Source of the DNA: Norana najaformis
Taxonomy: Eukaryota; Annelida; Clitellata; Crassiclitellata; Hormogastridae
Length of the DNA: 64,000 nucleotides
Reading direction: 5' to 3'
Assembly: GCA_964023275.1 (NCBI GenBank)
Contig: OZ029922.1
Coordinates: 2,975,034-3,039,033 of the forward strand
The notes under the pieces were generated by a model. It had not been told where the DNA came from. It saw only the letters and a program-made list of their open reading frames with translations, and made no database searches. Shown in pieces: positions 1-64,000 of this stretch; within the stretch, counting starts at the first letter, position 1, and every line of letters begins with the position of its first letter. Position numbers and translations under genes: made by a program.

Positions 1-300
1 GCTATATGCGAAGTTTTCTCCTCCAACTCGCTTCTTATTCATTGAGTTATGGCATAGGCGATGATGGCAACAACTACTGGAATTATAATGATGATAATGA
101 TGATTATAATGCCAATACGACGACGATGATGATGCTATGATAATGACGAGGATGATGTTGGTAATGATAATGATGATGATAATGTTGTTGTTGTTGTTGA
201 TGGTGATGATGATGATGATGCCAATGAAGATGATGACGACAAAAATAAGGATGAAGACGATGAAGATGATGAAGAGACTAAAATATTGATGTCTGCATAC
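1..300. repeat. (GAT)n-rich low-complexity tract
   Basis: Imperfect GAT/AAT triplets. Bases 300-1560 beyond it show no repeat family or gene that I can name. Confidence 0.8.
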
Positions 301-1559
301 CATAATGATGGTTTTCTTCAGTGCACGTAAAGTTCAGAGAATTTTTTAAGCCTTGATAAACCGGTTTAACAGGTCCCAACGTGTGACACCCCGAGGCTTC
401 GAAACAGCGCAGGTAGTTGTCCAGATCCCTACAGAAACAAAGACAGCATTTAAAAAGCCCTCGAGAGCAACTGCATCTATTAAGGCACTGAAGCTAGCCC
501 CACACATCAGGTGACTTAGACGACATATTGGTCAGCTCCAGATACTCGGTCATCTTTAAGGTTATATAGCACACAATCGTACCGGATTGACAACCAGCTC
601 TTTACACTGAGCTCCATGGAAGCTTACATTGCTTATGTAACCCCGACTTAGTAAATCGATCTACATGAAAACACTTTTTTAAATTTCCTTCATAGTCAAT
701 TTCCGCAAAAAAATTTTTAAACCGCAACTTGCATAAGAATCTATAATATTATGGGAATTCAAACACATTTTTACAGTTTTCGTCTATCGTATACGCTGGC
801 CAATTGCGAGCGCACAATGTATGTATAAACCAATGAAAAGTGCACCATAACTAAACACAAAACGGATTGACGAAATAAAAAGCCAATAATAGGTTGCCAC
901 ATACTTTCTAAATTCCTCATCAAAAAAATTTCTTTCGAATGTTCTCGTATTTCAAGTTAAAAGAAGTTTAGCAACACATTCAGTAAGTATTAAGTTCCGC
1001 AATCGTTAGTTGGCAATCATGTGAACATTAAGGATTTTTGAGAAAAAGCCGCTAATCTATGAATAATTTTCATATAAAAAATACGAAGGCGAAAACTGGC
1101 ACCATGAGGCGCTGTCTTCATGTTCATAATATTTGTCATTCATTATCAGTGTAACCATCATCATCGCTATAATTTATCATTTGCGTCATTATCTAATTCG
1201 TCGTTTTATGGTTTAATTGTTCATATTTATGATTCCAGATCATGGCATATCGAGGGGCAATAGGATAAGATAAGGATGGAGTGCTTCCGTGTCATGTTAG
1301 ACAAAGAAGTAGCAACGGATCCCTGGTTTCGAAGTCGAGGCACCAGATGGACCAACTGTCGAAATTCGTGCTCATAAGTTTATGTTTATATCACGCAGCC
1401 ATGTTATCCAGTTTTGTGTGTGTTAAACTCGAATAATTTTATAATTTTGTAATAATTCCAACAGCTTATGAAAATTGAATAATTCATGTCGTGGGATGAG
1501 GAAGGAAGACATGAGGTCAACAGAGATGAAAGGAGAGGCAGACCTAAACAAGAAGCATT

Positions 1560-1855
1560 AAGTATTAAGTCATCATACGAACTCACCAATACTTCAGCTC
1601 CTGCAATTTCTGCGCTAGTCTTGATTCTTCCTTTTCCCCCTTATCTCTCTTCTCGCTTCAATGTCAAGCACCATCCACCGTAGTAGCCGTCCGACTGTCT
1701 GCCTGCCCGTCTGACTCCTGAATCTTGACCTGGAACCGAACCCTTTTGGCTATCGATTTTGTTTTGATTGAGCGCCTGTAAATAAGCTGATTCCAGCGAC
1801 TTAGCTTTCGTTGGGCGCTGTAGAAATCTCGAGATTACGATAACGATAACGATTT
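1560..1855 (+). mobile_element. LINE 3' end (same family as 46930-48420)
   Basis: TCATACGAACTCACCAATAC coding end, the CATCCACCGTAG stop region, TTGGGCGCTGTAGAAATC and an ATAACG-type tail. Confidence 0.88.
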
Positions 1856-2226
1856 GTAAGTTGGAATAATTCTAGGTTTTCCCACTCGCAGTGCATACGA
1901 CAAATTTAATAACGTAGGACATGAATCGTTATATTTACTGGCATGCGCCCTCCCGTTCTTCTTTCGTATATATGAATTTATCCGACGAAGATCGACTTGA
2001 AAATGTCTTTATGCATTCCGTCGTTGCATTTACGTTGCACTTTCCTGCTGATTCAACTGCAACAAAACACGTGCACTCCTAATTTAAATATGCATTCATA
2101 AAGTAGGTGTGCACTCCTTATCAAAATGTGCACTATTGAATTGTTTTGAAGCACTTATAACATGCGCAATGTCAGTACACCTGAATCTGAGGCGCGGATG
2201 TATGTTCGCTAGGGGCCAAGATGGAA

Positions 2227-2515
2227 TCATGCAAAAGCCATGGTGAAGTAGTTAGTTAAGAATTTAAGAATTGATTTAAAAGGTGAAAGTGAGTTTGCAA
2301 GTCGAGCCTTTTGTGGTAGACAATTCCAAATGCGAGGAGTACAGCAGCTAAAGGCACGTGATCCTACAATTGTCCGGAACCTAGGTTCTTGCAACAAACC
2401 AGTATCAGAAGAACGCAAGAATCTGGGAGGGCAATATGGAGTCAGCAATATATTAAGATATGATGAAAGGCCAGTGTTCTGATCCTTAAAGGCCAAGCAT
2501 GCAATTTAAACTTGA
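2227..2515 (-). mobile_element. Non-LTR retrotransposon C-terminal fragment, another family
   Basis: The minus-strand reading has RSSDTGLLQEPRFRTIVGS and PRIWNCLPQKARLANSLSPF, the usual C-terminal 'AP-LWN-LP' block of L2/CR1-type reverse transcriptases. No RT core remains. Confidence 0.75.
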
Positions 2516-2889
2516 TAGGCCATTCAGCGAAGTGCAAAAAGGTGATCTAATGCAATGAATTCAGTCATTTCTTTAAGTAATCTCTGCTTACAGCAGTTCA
2601 GTGATAGTTTAACATGCAGTTAATTGAGCATTGTTGGCTTACTGATGAACTTGTGTTCTTAGAAGCTAACATCATTTAGACTAGCGCTATGATTTACTGA
2701 AAAGGCGCTATATGAAGTGTCTACATAACTACTTAGTGTAACTAACTAAATAACTAAGATACTAAGCAGATAATAAACTATAGTCGATCCTAGTGCCAAG
2801 TAGACCTATACTGCTATCCAGCGTTTAACGACATCGCATGGCTGCCACGGCCGTTGCCGTCGATCTTACCTTACCATCTGTTAGAACTT

Positions 2890-3086
2890 ATATAGCGCTA
2901 TATAAAGTTATCGACCCAGAGGCGCTCGCAGTCCAACCTCGGCGAAAGAGATCAGTTTTCAAACATTGGGGAAATGTGGATGTACGCATGTCTATGTTGA
3001 TCCAAAACTTGGATAGTTCTATTGCTAAAGTCTTATTAATCCTCGCATCTGTGAAGACAGTAGGATTTTTGCGACATAGCAATTCT

Positions 3087-3142
<56 letters not shown>

Positions 3143-3440
3143 GACAATTTATATAGCGCCGTAGCACAGCCGAGGCCGAAGAAAAGGGCGCTGTGTAAGG
3201 GTTCAAAAATCAACTGCAGTCATAAGATATCCTAAAAAGATGTGTCTTGAGTCGTGACTTGAATGTGTCCAGCGATGGGGCATTCGTCACATTGTCAGGA
3301 AGACTGTTCCACGCAGTGGGTCCGGCGACAGTGAAGGAACGTTCGCCGAACTTCGTGGAAGAACGCGGGACATGCAGTTGATTCCTCGATGAGGACCGTA
3401 GCTGATATGTGTTCTGGTTGTCGGCTGTTATGATTTACTG
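2890..3440. repeat. Dispersed GCGCTATAT-type repeat with (AAT)n
   Basis: TATAGCGCTATATAAAG, (AAT)n at 3087-3142, then ATATAGCGCCGTAGCACAG and GACTGTTCCACGCAGTGGG. Similar degraded copies occur at 8370-8640, 9300-9600, 35050-35330, 56320-56640, 57660-57960 and 63370-63730. Probably remnants of a LINE-related element. Confidence 0.5.
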
Positions 3441-4670
3441 AAAAGGCGCTATATGAAGTGTCTACATAACTACCTAGTGTAATTAACTAACGGCTGTCGA
3501 ATTCTTGTTAATTTTTATATCGGAGTAAACGTTCTACACCAAATATCGCAAAAATCACTTGGAAAACGCAGACCAGTGGTGGCGACCATAATCAAAATAA
3601 GCGTTACTTTTGCAATTCCTTCAAAATTTGCATTCAAAAGCCTTAAAATTGGAAATTTGTTAAAGGGCAATGTAAATAAACATCTCATTTAATAGATGCA
3701 TAAAAACCACAAAGCATACAGATATTTACCTGACCAAAAAAGCAAATTTACATAACGCATTAACATCAGATCCAAAAGCTAATTAAATAAACAGATAGAC
3801 AAGGACCAAATAGTTAATTTAATAAGCACAACAAAACTAGGTTATGAAAGCTATCTGAATCTGTGTATCAACATGAGACCCTAAGCATCTCATTTAATAC
3901 ACACGGCACAACAATACATTGTAATGTAATGTGGCGTATGCAATGCAATTAAAGCGTTTATACTTTGGATGTTCTACGATAATGAAAGTTCGTAATAACT
4001 TAACGTTCATCGGTAGGCGAATACTGACACGAAAGGCTGCAGTGAAACGGGATTCAAACCTCATTTGTCGAGGCAAACGGTTCAGCGCTCATCCATATCG
4101 CTAATGAATTAATTCCATTCTTTTTAATTGCTCAGTTTAATAGAAAACGATACAGACCTAGCGGAAAAACGATGTAGAATGTCGCTACGCCAACGGCAAT
4201 ACGAAATCTGCCAACAGCCGACATATTGTCCTGGCGATGGGCAAAGGTCGTTGAAGCGATGGACGTCGAAACTGATGGCGACTACCACGACTGATGCAGG
4301 AAGGCGAGAAATCGCCAGCGCATAAGCAGCATCAGCAGCAGCAGCAACCCTCGATGATGGCGCCACAGAACTTCTTGTGGGTTGCCTCACAACATAAGAA
4401 CACGTCGCTGTTATTTCAACGTTGCCTTCCTTCGCAGTGCATCCGTATCTGTCCAGCCGCCTACTCGTATGCATACAACGAGGATTAAAGTGCGCAAAAA
4501 AATAGCTCATGGCTTCCTTGTTTCTCCGTCCGTCCATCCTTCTCTCGCCGCGTCCCTTCCTTCCGCCATCCATTCATTTTAATCCATACGTCCTTCCGCC
4601 CTTCCATCCATCTGGCATTCTGACTCTTATTTGATCTCCCCTGGTTTTCTCGTACTGTGTCTCCGTCTTC
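3440..4670. other. No gene recognised
   Basis: A 149-codon minus-strand open frame (4124-4573) starts in a TCC-rich run; no domain, splice partner or homologue recognised. Confidence 0.5.
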
Positions 4671-5012
4671 CTCCCTCCCTCCCTCCCGCCCTTTCTCCCT
4701 CCAGCCTCCCTCCCTCCCTCTCTGCTATCTCTCTCTCTCTCTCTTCTATCTCTCTATCTGTCTCGCTCCCTCGCTTTCTCTGCTTCTGCCTCTCTTTCTC
4801 AGTCTCTGTTTTTCTGTCTGACTCTCTCTGTGCCACCATCTCTCTCGCACTTCTTGCTCTCTCTGTCTCTCTCTCTCTCTGTCTCTCTCTCTCTGTCTCT
4901 CTCTCTATCTATCTATCTCCCTCTCCCTCTCTCTCATTCACTTCCTGTCTGTCTGTCGGTCTATCTGTCTATTGTTCCGTCCGTCTATCTGTCTGTCTGT
5001 CTGTTTCTCATA
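4670..5012. repeat. Pyrimidine-rich tract, (CT)n and (GTCT)n
   Basis: CTCTCTCT runs grading into CTGTCTGTC. Ser/Leu-rich and Glu/Arg-rich open frames on either strand are artefacts of it. Confidence 0.95.
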
Positions 5013-5211
5013 AAAACGTCAATCCTGATGATACACATTATATGTTTACGCTCTTTGCGGTGAATTTCTTAAGTCGAAACATCTGGGGAATTCAAAAGCG
5101 ACGAATGGTCGTGTGCGTAGAACGGTACTTTGTACGGTGCAGTGCACACAGCTGCATGTCGGCCGTTATTTTGAGTTTTCAAAAGTTTATGTGTCCATTT
5201 GAATCATATCA

Positions 5212-5410
5212 GTTCTCATATTTGTCAAAATTGTGTCGGCTTTAGCTTCATAAGGAAATATTCCAATGCTTTTCAGAGGTTTTTTAACCTTCTTTAACAT
5301 ACATACATGCATACATTGATATTGTTAAGGAAGGTTAAAGAACATCTAAAATGAGTTGGAATAGTTCCTTATGAATCTACGATCGGCACAATATTGACAA
5401 ATGTGAGAAT
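5212..5410. repeat. Imperfect inverted repeat (foldback), about 90-bp arms
   Basis: 5212-5299 and 5321-5410 are reverse complements with roughly five of six bases matching; the loop is a short CATA tract. Shared blocks include TTCATAAGGAA, TATTCCAA and TTTAACCTTC. A foldback MITE or a hairpin RNA source are both possible. Confidence 0.85.
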
Positions 5411-5944
5411 TATATAAGTGTTCACATACAGATTATATAATATCAATATATCAGTGTTCACGTACAGACATACAACGCATAAACATAACACACAAACATA
5501 CAAACAAAGACAAGCAAATATACAAACATGCAGATATAAACACACATACATGAATGCATACATTTTGTGAATACCTAGTTCCATGAAACTATCAAATGAG
5601 AAATGTATTACTGCTACATACAAAGAAATTGGCATGTTCTGTTGCTATGGTTACAGTTGCTTGCACGACTGTTGCCAAGGAAGTATTCTACCAAGGAAGT
5701 AGATACGCATTCATATCCGGGACATTAATCGCTTGTCCATTCACGTCGTCCTATTTTCCGGAAGCGGAAGTCTTCTTGTGCACTCATTATTGCAATTAGT
5801 GTCTGGCAAAAGCCGACACGAAAGCGGCAAAGAGACTTCCGAATATTTACCATATCGAATAATAACATTCTTTGGCTGACAGCCGTATATGGCTACAACA
5901 TCAAGTATGTGGGTGTAAGCGTATCTGGGCTATTGTAGGCCTAT

Positions 5945-6370
5945 GTATGCTGTATGTATGTATGTCTATTTATCTTTTTATCTATCTACCGTCCTATCTA
6001 TCTAATTGTCTGTCTATCTATTTGTCTGTCTGTCTATTTGGCTGTCTATCTATCTGTCTATATGTCTGTTGACTATATGTCTGTCTTTCTGTCTCTCAAT
6101 CTGACTCTCTGTCTATCAGTGTCTTTCTGTCTGTCTGTCTACCTGTCTCTCTGTATGTCAGTCTATCTGTCTGGCTGTCTATTTGGCTGTCTATCAATCT
6201 GTCTAGATGTCTGTTTACTGTGTCTCTCTTTCTGGCGCTCTCTGTCTGTCTATCAGTCTGCCTCTGTGTCTAGCAGTCTGTCTTTTTTGTCTGTCTGTAT
6301 GTGTATCTGTCTCTCTGTTTATATATCTGTATGTCTATAGTTTTATATGTATGTTTGTCTGCGTGGATGT
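5945..6370. repeat. (GTCT/ATCT)n microsatellite
   Basis: Long imperfect tetranucleotide tract. Confidence 0.95.
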
Positions 6371-6956
6371 TTATGCATCTGGGTATTTACACGGTACTTA
6401 ATACGAACCCATAAAATGCCACGAGTGTTAATAATCTTGGCGCTGGTTTCGCGTTTTCAGCGGCATATTGCCTCGTGATCACGTGGTCATGGTCACATGG
6501 CCAGTGCAGCCTTCTCGATGATCGATCGCCTGGGTTGTTTCTCTCAAGTGGCGCCCTCTGTCTGTGTAGAAGGGTGTCGTCATTCAGGTTAGAAGCATAA
6601 TTGTCTGGGAGATCATAAGCTAATCGCATTAATCTCAACAGCCACAGATGGTGTCTGTTTAGGATGATGTTCAACAGAGCCCAACATTCAAGTGCGTCTT
6701 CCAGCGGAATCGTTCCGTCTTATAGGATTGGGCATCGTTACTAAATAAAACCCAATGTGTACTGTATATCGGAGATGTTAACATCAAAGCTCAAATATGA
6801 AGGCATATTCATCACGAGTGGTCAAATACGAAAATATTTCTATCACAAAACGTTGAATATGAATAACGAAAGGTCGAACATGAAGGTATGTGTACCACGA
6901 TAAGTTGATACACCTTCATATTTAACCTCTCAGGGTAGACTCACCTTCGTAGGCAG

Positions 6957-6957
6957 A

Positions 6958-7018
<61 letters not shown>

Positions 7019-7028
7019 TAATAATAAT
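6957..7028. repeat. (AAT)n microsatellite
   Basis: Uninterrupted AAT repeats, about 20 copies, then a slightly broken end. Confidence 0.97.
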
Positions 7029-7179
7029 TTGACTCTGCGCACCATACATTTTCAAAATACTTTATAACGCACTTGTTCAAATCAGTTAAACAATCATGAG
7101 CATAGCGCCTTTGTAAGGTATTTGAAAGGCGCTATATCAAGTGTCTTGATACATACATACATATACATGGATTCATGTA

Positions 7180-7350
7180 TACACTGTAGGCGATTGGATA
7201 CAACGCTCGGCTTGTAACGCGTAGAGTACGGGTTCGAGCCGCCCCTTAGACGGTTAATGTGTAGGAGCCTTTGAGCAAGTCCTTCACTCACAATTGTTTC
7301 TCGCCTCAGATACAGATCTTGCGCGAGTAACAAATGCAAAATAATTATAA
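7180..7350 (+). mobile_element. tRNA-derived SINE, family 1
   Basis: A-box-like TAGGCGATTGG, B box GGTTCGAGCC, then GAGCAAGTCCTTCACTCAC. The tRNA part has no acceptor stem, so it is not a tRNA gene. Confidence 0.75.
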
Positions 7351-7804
7351 TAATAATTAGATACATACATATATAAATACATACATACATACATTCATGC
7401 ATACATGAATATATACAAATGAAGGTGGTTATACTTGCGAGCAACCATCCTTACCTAAAATAAGGCCTGGCTTTTTCATATTCAGCTCACACTCCTTTGC
7501 GGCCATAACTGCGCAGCAGAATAACCATCTGACACGCCTCCCTAATCGTCGATTGTTGCCAGAGAGTAAACATATTCATAGCCGAGAGACCTTCTAACGT
7601 TCAAACACTCTAACGATCCCTATCGCTAAGCGGCTAGAGCGACTGAAGAGAAGACATCCCGACGGCAAATGCACCGTCTGAGTAAACTCAGCGAATCGTC
7701 AGGATAATGAACACCCCTCCATCTGCCCATCCCTTCGTCCGTCTCTTTACCCTTCCCACTGTCCAATCGTGCTTGCCTTCTTGCCCGCCTTCCTCGTACC
7801 CTTT

Positions 7805-8035
7805 AATCGTAATCGTAAGCTCGAGATTGATTTCTACAGCGAAAGCAAAGTCGCGGGAACTGGCTTGTTCAGAGGCGCTGAGTCAAAACAAAATGGATAG
7901 GCACAAGGGGTTCGGTTCCAGGTCAAGATCCAAGAATCAGGCAGGCAGACAGTCTGACGACTATGGCGGATCGTGTTTGGAATTGAACCGGAAAGTGAGA
8001 TAAGGGGAAGATGAAGAATCAGGATAAGATTTGTG
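7805..8035 (-). mobile_element. LINE 3' end, minus strand
   Basis: Reverse copy of the 46930 family: tail TCGTAATCGTAAGCTCGAG on plus, then the 3' UTR with GAGTCAAAACAAAATGGATAG and the coding end. The open frame on the plus strand is antisense and not a gene. Confidence 0.85.
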
Positions 8036-8369
8036 GAAGATGACTGTTTTCAGTTTTGAGTGGAAGACCGTACGCCCGTTCCTTAGTCCGTGTCTTTTCT
8101 GCTTTCGTCCGTCTCTTCATCCCTCTGTCCCTCCTTTCGTCCGTCTGTCCGTCTGTTTAGTCCTTTCAGTCATATGTCCTGTTGTTCTGGTGTCTTTTTG
8201 TCTGTCTGTCCTTCCGTCCGTTTGTCCGTTCTTCTTTCGTAAAGAGGAACATTGTGATAATATAAGTAGATGCAATAACTATTTACGTTCGACGGATCAA
8301 ATTCATTTATACGTACGACGATGACGATGACAAAAACAGGAACACTAATAATGATAATCGAAGAACTTC

Positions 8370-8640
8370 TGTAGCGCCACTGTAATAATGTTTAAGGCAT
8401 CAGTCGATGGTCGGTACTAAGGAAACTCGTTGTGCTCATATTCCAGTGCGAATTTGGTGAAAAGCCAAGAAGGGAATCCTAGACGACACAGAGACACTCT
8501 TGCAGAGGAAATGAGTCCAGGAAGGGATGGCCTTTTAACTGAGATCTGAAACCAAAACAGACTTTGCAGAGCGAACATTTGCCGAAAGGGCGTTCCAGAG
8601 TCTATAGGGCCAACACAGTGCAATGGTACAGCGCCATGGT
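8370..8640. repeat. Dispersed GCGC-type repeat copy
   Basis: TGTAGCGCCACTGTAATAATG and GGCGTTCCAGAGTCTATAGG mark the same element class as 3150-3440. Confidence 0.4.
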
Positions 8641-9080
8641 ACAGTTCAATGGTACAGCGCAATGCAGTTGCGTGTACCAAACAGTTGCACATTGGTCGTT
8701 TTTTCAGGTTTTTATTGTACAAGTGTTTACATTTTCAAACATATCAGCGACAATTTCAATTTTATTGAATAAAAACGGTTAGATTAAGATTATGCTTCTC
8801 ATTAAGCTAAAAGCTATGGAATAAACTAGAAATTTATTTACTTCATTTTCCAAACATTTATATACGACCCGGCAGCTATGGCGGGCTGAGTTAGCAGAGA
8901 TATCTTGATGGACGATCATCCATCTACTTAATAACTGTGCCTGTCATTGCTGCCTTCACAATGTTTACTAGCTTCATATTGACACCGATAAGACATCATC
9001 GTTGTCGTCGTCATCGTCAGTTCATGCCAAGTCCTGATTTGTTATTGTATTGTTGCAAAAAAGGTCGTTCGGGTCAAAAT

Positions 9081-9193
9081 TCAAAGCTGATAAGTCTTGA
9101 GCATCGATAGAAAAAGAGTAACTGCGAGTTGAACTACAAAGACATTGTAGTCCGGAGTTGAAGCCGCGCTGCAAAACTCCGGAGTCGGCACAT
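9081..9193 (-). CDS. Gene A last exon: hydrophobic C-terminus
   Basis: Acceptor cttattctcctccag; stop TGA at 9081-9083. VPTPEFCSAASTPDY then VFVVQLAVTLFLSML. An overlapping longer ORF in another frame continues past this stop, but only this frame joins exon 4 and matches the paralogues. Confidence 0.82.
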
Positions 9194-9299
9194 CTGGAGG
9201 AGAATAAGACACACACAAAGCATGAAAAAAGAACAAAGTATTAGGTATTTGCAAAATATAAGTTATTTACTTACGCAGAAAGACCATAGATCTATTTAT

Positions 9300-9600
9300 T
9301 GATTATTATCAACTGCTATAGCGCCGGGGTCTAATGCCCATGGCATCAAGCGGAGGCGCAATAAACAAGCATTCGTTAGGTCAATGCCCAGAAAGTCAGT
9401 CCACAGAGACAGAGAGGCACCCAATAATGGAAATGTCAGCTGAACGACGTAATTAATGGGTTAAGACCGAAATGAGCAAAACAACAGATGCGGGAAGAGA
9501 GTTCTAAATCCTATGTCTGGCAAACTGATATAGCTAGTTTTCGGTGTAACTATAGAAAGGCAGTAAGACGACCTAGACCTACACAGTCTAGGAAATAAGG
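9300..9600. repeat. Dispersed GCGC-type repeat copy
   Basis: CTATAGCGCCGGGGTCTAATG start and GAGAGTTCTAAATCCTATG. Confidence 0.4.
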
Positions 9601-9734
9601 ATTGCTCTTTTCCGATATATATCCCATACGTGAAAACAATATGCTTTAATTAGACCTTTTCTCGTCTTCCGCAACCAGCAACCCACCTGACACTCGTAAC
9701 ATTTTTCTGCATATTGTGTTCTGCATGTCGTGTG

Positions 9735-9792
9735 GGGCACGGTAGCCGATTGGTTAGAGCACTCACAATTGCTCAGCATCATTGATTGCGCA
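9735..9792 (+). mobile_element. tRNA-derived SINE family 1, fragment
   Basis: GGCACGGTAGCCGATTGG, then AATTGCTCAGCATCATTGATTG; the B-box part is deleted. A (CATA)n tract follows. Confidence 0.6.
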
Positions 9793-9935
9793 CACACATA
9801 CATACTTACATACATACATACTTAATATAGCATACATACATACATACATACATACAAGCATACATACATACATAGATATGCATACATGCATACATACATG
9901 CATATGTACATGCATACATGGATACATACATACAT
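9788..9935. repeat. (CATA)n microsatellite
   Basis: CATACATACATA with GCAT variants. Confidence 0.95.
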
Positions 9936-10085
9936 GACTCAACGGATGCTTAAGAAGATCTCCCGTTGCGGTGAAAACCAACGAAGTGTCCAAAAGCCAG
10001 TTCATCCTCCACCTCTAAAAAGACCTGGGCAGTATTACTGGCTAATCCAATCCACAAGACTAAGCTCTGGAAAAATTAGACCTAC

Positions 10086-10240
10086 CTAAGTCCGACTGCA
10101 GCTGGCAATCGTCTTCCATTGTCCCCGAGGATTTCTGCTGGATCATCGCCCTCATAAATCCGTCGACAAAGTTGCTTGTAGCGTTTCCACAGCAGCCGTC
10201 GACGGACTTCACAAAACAACTCAGCAGGAAGTTTCTATTA
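10086..10240 (-). CDS. Gene A exon 4: C-x7-CC block
   Basis: Acceptor aactattttatttag, donor TTAG|GTAGGA (phase 2 to 1). FLLSCFVKSVDGCCGNATS, FVDGF and DCQLQSDL. NATS is a potential N-glycosylation site. Confidence 0.85.
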
Positions 10241-10399
10241 CTAAATAAAATAGTTCAGCAAAATCCCAGTTGTACGGCACATCGCTATACAGCAAATAAC
10301 TACAATGCGAAACTCAGTGACAACATTCACGAACATTTCCGTAGTTTGTGCGCTTGACACCGTGTTTTTATCACTGTTACGATGTTTGTTTTTGTTTGT

Positions 10400-10680
10400 T
10401 TGTGCAACATGGTGCTCTGTTTGGTTAGTGTGATGAGTCTGTAATCGAAGGATTGCGGATTCGATCCCGCTGAGAGGATTCCGTGTAACGACACTGGAAA
10501 TGTTGTTCCTTCACGTTTATCTCTGTCACCAAAATAATGGTATTTGGTGCCGACGCAAGCTGGGAAGAAAACGGTGAGTCCAGCGATGCACGGGCCCCAT
10601 GTCCAGGACCTTGGAATTCGTCCAGTGCCGGCTCAAAGAATGAAGATCAAGAAATGAGTGCCTCGCCTACTTTCCACTAG
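10400..10680 (+). mobile_element. tRNA-derived SINE, family 2
   Basis: B box GGATTCGATCCC, CCGTGTAACGACACTGG, TTTATCTCTGTCACC, CCAGGACCTTGGAATTCGTC, ending GAGTGCCTCGCCTAC. Between exons 3 and 4 of gene A. Confidence 0.75.
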
Positions 10681-10740
10681 AGACATATAAGCTTTTCTTA
10701 CTTTACTTCTGTATGAATTCCAAGTACGAAAAATTCTTAC

Positions 10741-10840
10741 TCGCATGGGAGTTTGTAGCTAGTTTTCGCTTCTTTGGCACAAAAGTCTTGCCACTTCTTC
10801 ACGTTCTCTGGGTTGAAGCATCGCTCATGTTTCAGATATT
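10741..10840 (-). CDS. Gene A exon 3: C-x12-C-x11-C block
   Basis: Acceptor actgttctttatag, donor GCGA|GTAAGA (phase 1 to 2). YLKHERCFNPENVKKWQDFC then KLPC. One codon shorter than the B and C copies. Confidence 0.82.
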
Positions 10841-11589
10841 CTATAAAGAACAGTTGTTCAACTAAAGGTTGTTTACTAGCTTTGACAAAATAAAGGCAGT
10901 GTCCGGTTGTGGACAATAGGCTGCAACAGAGGTGTGATGCAAGTAGGCAACTTGTGACAACCGGTTCCTCTTCTGGAAGTCGACATTGTTAACGCTTTCA
11001 AAAGAATTGAAAATTAACGCCTAACACCTGTGCTGACAATTAACTTTGTAAGGCAACTCGATACTTACGATGCTACATAAATTGTCTTTACTACTTTACG
11101 ATACATTACACAAACACAGTGATATAATGACATAGCGCTATAGTTACGTGCTCTATAGAAAGATATAAGCCAATGCATTTTCGCTCAGCATTACCATTAA
11201 TATAGCATAACCAGTGGTGGGCTGTACAACGGAAGCAGTGGGATCAAGGGGTCAAGGTCAACTGAACCTTTGCCCCAAGTGTCCTCCAAACTATAGCCCA
11301 CTTGTTTGCATTTCAATATGCACTTTTTTCCAAGAGCCATCGGATTCTGATGACGATTGTGACGAAGGTTTTACTTGAAGCGACCATCGAATGATTATTA
11401 TTCAGATATTTATAACGCGCTAATTTATGAATTCACCTTTAAAGCGAAGATAGCAGGAAAGAGATAAGTCTGAAAAAGATAAGAAGTTGCCGTGTGTTTT
11501 AATAACGGCTTTATGAAAGTCATTTAGATTAAATCATTTGCATACATGTTCATGTGTTTATTTTTGGATAAATTTCAATATGCTAGCGG

Positions 11590-12040
11590 AATTTGTCATC
11601 ACTAAGCCCTCGTCTCTCCCCACTTCTCGGACGCACAAATTGCTCCCTGTTGCCAGCCCGCGCTTAAAATTTGGGAATCGTTCCATAGCCATAGCTGCCC
11701 TACCCCTCTGGAATAAACTTCTGCGAGAATCACGACAATTATCGGGCCCATCATGTGAACTCACCGATCTTGCAATTTCTGGACAGGTCTTTAACTCAAA
11801 ACTGAAAATATTCTACTTCCACAAATTTTATCCTTATTCCTCTTCTTTCCCTTATCTCACTTTTCGGTTCAAAAACACCACCCACCATAGCCGTCTGACT
11901 GCCTGATTCTTGGATCTTGAAATGGAACCGAACCCTTCCTGCCTACCGATTTTGTTTTGACTGATGAGCTGGTTCCCGCGACTTAGTTTTCGTTGGGCGC
12001 TGTTGAAATCTCGCGTTTGCGATTACGACTACGATTATGA
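11590..12040 (+). mobile_element. LINE 3' end with C-terminal coding part
   Basis: [20 protein letters not shown] and FNSKLKIFYFHKFYP match the end of the 48-kb copy; 3' UTR TTGGGCGCTGTTGAAATC. It lies in the large intron of gene A. Confidence 0.9.
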
Positions 12041-12334
12041 AATAGATAGACTTCACTTGAATAGAACAGAATCAGGACAAACTAAGGTACTGACTGATTT
12101 ACCGTCGAAGTTTTCCTTGCACATGTAATCGGTTGATCGTCTAAGTCCTTCCGCTAAGGTGACTACGTCAGGAGTCGTCATACAACCAGTTCCATTTAGG
12201 CAGATCAGGAAATCATCGATGAGTCTGTCAAATAAACAACATCAACATCCTGATACTTGTCTTCCGGTTCAACGCCTTCGAGGTCTTAAAAGGCGATATA
12301 CATATGCTCAGCTACATATATACTTACTTCCTAC

Positions 12335-12738
12335 ATACATACGTACGTGCATGCATACATGCTTACATACGTAGGCCTACATACACACACACACATGGAA
12401 ACATGCATGTACGCATACCTACATACATGCATGCATCCACACACGCTTACATACATACGTGACATACACAAATACATGCATGCATACACACATACACGCT
12501 TACATATGGTGACATACACAAATACATTGCCACATACGCGCTTACATACATACATACCATACATATATAAATACATGCATACATACATACATACATACAT
12601 ACAATACATAAATACATGTATGCATACGCACATACATACATACATTGCCACATACGCGCTTACATACATACATACCATACATATATAAATACATGCATAC
12701 ATACATACATACATACATACATACATACATACATACGC
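12335..12738. repeat. (CATA)n microsatellite with internal duplication
   Basis: Within it a block with ATTGCCACATACGCGCTTAC occurs twice about 125 bp apart. Confidence 0.95.
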
Positions 12739-12884
12739 AGTTAGCTCTTGAAATATACATGAAAATTAATGCAAAGTAAATGCTAATTAATTAAGGACCT
12801 GCCTGCATCAATAATAGTCCTTTGTATTGCATATAACTGAAATTTCTTATAGCGCCTTCTTATTTTGTGCGGCGCTGTGTCGTC

Positions 12885-13145
12885 TATTCCGTAGCGCGCT
12901 TTGTCTGTATTCAAACGGTTGCCGGTTCGACCTTGCTGAGGAGACTCCGCGTAACGAACCCTAGAAATGTTGTTCGCCCATGCTTATCTCTATCACTGAA
13001 CATTAAAACTTGGTACCAGAGTAAAGCTGTGGTATTAACAGCAAGTCCTCCGATTAACTGACCCGTGTCCAGGACCTTGAGATTAGTCCATTGCCGGCTC
13101 AAAGGCCCAAAGAAAAGGAAATGAACGCCTCCCTTACCTCGTTTA
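12885..13145 (+). mobile_element. tRNA-derived SINE, family 2
   Basis: GCCGGTTCGACC, CGCGTAACGAACC, CCAGGACCTTGAGATTAGTC, CAAAGAAAAGGAAATGAACG. Confidence 0.75.
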
Positions 13146-13399
13146 GCTTTACAGAAAGTGCATTTAGTACAGTTTATTGTATGCATCTGGATATTTATAC
13201 TGCGCCTTTAGAATCTTCAAGGTGATTTAGAAGTCCTACTTGCAATTGTTCAGTAGTTCTTCCTTTGTGTAGATGAATTTCTGCTGGGGCTGAACTTTTA
13301 AGCCTTCAATGCATTTTGGAACTCTGTCTGAATGGCACTTTTCAGCCAAGCCAGCTGAAAACATAAAACATCGACAAAACTAGATGGATGGCAACTCAT

Positions 13400-13562
13400 A
13401 AGTGTATAAACGTGTATATATATGTCTGTATGTCTATGTATGTGTATGCACTTGTAATTGTTTATATGTGTATGTATACGTATGTATGTGTCTGTATGTG
13501 TAATTGTGCATGTATGTGCATGTATGTATGCGTATATATGTATGTAGTTGTGTATATATGTA
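13400..13562. repeat. (TATG)n microsatellite
   Basis: GTATGTATGTG variants, plus-strand orientation opposite to the CATA tracts. Confidence 0.9.
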
Positions 13563-14649
13563 TTTTTCAGATGGAGTATTTTACAGTTGGGAGGCTCGCT
13601 ATCAACAAGGTTAAGATAAACACCGTCGAGCTCGTCTAGTACCTGGATAGTAAACTCCATAAATAAAAACCAGCCAATCTCATCCGACTCAGCCAGGAAA
13701 TCTTGCGAGGGGATCGGTAATCGAGTAAAAATGCAAGGTTTGTGGTTGAAATGGTTTTAATCGTGGTTATAAGGCGCAGGCAGTTAACACAAGACTATTT
13801 TATATGGCGCATTATTAGAACCTCACACAGGTTTCCTAGTAGTTGAGAGCTACATACGGCAGCTTCACCTAACGTAAATACACTTCTGACAGCTGTATAC
13901 AATAGAACGCATAGCGTTTGTTGTTTGCGTTCTCGTTTAAGCATGGCCAAGGAACGCAGTAAGCACTGCAAGCCTGCACCTTAGTGGCAGACCTTGATAA
14001 GCCAACACAAGGCAAGCTGCTCTTATAATAGAACAGCAAAAAACCAGGTAAATCCCAAGAAAACCAATCCTTCTTTTCTCGATGACTGTACGAAAAATGA
14101 AACAACTGAGATGATATCTCTCGGACCTTTGGTTGATTGTCCGGGTTTCAGGAATCTCATCGATCGTGACTTCTGTCCAGAGCTTCTGTAAACGTTCTAC
14201 CCAGTCGATTATGATATCGGAAATCGGTTTCGCTTGGAATCGATCATCAACTAACGCCTTGCGCATTACGATAACGGCGCTATAAAAGTGTCCAGATTAG
14301 ATTTAGATTTGATTATCACTGGAAAGCCAGAAACAGGAAGAAAGTCGTAGAGATACTTTCTCTTTTCTTTATTCGTCATCGGGAAATGGTTTTAAAGGCA
14401 CTCAGCGCAAATAACCCTTCAAGATTTCCGGGGGCAGCACGAAGTGAAGTGGATTAACTTAACAGGCAACGCAAATTTATATCGTGCTTCAAGCTAAGGT
14501 CGTTATACTTCAGCCGCACAGTTTGAAATCTACAGCTGTTTCAGTTTCGTCTGGGTTTTACTGTAAAGTATTACGCAAAATACATCGCTGCTTAATTAAT
14601 TAGCGTTCACGGCTATATTGAAATGATACATGTAAAACAGCAATCATTA

Positions 14650-14805
14650 AGGGTATTTGAAGTCTCGCCTTGCAACGCACAGAGTGCGGGTTCGAGTCTC
14701 CTTTGAGCCGGTTATTGTGTAGGGATCTTGAAAATTCTTTACGCACAATTGCTTAGCGCCATCGATTGATGCTTTGTCATAAGATAGTGGCGCTTAACAA
14801 ATTCA
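14650..14805 (+). mobile_element. tRNA-derived SINE family 1
   Basis: B box GGGTTCGAGTC, GTTATTGTGTAGGGATCTTG, CAATTGCTTAGCGCCATCG and AGTGGCGCTTAACAAATTC. Confidence 0.75.
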
Positions 14806-15344
14806 CAACTGATCACAATGATGTACTGCTAGTAGAGCTGCCCGGATTCGCCTGGACAGACCCGGAATCGGTCTTGTGCGTCCTGTGTCCCGGATTGATT
14901 CCAAATTGTCCCAGAAATTGGTTTAAATGTCCACTTCACCAAATGTTCTTTTCGCCCACTAAATTCGAACAGCCGGCCTTAAATAAGTTTTACAGAATGA
15001 CCATAGAATAGAGGGTAGTTAGGTTAGTAGACCCAATAAATGACATCTGCAATTGCATCAAGCATGTATATATGAACTACGCTCGTGCTAGGCCCTGAAG
15101 CCTGGTAGGTTACTGGAATTTAATAAACGTTTTGCTGTTGAAGTTGATTCAACTTTTATATATATGCCACTTGTCTCTTGATTTGAGTCAAATCATTTGA
15201 CTGTAATTTTTAACAACTAGTTGCAGTAGATCCTACATTAGGCTGACACAACATTCGTTACATAAATAGGTACTGGCATATCGAGTGACTATGCCGGTGT
15301 CCCGGATTGGCAGATTCAAAAGTTGGAGGCCCTAACTGCTGCTT

Positions 15345-15560
15345 ATCGCAATCGTAACCAAGAAAATTTAAATTGTCACTCAAAGGTTAAGTGCAAGAAA
15401 CCAGCTAATTCAAGAGCGCTGCGTCAAGTCAGAGATACCGTGTGATGAAAAAGATCTGGTTGCCGGAAAACCAGAGAAAGAAGGAGACAGAGGAGCTGTT
15501 AGGGTGGGTTGTGTTTAGGGTGAGAGAAATGGGTAGGCGGCAAATTGGATGGATGAGAGT
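15345..15560 (-). mobile_element. LINE 3' end, related subfamily
   Basis: Plus reads AGAGCGCTGCGTCAAGTC and GGGTGGGTTGTGTTTAGG. Shared with 30405-30615 and 39660-39870. Confidence 0.7.
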
Positions 15561-17250
15561 AGAATAAGGGTAGTAGCTGCTCTAGTAGTAAGATTTGAAA
15601 ACATTGGCGCCATCCTTTATGGTTATGAAGTCTCGATAAATATTTGTCCGTATGATATCACGACGCATTGGGATTTCAACCCCGGACGCAGAGGTAAAAG
15701 TCGAACACAGCCTTGCTAACTTACCAGAGGTGCTAACTTACCAGAGGTATAAGTGAATTCCCTTTAAACTTTGAATCTTTGAATCTGTACATGCATGAGT
15801 ATTTCGAGAAATGATGGCAGAAAGAATTATGGGGTCGGCGACCTGTATGCCTATTCCCATCCCTCTGGGTGAGAATCCATTGGCTAGGCTCATTGTTAAC
15901 ATAGTCATTTCCATGATACAAAAACTGGAAACTCTCAGAAAGTTGATCGAATTGACTAACTTCATAATCATTTTCTCTTTTGGATGATTACAAGCGGGCA
16001 ACGCTTAATTTGAACGCTTTTGTAACATCGTCAATATATTCTCAATTGGATTATCAATTCCGCCCCAAAAAATTTCTGTCCGTACATTTTTTGATGAATA
16101 ACAGTTTTTGTAGGTTTGCAACCTTGATTACATTTACAACTGTAACTTGTTAGCGTTTCAATTATATAGCGCATATTCAGCGGGATGGAATAGGGAACAG
16201 CGGAGTAAGACACAGCAATATAACGGAAGAAAGAAGAGACGTGGAATTGAACGGAATTGAGATTGAGATAGAAGACAGCTCCAAGTAAGGAAAAAAAGAA
16301 GTATGACTGCGAGAACTAAAAGAAGTATGGGTAGGAATAACATTAAGTTCTATCGTTGGATTTTTGTGGTTGTGTTTGCGTCTCAGCCGAATAACCATTC
16401 GACCTTAGACCCAGCGTGGTGCCTTTTGACTTTTTGCCAAACAGTAGTAATTTCTGGAAACATATTGTCCCGAAGTTCATAGACATTGACTCTCTAGTAG
16501 CAAAAATTACAGTAACTGTCTATGGTCAGACATTACTGTGATCTTTGATATGCTTATGCAACAATGTATGGCAGACTTGTGTCTGATTTCAAAGTCCACA
16601 CCGAATGTGCTTCGACAGCAGACTGCGTGATATTCTTGTCACATTAGCGGACATTAATTTTAAGAATGAAGTAGGCGCTATAAAAATGATCAGGATTAAG
16701 CACACGTTTGTGCATGCACTGAAGGACTTTGTCGCTGGAGCGTAATCTAGACAGCAGCATTCAATAACAAGTTACTATTATTAATATTAATATGTTGTTG
16801 TTGCTATTATTATTATTATATTCATCATCATCATCATCATCATCATCATTATCACTTGTAACTGCAGTTGTAATCAGAGATTATGAAGCGCTTCTTTACA
16901 ACTTGATAACCTAAACCCACGGTCGAACAGAATAGTTTCGAAACGCTTACGGACTACAGATAAAGAAGATCAAGGAGCTGAAGCCGTAGGTTGCTAAGTT
17001 GCATATGCATTAAATGCTATACAGACCTTGAAGGAGGGATGCGATTGCGCAGATGCAGAACCCAAGCAGTTGATTTCTCATTTTCTTTCTCGCTCTTCGA
17101 TCGTCTTTCTTCTTTAACAAACAGAAAACGAAAACTCCGGACGAGTCTTTCCTATATGTAGTTGGTAACTATTGACGGGTCTGCTGTTTTTCTTGGCCAC
17201 ATCAGTTGCAAAACCACCCTTTGCAACGTGTTGTTCGTGTTCAGCGACCC
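15560..17250. other. No gene recognised
   Basis: Unique-looking AT-rich sequence with a (TTA/CAT)n run at 16790-16850. Part of the long gene A intron. Confidence 0.5.
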
Positions 17251-17269
17251 GCCTACATTAACAAACATC

Positions 17270-17470
17270 ATAAACACATAAACATATATACATAAACAAC
17301 ACGCATACATATACAACATACGTGAACGCATAAATATATGCATACGTAGATACATGCATACATTCACTCATATATGCATACGAATATACATCAACAACTT
17401 GAATACATACATACATACATATATCAACACAGTTTGGATACAGACGTACATACATGCATACACATATACG
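17270..17470. repeat. (CATA)n-type degenerate tract
   Basis: CATACATATAAC variants. Confidence 0.85.
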
Positions 17471-17757
17471 TTGACTTACATAAACATTTACAGCTACCTG
17501 AATTGCTGCTACCCATAGGGTCTCTAAGTTGTTGATACAGACCAGTATAACGTTGCTTCGCCGAAGAAATCGGACTGATAATGACGACTACTGCATGGCA
17601 CCGCTTGCGAGACAAACAGTGGACTCTTCAAACGAGCCTTTGCCCAAAAGCGCTGTATAAGTATTCTTAAAATCTATTCACCAACTCCGTTATACTCCCA
17701 CACGTAGTCTGCCAAAGTAACGCTCGTTAGATAATCCGGATTTCACTGTTTCCTGCC

Positions 17758-17836
17758 TGATTACATGAACATGAGCTGATTACATGAACATGAGCTGATT
17801 ACATGAACATGAGCTGATTACAAGAACATGAGCTAA
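17758..17836. repeat. 19-bp tandem repeat, four copies
   Basis: Unit TGATTACATGAACATGAGC, the last copy with one substitution. Confidence 0.9.
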
Positions 17837-17889
17837 ATCTTTTCGGCTTCAATTAAAAAATTAAGCGCGCCCTCTGGTTTTGTAGCGTT

Positions 17890-18360
17890 AACGAATGAGG
17901 ATAACGAAGAGGATGACAATAATTCTTATGATTATGACGATGATGAGAAAGAAGAAGATGGTGAGGGTAATGAATGTGATGAAGATGGTTTTTGCGGTGA
18001 CGATGATAAAATTACGGACAAGATGAGAACCAGGATGAAATGATCGTTTTGGTGTAAATGAAGTTGAGGAGGAGGAGGAGGAGGAGTAGGAGGAAGAAGA
18101 GAAAGATGAAGATTAGAGGTAAGGAAGGATGGTAGTGGTGATGATATGATGATGTGCATGATGATACTGAGTTAGAGGATGAGGGGAAGAATGATGATGA
18201 CGATGATTATTGAGATATCAGTGACGATTTTTAAGGCGAATATCACGATGATGACTATAACAACGACTATGATGACGGTGTCAATGATCATAATGATGAT
18301 AAAGACGTTAACGACGAAGAATTTCTTTGAATTGGCGACTGTAAAAGCTGAAGAAGAATA
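17890..18360. repeat. GAT/GAA/GAG-rich low-complexity tract
   Basis: Purine-rich triplets including (GGA)n at about 18070. Open frames here are low complexity. Confidence 0.85.
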
Positions 18361-18414
18361 ACAGTCACTTAAGCTACCTTCATACCATGGGTATGAAGTG
18401 TTAGCGATTTCATT

Positions 18415-18640
18415 TTTCTTAGCCTCGGCTTATGAGGAAGGATTGCCAGTCCTCTCCCTCGCCGTCTGTTCTTCCCACTGACAGTGTACGATCAATGTAC
18501 TCATTATGGCTGAGTTTGCTACGAGGCGCATGTAGATCCGAAATCTCGAAATAAATGTCTCCCTTGGCGGGATTTGAGCCCTGGACCTTTCGACTGAGAG
18601 TCAAGTACGTTGACTACTAGACTATCGCGCCCCTCACAAA
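18415..18640 (-). mobile_element. tRNA-derived SINE, family 3
   Basis: The minus strand begins GGGGCGCGATAGTCTAGTAG (A box) and has GGGCTCAAATCCC (B box); its 3' part reads GAGGACTGGCAATCC. Confidence 0.65.
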
Positions 18641-19400
18641 AGCTGAACCTGTATATATTTAACCAGTGCTAATCAACAAATGTGAATGGCGGATGGTTAT
18701 ACTAAGTAACTATCGATATCAGCTAGACGTAACCACCTTCAATGTTCTTCACGGACATGGGGAAAAACAACTTCCGGAGATCGCTAATCCATGATCTACA
18801 GACTGCCAAATGTGTGAAGATAAAACTAGCGCCTTTGTCTCAGTATTACAATCGTATACATTGTTAACACGGCGTAGATAATATTAATAAACAACCAACG
18901 GCCAAAACCAACATCCGCTTTCTGTTCGCAATCCTTAAGGCCCGAATTACAAAAGCACATACACAGCACTCAGATGAACTTCTGTATTTATTCCGCCGTG
19001 TACATCGTGTACTATATTACTACGCCATTAAGTACTGCGCTTTATGACTAATTATGAAAATGTGTATGTATAACTATGAGGATCTACAACCTTAAGAATC
19101 CGCCGCAGTGAAAACCGTAAATCGTTGTAAAAGTTCAGTCAAAGTTCAGTAGGTCCGGAAAAGCTATTGTGAGTCATCAGGTTGAAACAGATGAGTTTCC
19201 TAAATTCGCAACTGGTCTTAATTTGTCCTCTGTGACCTAGATCTGTCACCAAGCAGGTCTGTCTGTACATAACTAGTGTGACACATTGTGGATCGTTTCT
19301 TTCAACCTCTAACCCCAACTGCCTTCTAACGATATAGATCGTTCTGCAAGGCCGCTCATGTAATGGTCCAATGAGAATACTCTCCTCTCGAAGCCTTAAC
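18640..19400. other. No gene recognised
   Basis: AT-rich unique sequence in the gene A intron; short minus-strand open frame at 19139-19414 without recognisable content. Confidence 0.5.
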
Positions 19401-19625
19401 TCTCTTTTGGTCAAAGATCATGCAGTTCGGGGTTCGACTCCGTGTAACGACCATGGACAAGTTGTTTGCGCCCACGTGCCTCTGTTACCAAGCAGTATAA
19501 TATCCACGTAAGCTGGGAATTAAACGGCAAGTTCTGCGATGCACTGTCCAGGACCTTGGAATTCGTCTAATACCGAACCTCAAGAACCTAAAGAAAAGGA
19601 AATGAGCGCCTCTCCTAAGTGTCAC
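19400..19625 (+). mobile_element. tRNA-derived SINE, family 2
   Basis: GGGGTTCGACTCC, CGTGTAACGACCATGG, CCAGGACCTTGGAATTCGTC, AAAGAAAAGGAAATGAGCG. Confidence 0.75.
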
Positions 19626-19656
19626 TTGTAAGATATAGGATAGGGGCCTACTTTAC

Positions 19657-19810
19657 TTTTAACTCGCTAGAAGATCTGCAGCTATGACCCGCATCCAGTG
19701 CCACGCTGTAACGGCCATCATTCCCAGATGAAGAGTTCACAAACAGACAGGCATTAGCCATCCTATCTCTGTTCCACGCTCTACCGTCATACGAACATAA
19801 TTCCAGCTTA
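19657..19810 (-). CDS. Weak candidate exon of gene A
   Basis: Acceptor acgtgtgttgcag, donor AAA|GTAAAG, open throughout: KLELCSYDGRAWN, ANACLFVNSSS, AGHSCRSSSELK. The KLEL-C start and a C-x22-C pair resemble exon 2 of the family, but phases (2 to 0) do not fit exon 3 (phase 1 start). May be a decayed exon 2 or chance. Confidence 0.25.
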
Positions 19811-20130
19811 CTGCAACACACGTCTCTCTTATAAACCAATGCAAAACTCATAATACTCAATAGGTATAATAAGCCTTGAACCGAATGATTTAACCTGTGC
19901 ACTGGACGTTGACAGGAACACAGTTCAAGGCTCTTGGACCCTGCTACAGGTATGATCAATAGCACTCGTCCGGGTTGCCGAAGCAGCACCTTAATCGTCC
20001 CGGATCAGTGCAGCTGTTGGAGAGATGGGACCATGTGCAGAGAACAGTACGATATGGGATTATTTATAAGCACTGCGTTCATTTGCAATATATTGTAGAG
20101 GCGTTCAATCGTTATGGATTGCAAACGTAC

Positions 20131-20189
20131 TCTGAAGTGTCTTAGCGACGACAGTCAGGCACGAAACACCAAAATGAAATCGAAACCAT
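20131..20189 (-). pseudogene. Gene A exon 1 copy with 5-nt deletion
   Basis: The ATG at 20187-20189 is aligned with gene B and C starts, and the downstream TGCCTGACTGTCGTCGC motif is conserved. The distance from ATG to that motif is 25 nt rather than 30. The donor may be CAGA|GTACGT. A TATAAAT box lies at 20263-20269, at the same distance as in gene C. Confidence 0.7.
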
Positions 20190-20262
20190 TTTCCCGTTCA
20201 CGATTCTTTACTGTCTGTCTGCAAACCCAAATGTTGAATGCGGCTGGCTTTTGTCGAAGGGC

Positions 20263-20269
20263 ATTTATA
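20263..20269 (-). promoter_or_regulatory. TATA-like box of gene A copy
   Basis: TATAAAT on the minus strand, 74-80 bp upstream of the aligned ATG, at the same spacing as the gene C TATA box. Confidence 0.5.
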
Positions 20270-20329
20270 TTTCTATAGTGTCGGCCTACATCTTTCCTAT
20301 TAATTACTCTACAATCCGGGACACAAACA

Positions 20330-20470
20330 ATTACAACACTGACGCACAAAGGCAAAAGGAGAGACAGTTCAAATAAAACAGACATCTGCAGACAGAGAAA
20401 GAGACAGAGTCACAGACAGCGCCATTTTTAGGTTACACGATGGTGGATCTCAGGGCAGAATATACAGAAT
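20330..20470 (-). promoter_or_regulatory. Shared upstream module, gene A copy
   Basis: About 240 bp upstream of the aligned ATG; resembles 26090-26250 and 35940-36140 (GGTTACACGATGG..., GGGCAGAATATACAG). Common ancestry by tandem duplication is clear; regulatory function is inferred. Confidence 0.4.
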
Positions 20471-20589
20471 ATATTGCGTGCATCGAGGACGAACTAGATA
20501 CACGTACGTGGGCGTTTCCAAAGAAACTTGAACTAAACGCCAGCAGCCATTTAGTTTTAGCCTGGGAGGAACAAGCCCAAGACTGTTAA

Positions 20590-20770
20590 ACCGTAACTAA
20601 TTGGTTTCAAACCTCGCCTTATATTTCGGAGTGTGAGGGTTCGAGCCTCCTTCCCCGAGACGGTCACCGTATAAGGTCGTTGAGCAAGTCCTTGTCTCAC
20701 AGTTGCTCAGCGCCATCGATTGATGTCTAACTTAATAGATGATGGCGCTTAAGAAATACAGAAATAAGAA
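20590..20770 (+). mobile_element. tRNA-derived SINE family 1
   Basis: B box GGGTTCGAGCC, GAGCAAGTCCTTGTCTCAC, CAGCGCCATCGATTGATG, GATGGCGCTTAAGAAATAC. It lies just upstream of the gene A promoter. Confidence 0.75.
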
Positions 20771-20789
20771 TCGCAGACCTTAGGATGGA

Positions 20790-20900
20790 GTCTATTCAAA
20801 TGGCAGCTATGGTGAAGGATCTCATCCGATAAATTCATTGACAAATAAGCAGGGTCGAGGCCATGCCATCGCTATAGAAAAACATACACATTTACACTTA
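20790..20900 (+). repeat. SINE family 3-like 3' fragment
   Basis: GGTGAAGGATCTCATCCGATAAATTC and GGGTCGAGGCCATGCC motifs as in the copy at 38.1 kb. Confidence 0.55.
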
Positions 20901-21548
20901 TATTTAGAAGAATGGGCCCAAGACCACAGATCTGAGGATGAACAGAGGTCCAAGACTATAATCGATATAAGGACTAGGCACACAATGCGTTTAAACCGGT
21001 AGCCGTGGACAGAAATTCGTCGCTCGATCTCTACGTGCCAGCGCGAGACTACCAGTGGAGACTTTTTCCGGTGTACCTCGCAAAAGGCAATTGCTTCCTT
21101 TACTTTTTGTTCCCGTATTCCACTATTGCGTCTTTCTTCAGAAACTCACGTTATAATATAGTCATTACGAACGCCATTTCTCTTGACATATATGTCCGAG
21201 TAGGCTACATAATGTTTTCCAAACAAGGAGGAGAATCAAACTGAATTGGCAACAGTATAGACATCACTGAACTTAAACTTAACTAAATAAACTATAGCGA
21301 CCAGAAAAGTATATTACCCTACGAGAATGACATAGGCGTTTCCACAGCTTCATCGGTAGCGATAATAAACTCAGGTCCTGGATAACACAATTACTTTCCA
21401 AGTTTAAATGCGAGCTCGAAATACTGTAAAGAATTTACTTATGAAAATGAAAATTTGCAGTCTGTGTTCACATATGGGCAGCCATAAGCCACTGCCTGTC
21501 ATATCCGTCTCTCTGACATAGAATCGTTCATAGAACCGAACATATTCT

Positions 21549-21658
21549 TCAAACCCAGTCGCCTCTGAGCAAAGAAAGAACGATAATCACCACCACTGCG
21601 ATTCCCCTGTGTTGCGCCGACATCGTGCCACCGCTGCATAATGGCAAGATATTCACAG
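21549..21658 (-). CDS. Gene B last exon: hydrophobic C-terminus
   Basis: Acceptor gctatttcttgcag; stop TGA at 21549-21551. VNILPLCSGG then HRGIAVVVIIVLSLLRGDWV. Small residues (SGG) before a spacer and a hydrophobic run are typical of a GPI-attachment signal. Confidence 0.85.
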
Positions 21659-24600
21659 CTGCAAGAAATAGCATAATTTTGTTGGAAATGTTATAACATC
21701 GAGTTGAATTAACTGGTTTCGTTGGGGGTGGTTTTACTGCTATTTGTTGTCTTCTTTTGTTATTATGTTCTGCAATGTTGTTCTCTTGTTCATTTGCTGT
21801 ATCTAGCGTGGTCGATGTCATGGCGGTTATTTCTGTTGTTAACAGAACTCTCTAACATTAAAGTAACAAAGGCAAAAGTAGCAAACATGGTCACAAGTCT
21901 ATAAAGAAGCTCATTAGAAGATGTACTTTACCGTTACAGAAAACATTATGATTTGATTAGTATTATATTAGGGTTTGTTAACAATAGAACAGGATTTTAA
22001 TAGGATTAGGTGAGAAATTAGGTTAGGATTAGACATAGATTAGATTGGGATTATATAAATCGGGTTAGATCAGATCAGATAGGACATCAGACGAACCTAA
22101 TTTGGACAACAGCTGACAGTCGCCGGTTGCAGCAATTGCGTTGGTCTGTGGTTCAATAAACTTCAGCAGCTCGTCCATCAAAGCACTTGCTTTCTTTCCA
22201 CAACACCCATCAGTAGACTTCAGCTTACAGCTCAACAGCCGACTTGCAGCCCTACGCAGCATTTAATACAATTCGTTAAGATCATAAATACCATGTTGGC
22301 ATAAGCTCCTAGTTAATGTGGGACCAACTGTGCCAGCTACTACCCTTTCTGCTTTACCACCCTCGCTCTCTCCATCTGTCTGTCGTTACCCGCCTACTCT
22401 CCTGCTCCTCCTTCGTTCGTTTATGGAACTTTGGCTGCTATTTTATGAAAACAGCTGTCCTCTCGTGTCCCTGGTCATGCTAATGATTAAACTATTGATG
22501 GGGTTTGTCCAAAGTTACCTAATGAAGTTCACCCCCAACTTCTGTACACGTTCTACACACCCTTAAAGAAGCTAACGCTAATTAGTCTAATTAATTATGC
22601 TGGCTGTAAATTTAAATCCTCTTCATTGTACTTAGGACCATGCCCTATCAGAGAGGCAGGAGGGCCATTTGGCCCAGGACTCACAAAGTAAAGAGCTTCA
22701 TTTTTACACACTGTTTTTCGTCTACTTCAAAATAAAAAAGAAATATTTTCATTCGAAGCAAAGATTTTCTATTTATGATTCGATAACTAGCAACAAATCG
22801 TTCGAATTCTTTTGGAAATTGGAACACATGGGCCTCAAATTCTTTCTCTTTCTACCTCTGCCTACTTCATGCGATATATACTGGCAGGGTATATAATGGC
22901 AGGGTTGACTTGATTTCTCAGTCTGGAAAGTTCCATCGTTTGCAGTCTTCGATGCACAGTGACGACCTCGCTATGCTGCAATGCGAATCCTGATATTCTA
23001 GCTGCAGTGAAAATGCGAAGTTGCAATTATTGCATTGCATAATACTGCTGCAAAGCCATATACTTACAAACACGGCTTCTTGCTGATATCGTTTTTCCTT
23101 TGTTCATCGCAAAACTCGAACGCTTTTTCAAGTTTCTGAGAACCGAGGCATTGCGCATTTTCCTGAAAATCTTTATTAAAAAACTTACTATGTTACAAGT
23201 TATTACTAGAAGTTACTTAGTGCTAAAATAAGAAATTAAGGCAACGGAAACTTACATTATTTTACTACATTACATTACTTGAAATTCTTACTTACATAAC
23301 TACTCGGAGTAGGATTTTGATCAGTTACTACTACAAGTTACTTAAAGTTAAAAGAAGAAATCAAGGCAAGAGAAACTTACATTATCTTACTTCACCTTAC
23401 CTTACCTTACACTACACTACTTACATTGGAATTCTTACTTACATAACTACTCTTGAGTGGGATTTTAACCGTTAAAGGTTGTTTATGTATATAAGGATCC
23501 GAGTACATCTTATGCATTATTTGGGAGTAAGAAACGGAGAAAATACGACGTCTGCACGCAGAGAAAACGACGTATAAACCAGAGACACATACCGAACCCT
23601 TATTGCCTATCGATTTTATTTCACTGAGTGCCTGTGAATAAGCTGGTTCCTGCGATTTAGCTTTCGTTGGGCGCTTTAGAAATCTCGAGTTTACGATTAC
23701 AATTACTCAGAAAGAATATTTTGGAAATACAAAAGGCCGCTAATGAAAAAGTGACGATATAAAATGTAATTCTGGGTAGACCTTTCTTGTGATCGTCGCA
23801 GATGTAAAAGGTCGATCGCTTCTTTTCTTCGAACCAAGCACGAAAATCGTCTCGGTCAGCACAACTAGTATCACTCAAACAGATCAAGTAGCCTTTCACC
23901 GATCTGTCAATGAAATACAACTTTGGGCAAGAAAACTACACATCAGTCGATTTCACTGACTTCATTAACAGGCAACATCACTAAATGTCTGCCTGCAAGC
24001 GTAATTGACTGTGGCTTATTACCAGACATATATCAATGCGTTTTTAATATATTAATGTCTGAATTTTCCAGACATTAATTTTAAGTGTAGCCTATAATTA
24101 AGAATATCACTCTAGTTCATCGTAGGACTTGCTGCAGACTTTCCACAATACGCCGGCATCCATTCTTTTTCTAATTCTACTGCTTGGTAACAGTTGTGCG
24201 TGAAAAACTTCCCCGAGGTCGTTACATGGAGTCCACACAGCAACTCGAGCTCGAAATCGTTAGACCACAGACCAAACGCGCTACCGTACCGCGCACAAAT
24301 TCCAATAATTGTGGAATTTTAACAAATTGAAGTCCTAATTCACAATCGTATAAATTTTGCACTACGAAAGTGGCTGTAATGCCATCAGTTCCCATTCTCA
24401 GCTAATCTCACTTGAATACATGTATCCATTTGATTCAGTAAATAGGAAATACGTTAACAAGTGATAAGAAACAGACAGTTGCGTTTTATTTACCCTTTTA
24501 TATTTTAAATTCTTTACCTGCATAAATTTTCTATCTCTTCAATTTTGTAGGTAAAATTGTGCAGGTTATCCACTGGATATATAGCTCGACATATCGCGAT

Positions 24601-25970
24601 TTCGATTTCATCACAGGCATCCGTCCCTCTGACTATACATGGAGATCAAACTTCAATAAAGTGATATAATATTGCTTATGATTTATTAATTTATTTACCA
24701 AAACAGTAATTATCGCCTATGGGAACAGCCGTCATTTCTAGCATTTCATGGAGTTTCTTTTGATCTGAGCAAATTGACTGGGATATTTTACAATTAGGAA
24801 CGACTCCTGTAGACATCTGCGCAAGCATCCTGTAGCTGTGGATGCAAAAGTAAATAGCACCCAAATTATACCGGAAATAATTCCTGGTACGAACAATAAA
24901 ATTAATTATCTGGCAATATGGTGACCACCGAGTTTAGAATGGACAGAAACCACTAAAACTGGTAAGAACTGTTACATAAAGTCGTTCGGCGGCAGGACTT
25001 ACATTTACCAAGTCGACTAATTCTAAATGGGTTGGTGATGTATTTAAATATTCGTGTGCTTTATATTTACAAGAAACATTCATGCTTCGCATCTCCTTGT
25101 TAATAAATGCAGAAGAAACTAAACTTAATTAATGTATGTTTTATGTACGTATATAAATACTTAACATAGCGCCACTGAATCTCTCAAAAGCTCTGCGCTC
25201 GCTCGACTAAGAGGTGTTAAATTTCAAACGAACAAGTTCATAATGCTCAAATATCGGTAAGTCACCACTGCCTAAAATAAATGGGTCTATCCTTGGCAAT
25301 TACTATGTATAAATTCTTTCTTTTAAAAATCCGAGGAGGGTATTCTATACGAGTTTAAGACCAAATTGTCCAGCTGCTCCTTTCGCAGACCACGGACATC
25401 GGTATTCTGACTGTCGTTACGGTGAAAATCAGCCGACGGTTATTCATTATGCTGCATTTACTAAGCGCCACTACATAATGACTAAGCATCAATCGACGGC
25501 GCTTAGCAATTGTGAGTGAAGAACTTGCTCAAGGTCTTAATACAGTAATTGTCTCAGGGTTGGCTCATACCCTTACTATCGGCGTTACAATCCGAACGCT
25601 TTAGCAAACAGGCTATCGTGCCCCGACGATTCGAACAAGCGTCTCTGCGCAGTAGACCTCAACAGAAAGCAATGTAATGTTATGGAAAATTTATAAAGTG
25701 CTCTTGGGCATACATCAAGTGTGATCCCACCACGAGTCCAAGTCACTGGGAATTACAAATTCACCGTTACGCATCAGTGCGGGCGCTGGAGAGATGGTAT
25801 ACCCTAAGGGGAGGGGAGACCAGCATCATATAATATTATCTGATGGCATTGCGCCTATGTGCCATATACTGCGTAAATGTTCGAATTATATAGATTGAAA
25901 ACAAACCCATAAGTATCGATACGATTAGAGTCAGGCACAAAACACCAAGATGACATCGAAGAGAAGACAT
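21549..25970 (-). CDS. Gene B of the tandem 12-Cys family; exon 2 junction unresolved
   Basis: Exon 1 25907-25970 (MSSLRCHLGVLCLTLIVS signal), exon 2 about 23782-23920, exon 3 23068-23170, exon 4 22097-22251, last exon 21549-21658. Exons 2-5 join in frame and carry the family core (C-x5-C-x20-C-x12-C-x12-C-x12-C-x8-C-x7-CC-x27-C-x13-C) and the tail GIAVVVIIVLSLLRG. Exon 1 ends in phase 1, but the only AGs before exon 2 give phase 0 or 2, and splicing exon 1 directly to it hits a stop. A 44-nt candidate exon at 24792-24835 (phase 1 to 0) would restore the frame and give 204 aa (209 if exon 2 starts at 23935). Otherwise this copy is damaged. No TATA-like box was seen. Confidence 0.7.
22097..22251 (-). 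CDS. Gene B exon 4: C-x7-CC block
   Basis: Acceptor aatgctgcgtag, donor TTAG|GTTCGT (phase 2 to 1). SRLLSCKLKSTDGCCG, LMDELLKFI and TGDCQLLSKL. Same length as gene A exon 4 (155 nt). Confidence 0.88.
23068..23170 (-). CDS. Gene B exon 3: C-x12-C-x12-C block
   Basis: Acceptor gttttttaataaag, donor TGTTT|GTAAGT (phase 1 to 2). FQENAQCLGSQKLEKAFEFC then KKPC, codon for codon collinear with gene C exon 3. Confidence 0.85.
23590..23705 (+). mobile_element. LINE 3' UTR fragment
   Basis: CCGAACCCTTATTGCCTATC, TTGGGCGCTTTAGAAATC and a TTACGATTACAATTAC tail. It lies inside gene B intron 2-3, close to exon 2. Confidence 0.85.
23782..23920 (-). CDS. Gene B exon 2: first Cys block
   Basis: Donor AAAG|GTCTAC, phase 1. 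LYFIDRSVKGYLICLSDTSC then FYICDDHKK; C-x5-C-x20-C as in gene C. The start is uncertain: AG at 23921-23922 (phase 0), or one at 23936-23937 that adds FSCPK. The position equivalent to the gene C acceptor reads CC instead of AG. Confidence 0.7.
24165..24295 (-). mobile_element. tRNA-derived SINE, family 2, 5' part
   Basis: Reverse copy: TGCTTGGTAACAGTTG, GGTCGTTACATGGAGTCC, AGACCACAGACCAAACGCG. Confidence 0.65.
24792..24835 (-). CDS. Candidate extra exon of gene B
   Basis: Acceptor ttttgcatccacag, possible donor ATT|GTAAAA. With G carried over from exon 1 it reads ATGCLRRCLQESFLI. Its value is that it converts phase 1 to phase 0, which exon 2 of gene B needs. No homologue is seen in gene C, and the donor is weak. 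Confidence 0.3.
25465..25645 (-). mobile_element. tRNA-derived SINE family 1
   Basis: Reverse copy: AAGCATCAATCGACGGCGC, GAAGAACTTGCTCAAGGTC, then a degraded B box. In gene B intron 1. Confidence 0.75.
25907..25970 (-). CDS. Gene B exon 1: signal peptide
   Basis: ATG at 25968-25970; SSLRCHLGVLCLTLIVSILM with donor ATGG|GTTTGT, phase 1. Length (64 nt) and donor are identical to gene C exon 1. Confidence 0.8.
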
Positions 25971-26089
25971 CTTCCAGCGTCCACAATTTTCTACTGTCCC
26001 GTTGCAAAAGCCGGCGTAAAATGCGGCAGGGTTTTGTTGGACGGCTCTTAGTTCGACAATGTACGCTTAATCTTTGTACTTCAAGGCTC

Positions 26090-26250
26090 GCTATTCGTGG
26101 ATATGCAAATTAACACATACACACAGACATCTGAAGGGGAACGGTCCTAATGACACGAATTTACACAGAGAAAGAGTGAAGGTCAGAGAAAGCACAGAAG
26201 AAAGATTACAGGATGAACGTTCTCGGTAGAAAAGGGGCAGAACACACAAA
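26090..26250 (-). promoter_or_regulatory. Shared upstream module, gene B copy
   Basis: Contains ATATGCAAATTAAC (octamer-like on plus) and, at 26205-26250, a stretch nearly identical to 36093-36138: ATTACAGGATGAA, then GGTAGAAAAGGG, GCAGA and ACACAC. It lies at the same distance from the gene B ATG as in the gene A copy. Confidence 0.45.
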
Positions 26251-27960
26251 GCATGCCATACATCCGTATTTAACTTGTACAGCTAGTTCATCATCATCAG
26301 CATTATCATCATCCTCACTTGTTTGTTGATCAAAAAGAACTTGACAAAGATACACGTTTAGCATGAAGTAAACAGGTTATTGGGAGCCCCATCATCGTGT
26401 TTATAGATCCAAAAATTAACAAAGATGAAGTAAGCAGTTTATTGCGAACAAACGGCAGACCCAGAAGGGACCATAGTTCCTCTTAATTATGGCCGCGTAT
26501 TAACAGACAAAACAAATGGCGACTAAGAACTTCTGTGAATATATTAATATATCTTAACTAATACAAATTTCTTAACTAAAGGAAAAATGGTCATACTTTT
26601 GATCCCCTGATCAAAGAGTGCAACCTAAGAACTTAAAGTTTACAACTGATTAAACATAAGTTTTATTATCATATTTTTTATGTTAATCGGGTTCACTGTT
26701 TAACATCGTTGGTAGAGAGCGGGAAAAGCCATTGCACTTGTATGTCTGCGGAAAAGTACTAAGGTACTAAGATACCCAGCCGCTGATTAGCATTGTAAAC
26801 CGTTGTGCTGTGGCATACTACAGGCCTGAGAGAGAACAAGTATTAGACTAAAGGCCTAATGGTGAACTGGTATGAATGGGATACAGAAAGATTTAAATAA
26901 TGTATGTCGGGATATTTATCATGGCAACTGAAACAGCTGACTAAATATAGAAGTGCCCCATCAAAAGTACATTTCAAATCCAAATAACTGAAAATTAGCA
27001 CGCACCTTTCACTATGTCTGGTAGACTCTATGCAATTTAAAGGCTACAAAAGGACATGAGTTTTGGGGGCACATTCCCCGTAGTTATTCAACAGAGCAAT
27101 TATCAGAGCAACACCGATGTTTCAGAGAGTTTAATTTCTACACACCAACTAGACCTGAACTTCGCAATTATTTAAGTATTAATCTGCCATATCTTCGTCT
27201 GATATTTGAACTAATCTACCATATTTTCCTACTCAGACTGGATGATCAACAAAAACCTTTCGACAAGATAGGCCTACGCAGCCCTTGGCCTGCTTAATTC
27301 GTAATGGCTGTGGAAGTAGGCCTATGCTGGAAACCTAATTTTCAAATGCACTGGTTTAAAGAAAGTCCATGGTTACATTTCACGGTAGAAAAAATACAAT
27401 CGGCTTTTAATGTACCATAGTTTGCATCAGTTAAAGCGATCCATGCACCTGAATCAGTGACTTAGCATTGGTCATCACACGATTTGGCAACTGAAAAGCG
27501 GCAAAAGGAGCTTCGACAGTTTTTATAAACCCTTATTTCGCAGTAAATCACTGTGCAACCCATACCAGAAGGCCATAAAGCATAAAATAATATAAAAGCT
27601 TATAAAAAGCTCATAAGCATGAGTAATATATAGATCAACAAAATGAACTACTCTATAAAAATTGTCTTGCTTCTACAAAACGCCAAAAACATTATAATAA
27701 AGATCTTAGAGTACTCTAAGATCTTTCATTCTAATCCTCACGAGAATACGTGTAACACGTTGTTTAAAAACTGCTATCTTCAACTATATCTCGGCTTCCA
27801 AATATATGAATCTTTAGCAAGAAACAGGTAGTCTTTCTGAATAATATTACTACAGTTCGTTAAGTTCGAAAGTGAACTTAAGAGGCTTTCAAGAACATAG
27901 GCTTTGAAAATGAAAATCTATTGCAATTTGTACACACACACAAGCGGGCATGGCCGGTCG
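26250..27960. other. Spacer between genes B and C
   Basis: No exon-like reading with Cys pattern seen; contains the 28-bp palindrome. The gene C poly(A) site should lie at its right side, but no clear signal was assigned. Confidence 0.5.
27699..27726. repeat. Perfect 28-bp palindrome
   Basis: Half-site AAAGATCTTAGAGT followed at once by its exact reverse complement. It lies 240 bp downstream of the gene C stop, between genes B and C. Confidence 0.9.
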
Positions 27961-27964
27961 TCTG

Positions 27965-34765
<6,801 letters not shown>

Positions 34766-34836
34766 ATTTTCTGCGTTCATCAAGTATCTCATCAAAGGCA
34801 ACCGCAGAATGCGGCAGACACTGAAGTCAATATCCT

Positions 34837-34844
34837 CTATATAG
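34837..34844 (-). promoter_or_regulatory. TATA box of gene C
   Basis: The minus strand reads CCCTATATAGAGG here, 72-80 bp upstream of the gene C ATG. The equivalent site in the gene A copy reads TATAAAT and in the orphan copy TGTATACA. Position and conservation support a core promoter; the start site itself is not seen. Confidence 0.65.
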
Positions 34845-35049
34845 GGCCCACAGCTAGGCAGCGTGTACTTAATTGGCTCGTCATTTTGGATATGTAATTC
34901 AACCTATGCGTATATAAACTGGGCCATTCACTTGTTTGTACGTTAAAATCTATAAGGTCTAACCAATTAACTACAATTTATATGACTTAATGAAGAAAGC
35001 CACCGTAAACGTTATAATGTATCCATCGTTATCTGAATAGCTAGTTTTA

Positions 35050-35330
35050 ATAGTGCTTTTAAAGAACCTCTTAAGGGACCAAATACGCGGCCAGATCAAA
35101 TAAGGTGCGTCTTAAGATAAGCTGAGAAAATGTTTCCGGAACTGTATTTGACTGTGCAGTTCGGATTTTGAAAGGAAGACTGTGCCAGACGGCCGTGGTC
35201 AGATACTTAATAAAGGGCATAATACCGAGCCCTATGAGAAACCGCACAGAATTGGTGCGCATATGAAATTGTGAGATTTGGGTAATGAGTGAAGACGGTG
35301 TTGAAAATGAAATCATGAGTAAAATTACGC
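35050..35330. repeat. Dispersed repeat copy inserted in the gene C upstream region
   Basis: TAGTGCTTTTAAAGAACCTC then GACTGTGCCAGACGGCCG; same class as 57660-57960. The minus-strand open frame here is part of the repeat. Confidence 0.55.
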
Positions 35331-35494
35331 AATCACTGACTGAAAGGTCAACAACAACTGCTTTTATTCAGTATCAGACAAAGAAGACCAGACCAGACCT
35401 TTTGTAGCACTTTTTTCAGGGATGAAATTATACATTTACACTTGTACAGAATGGACTGCAACCTCGAAAGAGAAATCACAGATGAGCTCTGTAA

Positions 35495-35650
35495 AATATT
35501 AAGTGAAACAAGTTTTGTTTATACATTTTAAAGTTCAGTAACATTTGCAATAACATTTGCAATTTTCAATAACATTTAATATTTAACGTTTATTATTAAG
35601 TGAAACAAGTTTTGTTTATACATTTTAAAGTCCAATAACATTTGCGCAGA
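35495..35650. repeat. 50-bp direct duplication
   Basis: TTAAGTGAAACAAGTTTTG to ACATTTTAAAGT occurs at about 35499-35550 and again at 35595-35645 with one or two changes. Confidence 0.85.
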
Positions 35651-35939
35651 TGTTTTTAAGCAACCAATAACTAATTTAACGAGCAACTCGCTTTGTATTG
35701 ACTTATTAAATGTCATATGCTTTTAAAATGTTGCTTTTAAAGTATCTTAGAACTGGTATTGCTATGATATTATAAGGTAATAAGTAAATGTTCACAGTTT
35801 TATATAGCGACCATATACATACCCTTGGCTCTGCTCACTTGTTACTGTGGCATTCTAGACAAAGATGTAAATGAGGCAGAGTTTTATTGAAAGGTTCTTT
35901 ATAGTTAAATGACATATGCTTAATCATTGCATGTCAAAG

Positions 35940-36140
35940 CTCAGGACTCAGAGATATGCAAACTGAATCAGTAAACATAAACACAAAGACAAATTGAAAC
36001 AAACAAAGACACCAAAGACAAACGAATGGTTATAGTCCAAATAAGATCAACTTGCAAAGAGGCAGAGGCAGAATCAAACAGCCGAGGAGAGAGATTACAG
36101 GATGAATATTCTTGGTAGAAAAGGGCAGATTACACACGCT
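35940..36140 (-). promoter_or_regulatory. Shared upstream module, displaced from gene C
   Basis: Homologous to 26090-26250 but 1.2 kb from the gene C ATG. Between them lie a LINE-like remnant (35050-35330) and a 50-bp direct duplication. The proximal part of the promoter (to about 34910) stays beside exon 1. Inference: repeats inserted into the gene C promoter. Confidence 0.4.
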
Positions 36141-36908
36141 TTTGTAACTCCAATCCCTTCATAAAATCTAAAACAGTGGAAAGTGAATAGATGTTTTTGC
36201 CTGTTGCTACAAGCAGTTTGAGTGGGTTATATGTCTGAGGCTGAGGCGTGGTTATGTTTCCTTTTTACAGAAGTGAAGATGTTGCAGTGGTCAGTGATGG
36301 CATTTCTCATGCAGCAGTTCCATGTGGACTTTACAATTCTGGAAATTGTTGCTGTGTAAACACGGCAATTCAGGTGACAGAAGCTAAAGATCAGTTACCC
36401 AATAATCGACTTGAGTGTGATTTGTTACACTGTAATTTTGCACTGCAATTTGTTACACTGGCAGAATAAAGCTGCAGTACCACTTTACGACTGATTGGGA
36501 CTTTTGTTGAATATAGTGTACGAGATTTAAATGGGTCATAAAGTTGACATTATTTGATAATTGATTGGATATCGCTGCAAAAAGTGTATAAGAAATTACC
36601 CGAATCGAAAATTGACACTAGCTTATCAATTCAATCATGTGCTGAATGTAGTGCCTTTACTCAATACCAGAACTGACAAAGTATGTGAAATGCTCTAAAA
36701 GTCGTGTTGCCACAAATTTGTTGCGAAGAGCTACATCACGCTCTTGAACGATATGCGTTGAGCTGAGACATGCAGTCCGATAATGCTGAAAGTATTTTAA
36801 AATATTGTGTACTGTTGTAAAGTGACTTGTCAAACGTTTTGTTTGGGTTTATAATTCATCTCAGTCTCTTTCTGAGTAGGTAAATGATTACCAGCGCTAT
36901 TCTGGAGG

Positions 36909-36967
36909 CTAAAATTGGAATTGGTAGTTAGGCAGAAGAAATCAAGAAGAAACTGCACAGAAGACAT
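36909..36967 (-). pseudogene. Orphan exon 1 copy (fourth family member, remnant)
   Basis: ATG at 36965-36967, then SSVQFLLDFFCLTTNSNF. It aligns with gene C exon 1 and its 5' flank over about 120 bp (to about 37050). An Asp interrupts the hydrophobic core and the GT donor is replaced by CC. TGTATACA stands at the TATA position (37027-37034). No downstream family exons lie between it and gene C, so it is a duplicated promoter/first exon left without a body. Confidence 0.65.
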
Positions 36968-37984
36968 ATTTTCTGCTTTTACAAGTACTGCATCAAAATA
37001 CAGCAGACACTGAAGTCAATATCCTCTGTATACAGCTCGGCATCATGTATTTAACTGCGTGCTCGTGTGGAAAGTCCAAATTAATGCACATGCATAACCT
37101 GAGGACAAACAGATGATGTGTCAGAGATAAAGCCAGAGATGCTCTTCGTGTAAAAAAGGATGGAAAGACGCAGACAGGCTATATAGTAGGCACAAATTAC
37201 GATTAGAGAGTGCCATAATTACGCAGAGTACTGGCTACATTTTATGGAAATGGCAACACTCCAGACAGGAGTGCGCCAGAGATGGTGAGGATGACAATTA
37301 TGTGAAGCTTACACAAGATCTTCCTTACTGTGCCTGTCCCGTCTGATGGCTGAGGAGCTTCACAGCCTCATTGTCTCTCAACTGAACACCCGTGGGAGAT
37401 GTTCACTTCAGTCCAGGTAAAAACTCAAGTCCAAAGTCTGATTAACATGGAGCAAATTGCTTGCTTGAGCATTATTACAGCTGGACTAAAGAATTTTCCG
37501 GATAGTTTAGATTTCACAAACCTTGTCAATTCTGCACTCAGTTGAAACAGTCACTGTCAAACAGGTTAAAACAGGCTAAGCACCCAGATCCTGCAACTCT
37601 AGTTACAAAAATTGTGCTTCTTGTGTAGAGAGGAGTCTATAAAGCATATGGAGAAAAAGTTGCCATGTATTAAATCTCTGAAGAACTTATAGTCCTGTGT
37701 GCAAGACATTGAAAGGACACATTGAAAATTTGAGTTGGCCGGTTAGAGTTCCAAGTTTTAGCTTAAATTAGTCAGATGGCTGGCAAGACCACCAAAGATG
37801 ATTGATTTTTTAAATGAAGTTATTTTACCAATCACCATCAGTTTAGGAAAAATATAGACAAATAAATCAGGTCTACTTAAACAGGTCGCAAAGGACAAAC
37901 TCAGAAGGTATCACCCGAGTCCTGTTATACAGAAACCCAATTACAGCATAAAGTTGTGCAGAAGAGTAGCATAAAAGCGTGATT

Positions 37985-38200
37985 AGCTACACGCGTACGT
38001 CAAGGTGCTTCTGTGTTCGAAGATGCCGGTTCGCATCCCGGTCATGGCTTATTTCAGAGATTTGAATCTCAGGCTAGCACGGTTTGTAAATGGAGACCTT
38101 AAGTGGTGTGCACCCATTCAAACGGGCAGTGGAGGTGAAGGATCTCACTCGATTATTCATTGAAAAATGAGCAGTCGAGGCCATGTGTACATTTACATTT
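37985..38200 (+). mobile_element. tRNA-derived SINE, family 3-like
   Basis: GCCGGTTCGCATCCC B box, then GAAGGATCTCACTCGATTATTC and CAGTCGAGGCCATG; the second half is shared with 20790-20900 and 59395-59520. Confidence 0.6.
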
Positions 38201-38286
38201 TACATTTAGCATCAGAGGTCAGTTTCTTAAATACAAGCTACTACTTCAAAGATAATCGATATTTAAAGTCTTATTAGTCTGATCGC

Positions 38287-38445
38287 ATGAAGGATGAAGT
38301 AAACAAGGGTGAAGTAAACAAGGGTGTAGGAAAGAATGGTGATGTATTGAAGCGTAAAGTAATGAAGGGTGAAGTAATAAAGAGTGAAGTAATGAATGGT
38401 AAAGTAATGAAGAGTGAAATAAAGAAGAGTGTCACTGAACTGACT
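38287..38445. repeat. Degenerate 15-bp minisatellite
   Basis: Repeats of GTGAAGTAA(A/T)(C/G)AAGGG type. It gives a 60-codon Lys/Val-rich open frame that I regard as a by-product. Confidence 0.75.
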
Positions 38446-39039
38446 GAAATGCAGTTCACCTCTACATAGAGATGTTCAATGTTTTATCTCCAAAGGAATT
38501 TCTTGAACGAGTTTCATTTCAGCATCAAAACTCGACTCCAAACAGACATCTTCTTAAAGTCATTTTCGTGTCGAAGAACCAACAAACAGTCTGCAAAAAT
38601 AACAAAAAGTCAAATAACAGAAATACGAAAAATAAATTCATATGACAGAATTATGAAATATAAATTCAAATGACAGAATTAAGAAAAAAAATTTAAATGA
38701 CAGAAATACAAAAAATGAAATCAAATGACAAATGGAGAAAACTGAAACAACATAGGTACAGCATCTGCGTCGTTTTCCTTACAGTGACTTAAGATCTAAT
38801 CTAATCTTATCTAGTGTAATAACATGTATGGCACTGTCATCATTATGCACAAGGCATAATCAGTGGTCACTTCAGGTGAACCCTCAGTCATTATTCATAA
38901 GCTGTTTGAGAATCCAGACTGAAATCCAACAGATCAGAGAAAAGAATTAAGATGAGAAAGGCATGAAGTGATGCAGAGTTGTATCATATCATATTAGATT
39001 GCACTGTCCTGTAATAGACGTATGTAAGCATGCAAGTGG

Positions 39040-39190
39040 GACACAGTAGCCAATTGGTTAGTGCTCAGCTTGTAACATGGAGAGTCCAGGATCGAGTGGG
39101 TCACTGTGTTGGAACCGTGAGCAGGTCCTTCACTCACAACTGTTCAGTGTCATAAATGCTCTGTTGTATGGTCGTGCGTGCACTTCTGAT
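39040..39190 (+). mobile_element. tRNA-derived SINE family 1
   Basis: GGGACACAGTAGCCAATTGG, degraded B box GGATCGAGTGG, GCAGGTCCTTCACTCACAAC. Confidence 0.7.
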
Positions 39191-39659
39191 CTTTGGAAGG
39201 AAGGCAATGTCAAATACAGTCATATTTTTATTTGCATATTTATATAGCACTTTTAAAGAACCTCATAAAGGTGCATTATACTGTATTCAGACACAAAAGA
39301 ATGAAAAGACAAATCAGCCCATATGAAAACCAGACGACAAGTTATGAAACGTAAAGTCAACAGCAGCCGTTACAGAACAATGAAAGCTGATCGTGGCTAC
39401 AAAAAAAGACAAATATCAGCTTTTAGTAAGCCAGAAATTGTCCAAACCTCTGATAACTTTTCGAACTACAGGGACTTCAACAATGGCATGAGCATCGTAG
39501 ATTGTCAAGAACCATTCTACCAACTGAAATACGAGACACACACATGCTACACAGCAAGTAATTTTACAAAGTTCTAAGATGGTTAAATAATTTATGCATC
39601 TGCAAATTTACAAAATTACAGAACTTGTAATTTATATAATTTACATAAATTAACATAAT

Positions 39660-39870
39660 TATAATCGTAAACTCTAAATTTCTAAGTACCATGTGAAAGC
39701 CACGTGCAGGGCATCGGCTTACTCACGAGCACTGCATCAAGTCAGAGATACCGCAAGAAGTACATGTACAAGATCCAGCTGCCACAAGACAGAGCTCAAG
39801 GAGACAGGTGCTGTTAAGGTGGGTTGTATACAATTGAAAGACATGCGAAGGCAGGTGATACGGATGAATA
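39660..39870 (-). mobile_element. LINE 3' end, related subfamily
   Basis: Third copy of the subfamily seen at 15.4 and 30.5 kb (CGAGCACTGCATCAAGTC, GGTGGGTTGTATACAATTG); immediately downstream of the FOCAD stop. Confidence 0.7.
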
Positions 39871-39904
39871 GGGACAAGACTTTTTTGCTTTAAAAGAAAG
39901 GATT

Positions 39905-40111
39905 CTAATTTCGTATGGAAATCCTGAGGAGTGATATATATTGTGGAAACTGACACTGAGTGGCTGAAAGACAGCTGAGAACATAACGCATAATTACTTT
40001 TAAACTCCTCTTAAAGAAACTTTCAACCTGAACATTCTGTAGCAAGCACTGAATGTGGTCACAGAGGTCACTAGCTTTTCCTGCTTGATAATTAATGGGA
40101 TGCACTACCAG
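39905..40111 (-). CDS. FOCAD: FOCAD last coding exon W22, 68 codons plus stop
   Basis: Acceptor atctgtccacag, phase 0 start, stop codon at 39905-39907. [15 protein letters not shown] aligns with the vertebrate C-terminal 'LLSLRVLPEFKKK'. The tail is about 25 residues longer than the vertebrate one. An internal GT after LKV could be a donor, so the last residues are less certain than the exon start. Confidence 0.75.
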   Translation of the reverse strand: MVVHPINYQAGKASDLCDHIQCLLQNVQVESFFKRSLKVIMRYVLSCLSATQCQFPQYISLLRISIRN

Positions 40112-41367
40112 CTGTGGACAGATAAAATCTATCAAGAGAACAATGGTCTGGTGCAAACTGAGCTTTTATATTCTAATTCTTCTACTGTGTACAGGTGGAA
40201 TACCTTGGCAAAGCTGCACAGCATGCATTCAAAAACTCAAAGGCTAGTGTTTTGCAAAAATGTACAATGTTAATAAATAGCTAACAAATGTCAGGTGGGC
40301 ATTCATTCATTCCAACTTATAACTGACCTCAGAGGCAAGGTAACTTGAGCTCCTTTCTCTCCCCCTCTCAGTGTTCCGCAGGCGCCTGAAGACTGTACTG
40401 TTCAACAGTGATTTTACTTTTTCGGGTCGGAAGCACCTCTGTTGAGTTTATCCTCTAAGAGGCGCTTTATAAATCTCAAATTACAATAACAATTACAACA
40501 GAATAAAAATTTAAGTTACACTTCCAAAAAAACTGACAAGGAATACTACTCAAAAGATGGCACGGGTGGTCTTTTACGCAGCATAGGAGCGTTTTCAGCA
40601 GTGTCCTCAATCTGTAATCCAACAATTGCAGTTTTGAGTCTGCAGAGCAGACTTCATGCAATGATAATGGGTGGGGCATGGCAGTCGATTGGATCAAGCG
40701 CTTGTTTTGTAACATGGAGAGAATGGGTTTGAGCCTCCAAAGAGACAGTTACTATGTAGGGACCTTGAGCAAGTCCTTCACTTGTAAGTGCAATAATTAA
40801 ATAATTAACTTCATTGGCACATTTCACTCATATTCCAAGTATCATACAGCTACAGAATGCTGCGGATAAAACACAATGCTTTACCCTTCCAGTCAGTTGA
40901 TTCCAAGGTTCTGCTTTGAATAGGGTTAAGACGGCCCTTGGGGCAAGGTTCATCAAAATCGACTCCAACAGTTCTTCGTCACCATTAAACAAGAATTCAC
41001 CGAGATCTTTACTACATGTGCCAGCGTCCGTGGTTTCGAATTCATCCTGGACCAGATGCTTTGGCAATCCAAGTAAAACCGCTGCAGAGGAATCCGACCA
41101 CGAGACGATGGCAGACAGAAATACGTTCATTAAAAACCTGAAGATCTACAAGAAAATAGAGCAATACACAAATATTTACCCTAAAATCTCTTGCTGTCTA
41201 TCTCTGTCTGTAACTTTCTATATGTATGTATGTATGTATGTCTGTCTCTCTTGGGGTGAACTCAACTGAGCACTGCTGTATCCATGATGCGGCTCTACCC
41301 TTCCTACCTGGGGATTTTCTGCATGCAGAAATATTCATCACAAATATTCATCACACAATCTCTATTG

Positions 41368-41444
<77 letters not shown>

Positions 41445-44400
41445 GACGAACTCAAGTAAGCACAGATGTAACCACAATGAGGTTTTGCGCCTTCCTCACC
41501 TGGGCCTTCTGCAAATCATGTTGTTCTTTGTCCTTGGCAAGAAGTGGAATTGTTACCCCAAAGTATACAGATACCCAGGGATGTGATGGAGATGTGACTT
41601 TGGGAGAAGGGAAGGGCCATGGGAGATAATCCAGACAGAAAGTCCAGCATGGCGATATGCTTATATGTATCTAATGTATGTATTCAAGTATGCAACTATC
41701 TGAATGTAGCACTTAAATAACACACAAAAGTGCTGCCTATGCTAACCTAAGTGGTGTTAGAGTCATTACATTTTACCGAATCAACACTGTGAGAATTCAG
41801 ACCAAGAGTCTCTGATGTCAGGGAGAGACACAGAAGACAAAGACAGAGACAAAGACAGAGACAAAGACAGAGACAAAACAGAAAGTTAATCCAATGTCCT
41901 CACTTTGTTCAGTGACAGTTCCTTAGCGGCCAGAGGCACAATTTCAAGAGCAAGATTCTTAATGTGACCCATCAGCTCCAGCAGCCACTGCATCCGATTC
42001 AGAGGCTGGCAGGATTCCGAGATGGCACCGTTACTGCAGGCAGCAAATGCCTGCACCAGTAACCACAGAGATGACGAATAATTGCTGCAACACAAAGACA
42101 AGGTAAAGAAATTTTCAATTTTTTCAAACGTATTAAATCAAAGAGACATCAAGATCAAGTACTTTCAATTAAATTTTACTCTGTAAAAGCCATTTACAGC
42201 ACACTGTAGAATTTCGTTTTAAATTCACACCAACTTTCACCGACTATCTTGTCTGTTCTTGACAACCTTGGTATGTAACGTAGGGGTAGTACCTCTTTTA
42301 AGTACCTCTTTTATGAGGTACTTAAAAGGTGCTAGTTTAAGTGAATAGATAACTAACTTGCTCTCTTGTCATCTGATGAGCTCTCTAGATAATCTTATGC
42401 ACCAATCCTTACACTTCAATCTGTATTCACTCCCTCCACAAACCTATCGTTATTTTCATGCTCTTCCAATCTGCTTTGGTGTCATTACCGTAATAAAGAA
42501 TTTTATGATGAGGCTAAACACACCGTCCTTGGGTTAATTTAATATCCGACTAAAGTACGCACTGAGCATTCTCAGAATGAGCCTGGAACACTGAGATGTG
42601 CGCTTAAGCCACTTGCAGTACATTTTGAGTACAAGTGATGGGTACTTCAAGCAAATAATGTGGAATGGACCCATTATTTGATATGAATCTCTACTTTAAA
42701 AACCAAGGACCAATCTTAAGTTTTAAACATTATTATTATTATTTCTGCATATCATTAGTATTTCGGCTGACTTCTGACATTGTAAAGCACCCTAGAAGTA
42801 GCCTGCTACTTACAGTGCTATAGAAACTGTCGTCATTATGTTACATTACATCATAAAACACCAGCATCCAAGAATCAGCTTATTTGTAATAAGTTCTGCC
42901 TCATTCAAAAACTTCCTTGTCAAACAGCACCTAAATACCACGCCTATCCACCCACCTAATTCTTGGATTGTAAGCAACTGCTTCGATTGCCTGATTGAGC
43001 CAAACCAGAGGCTGGTTTCCAATGGCAACCAGGTAACATCGCAAGAGCAACCCTCGCGAGTAAGTCTCATCACTTTTCAGCTCTTTTGATGTGATGTCAT
43101 CCATTAATGACTCAGGTGCAAACTGCATACATTTACAGCACAGATGCCACAGTCGAGCCTATAAAGAAGTGTCACAAACAGATGAATCAGAGAGGATGAA
43201 TCACTGAGAATGAACTGATGAAACACCAAGAGGATGAATCACTTATCATTATTATTATTACTTCTGCATTTATCAAGCACCGCTTTGTAATGGCTAAGCA
43301 TCTATCGACGGTGCTGAGCAAGAGGGAGTGAAGGACGTGCCTGAAATCCCCACACAGTAACCATCTCAGAGGAGGCTCAAACCCATACTCTCTATGTTAT
43401 AAGCCGAGCACTCTAACTGATCGCCTGTGGTGCCTCACTTTGACAAAATCACTGAACATATGAACTGCTAAAGAAATGAATCACTCCAAAGATGAATCAC
43501 TAAATGGATGAACTACAAATAAACAGAATTTAACTGGATTTAATTAGCCTAGATTAGATAATGCACATTTATAGTCATACCTACATACAAACACACATCC
43601 ATCCATCCATACATACATATATTATACATCCATACATACAAGCATATATACAAACATACATGTATACATACATACATACATAATTCACAAGGCATCAATC
43701 AATCAATGGCTGCTACAAGGGACCATCAACTGATGCACTACATTATGGTCACTAGACAATCACAGTGCATCTCCTAATCACCTAATGAAGGAATAAATGT
43801 TAGGTTTTTCAGCTCACATTCTCTACAGGACACAATCTGCAGATGGTTTCAAACGCTTTCCAGAGCACCAAAGGGACGTTCTGTGCGGGACTTGGTTCCT
43901 TAAGCGCCATCTGGAGGCCCTTCAGCATTGCTGTCAACAACGTCCACAGATCGTCACTGTAGCTACTGATGGACGTCCTTTCACCACTTTTGTCTGAGAG
44001 CGACTTAAGCGGTTCAAGGAAACCGTTCTCAAAGTACTCTTTTAGTATCGTCACAGGGATGACTCGGATCAAGATGTGGAGATTCCGATAGATGCAGACT
44101 TTAGCTGGACTCTGAATATCGACAAACCAAAGGCAACAACTGTTAGTTAAGAACTGCTTAAGTAACTGCAAGTAAGTAAGTAAAGTAAGTAAGTAGCCTT
44201 TATTTACACCTGACAAGCAAACATGCATTCTATATATTCTACATATATTGTACATGGTTTTGTAAATGTAAGTATGTAGATGTGTGTATCAAAACACTTA
44301 ATGTAATAGCTTTTAAGAACCTCACAAAAGCACAGTGGCTCTCTACACAAGCGTGTTTTGCAGCAAATAGAAAAATTATGCTGAACAGAATTAAATGCAA

Positions 44401-47400
44401 GATACTAGATTTACAGATTTAGAGCTTCAAAGATTCACTCTAAATTTACGATAGTCATCAGAGCATTACAGAATAAACTAAAATGGATAAATCTCGACAT
44501 GTTTGACAACAAAAATGAAAAAGTTACAGCCTATTTGATATAAATACAAAGCCATTTGAACATGTTCACACATCCCACAGCTTTACCAGCTTTGAATTCG
44601 TTTATTTCTTGTGAACGATTCTACCATTTTGTATATGACTTAAAAAGGCCTTCAAGGTTTCACACCAACTACCACTGCACTCAACATCACTTTCCCATGA
44701 CAGAACCGGGATGTGAGCTAGGATCCCAGAGATAAAAAAAGCCCCTCAGCTACCGTGCCAACTTGCTTCTGCTGTTATTGCATACCTTTAAACCATTGTA
44801 GAACGGCGCAACCAAACACGAAGACAAGAATGAAGCTAGGTTTGGAAGAAATGCTGACTGCTGGATTGCGAGTCGAAGACATAACTCCTCAACGGTAGGA
44901 CCTGCAAAAGAAATAACTCGATTACGAGGTTTGATTCATAAAAGAAACAGATGAGCACACTTTCTGCATCAAATATTTAAAACGTAAAGAAGATATGTGC
45001 AAACACTGTAGCAAATTTTTACGTATTATGTGACAGAAAAGATACTGGTATGGAAGCAAAACTGGTCACAAAATCAGACTTCTCATAATGTCAGTGTTAT
45101 TTAAACCACCAAGCAGCAGATTCTGGTACCACCATGAACTGGGAAGTAAATGACAAGTCCTGGACTAGCCCAGGCACATTGTCCTAGACCTTAGGGCTCA
45201 TCTCTTGCTGGCCCAGGGGCCTAAGAAGTAAGCACCTTTGCTACATATTGAGTGTCTTAATGCATACACACACATACATACAGACATATTATTATTATTA
45301 ATTAATTAGTCAATTAATAACTTCTAATGTGCTGGTGTCTAAAGCACAAGGCATCAACTGATAGCCCACCAAAGCCAAGCTGTAAGCAGGTCAATAAATA
45401 TTAAGAGATTAATGTGCCAGGCATCAACAAATGGTGACCATTCCACTAAGACAGAAAGGCAGCCTATGGTGGATAAACAGTTTGAAAAAGTCTTAAGTTG
45501 AGAATAAAATCACATAAGTGATTGAGCAGGGAGAGAGATGTATGCATGTACGTATGAATTTATGTTCACTCATACATAGATTCATACATACATTCATACA
45601 TACATGTATACATACATGCATGCATATATGCTGTCGGTTACAACATGCCTTTTATTTTCTTTGTCAGTTAAAAGAGATGCAGCAGGTTTCAAGACAGGGA
45701 CATTGCTTGAATCAAACTCACTGGAACAGCAGGTTTCTATCACCTTCTTACTAAAAAATTTTCAGATCGGATTAGATGACCAAAGTTTAAAGACTACACT
45801 ACCGATAGGCATGCGCAAAATAGGGCCAAGGATCGCCGACCAGTTGAGTGGAGGGAACGGCCGTGTTCCATCTTTTGTCAGGGAACTAAGAATGGCATGG
45901 ACAACACCATTCTCAACATCACTCAGACCTAAAATAATAAACACTGATCTCAAATGCAGTTCAAAAGTTCTTTTATAGGCAGCATAGACTCAAAATTTAA
46001 GAAAGTTCAAAAACATGATCTTTAGTAACACAAACTCATTTTAACATGGTATTTGAAAATGCTCCCAAAAATAACATAATAAGGTTTGGAACTACAGCAT
46101 ACTAGTAATGTTTACAAATAAAATACAAACTGCCTACATAACACTTAGAGTACTGCTCAGTAGTTTTCTTGAAGAGGTGCTATATAAATGTGCAATTACA
46201 ATTACAATTAAACTAGTAATTTAAGCATTTTCAAATCAATTAAACCCAAGTTGCTGAGCATAGCTTAAATAACCCTTTCAGAAAGAATAGTTCACAAAAA
46301 CAATAACTATGAATTTCAAAACCAATACACCTTTGACAGGTTCTTAAAAGGGGCTACATAAATAGCCAGTAGATAAACACATACAATAAAATACAATTGT
46401 AATGTAAACAATACTTTGCTATATTTTCAATGTAATACAATATTTCGTTAGACATATTTGTAAAGCAGCTCAAGATCTATTTGTACTGTTTTATTTTTGT
46501 TGCCTCTCTACTGTGTCTCATCCGCAACTACAATTCCTCGCTCTGCTGATGGATGTAAGGGTCATGTACCATTACTTACTAACTTACTCAGTTACTTACT
46601 CAGTTACTTACTCAGTTACTTACTCAGTTACTTACTCAGTTACTTACTCAGTTACTTACTCAGTTACTTACTCAGTTACTTGAACAGGTAGCTTACCTTT
46701 CTTGCTGAACTCAATTAGCAGATCAACAAGAGGCCGCAGAATGCTTGTTTGGGACAAGAAATGGTAATTTGTTGGTACTAAAAAATAAACAACATGCTCA
46801 AAACACTTCACAATTCATCTTAAAAGTGTTTCAATGCAGTTAAAGGCATGTGAAATCTATGAAATATGTGCATCTAGATAGACAATAAGAATGAAAACAA
46901 AACAAGACTTGCCAAAAAGAATCGAGATCACTCATTCGCACCCAACCAGGTGTTACTAACTTCTAACTCACTCATTAACCCCCACCAGTCTGGTTTTACT
47001 AAACGCCACTCAACCGAAACTCTGCTGACATCTCTCTACAACAAGCTTGTTTCTGCCATTTCTCATCAACAGGTTTCTTGCCTCTGTCTCCTCGATATCT
47101 CTGCAGCCTTCGACACCATAGATCACAATATCTTACTCCACCGACTTTCAACCTGGTTTGGTTTTGCTGACACTGCTCTCCTATGGATACAGTCTTATCT
47201 CTCCTCCCGCTCTTTCTCTGTTAAAACTCCGTTCTTGGACCTCTTCTGTTTATCCTCTACACTACCCCACTCAGTTCACTCATTAAAGCATCCTCCGTTG
47301 ACCATCACCTCTATGCTGATGACACCCAACTATTCATCTCTTTCTCTCCAAATTGTTTCAATGAATCTACAGATCATCTTCTTTGTGTGGTTAAACAAAT

Positions 47401-50400
47401 CTCCTCTTGGATGACATCTAATCTCTTATGCCTGAACCCAGCTAAAACTGAATTCATACTTATCGGCCTACGTGACCAGCTCAAGAAAATTCCTGACCCC
47501 TCTATCTCCCTCAGCCTGGACTCTGCCTCCACCCAGACCTTTAATACTAACTCTTCTGTCCGTAATTTAGGTGTTATTTTCGACCAGAACCTTACTTTTT
47601 CTGATCATATCACCCATCTTTCCCGCTCTTGCTTTATGCATATCCGCGACCTTCGCAGAATCCGTCCTATGCTTGACTTCAAAACCGCATCTATCATTGC
47701 CACATCCATAGTCCATGCAAAACTTGACTACTGCAATTCACTTTTCCTCAATATTGACACAACCCAGATACATCGCCTACAAGCTATCCAGAATGCTCTC
47801 GCACGTGCTGTCACCAAAACCCCCAAACACCATCACATCACCCCTGTTCTCAAATCACTGCACTGGCTTAAAATACCAGAACGAATAGAGTACAAGGTCT
47901 TATCCCTCACCTACAACACACTTCAATCCTCCCAACCCTCCTATCTTCGTCAATTATTTACTATCCAACCACTCCGTTCAACCCGCTCCTCATCTGTCCT
48001 AACACTTCTTCGCCCTCCCGTCACCTCATCCTTAAAATTTGGAAATCGCTCGATAGCCATAGCTGCCCCACCCCTTTGGAATAAACTCCCGCCAGAATTG
48101 CGACAGTTGTCTGGTCAATCATACGAACTCACCAACACTTCACCTCTTTCAGTTTCTGCGCAGGTCTTTCACTCAAGACTGAAAACACTTCTTTTCCAGA
48201 AATCTTATCCTGATTCTTCCTCTTCCTCTTATCTCTCTTCTCGCTTCAATTTCAAACATCATCCACCGTAGCCGTCCGACTGTCTGAGTGCCTGACTCCT
48301 GGATCTTGACCCTTTTGCCTATCGATTTTGTTTTGACTGAGCGCCTGTGAATAAGCTGGTTCCCGCGACTTAGCTTTCGTTGAGCGCTGTAGAAATCTCG
48401 AGATTACGATTACGATTACTGGAGCCCATGCTGGGAGCAATCCTGAGTAGTTTGTTCTGAAAAAGCCACTAAATAAATTGACAAATACTCTAGATTACAA
48501 TCCCTGCCAAATGACTAGCATCAGGAAAAGATGGCGGTGGTGACGACGACAACAATACAACAAAGATTATGCAGATGATGATAACATTTAGCGTAACCAT
48601 GGTCATTACCTGCTGCCTGGCGAGATCCCATGTCGGCCGTTGCTAAGTAAAGCAGCCCTGTGAGCCAAGCACCAGTTTTCTGAATACTTGAGCTACACGA
48701 TGACTGAGAAGATTTCAGAATCCGAATGACGTCATTTTCCAATCCAATTTCAGAAATAATGCTGGAGCCTTCATTTGGAATCTGAAGAAATTAAGTTGTA
48801 AAAAAAATTTAGGAAATAATGCTTGAACCTTTGTAAGGAATCTGAAGAATTCACATCATAAAATAACAATCTATTTAACTTTGACCACAATGTGTCAACA
48901 TCATTTTAAAGCAATAAAGATGGCTGCTTTAGTTTATGAAAATATTCTGTAGACTGTATTAAGATGAAAATGTTGTACTTGTAAGTTGAAATAAAATAGT
49001 CACACATTTTTCCAAATATGTTTTATCAGCTACTGCGACATGTTAGCTGCCCTGAAATGGCTACTCTGTAGCGACAAGTCCCTTGCACACAACTGCTCAG
49101 CACCATAGATTGATGCTTTGTCATTAGATAGTGGCGCTTCATAAATACAGAAGTAATTATATTAATAATAATATCAGCAATTTGTGTTGTAATAACCAGT
49201 GCAGCAAGGAAGATACAACATAGCCCACTGTTTGCTGGTTTAACTTAACAATGATTGATTACTGATTCATATGTATTCACTCTGGTGATACAGAAAACAA
49301 TGACATCATACCAACATTACTATTCTGATATAGAAAACAATGATAGCATACCAACATTACTATTCTGATATAGAAAACAATGATACCATACCAACATTAC
49401 TATTCTGATATAGAAAACAATGATACCATACCAACATTACTATTCTGATATAGAAAACAATGATACCATACCAACATTACTATTCTGATATAGAAAACAA
49501 TGATACCATACCAACATTACTATTCTGATATAGAAAACAATGATACCATACCAACATTACTATTCTGATATAGAAAACAATGATACCATACCAACATTAC
49601 TATTCTGATATAGAAAACAATGATACCATACCAACATTACTATTCTGATATAGAAAACAATGATACCATACCAACATTACTATTCTGATATAGAAAACAA
49701 TGATACCATACCAACATTACTATTCTGATGTAGAAAAAATGATACCATACCAACATTACTATTCTGATATAGAAAAATGATACCATACCAACATTACTAT
49801 TCTGATATAGAAAACAATAATACCATAACAACATTACTATTCTGATATAGAAAACAATGATACCATACCAACATTACTATTCTGATATAGAAAACAATGA
49901 TACCATACCAACATTACTATTCTGATGTAGAAAAAATGATACCATACCAACATTACTATTCTGATATAGAAAAATGATACCATACCAACATTACTATTCT
50001 GATATAGAAAACAATAATACCATAACAACATTACTATTCTGATATAGAAAACAATGATACCATACCAACATTACTATTCTGATATAGAAAACAATGATAC
50101 CATACCAACATTACTATTCTGATGTAGAAAACAATGATACCATACCAACATTACTATTCTGATGTAGAAAAAATGATACCATACCAACATTACTATTCTG
50201 ATATAGAAAACAATGATACCATACCAACATTACTATTCTGATGTAGAAAAAATGATACCATACCAACATTACTATTCTGATATAGAAAAAATGATACCAT
50301 ACCAACATTACTATTCTGATATAGAAAACAATGATACCATACCAACATTACTATTCTGATATAGAAAACAATGATACCATACCAACATTACTATTCTGAT

Positions 50401-53400
50401 ATAGAAAACAATGATACCATACCAACATTACTATTCTGATGTAGAAAAAATGATACCATACCAACATTACTATTCTGATGTAGAAAAAATGATACCATAC
50501 CAACATTACTATTCTGATATAGAAAAATGATACCATACCAACATTACTATTCTGATATAGAAAACAATGATACCATACCAACATTACTATTCTGATATAG
50601 AAAACAATGATACCATACCAACATTACTATTCTGATATAGAAAAATGATACCATACCAACATTACTATTCTGATGTAGAAAAAAATGATACCATACCAAC
50701 ATTACTATTCTGATGTAGAAAAAATGATACCATACCAACATTACTATTCTGATATAGAAAACAATGATACCATACCAACATTACTATTCTGATATAGAAA
50801 ACAATGATACCATACCAACATTACTATTCTATGGCAACCGACGAGGGATGTTAGTCCAGTTAAAGCGGCAACCTTGTCCTCTTCTGCCAAATTCTAAAAA
50901 AAAACAATAATCAGACGCATGGAATAGCAAGATGGTATTCCAGTAGACAAGAATAAGATCTGTACACTGTCAGTATCTGTAAAGATTTCTTCCAAGCCTC
51001 TTCATTATAAGCAAAACACAGAGTGGGTGACAGCATGGATTCTCAGTTGCACAGTCCTTACATGGATCCATTATGGCCTTCGTCATTTTCAAATCCAGCA
51101 ACTTCAAACAGGGTCTGGCCAACGAATTTTTAGATTCTTTCATTTGGTTTGGACTGCATAGACAACTTCAAATGCCACTATAGAAATGCTCTCAATGAAT
51201 GAATGAATGCATGCATGCATGAATGAATAAATGTATGCATCAATGAATGTATGAATGACTGAGTGAATGATAGATTGATAGTGAACAAGTAGGTGAGTGA
51301 GGGTGTGAGAGCGAATGATTGTGAGTGACTAAAAGATTGAGTGGTGATTGATTCAGTGAGCGAGCGAGCGAGCGAGTGAAATACTCCATCTTCTAAGATG
51401 CTCTTCCATGAAGACGATCTCCTCCTTATCAAGTCTTTCATGTTAGGATGATTCGCTGACTGTAGAATGAAATACAGAGTTCCCACGGCTCTGCACAGCT
51501 CAGCATTCTGAAACATTTTAAAATCAAATCCAAAAAACTTCCTTTTCCACTTAGTTATTCTGCTGAAACCTTGAGTGTAAACTTAGCAAGACACTGACTA
51601 CATTCTTTAGCTAGCAGCTAACCGCTTGTTTATATCTGCTTGTTTAAATCATGATGTTTTTTTTTATTTTCTGTATATACAACAAAGCAGGTTTTACAGT
51701 TGTGGTTACATGAGTGAGTGAGTGAGTGAGTGAGTGTACGATTGAATGAGTGCTGAGATGTTCTTAGAAGAGTTCATACAAGGCACTACATAAATAGTAA
51801 GATGCACGCATACAAAAAGGTAACAATGAATAAGCTTTCCCTTACGCTGGAGTTTCCGTCGAGTATTCTCTCTAGTTTCTTGCAGTCCTCATCAACGACT
51901 TCAAATGTGGTAATATTTGCCACAAAAGACGAGCCAGACAGGACGGCAAGGCACAGCGGCAAAGACTGCAAACACAATACATTGCCTGCAAGATAATTTA
52001 TCGGTGATCCCTGACCTACTGTATTTTAACCAAATTTTACAGTGACATCTACTGGACAAATTTACATGGAAATGGTAGCAAAGGATTGGATTTTGATGAA
52101 CTTCAATGGATTCTGATTTTGACTATCATTTCACTTGAAGCGATGTTTGACTGATGCCTTGTGCATTATAATAATAGCGTTATAGAAGTCATTCGAGTAA
52201 ATTAGATTAGATTTCTAGATAGTGGTGCTATATAAGTGCAGAAATAATAAATAGCAACAAATCACCCATTTCTTTCAAATCTCAATCATAAACAAAATTG
52301 GCAACGAAAAAGTGAATTTTAAACTGCAAAAGTACAGACTTAGACAATAAACATAAGAATTTACTTACAAAAACAAATTAACACACTTTAATATAAACAA
52401 AATGAAATAAAATGGAATAAATAACTAACAAATACATAAACATTTAGGAATATCAAGCAGTGAATGACAAACATGGGCTTTCGTAACTTTTGAGTGGTTC
52501 ATAAAAGGCGTAATGTAAACGTTCAGATGCATTCATACAGTACATACATTCACTCATTCATTCAGACCATTTATGTAGCACCACCTACTCAGTGGCACTC
52601 CCAGCCCAGTCCCAGCAAGAGAACAGCATACATACACACATACAATCAATCCTACACACACCTTATACCTAAACACAAAAACACATGCAAATACATACGT
52701 ACACAGATCTAAGCATGCAAGCACACATACACGCATAAAACCCCATTACATACAAACTAAAGCATGGCAGAAAATGTGCTGCTGTGTAACAATCCATAGA
52801 AGAGACGACCTCTGACCTCCTGGCTTTTATCAGAAGAACTGAAGCCATCAAGCGCAGTTAGAAGCCGATCTCGAACTCCTCTGATATACGATCGGGAATC
52901 AAGTCTGACGTCCACGCACAGAGCACCCAAACAGATCGCATAACCAACAAGACTTCCAGACCTACAACATCCACAAAGCCAAAATCTAAACTAAATTCAC
53001 AGTCCTTACATCTAAGACATTCTTAGAAAGGCACTACACAGACATTCAGATAACCAAACTCTAATACCATTTACTGTATGCTAACTAGCGAGGAGTGCCG
53101 TTGAGAGGTTCATCAAAGTTCATTAAATAAATGCCAAGACACACTCGTTAATTCATGTTTGTTTACATTCATTCATCCATGTTTGTTTACACTCATTCAT
53201 TCAACTTTGTTTACAATATTCATTAAATCATCTTTGTTTACATTCACTTAGTCACCTTTGTTTACGTTATTCACTTATCTTTGTTTATTGATCATAAAAG
53301 TCGAAAAAGATGAAAAAGTAATGTAAACAGGTTATATGAAGATAAAATCGGTCATATGCATGGGGTCAAAGCAAGTCAAAGCAAATGGGTAAAAGAAATT

Positions 53401-56400
53401 GAGTCATGCACACACGCATGCACACACACCCACACACACACACACCCACGAAAACTATCCATGTATAAATTAATAAATGTATTAAATATATATATATAAA
53501 TATAATAATAATGTATTAAATATATTAATACATTAAATTTTCATCATTTTAATGTAACAACATTAAATTACAGTTGCTTGACTAGAAAACAAAACATAGG
53601 AAAACATGTTAGCAGTACTTTGCTGTAGACGATCCAAATGCGCTCTCTTCAAGATTATGAATAGCACTCCACAAAGCAGTGGTACCCTTAAATAACAAGC
53701 ATTTCATGGAATTTAACTAACAAATGGACTATTAAGGATTCATATTCAACACATGAAACTTCAACAGCTACCTATAGGTTCTCTCTACAGCTTCTCTGAG
53801 GTTAAGCTACATCAAGCTTTAAAACAGTCATAAAGTATTTAATTATCGCAAAGCTCTTTAGGCAATCTGGGCAGCTCTCAAAGTGTTCTTAAGTACAAAT
53901 TTTCTGCTTCTTTTCCATCTCTGTTAAAAACAGACTGACAACACCATGCATGATGATAATGGCGCCACAGAAATTTCCAGATTCGATTAGATTAGATTAG
54001 GTACAACAATAAGCAGTTGAAGCAATCAAATATCCCTACCAAATGGACATATGATGAAAACTGTTCTCTTTCACAGGGCCTAGGACTATTCTAATCTAAT
54101 CCAATCTAATGACTTCTATAGTGCCATTATCATAATAATACAACAAGTGCATGGACACTGACAACCTCTGTCAATGGGTGGACAACCTTTCCTTGTATGA
54201 CTTGACAATAAACCATCAATTTCACATAGAGGACCTAAATGCCTTCTGATAAATGATGGCCTCAGGCTTCTACATCACAGGGTTGGTGCTTCCTTTGCTT
54301 CCTTTCTTTCCTAGGCTAGGAAAGATACGAATCACCGCCCCAAATGTCCAACTGCAGAATACAAGAGACCTATTTAATTTATACATGTATTTTCAGAAGT
54401 TTTAATCAATCACAGACGTGTACCTCAAATTAACTAAATTTGGCCTCAGAAAAGACAGCTCAATAAAACAAAACCTCGTTAAAATGCAGGACTTGACACA
54501 GACCCCATTCTTAATTTATAATTCAGAACATGTGCAAACGTATATTTACTGCAACCGCCTTAGCAAGCAACTATTAATGAACATACTTGTGATGCAGCAA
54601 TATCCACAAAATGTTCTCCTAGAAGTTTGTTGATTGCTAATCCAAGCCCAATTCCAGAATGCATCTGCAGAACGTCGGAAACAGTGTCTGCCGCTTTTCC
54701 AGGGCACAGAGCCAGAAGGAGGTTAAGAGCCGCATAAACCATTTCCACGTTGGTTGCCGTCAACAGTGGCAACAGGAGAGACAGAGAAACACAAGCGCTC
54801 GATCTGGCGAGGATCGTAGACTGAGTGACAGTCTCTTGGTTTGAAGTTTTCTTAATTAAAACAGAAATTAATGCAATCTTCAGTTCAAAAGTCAAGAATT
54901 CCAGTCTAAAAACATGATGTAGTTAAGACAGTTCACAGGAAGCAAGCTACTTCTAGGGTGCTATAGATTAAGATTTACTGACCACGTGCATGTTATAAGT
55001 GCATGTTATAATAAATAAATAAATAAATCAGTGTTCATGCAAGTGCCAAGACTGTGCTAGCAGTTAGTGATATAAGCAAGATTTTAGGTAAAACTTAACA
55101 GCATAACTGCTAAAATCAGCTGAGTTATTAGAACTTAAGAAGAGCTGGTTTCTCAACTCCACTGTTGACAACCTTGTTATGTATTTAAGTAAGTCAGCAT
55201 TTGTTAACACCTATTGCATAAGCAAGGAATCATAGGCAAATATCCAAAAATATAGTTCCGTTTTTTCTTTTCTTTTATCAAATTCCTTGTACAGAGTCTG
55301 TTTACAAAGTTCAGTGGGCCAGATTGATTTCAATCTCATGCCTCAAGATCTTTCTATTTGGGTGGAATTAGAATCCAAGTTGGAAATAGAATTGCAATAA
55401 CAATTAGAATAGGAGTCAGAAACAGAAACAGATTTACAATTTTCATGCCACAGATTCACACTTTCATGCTTAACAAATTGCCATAACAGAAATAATAAAC
55501 TGAATGTAAATTAGAAACGGCAATGATTTCTGACTACAGTTTTATTGACTGATGCCTTGTGCATTATGATAGCAGCACTGTAGAAACTATTAAGCAAAGT
55601 ATCCCATATCCCACGAGTGAGATGTAGGGGAGGTGCTCACCTCCTTTTCTTGGCCGTTGAGCCGGCAATGGATGAATACCAAGGTCCTGGACATGGGGCC
55701 AGTGCAACGCAGGACTTGCCGTCTACTTCCCAGCTTACGCTGGTACTAAATTATACCGCTTGGTGACAGAGACATGGTGTGCACAAACAACTTGCCCAGG
55801 GTTGTTACGTGGAGTCGAACCCACAACTACATAATCATTGACCAAACGCATTACTGATAGACCACTGTGCTGCACACTATTAGCTTACACTATTAGATGA
55901 AAGCCTCATAAAGTATATTTACAAGCATCAATCTAACCATACAAGAAAAAAGTATCTCAATGGTACCTGAGTACAAATGGGAAAGATGCGTCCCTTAGAC
56001 TGGTACCCCGCGTCGATGATTGTTAAAACTGTTTCAGCGACCATAGTGAACCAGTGTGGTTGTCTCAGATGTTCAGTCAGCGCTTCAGTCAATCGAAGGG
56101 TCTCGGGATTGAGTCGTGAAGCATAGTTAGAAGCCGCCAGTGCCAAACCTGCCAGAGCAGAGACGCAGTTGCTCTGAACTGCAGGGGTTCCCCTAAACAC
56201 CAGATCAGATCCCACTCCTGTATGTATCTGTGCATTTATGTAGCCCCTATCAAGAAGCTCATAAGGTGCTGAAACACAGCTATCTAAAAGATCTAAAATG
56301 GTGTATCTTAAGATAAGCTGATGCCTACTACATTTATTCATTCATTCATTCATTCAGAGCATTTATATAGCACCCCTTCAAGTTGTTTACCCAAAGGCGC

Positions 56401-59400
56401 TCACAGCCCAGCCCCAGCAAAAGAGAACAGTTTTCAACTGTTGGTGGAAGATGCATCTAGCATCCATTGCCAGCAGGACATGTCGATTAAGAAGGAGGCC
56501 ATTCCATGGAGAGGGCTCAACCACTTAGAAGGCGCAAAATCGCATTGTTGTAGTGCATGTGATTTCCGTGTGCAGGAGAACTGGAAACAGGGCAACAGAG
56601 CTCACGCAAGTAGGACGGTGCATTATTATAATGGTGCTAAAGAAGTTCTAAGATCACATTACATATACAGAAACCGGAAGCAAATAAATACATTGGAGGA
56701 ATAAGACAGCAAGGGAGAGGAATCATCACTGTCTTTCTGCCTGACTCTTGGATCTTGACCTAGAACTGAACATTTTTGCCTATTGATTTTGTTTTGACTA
56801 AGCGCCTGTGAATAAGCTAGTCCCCGTGATGTGGTTTTTGTTGGGCGCTGTAGAAATCTCGGGATCACGATTATGATCACCCACTCATGATTACCAAGGC
56901 TAACAAAGTGGCTGCCCTTCTGATCAGCTAAAGCAAATGATCTAAATCTTCTCCTTCACAAAGACCTTCCTATGTGTCCCAGTTGCAAGATACTCTTTAA
57001 AATTTCAGATTCCTTAGAATATGTTAAGTAGTTACAAGCCGTATTGTTTAGTATCAGTGTCAGCTGGACAGAAGAAAGCCTATTCCACTGATTCACTTTC
57101 TGTCTTCAGGACTTTGCGATTCATCCCAGGCCTAGGAAAGGAAGTAGCACTCCCCCTATGCCATGGTGCAGGATACAGAAAACTTAGTTCACTTTTAAAA
57201 TGATTTTTATAAACTATTTACCTTGAAGAACGTTTAATCAGATCTGTCAGCTTATCTCTGCACCTGAAAACAAAATTAAAGCAAAAATGTCTCTAATTAC
57301 TGGACAGGCAAATTTAAAGTCTTCACTGAAAAACAAACAATATGTAACAAAAACACAAACAGCTCCTGTTCGTGGAACAAAATAAATTCAATGCAATCAA
57401 ATACGAACAAATCTCCACTACAAATTTCTATAAACAAAAGCACATTTTTACTCAGATAAATAAAATAATGAATGCTTGAAACAAATTTACAGAATTTTAA
57501 ACCAAAATCAAGACACGCTGTTTCGTTATGGCTTCAATTTGCACTATCTTGGGAGTTTCCCATGAACAGGCTCTACATAAATGTGCAATTGCAATCACAA
57601 CCATAATTCAAATTTACTGTCTTTATACGTAAGTAGTTATGTATGTAGGTATGTATGTATCTGGCTATTTATATAGCACCTTTAAAGAACCTCACAAATG
57701 CGCTAAAACATGGCTACCTAACTGTTCTGAAATTTGATATGAGTTGAAATCATTTCCCGAGCCGTCACTTTAGAAGAAGTACACATTTTCAGAGGAAGAT
57801 TGTTCCAGAAGGTCAGGCCAACACAAAAGAAAGTATGGCAAGCCTGCATCGTCATACAGGAGTGCGGCATCAACAGGTCTCCATGGGCCACCGAATGCAA
57901 CAATAGTCAACCCAGCTGGCTTGAGACAGGAATGCAGAGCTGCCTGATGTATTCTGGGACCAAGCAAACTAACGAAGCTTGGTTAGTTTTCTTTTCTCTG
58001 CCTCTGGGCAAAATCAATCGCTCATATACCCAACATTTAATTTACCAAAGCAAAATGTCAATTCTGGAATTATTAACGTTGGTCTTACCAAAGCCAGGCT
58101 CCATTTTGATAGAGCTGGTTCTCTGCTGGGTCTTTGCACTCTCCCTTCTCCAACTGCAACTGCAGCTCCGCAGTGCGACTCTGGAAAGCATTCAACAACA
58201 CAGGATTAAACAACCAATTGTAATGCAATAAATTATGATTATCAAACCAATCTTAGTGCTTCATTAAAAAACTTATAATCCAATGATATTCTACAGCGCT
58301 ATTATCACAATGCACAAGGCATTAACTGCAGGTCACAACAGAAAAATAGTAAAAATCTTAATCTGTATGAGAAACCTGGTCAAAATCTGGTAAGTCAGCA
58401 AACCAGAAGTCAGGCCGAAAAACTTAAGCTTTCAAGAAATATCAGCTTCTTCTCTTAGTACACTGGCATAAATTTTGACTCAAATAATATAATATCTCAA
58501 AAATATCTCAAATAAAAATAGAATTCTAAAAAATGTATTGTCTCACTAAAAGCAGCATTAGTGGAGCAGCAAAACTGCTCCATGATTACCTCACTTCAAA
58601 AATGTCTGTTTAAATTTATGAGACTCTTAATAGGGGCTATATAATTATTCAGATACACACATACCAGTACATACAAACATCAGATACATTCTGTTACGAT
58701 TACACTAATGAAAGTGGGGTCAGAATTAAATTTTACTGTTATATATATATATGTATGCATGTGTGAATGTATATATATGTATGTATGTGTATATATACTG
58801 TATATATATAACCCAGTATCCCAAATTTGTTACTCAATCATTGGTCATTTCTAGAAAGATGCTATAGAGCTTCACCCCACAGTAGCCGCACTGAGACTGT
58901 TCCAGTTGTCCACAACTCTGCATACTTTCTAACATCAAGTCTAAATCACTTCTTATGAAGCTTCAGCTGATGAATTCTGCAACTTCAATTGATTACCTCA
59001 ACGTTCGCGAGAAAACACCGCTCCATGAATGCTGCCCATGCGGGAACTTTGACGACGCACTGGTACCAGTTGGAAGGTTCAATGGAGATGTCGTTGATGA
59101 GAGAATAGAGCATGTCGTGATAGTTCTTGCCACGTGTTATTAAGCTTTTCAGACTGCGTTTTCCATCGCGTCCCGTAACGGGAGGATCATCATAACAGAA
59201 AAGCAATCCAACTGAAAACACAACAAACTGAGGTCTTTAGAAAGAGAGATTTCTCTTGGATTGACCATTTGATGGACTGTAGGTTGTTTGCTGGTTTACC
59301 ACCAGTCTAGTGCAACTGGTTGGGCAGCTATACTTAAGTGTGGATATCTGTCACTATGCCTCTCTGCCAAAGGAAGCTGGATCGCATACCAATTGTGACT

Positions 59401-62400
59401 ACATTTCAGGGATTTGCATCTTGGGCTAACGCGGTCCCTGTATGTGGGACCTATAGAATTGTGGCGGTGGTTCAAAATGGGGCAGAGTTGGTGAAGGATC
59501 TCACCTGATAAATTTTGCAATTGTCAGGAACAGCCAACCACTTCGCATCTGAAATGACCATCTGTCAGTTGTTTGGTTTATGAAAGGACTTAAAACTGTA
59601 GTGTTCCTTCATGCGTATCTACACGCCTGAGTTGGAATGTGACAGCCGTACGCCTATAAAGATCTCTGTACAAACATACAAGATAAAGCATCGTATGTCT
59701 AATCATTGAAAAAGATCATGTGCAAGACCTGATTGAAAGATCTAAATGATTACCTGCAAGACTCGATCTGGCTCCTGGCTTCTGGTTTGATTCAAACTGG
59801 TCATGAAGAAAAGAAGGAATTGAGGAAAGCGCTCGGCTCCTAGGGACTTGCTGCTGGCTTGCAGAAAAAGTTAAACCCCGAGGAAAGTTTGACGACTCAT
59901 GAGAAACCAAGGCCGAGAGAAATACTTCGAAATCTAGAACAGTGGTACATAGAACAAACAATGCATGTATGAATGCATAAATGTAAGCATGTATGTATGT
60001 ATGCATGCACCTGACTATTCATACAGCACCTTTTAAGAACCTCACAGTCGCTTATATAATGTTACTTACATAAATCAATTATATTTTCATATAGTACTTA
60101 AGATATTTATGTATTTTGTTTATTTACTATTTATCTACTTATTTAGTAGGCGAAGTGAGTAAAACTGATCCTGAGGTCACACGAATATTTTCTATAGAGA
60201 AAGATTTAAATAATGATGGCTCCTGAGAAGTTACAAGCCTTCAGAGTTAGTTCTCTATGACGCTAGCAATGAGCTAAGATGACTTCTTTATCATCTGTTT
60301 TTCACAGTGACTTCACTGGACACATTCTAACCTATTACACACAGATGAAATTCAGACATCTAAAAAGCCAGCTAGAAAAGAAATTTCCCAGATTGTTGAA
60401 ACTGAAACTCGCAACCTCGAACTAAGAAAACATTTTCAGCAATGTTGCATCCATATACAAGCCAAATACACAACACCTTTAGCTGTCTCCAAAAGGTGCT
60501 ACATAAATGGCAATATATATATTTATATATACTATGAGACTTGTTACATTATGTATTTACTGATATGTATGTAGAATCTGTATCTGGATAGGTACAACAT
60601 GCTTTAGGAACCTCTGAAAGGCTTTTAAGCATTTTATTGTCGATTTAAGCATAACTATTCTAAAGATGTGTAACTCAATATTAGATGAAACTCATATAAA
60701 GCTATCCAACAATAAAAATATTATTATAATTTACCAGGAAGGAGAGCAGGAGTCAAAGACTGAAGCAGTCGTGTGTAGCACAGACCATGGACGATGATAA
60801 CGGACTCATCTTCTTCATTCTTTTCATCTGTCTCTACAACCAGCCCTGCCATTTCTTGCAGCTGCATCTGCTTTATCTGAATCATCCCACAGACACAAAC
60901 ATATGTAGCTAGCTGACCCAAATTTATGAAGAAACACAGCTTCTCTTATTAAGGCCTGGTTGCCTGTAACTCTCTCCCTAAAGCCTACATTTGTTTTAAC
61001 CCTTTAACGACCGCAGAAATCTTTTCACCTACTCCCTCACGACCGCACATTTTTTGGCAAAAACGGCAAAAAAATAAAAAAATTGAACTTGTGATATATC
61101 TGTCAGTTTTTACATGTAGACATAAAGTAAGCACCATTCTTTAGTATTTTATCTCCTCTTCCCATTCATCTGTTAAGTTTTTTGACAAAATAAATTTTGG
61201 GGTACCCAAAGTTGCCCCAAAGTGTACCCCCAAAAAATTGCTACATTTTTATCATCAGTCTACAAAAACATTTTGAATAACAGCATATACTAATTGAGCA
61301 TAAATCTGTAGAAATTGTTGCCAGATAGAACCGAACAGAAATTTTTAAAATATTTTCATAAATGAAAGAGACATAAAATTTTTAGTATTTAAACAATTGT
61401 CGTAAAAACTGAAGAAAATTAAAGGAAAAAGCCTAAATGTAAAACAGATTGAACTTATGATATCTCTGTTGTTTTTTGACATGTATTCATAAGGTATGTA
61501 CCATTCTTTAGCATTTTATTTCCTCTTCTCATTCATCTGTCAAGTATTTGGGGGAACAATTGTTTTGGGTACCCAAAGTTGCCCCAACTGTACCCCAAAA
61601 TGTTTTCTATATTTTTACCTTCAAGACAGTCTACAACAAATTTTTAAATGACAACATAGATTAATTGAGCACAAAATTGTGCAGAAATTGTTGCCAGATA
61701 GAATTAAAAAGAAATTTTAAAATAATTTCATAAATGAAAGAGATACAATTTTTTAAGTATTTAGATAGACTGTTGTCATAAAAACTGAAGAAAATTAAAG
61801 GAAAAAGCCTAAAAGTAAAACAAATTGAACTTATGATATCTCTGTTGGTTTTTGACATGTAGGCAAAAGAAGTACCATTCTTTAGCATTTTATCTCCTGT
61901 TCCCACTCATCTGTCAAGTTTTTTGAGGAAAAATTTGTTTGGGTATCCAAAGTTGCCCCCAACTGTACCCCAAAAAATTTGCTATATGTTTATCTTCAAG
62001 ACAGTCTACATAAAAATTTTAAGTGACAACATATGGTAATTGAGCAAAAGAAATGTGCAGAAATTGTTGCCAGATAGAATTAAAAATAAATTTTAAAAAT
62101 ATTTTCAAAACTGAAAGAGATACAATTTTTTTAGTATTTAGACCGTTGTCGTAAAAATTGAAGAAAATGACAGGAAAGCCTAAAAGCAAAACTAACTGAA
62201 CTTGTAATATCTTTGTCAGTGTTTGACATACAGACATAAGGTAAACACCACTCTTTATCATTTTATCTTTTCTCTTCCAATTTGTAATTCTATTTCTCAA
62301 CACAGCATTTTCTGGGTAACTGAAAACTGACCCACAGTCGCCGCAGGCATAGAGGCCTATAGCGGATGCCATTGTCATCAAACTCTGTATCAATGTGCAA

Positions 62401-63240
62401 CTCGTTCACTTCGTATTGCCAACAGTCTCGTGTGATCCATCTGACACGTTTTATTCATCAGAAGAATCACAACTTTCGTTAATATACGACCATTCGTCGA
62501 TCAATCGGCGAATTTCTTCCTCCGGTAAACAACGCTTCGCCATTTTCGGACATTTAAATATCCATTTATAGCTACAAGCTGGCCGATTTAAATGCCTGTT
62601 TTGATTGGTTGTTTTTTATATTTTGAGGCGTTTTCCAGGGATTCCGCTGATGTAATATGGATTAAAATTATGCCTATTTGCCTAAATGACGTAGAATTCT
62701 AAAATTATAAGGACTACAAATAAACAAGAGGTTATGATATGACTAGCCCCACCTACTACCGATTAGTACCGTGTGGTCGGCTGCCGTTACTACCGTTTAC
62801 TACCGTGTGGTCGGTAATGAGTTAACTAACTGTTGATGAAACACACTTTAGTTTACTACGTGTAAATATCACTTTGGAAATGCACTGGCTTACAAGTATA
62901 TGGAAAACTAAAGTATTACAGGTAATACTTATGGATCAGAGAACACCTGAAGATCCAGGACTAAATCACATTTGGATCAAACCCAAATTTGGACCAAACA
63001 CAATTCCATGAAGGTGTCTTACCATGGTTGGACAGCAGTGTTAGCAGCACAACCTCCTTAAATCAAATTTGAAATAAACTGCAGAAGAACTCTTAGTTGC
63101 ATTACCTCATCAGGAAAATGGTCCAGGGTATGAAGTGAAGGAGGAAACTGTGCCAAAGCTCGAAATGCACTTCCAGCAACCCTCAGATCGGAATGTCGTG
63201 TTAGGCGCCAAATCAGATTCAGAGAATCACCGTGGAATTT
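39905..63240 (-). CDS. FOCAD: Focadhesin (FOCAD) orthologue, C-terminal 1141 residues, 22 exons, 5' end outside window
   Basis: Twenty-two minus-strand exons (63106-63240, 60735-60876, 59754-59933, 58997-59211, 58089-58180, 57222-57263, 55967-56192, 54587-54850, 53619-53686, 52817-52961, 51846-51965, 51385-51507, 50825-50893, 48610-48781, 46697-46777, 45803-45928, 44786-44901, 43818-44111, 42956-43122, 41904-42084, 40885-41145, 39905-40111) have AG/GT borders and compatible phases throughout, giving 1141 codons plus a stop. Order and content follow vertebrate focadhesin as I recall it: [44 protein letters not shown]. In vertebrates focadhesin is a large alpha-helical repeat protein (DUF3730 N-terminal, DUF3028 C-terminal). 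It is reported to stabilise the cytosolic SKI RNA-decay complex and was earlier linked to focal adhesions. The DUF3730 half should lie beyond base 64000. No poly(A) signal was assigned. The identification is from memory of the family, not from an alignment run. Confidence 0.95.
40340..40500 (+). mobile_element. LINE/SINE-type 3' end
   Basis: GTACTGTTCAACAGTGATTT, GAGGCGCTTTATAAATCTC and an ACAATTACAAC tail. It lies in the last FOCAD intron. Confidence 0.55.
40670..40805 (+). mobile_element. tRNA-derived SINE family 1
   Basis: GGGGCATGGCAGTCGATTGG, GGGTTTGAGCC, GAGCAAGTCCTTCACTTG. In the last FOCAD intron. Confidence 0.7.
40885..41145 (-). CDS. FOCAD: FOCAD exon W21, 87 codons
   Basis: Acceptor tattttcttgtag, donor AGG|GTAAAG (phase 0 to 0). 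[19 protein letters not shown] and the end [13 protein letters not shown] match vertebrate 'IFATAVVAWADHTAPLLLGL' and 'LLQKEPWKEQTQ'. Confidence 0.96.
41373..41443. repeat. (CT)n microsatellite
   Basis: 35 uninterrupted CT units in the intron between FOCAD W20 and W21; on the coding strand a (GA)n tract. Confidence 0.99.
41904..42084 (-). CDS. FOCAD: FOCAD exon W20, 60 codons
   Basis: Acceptor ctttgtgttgcag, donor AAA|GTGAGG (phase 2 to 0). [19 protein letters not shown] is nearly the vertebrate 'VLKRMEWLLELMGYIRNVA'; the strongest single match for the FOCAD call. Confidence 0.97.
42297..42330. repeat. Small hairpin in FOCAD intron
   Basis: TTTTAAGTACCTC, short loop, GAGGTACTTAAAA: 13-bp arms. 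It lies by the 3' end of a GCGCTATAT-type repeat. Confidence 0.75.
42956..43122 (-). CDS. FOCAD: FOCAD exon W19, 55 codons
   Basis: Acceptor aaatgtatgcag, donor ATTAG|GTGGGT (phase 0 to 2). [19 protein letters not shown] aligns with vertebrate 'FVKLYLVSQGRFPLVNLTDM'. Confidence 0.93.
43248..43438 (-). mobile_element. tRNA-derived SINE family 1
   Basis: Reverse copy from the ATTATTATTA tail to CGAGCACTCTAACTGATCGC; B box GGCTCAAACCC. In a FOCAD intron. Confidence 0.75.
43818..44111 (-). CDS. FOCAD: FOCAD exon W18, 98 codons (largest in window)
   Basis: Acceptor gtcgatattcag, donor AAT|GTGAGC (phase 0 to 0). [20 protein letters not shown] and [20 protein letters not shown] match vertebrate 'SALHGLSQAMKLPSPAHHLW'. 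Confidence 0.95.
44786..44901 (-). CDS. FOCAD: FOCAD exon W17, 38 codons
   Basis: Acceptor tcttttgcag, donor AAG|GTATGC (phase 1 to 0). [18 protein letters not shown] aligns with vertebrate 'QQLCLEIMVTQAQSSQNA'. Confidence 0.92.
45115..45240 (+). mobile_element. tRNA-derived SINE, family 2, 3' part
   Basis: GGTACCACCATGAACTGGG, GGCACATTGTCCTAGACC, GCCCAGGGGCCTAAGAAG. Confidence 0.55.
45803..45928 (-). CDS. FOCAD: FOCAD exon W16, 41 codons
   Basis: Acceptor ttattttag, donor ATCG|GTAGTG (phase 1 to 1). [17 protein letters not shown] corresponds to vertebrate 'YPPVNWAALLSPLMRL'. Confidence 0.94.
46573..46682. repeat. 12-bp tandem repeat, about eight copies, next to FOCAD exon W15
   Basis: Unit ACTTACTCAGTT. 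On the FOCAD strand each unit contains CTGA|GTAAGT, a consensus 5' splice intron sequence. It begins 14 bp into the intron after W15. Confidence 0.95.
46697..46777 (-). CDS. FOCAD: FOCAD exon W15, 26 codons
   Basis: Acceptor tattttttag, donor AAAG|GTAAGC (phase 1 to 1). [19 protein letters not shown] matches vertebrate 'VPTDYSYLPESSFIGAAIG'. Fourteen bases into the intron a 12-bp tandem repeat with GTAAGT cores begins. Confidence 0.93.
46930..48420 (+). mobile_element. 5'-truncated L2/CR1-like non-LTR retrotransposon, antisense in a FOCAD intron
   Basis: The element starts inside the reverse transcriptase: [13 protein letters not shown] and [19 protein letters not shown] in the first frame (46950 to about 47228). 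A deletion shifts the frame before the catalytic YADD (47312-47323), and the second frame runs to a stop at 48271, with [13 protein letters not shown] and the C-terminal [11 protein letters not shown] block. The 3' UTR contains TTGAGCGCTGTAGAAATC and ends in (GATTAC)n. No endonuclease domain. Not mobile on its own. It is the longest of several copies of this family here. Confidence 0.92.
48610..48781 (-). CDS. FOCAD: FOCAD exon W14, 57 codons
   Basis: Acceptor acttaatttcttcag, donor GCAG|GTAATG (phase 0 to 1). [16 protein letters not shown] aligns with vertebrate 'LQSNAVWLLGHLHL'. The next intron holds the antisense LINE at 46930-48420. Confidence 0.93.
49065..49165 (+). mobile_element. tRNA-derived SINE family 1, 3' part
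   Basis: GACAAGTCCCTTGCACACAAC, CAGCACCATAGATTGATGC, AGTGGCGCTTCATAAATAC; no B box. Confidence 0.6.
49278..50830. repeat. Minisatellite, 40-bp unit, about 39 copies, abutting FOCAD exon W13
   Basis: Plus-strand unit: ATATAGAAAACAATGATACC followed by ATACCAACATTACTATTCTG, with 37- and 39-bp variants. Two adjacent 197-bp segments (near 49640-49834 and 49837-50031) are identical, so there is also a five-unit higher-order repeat. On the coding strand of FOCAD each unit reads TTTTCTATATCAG, AATA, GTAATGTTGG: a 3'-splice-like and a 5'-splice-like site four bases apart. The open frames on the minus strand are by-products of the repeat. Confidence 0.97.
50825..50893 (-). CDS. FOCAD: FOCAD exon W13, 23 codons; its donor is the seed of a minisatellite
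   Basis: Acceptor gtttttttttag, donor AGAATA|GTAATG (phase 0 to 0). [16 protein letters not shown] aligns with vertebrate 'LCLAALHGMVALVG'. The last six exon bases and the first intron bases are identical to part of the 40-bp unit repeated about 39 times in the following intron (49278-50830). Confidence 0.88.
51180..51375. repeat. (GAAT)n/(GAGC)n tract next to FOCAD exon W12
   Basis: GAATGAATGAATGC and GAGCGAGCGAGC runs end 10 bp from the W12 donor. Confidence 0.85.
51385..51507 (-). CDS. FOCAD: FOCAD exon W12, 41 codons
   Basis: Acceptor taaaatgtttcag, donor GGA|GTATTT (phase 0 to 0). [11 protein letters not shown] and [11 protein letters not shown] align with vertebrate 'ALALGNIVHGL' and 'PAWIRIVLTEG'. 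A short (GAAT/GAGC)n tract lies directly downstream in the intron. Confidence 0.9.
51846..51965 (-). CDS. FOCAD: FOCAD exon W11, 40 codons
   Basis: Acceptor ttgtgtttgcag, donor AGC|GTAAGG (phase 0 to 0). [18 protein letters not shown] matches the vertebrate 'VLAYTLSCVCTSAFSAGI' helix. Confidence 0.92.
52817..52961 (-). CDS. FOCAD: FOCAD exon W10, 48 codons
   Basis: Acceptor gatgttgtag, donor GAG|GTCAGA (phase 2 to 0). [15 protein letters not shown] aligns with vertebrate 'NTGCILGVGLVLSL'; it ends in SSDKSQE. A second GT 8 nt further on could serve as an alternative donor but would break the frame. Confidence 0.88.
53619..53686 (-). CDS. FOCAD: FOCAD exon W9, 22 codons
   Basis: Acceptor cttgttatttaag, donor AA|GTACTG (phase 0 to 2). 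[14 protein letters not shown] corresponds to vertebrate 'LMKSLDALENCCF'. The acceptor is weak, but phases fit W8 and W10. Confidence 0.8.
54587..54850 (-). CDS. FOCAD: FOCAD exon W8, 88 codons
   Basis: Acceptor tgttttaattaag, donor CAA|GTATGT (phase 0 to 0). [17 protein letters not shown] and [17 protein letters not shown] match the vertebrate 'IARSAAATALSLLVPV' and 'IHMGLALGMFLSRL' segments. Confidence 0.95.
55610..55880 (-). mobile_element. tRNA-derived SINE, family 2, full length
   Basis: Reverse copy: GCCGGCAATGGATGAATACC, AAGGTCCTGGACATGGGG, GTTACGTGGAGTCGAACCC, ACCACTGTGCTGCAC. In a FOCAD intron. Confidence 0.75.
55967..56192 (-). CDS. FOCAD: FOCAD exon W7, 75 codons
   Basis: Acceptor ctggtgtttag, donor CAG|GTACCA (phase 2 to 0). 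It contains [33 protein letters not shown] and SKGR, equal in position to vertebrate 'GNALLALSSLAVVVSKH...WVSMVLDTLLVIVDSHYQPRG'. Confidence 0.95.
56320..56640. repeat. Dispersed repeat copy in FOCAD intron
   Basis: (ATTC)n, ATTTATATAGCACCCC, GCCATTCCATGGAGAGGG. Same class as 3150-3440. Confidence 0.5.
56695..56880 (+). mobile_element. LINE 3' UTR fragment
   Basis: TGCCTGACTCTTGGATCTTG, TTGGGCGCTGTAGAAATC, ATTATGATCAC tail; same family as 46930-48420. In the FOCAD intron between W6 and W7. Confidence 0.85.
57222..57263 (-). CDS. FOCAD: FOCAD exon W6, 42-nt micro-exon
   Basis: Acceptor gttttcag, donor AAG|GTAAAT (phase 2 to 2). The joined reading gives W plus [13 protein letters not shown], matching vertebrate 'WVRDMLTDEI'. 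It is too short for ORF calling, but it is needed to keep the frame-compatible chain between W5 and W7 collinear with the vertebrate protein. Confidence 0.88.
57660..57960. repeat. Dispersed repeat copy in FOCAD intron
   Basis: TATTTATATAGCACC, AAGAACCTCACAAATGCGC, AGATTGTTCCAGAAGGTC. Confidence 0.55.
58089..58180 (-). CDS. FOCAD: FOCAD exon W5, 30 codons
   Basis: Acceptor atgctttccag, donor TTTG|GTAAGA (phase 0 to 2). [11 protein letters not shown] and GAWLW correspond to vertebrate 'LELQLKHGKE...AWLW'. Confidence 0.93.
58738..58812. repeat. (TA)n/(TG)n microsatellite
   Basis: TATATATATATATGTATGC run in a FOCAD intron. Confidence 0.9.
58997..59211 (-). CDS. FOCAD: FOCAD exon W4, 71 codons
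   Basis: Acceptor tgtgttttcag, donor GAG|GTAATC (phase 1 to 0). [26 protein letters not shown] and [12 protein letters not shown] form the most recognisable C-terminal-domain block of focadhesin (vertebrate 'MLFCYD...RGR', 'PQAW'). Confidence 0.95.
59395..59520 (+). repeat. SINE family 3-like 3' fragment
   Basis: ATTTCAGGGATTTGCATC, GGTGAAGGATCTCACCTGAT; same unit as 37985-38200. Confidence 0.55.
59754..59933 (-). CDS. FOCAD: FOCAD exon W3, 59 codons
   Basis: Acceptor accactgttctag, donor GCAG|GTAATC (phase 1 to 1). [17 protein letters not shown] and [18 protein letters not shown] match the vertebrate block containing 'PRG' and 'IPNF...NKQPG'. Confidence 0.94.
60735..60876 (-). CDS. FOCAD: FOCAD exon W2, 47 codons
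   Basis: Acceptor tgggatgattcag, donor CCTG|GTAAAT (phase 0 to 1). It holds the acidic linker [10 protein letters not shown] followed by [17 protein letters not shown], corresponding to the acidic loop and following helix in vertebrate focadhesin. The intron to W1 (2.2 kb) carries the piggyBac-like element. Confidence 0.9.
61000..62821. mobile_element. piggyBac-like non-autonomous element with TTAA target duplications
   Basis: TTAA at 60996-60999 precedes CCCTTTAACGACCGC; TTAA at 62822-62825 follows, and the right end in reverse reads CTCATTACCGACCAC. This is an imperfect terminal inverted repeat (11 of 15). The interior has about 3.3 tandem copies of a 367-376 bp unit (starts near 61084, 61451, 61827, 62199) and a repeated GTGTGGTCGG near the right end. 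A 30-codon ORF (62451-62543, minus) begins [17 protein letters not shown] and is acidic, like the N-terminus of piggyBac transposases; the rest of the transposase is missing. Inserted in the FOCAD intron between W1 and W2. Confidence 0.7.
62451..62543 (-). pseudogene. Remnant of piggyBac-type transposase N-terminus
   Basis: [17 protein letters not shown]..., ending CDSSDE and a stop. piggyBac family transposases commonly start with a short basic Met segment, 'EEI...L' and an acidic Ser/Asp/Glu run. Only 30 codons remain. Confidence 0.45.
63106..63240 (-). CDS. FOCAD: FOCAD exon W1 (first in window), 45 codons
   Basis: Acceptor gttcttag, donor GAG|GTAATG, phase 0 at both ends. It reads [19 protein letters not shown] and ends in HFPDE, matching the vertebrate segment that reads roughly 'LWTLTRH...VAGAAFRALSSF...HLPE'. 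Helical-repeat character. Upstream exons are not in the window: bases 63241-64000 show only a dispersed repeat. Confidence 0.93.
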
Positions 63241-63369
63241 CTAAGAACATGGGACAAACCTCTGAGACGTTTGAATAAAACAGATTACTTCACATAACAG
63301 ATTACTTCACATAACCAAAAAAATGAATCCTTCAATGATATACTCATGTATGTATGTATGTATGTATCC

Positions 63370-63740
63370 AAGCACTCGTACAGCACCTTTCAAAAACCTG
63401 GCATGGCTATCTAGAAGTTCCCAAAAAGGTACGACTTAATATGGGCCGAGAATGTTTTCTGAGCTGTTAAGAGAGTAAAGTTTGAATTTCTGGGGCAAAC
63501 TTTTCCTCAGGGAAGGTCCCACACAGGAAAATGCACAATGTGCCCGTGCCATTGTACGGGAGCACAGAACTATAAGCTGTCCACGTGCACCCGATCGCAG
63601 TTTTTATTGACCTGGTTGGCTCGCAACTGTTTCTCAAGCAACCATATCGAACCTAATCTGAGGATTTGAACAGTGCCGTTATTGTAGCACATCACGCATC
63701 AAGCTCAGTCTAGTGGGGTTCTTAAAGGAGCTTCATAAAT
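63370..63740. repeat. Dispersed repeat copy upstream of exon W1
   Basis: GTACAGCACCTTTCAAAAACC, GGGGCAAACTTTTCCTCAGG. Bases 63741-64000 show no exon either. Confidence 0.5.
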
Positions 63741-64000
63741 GTTCAGATACATACATACAAACACACACGCACATCAATTGAAAGTTGCTTTGTAATTAGC
63801 CCACAAGCTTGAAATGCACTTCCAGCAACCATCAGTTAATTAGTTCAACTTTTACATCCTACCCGCTTTCAACCACAAGTCTCTCCTCATATTCCTCCCC
63901 ACAGCCTGCAATCTTCAGACACAGGACTATTAGCTGAGCAACAACGCAGAACTGTCATGGGCTCTCATGCATTCCACGCTGCTACCCCAAGGAATGGAAC

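What the first reader, a model, noticed from the sequence alone, without database searches (positions are those of the whole stretch)
9081..36967. Previously uncalled tandem cluster of 12-Cys secreted, probably membrane-anchored proteins
Seen: three sets of minus-strand exons (A 10.8/10.2/9.1 kb; B 23.9/23.1/22.2/21.6 kb; C 31.1/30.3/28.8/28.0 kb) share intron phases and nearly invariant Cys spacing: C-x5-C-x20-C-x12-C-x12-C-x11/12-C-x8-C-x7-CC-x24/27-C-x13-C, with B and C starting from a signal-peptide exon and all ending in a hydrophobic tail after the last Cys. Sequence between the Cys has diverged strongly (for example SVDGCCG, STDGCCG, SIRRCCG), while the frame and spacing are kept, which suggests selection on a disulfide fold with free surface change, as in recognition, venom-like or reproductive proteins. 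The function is inference. I know no named family with this exact pattern.
Basis: partly seen in the sequence, partly recalled or inferred. Interest (0 to 1): 0.88.

Follow-up and report, generated by a model that had tools for sequence, protein, structure and literature searches.

The report
Four-gene cluster of anchored 14-cysteine proteins
An animal genome carries four side-by-side genes for small secreted, membrane-tethered proteins that keep the same 14 cysteines while almost everything else has changed; they look like a distant branch of a poorly understood worm and insect protein group, so the genes are real but only modestly new.

Summary
Four tandem minus-strand genes lie here: A, B and C complete in the window, and D, whose last three exons lie just left of it. 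Each has six exons; all 20 introns are GT-AG with phases 1-2-1-2-1. Each encodes a signal-peptide-like start, 14 conserved Cys (not 12) at C-x7-C-x22/23-C-x8-C-x5-C-x20-C-x12-C-x12-C-x11/12-C-x8-C-x7-CC-x24/27-C-x13-C, and a hydrophobic C-terminus. Across four mature chains 14 of 14 Cys columns are invariant, but only 9 of 154 others. 'No named family' is weakened: 3 of 4 proteins match Pfam CPG4 at E 9e-7 to 7e-4, and C also DUF19 (5e-4) and DUF1397 (9e-3), all below curated cut-offs; 0 of 10 Cys-preserving shuffles match CPG4. Best reading: a divergent, membrane-anchored branch of CPG4/DUF19-type secreted Cys-rich proteins, probably surface-binding. Function is inferred; transcription and positive selection are untested.

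The parts
17027..17081 (-). gene A exon 1: start codon and signal peptide
   Evidence: MRNQLLGFCICAIASLLQ; GT donor, phase 1
   Evidence: AG/GT, phase 2; profile E 2.2e-22 (profile includes it)
   Evidence: AG/GT, phase 1
10741..10840 (-). gene A exon 4 (Cys 7-9)
   Evidence: AG/GT, phase 2
10086..10240 (-). gene A exon 5 (Cys 10-13, CC-G motif)
   Evidence: AG/GT, phase 1; a second AG 6 bases downstream is possible
9081..9193 (-). gene A exon 6 (Cys 14, hydrophobic tail, stop)
25907..25970 (-). gene B exon 1: signal peptide
   Evidence: MSSLRCHLGVLCLTLIVSILM
23782..23903 (-). gene B exon 3 (Cys 4-6)
23068..23170 (-). gene B exon 4 (Cys 7-9); acceptor AAG is weak
22097..22251 (-). gene B exon 5 (Cys 10-13)
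21549..21658 (-). gene B exon 6 (Cys 14, tail, stop)
34702..34765 (-). gene C exon 1: signal peptide
   Evidence: [21 protein letters not shown]
30990..31111 (-). gene C exon 3 (Cys 4-6)
30201..30303 (-). gene C exon 4 (Cys 7-9)
28722..28867 (-). gene C exon 5 (Cys 10-13)
27965..28077 (-). gene C exon 6 (Cys 14, tail, stop)
4158..4224 (-). gene D exon 1: signal peptide (least certain exon of D)
   Evidence: MSAVGRFRIAVGVATFYIVFPL; most hydrophobic of 8 ATG...G|GT candidates listed between 2070 and 9080, next best 2.12 against 2.21
1939..2056 (-). gene D exon 2 (Cys 1-3)
   Evidence: tblastn; splice sites
301..428 (-). gene D exon 3 (Cys 4-6); exons 4-6 lie left of the window at -225..-129, -2467..-2322, -3240..-3080 (0 = base just left of base 1)

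Best explanation
A tandem cluster of four old duplicate animal genes, each coding for a secreted protein of 219-238 residues with one 14-Cys extracellular domain held at the membrane by its C-terminus. The domain is a divergent relative of the CPG4/DUF19/DUF1397-type secreted Cys-rich proteins of nematodes and insects. Shown: gene structure, signal-peptide-like N-termini, Cys scaffold, hydrophobic tails, sub-threshold profile matches. Inferred: up to seven disulfides pin a mostly helical domain so that the intervening surface can change; a lipid (GPI) anchor in A-C and probably a true membrane span in D hold the domain at a cell surface, where each copy binds its own extracellular ligand, most likely in defence or barrier biology, as infection-induced DUF19 genes in C. 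elegans and the infection-induced 27 kDa haemolymph protein in insects suggest.
For: Four gene models with identical phases and 20 of 20 GT-AG introns; exon lengths differ between copies only by multiples of three, which follows from the shared phases. D was inferred from window exons and then completed from sequence outside the window. 14 of 14 Cys columns invariant versus 9 of 154 others. CPG4: C 9e-7, B 3.8e-5, D 7.3e-4; DUF19: C 4.9e-4; DUF1397: C 8.6e-3. Control: 0 of 10 Cys-fixed shuffles hit CPG4, 1 of 10 hits DUF19 at 0.45. Small residues (CSA, CSG, CSS) follow the last Cys and a short hydrophobic run of 11-15 residues lies near the end of A-C, a GPI-signal-like layout. DUF19 in C. elegans: 51 genes, 42 with signal peptide, 14 up-regulated in at least one infection, 140-220 aa (PMC3534327, passage). 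An oyster DUF19 protein is on record (PMC10058639, table row).
Against: No profile match reaches its curated cut-off (29.8 of 32.7, 20.4 of 23.2, 15.9 of 25.7 bits for C), A matches nothing, a hand-made consensus did no better than C (CPG4 1.6e-5, no DUF19) and a D-plus-consensus chimera matched nothing. The CPG4 search of the whole genome had nothing over the cut-off. No relative at E<=10 in the protein database, although that database seems poor in animal proteins. No expression data. dN below dS gives no sign of positive selection. The tails of A-C end in a few polar or charged residues (KTYQL, RGDWV, RRFE), unusual for a GPI signal, and D ends in 24 hydrophobic residues plus RKSGGTQWLSI. 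Fold evidence is weak: exon 3 alone models as helices at pLDDT 72 in the best of five models (the others 52-57), exon 5 at 45.
Confidence: 0.55

Rival explanations
1. A separate lineage-specific Cys-rich family; the CPG4/DUF19 matches are convergence of Cys spacing and helix composition.
For: All matches are below curated cut-offs and A has none. In B and C the CPG4 match covers only Cys 3 to 8.
Against: 3 of 4 proteins match the same model in the same part (C residues 51-123, B 45-124, D 35-122); 0 of 10 Cys-fixed shuffles do.
Confidence: 0.3
2. Reproductive or egg-coat proteins: fast-changing gamete or extraembryonic matrix components, in line with the CPG4 name.
For: CPG-4 is one of nine chondroitin proteoglycan core proteins first found in C. 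elegans (PMC11632948, passages); tandem fast-diverging secreted genes are common in reproduction (recalled).
Against: No low-complexity glycosaminoglycan-bearing region; SG dipeptides number 1, 1 and 0 in A, B and C and 3 in D by reading its sequence, at non-shared places. CPG-4 itself has no function entered in that review's table.
Confidence: 0.2
3. Venom-like or secreted effector proteins.
For: DUF1397 was recruited to scutigeromorph centipede venom (PMC6878950, passage).
Against: A hydrophobic C-terminal anchor in all four argues against a freely secreted product; DUF1397 is the weakest of the three matches (8.6e-3).
Confidence: 0.04
4. Decaying duplicates or chance exon-like frames.
For: No transcripts seen; no AATAAA or ATTAAA within 1200 bases after the stop of B.
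Against: Four open frames without a stop, 20 of 20 canonical introns, all 14 Cys kept in each; shuffles.
Confidence: 0.02

Closest known systems
Pfam CPG4 (PF15481, chondroitin proteoglycan 4 domain)
   Same: Best profile match in B, C and D, over about Cys 3 to 8.
   Different: Below cut-off; profile is 94 positions, covering less than half of the 14-Cys block; no low-complexity proteoglycan region.
Pfam DUF19 (PF01579), large secreted Cys-rich family of C. elegans
   Same: Protein C matches 21-152 of 157 positions, nearly the whole domain; similar size and signal peptide.
   Different: Below cut-off; seen in one of four proteins; whether DUF19 proteins carry such a membrane tail was not examined.
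Pfam DUF1397 (PF07165); insect 27 kDa haemolymph protein (link between the two recalled)
   Same: Protein C matches positions 81-205 of 207 weakly.
   Different: E 8.6e-3, below cut-off; the insect protein is found in haemolymph (PMC4224417, passages), so presumably soluble.
Grctm proteins of Biomphalaria glabrata (Guadeloupe Resistance Complex)
   Same: Clustered membrane-anchored genes with a divergent extracellular part (PMC5310918, passages).
   Different: Grctm6 is about 68 kDa with extracellular and intracellular parts over 200 residues each; here the tail after the hydrophobic run is 4 to 11 residues. No sequence comparison was made.
Angiogenin / RNase A family
   Same: Only PDB family matched by the four-protein profile, E 1e-3 to 0.18 over 47 chains.
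   Different: No CKxxNTF motif and no invariant His in A-C; matches sit on a Cys-rich stretch; judged chance.

Membership tests
CPG4 (PF15481) | Profile score at or above the curated cut-off of 32.7 bits | tested here: not met
   C 29.8, B 24.6, D 20.5 bits, A none
CPG4 (PF15481) | Similarity beyond Cys spacing | tested here: met
   0 of 10 Cys-fixed shuffles of B and C matched; a small control
Chondroitin proteoglycan core protein | Chondroitin-bearing SG sites in a low-complexity region | tested here: not met
   SG counts 1, 1, 0 in A, B, C, 3 in D by reading, none in a low-complexity region; the chemistry itself is not testable
DUF19 (PF01579) | Profile score at or above 23.2 bits | tested here: not met
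   C 20.4 bits; A, B, D none
DUF1397 (PF07165) | Profile score at or above 25.7 bits | tested here: not met
   C 15.9 bits with the mature part, 16.3 with the whole protein
GPI-anchored proteins | Signal peptide, small omega residues, spacer, hydrophobic C-terminus | tested here: inconclusive
   Layout fits in A-C; polar ends and D's long span do not; no dedicated predictor at hand
RNase A / angiogenin | CKxxNTF motif and catalytic His | tested here: not met
   0 of 3 proteins (A-C) with the motif; no invariant His
CPG4/DUF19-type fold | Three-dimensional fold | not testable with these tools

The most novel reading that the evidence does not exclude
A new clade of membrane-anchored 14-Cys recognition proteins: a disulfide scaffold reused as a variable surface receptor, held in a tandem cluster that diversifies by duplication, and bridging the nematode DUF19/CPG4 and insect DUF1397 families into one ancient animal superfamily.
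Probability: 0.15. Interest if true: 0.7.

Novelty: new variant of a known kind. Interest (0 to 1): 0.4.

Why it matters
Three Pfam families of largely unknown function (CPG4, DUF19, DUF1397) are all touched by one protein of this cluster (C), so the cluster offers a possible sequence bridge between them and a membrane-anchored form to test. It also gives exact gene models for genes that short, low-identity exons make easy to miss.

Tried and rejected
Protein database search with the A-C alignment: 2051 candidates, none at E<=10. GTDB genome contigs and viral contigs: 54 and 114 pattern matches, none a relative by tblastn. PDB sequence search: with A1, angiogenins and two unrelated chains, best E 0.027; with C, three angiogenins, best 0.0078; with A4, 47 chains, angiogenins, best 0.001; judged chance. 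Rfam: 0 matches at the gathering score. tRNA: 0. Structure of single exons: helical but low confidence; the PDB fold search of the exon 3 model gave 4 matches at E<=10 and none at E<=0.001. A hand-made consensus and a D-plus-consensus chimera in Pfam gave no gain. Other Pfam families listed for natural proteins of the cluster had E 0.2 or worse. Whole-genome CPG4 search: 0 matches over the cut-off, 2 weak ones (E 0.56 and 0.65) on other contigs that could not be read; it did not list the window's own copies, so it is too insensitive to count family members; 0 of its 14 control genomes rang. A whole-genome search with protein C found five of C's own exons and nothing else at E<=1e-3, not even A, B or D, so equally insensitive. 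Genome searches with DUF19 and with protein D did not complete. Positive selection cannot be tested with four copies at near-saturated dS. Paper searches, seen as listings: DUF19/CPG4/hemolymph protein, 11 papers, most for other DUF19xx names; T20D4.11-like, 1; chondroitin proteoglycan 4, 4; PF15481, 0; DUF19 as a whole word, 10; DUF1397 and haemolymph terms, 36 with 30 listed; CPG-4 with elegans, 2; a six-term mollusc query, 15. Passages were read from seven papers; no paper was read whole. No claim is made that this cluster is absent from print.
Full report
What was checked. I re-read the three exon sets on the minus strand in three frames and built gene models from splice sites. Each of A, B and C has six exons. 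Exon lengths are A 55/115/122/100/155/113, B 64/115/122/103/155/110, C 64/115/122/103/146/113; cumulative phases are 1-2-1-2-1 in each, all donors are GT and all acceptors AG, and no internal stop occurs. Proteins are 219, 222 and 220 residues. Two junctions are less certain: A exon 5 has a second possible AG six bases downstream, and B exon 4 uses a weak AAG acceptor. Junctions were chosen with help from the shared phases, so phase agreement is partly built in; the Cys spacing inside exons is not.

The Cys pattern. C has one further Cys, two residues beyond the last shared one.

Chance. Local alignment scores of the pairs are 258, 343 and 401 against shuffle maxima of 64, 59 and 58 in 500 shuffles each; with Cys masked 116, 201 and 254 against 52, 48 and 45. 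In six frames of the window the motif C-x5-C-x20-C occurs 8 times against a mean of 1.0 and a maximum of 4 in 30 first-order Markov sequences; the 8 were not itemised, and low-complexity repeats may add to them. tblastn between copies gives matches down to E 7e-11 (its output was cut). Exon profiles, which include the exons themselves, give the window copies E 5e-9 or better.

A fourth gene. tblastn showed two more family exons at 1939-2056 and 301-428, and a signal-peptide candidate at 4158-4224 was the most hydrophobic of eight start-to-donor candidates listed between 2070 and 9080, by a narrow margin (2.21 against 2.12). The window's genome became reachable: 608,420,607 bases, 17 contigs, window at C10:2975034-3039033. 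In 50 kb to the left an exon profile built without D found D's exon 5 at E 2.2e-6. Exon 4 was then picked from five Cys-pattern candidates. For exon 6 a first search with the exact gap and a length limit gave no convincing candidate; a wider one, gaps 8 to 18, gave as its most hydrophobic candidate one with gap 13. So for exons 4 and 6 the spacing was partly a search criterion. The completed D has 238 residues, lengths 67/118/128/97/146/161, the same phases, and gaps 7-23-8-5-20-12-12-12-8-7-0-24-13. Profiles of all six exons over 344 kb (250 kb left of the window, the window, 30 kb right of it) find the exons of A, B, C and D and nothing else at E below 0.001; the only other match below 0.1 is a hydrophobic frame at 20108-20197 against the signal-exon profile, E 0.0027.

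Conservation. In the four mature chains 14 of 14 Cys columns are invariant, and 9 of 154 ungapped other columns (F, Y, E, E, S, S, G, L, V); pairwise identities run from 34 of 169 (B-D) to 66 of 169 (B-C). For A-C alone it is 14 of 14 and 25 of 149. NG86 gives dN and dS of 0.71 and 1.60 (A-B), 0.62 and 2.65 (A-C), 0.51 and 0.94 (B-C), with third positions changed most in all three pairs. This fits purifying selection on the reading frame on average; dS is near or past saturation, D was not included, and positive selection at single sites can be neither shown nor excluded.

Secretion and anchor. All four begin with a hydrophobic N-terminus (best 10-residue Kyte-Doolittle mean 2.2 to 3.1) with small residues at plausible cleavage sites. 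A, B and C have a hydrophobic run of 11 to 15 residues near the end, after small residues that directly follow the last Cys (CSA, CSG, CSS), then 4 or 5 mostly polar residues. D ends in 24 hydrophobic residues and RKSGGTQWLSI; part of that stretch is encoded by a simple ATT/ATC-type run. Membrane attachment is well supported; lipid anchor for A-C and protein span for D is my reading, made by rule of thumb and without a dedicated predictor.

Family. Pfam: whole C matches CPG4 at 2.4e-6, DUF19 at 1e-3, DUF1397 at 6.4e-3, B matches CPG4 at 6.9e-5, A nothing; mature parts: C 9e-7, 4.9e-4, 8.6e-3 and B 3.8e-5, A nothing; D CPG4 at 7.3e-4 (first three exons alone 7.6e-3). None reaches the curated cut-off. 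A hand-made consensus matched CPG4 at 1.6e-5 but not DUF19 or DUF1397, and a chimera of D with the consensus matched nothing. Ten shuffles that keep every Cys and both ends in place (five of C, five of B) gave 0 matches to CPG4 and 1 to DUF19 at E 0.45. That the three Pfam families are related to each other is suggested only by their matching one protein in overlapping places; I did not test it. RGM_N appears for C at E 1.9, which is noise.

What is known of these families, from passages read: C. elegans has 51 DUF19 genes, 42 with signal peptide, 140-220 aa, 14 up-regulated in at least one infection (PMC3534327); one is called 'worm-specific Cys-rich secreted protein' (PMC3527274); an oyster DUF19 protein is listed in a table (PMC10058639; a value of 19 there looks like its mass, column heads not seen), so the label is not worm-only; the insect 27 kDa haemolymph protein is given as of unknown function and rises on fungal challenge (PMC4224417); DUF1397 was recruited to venom in scutigeromorph centipedes (PMC6878950); CPG-4 is a chondroitin proteoglycan core protein with no function entered in the review's table (PMC11632948). 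That the 27 kDa haemolymph protein belongs to DUF1397 is recalled.

Setting. To the right lies a focadhesin gene on the same strand (window 40831-41145, E 5e-7, above cut-off; 43812-44288, E 0.03, below it), which points to an animal (that focadhesin is an animal gene is recalled). The phylum was not determined; a mollusc would fit genome size and repeats, but that is a guess.

Verdict. The genes are real, the pattern is real, and the cluster is one gene and two or three exons per gene larger than reported. It is best filed as a divergent membrane-anchored variant of a known but poorly understood kind of secreted Cys-rich protein. Membership in CPG4, DUF19 or DUF1397 is not claimed, since no curated cut-off is met; that it works like an anchored extracellular binding domain is the most likely reading, with infection or barrier biology ahead of reproduction and well ahead of venom.

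Noticed in passing
window 40831-41145 and 43812-44288, minus strand: Pieces of a focadhesin gene (PF11229, E 5e-7 above cut-off, and E 0.03 below it) on the same strand just upstream of the cluster.
   Followed up: partly
window 46878-48268, plus strand: Reverse transcriptase domain split over two overlapping frames (RVT_1, E 8e-8 and 8.8e-9), so apparently a broken retroelement copy; LINE-type by recall.
   Followed up: no
window 49286-50830: Tandem array of a 40-base unit, 39 copies, 96% matches, also reported with a 237-base period.
   Followed up: no
window 61070-62268: Tandem array of a 376-base unit, 3.2 copies, 82% matches.
   Followed up: no
window 14670-14806 and elsewhere: A dispersed repeat of about 137 bases with 9 matches in the window including itself, four of them inside introns of A, B and C, on either strand.
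   Followed up: partly
window 20108-20197, minus strand: Short hydrophobic frame matching the signal-exon profile at E 0.0027, between A and B; probably composition, possibly a relic exon.
   Followed up: no
G000:C11:5980338-5980484 and G000:C1:55307975-55308145: Weak CPG4 matches (19.7 and 19.5 bits, E 0.56 and 0.65) elsewhere in the genome, possible dispersed relatives or noise; sequence could not be read.
   Followed up: partly
mature domains A-D: The four-protein profile's only PDB matches are angiogenins (best E 0.001), on a Cys-rich stretch; the catalytic motif is absent from A-C; judged chance.
   Followed up: yes
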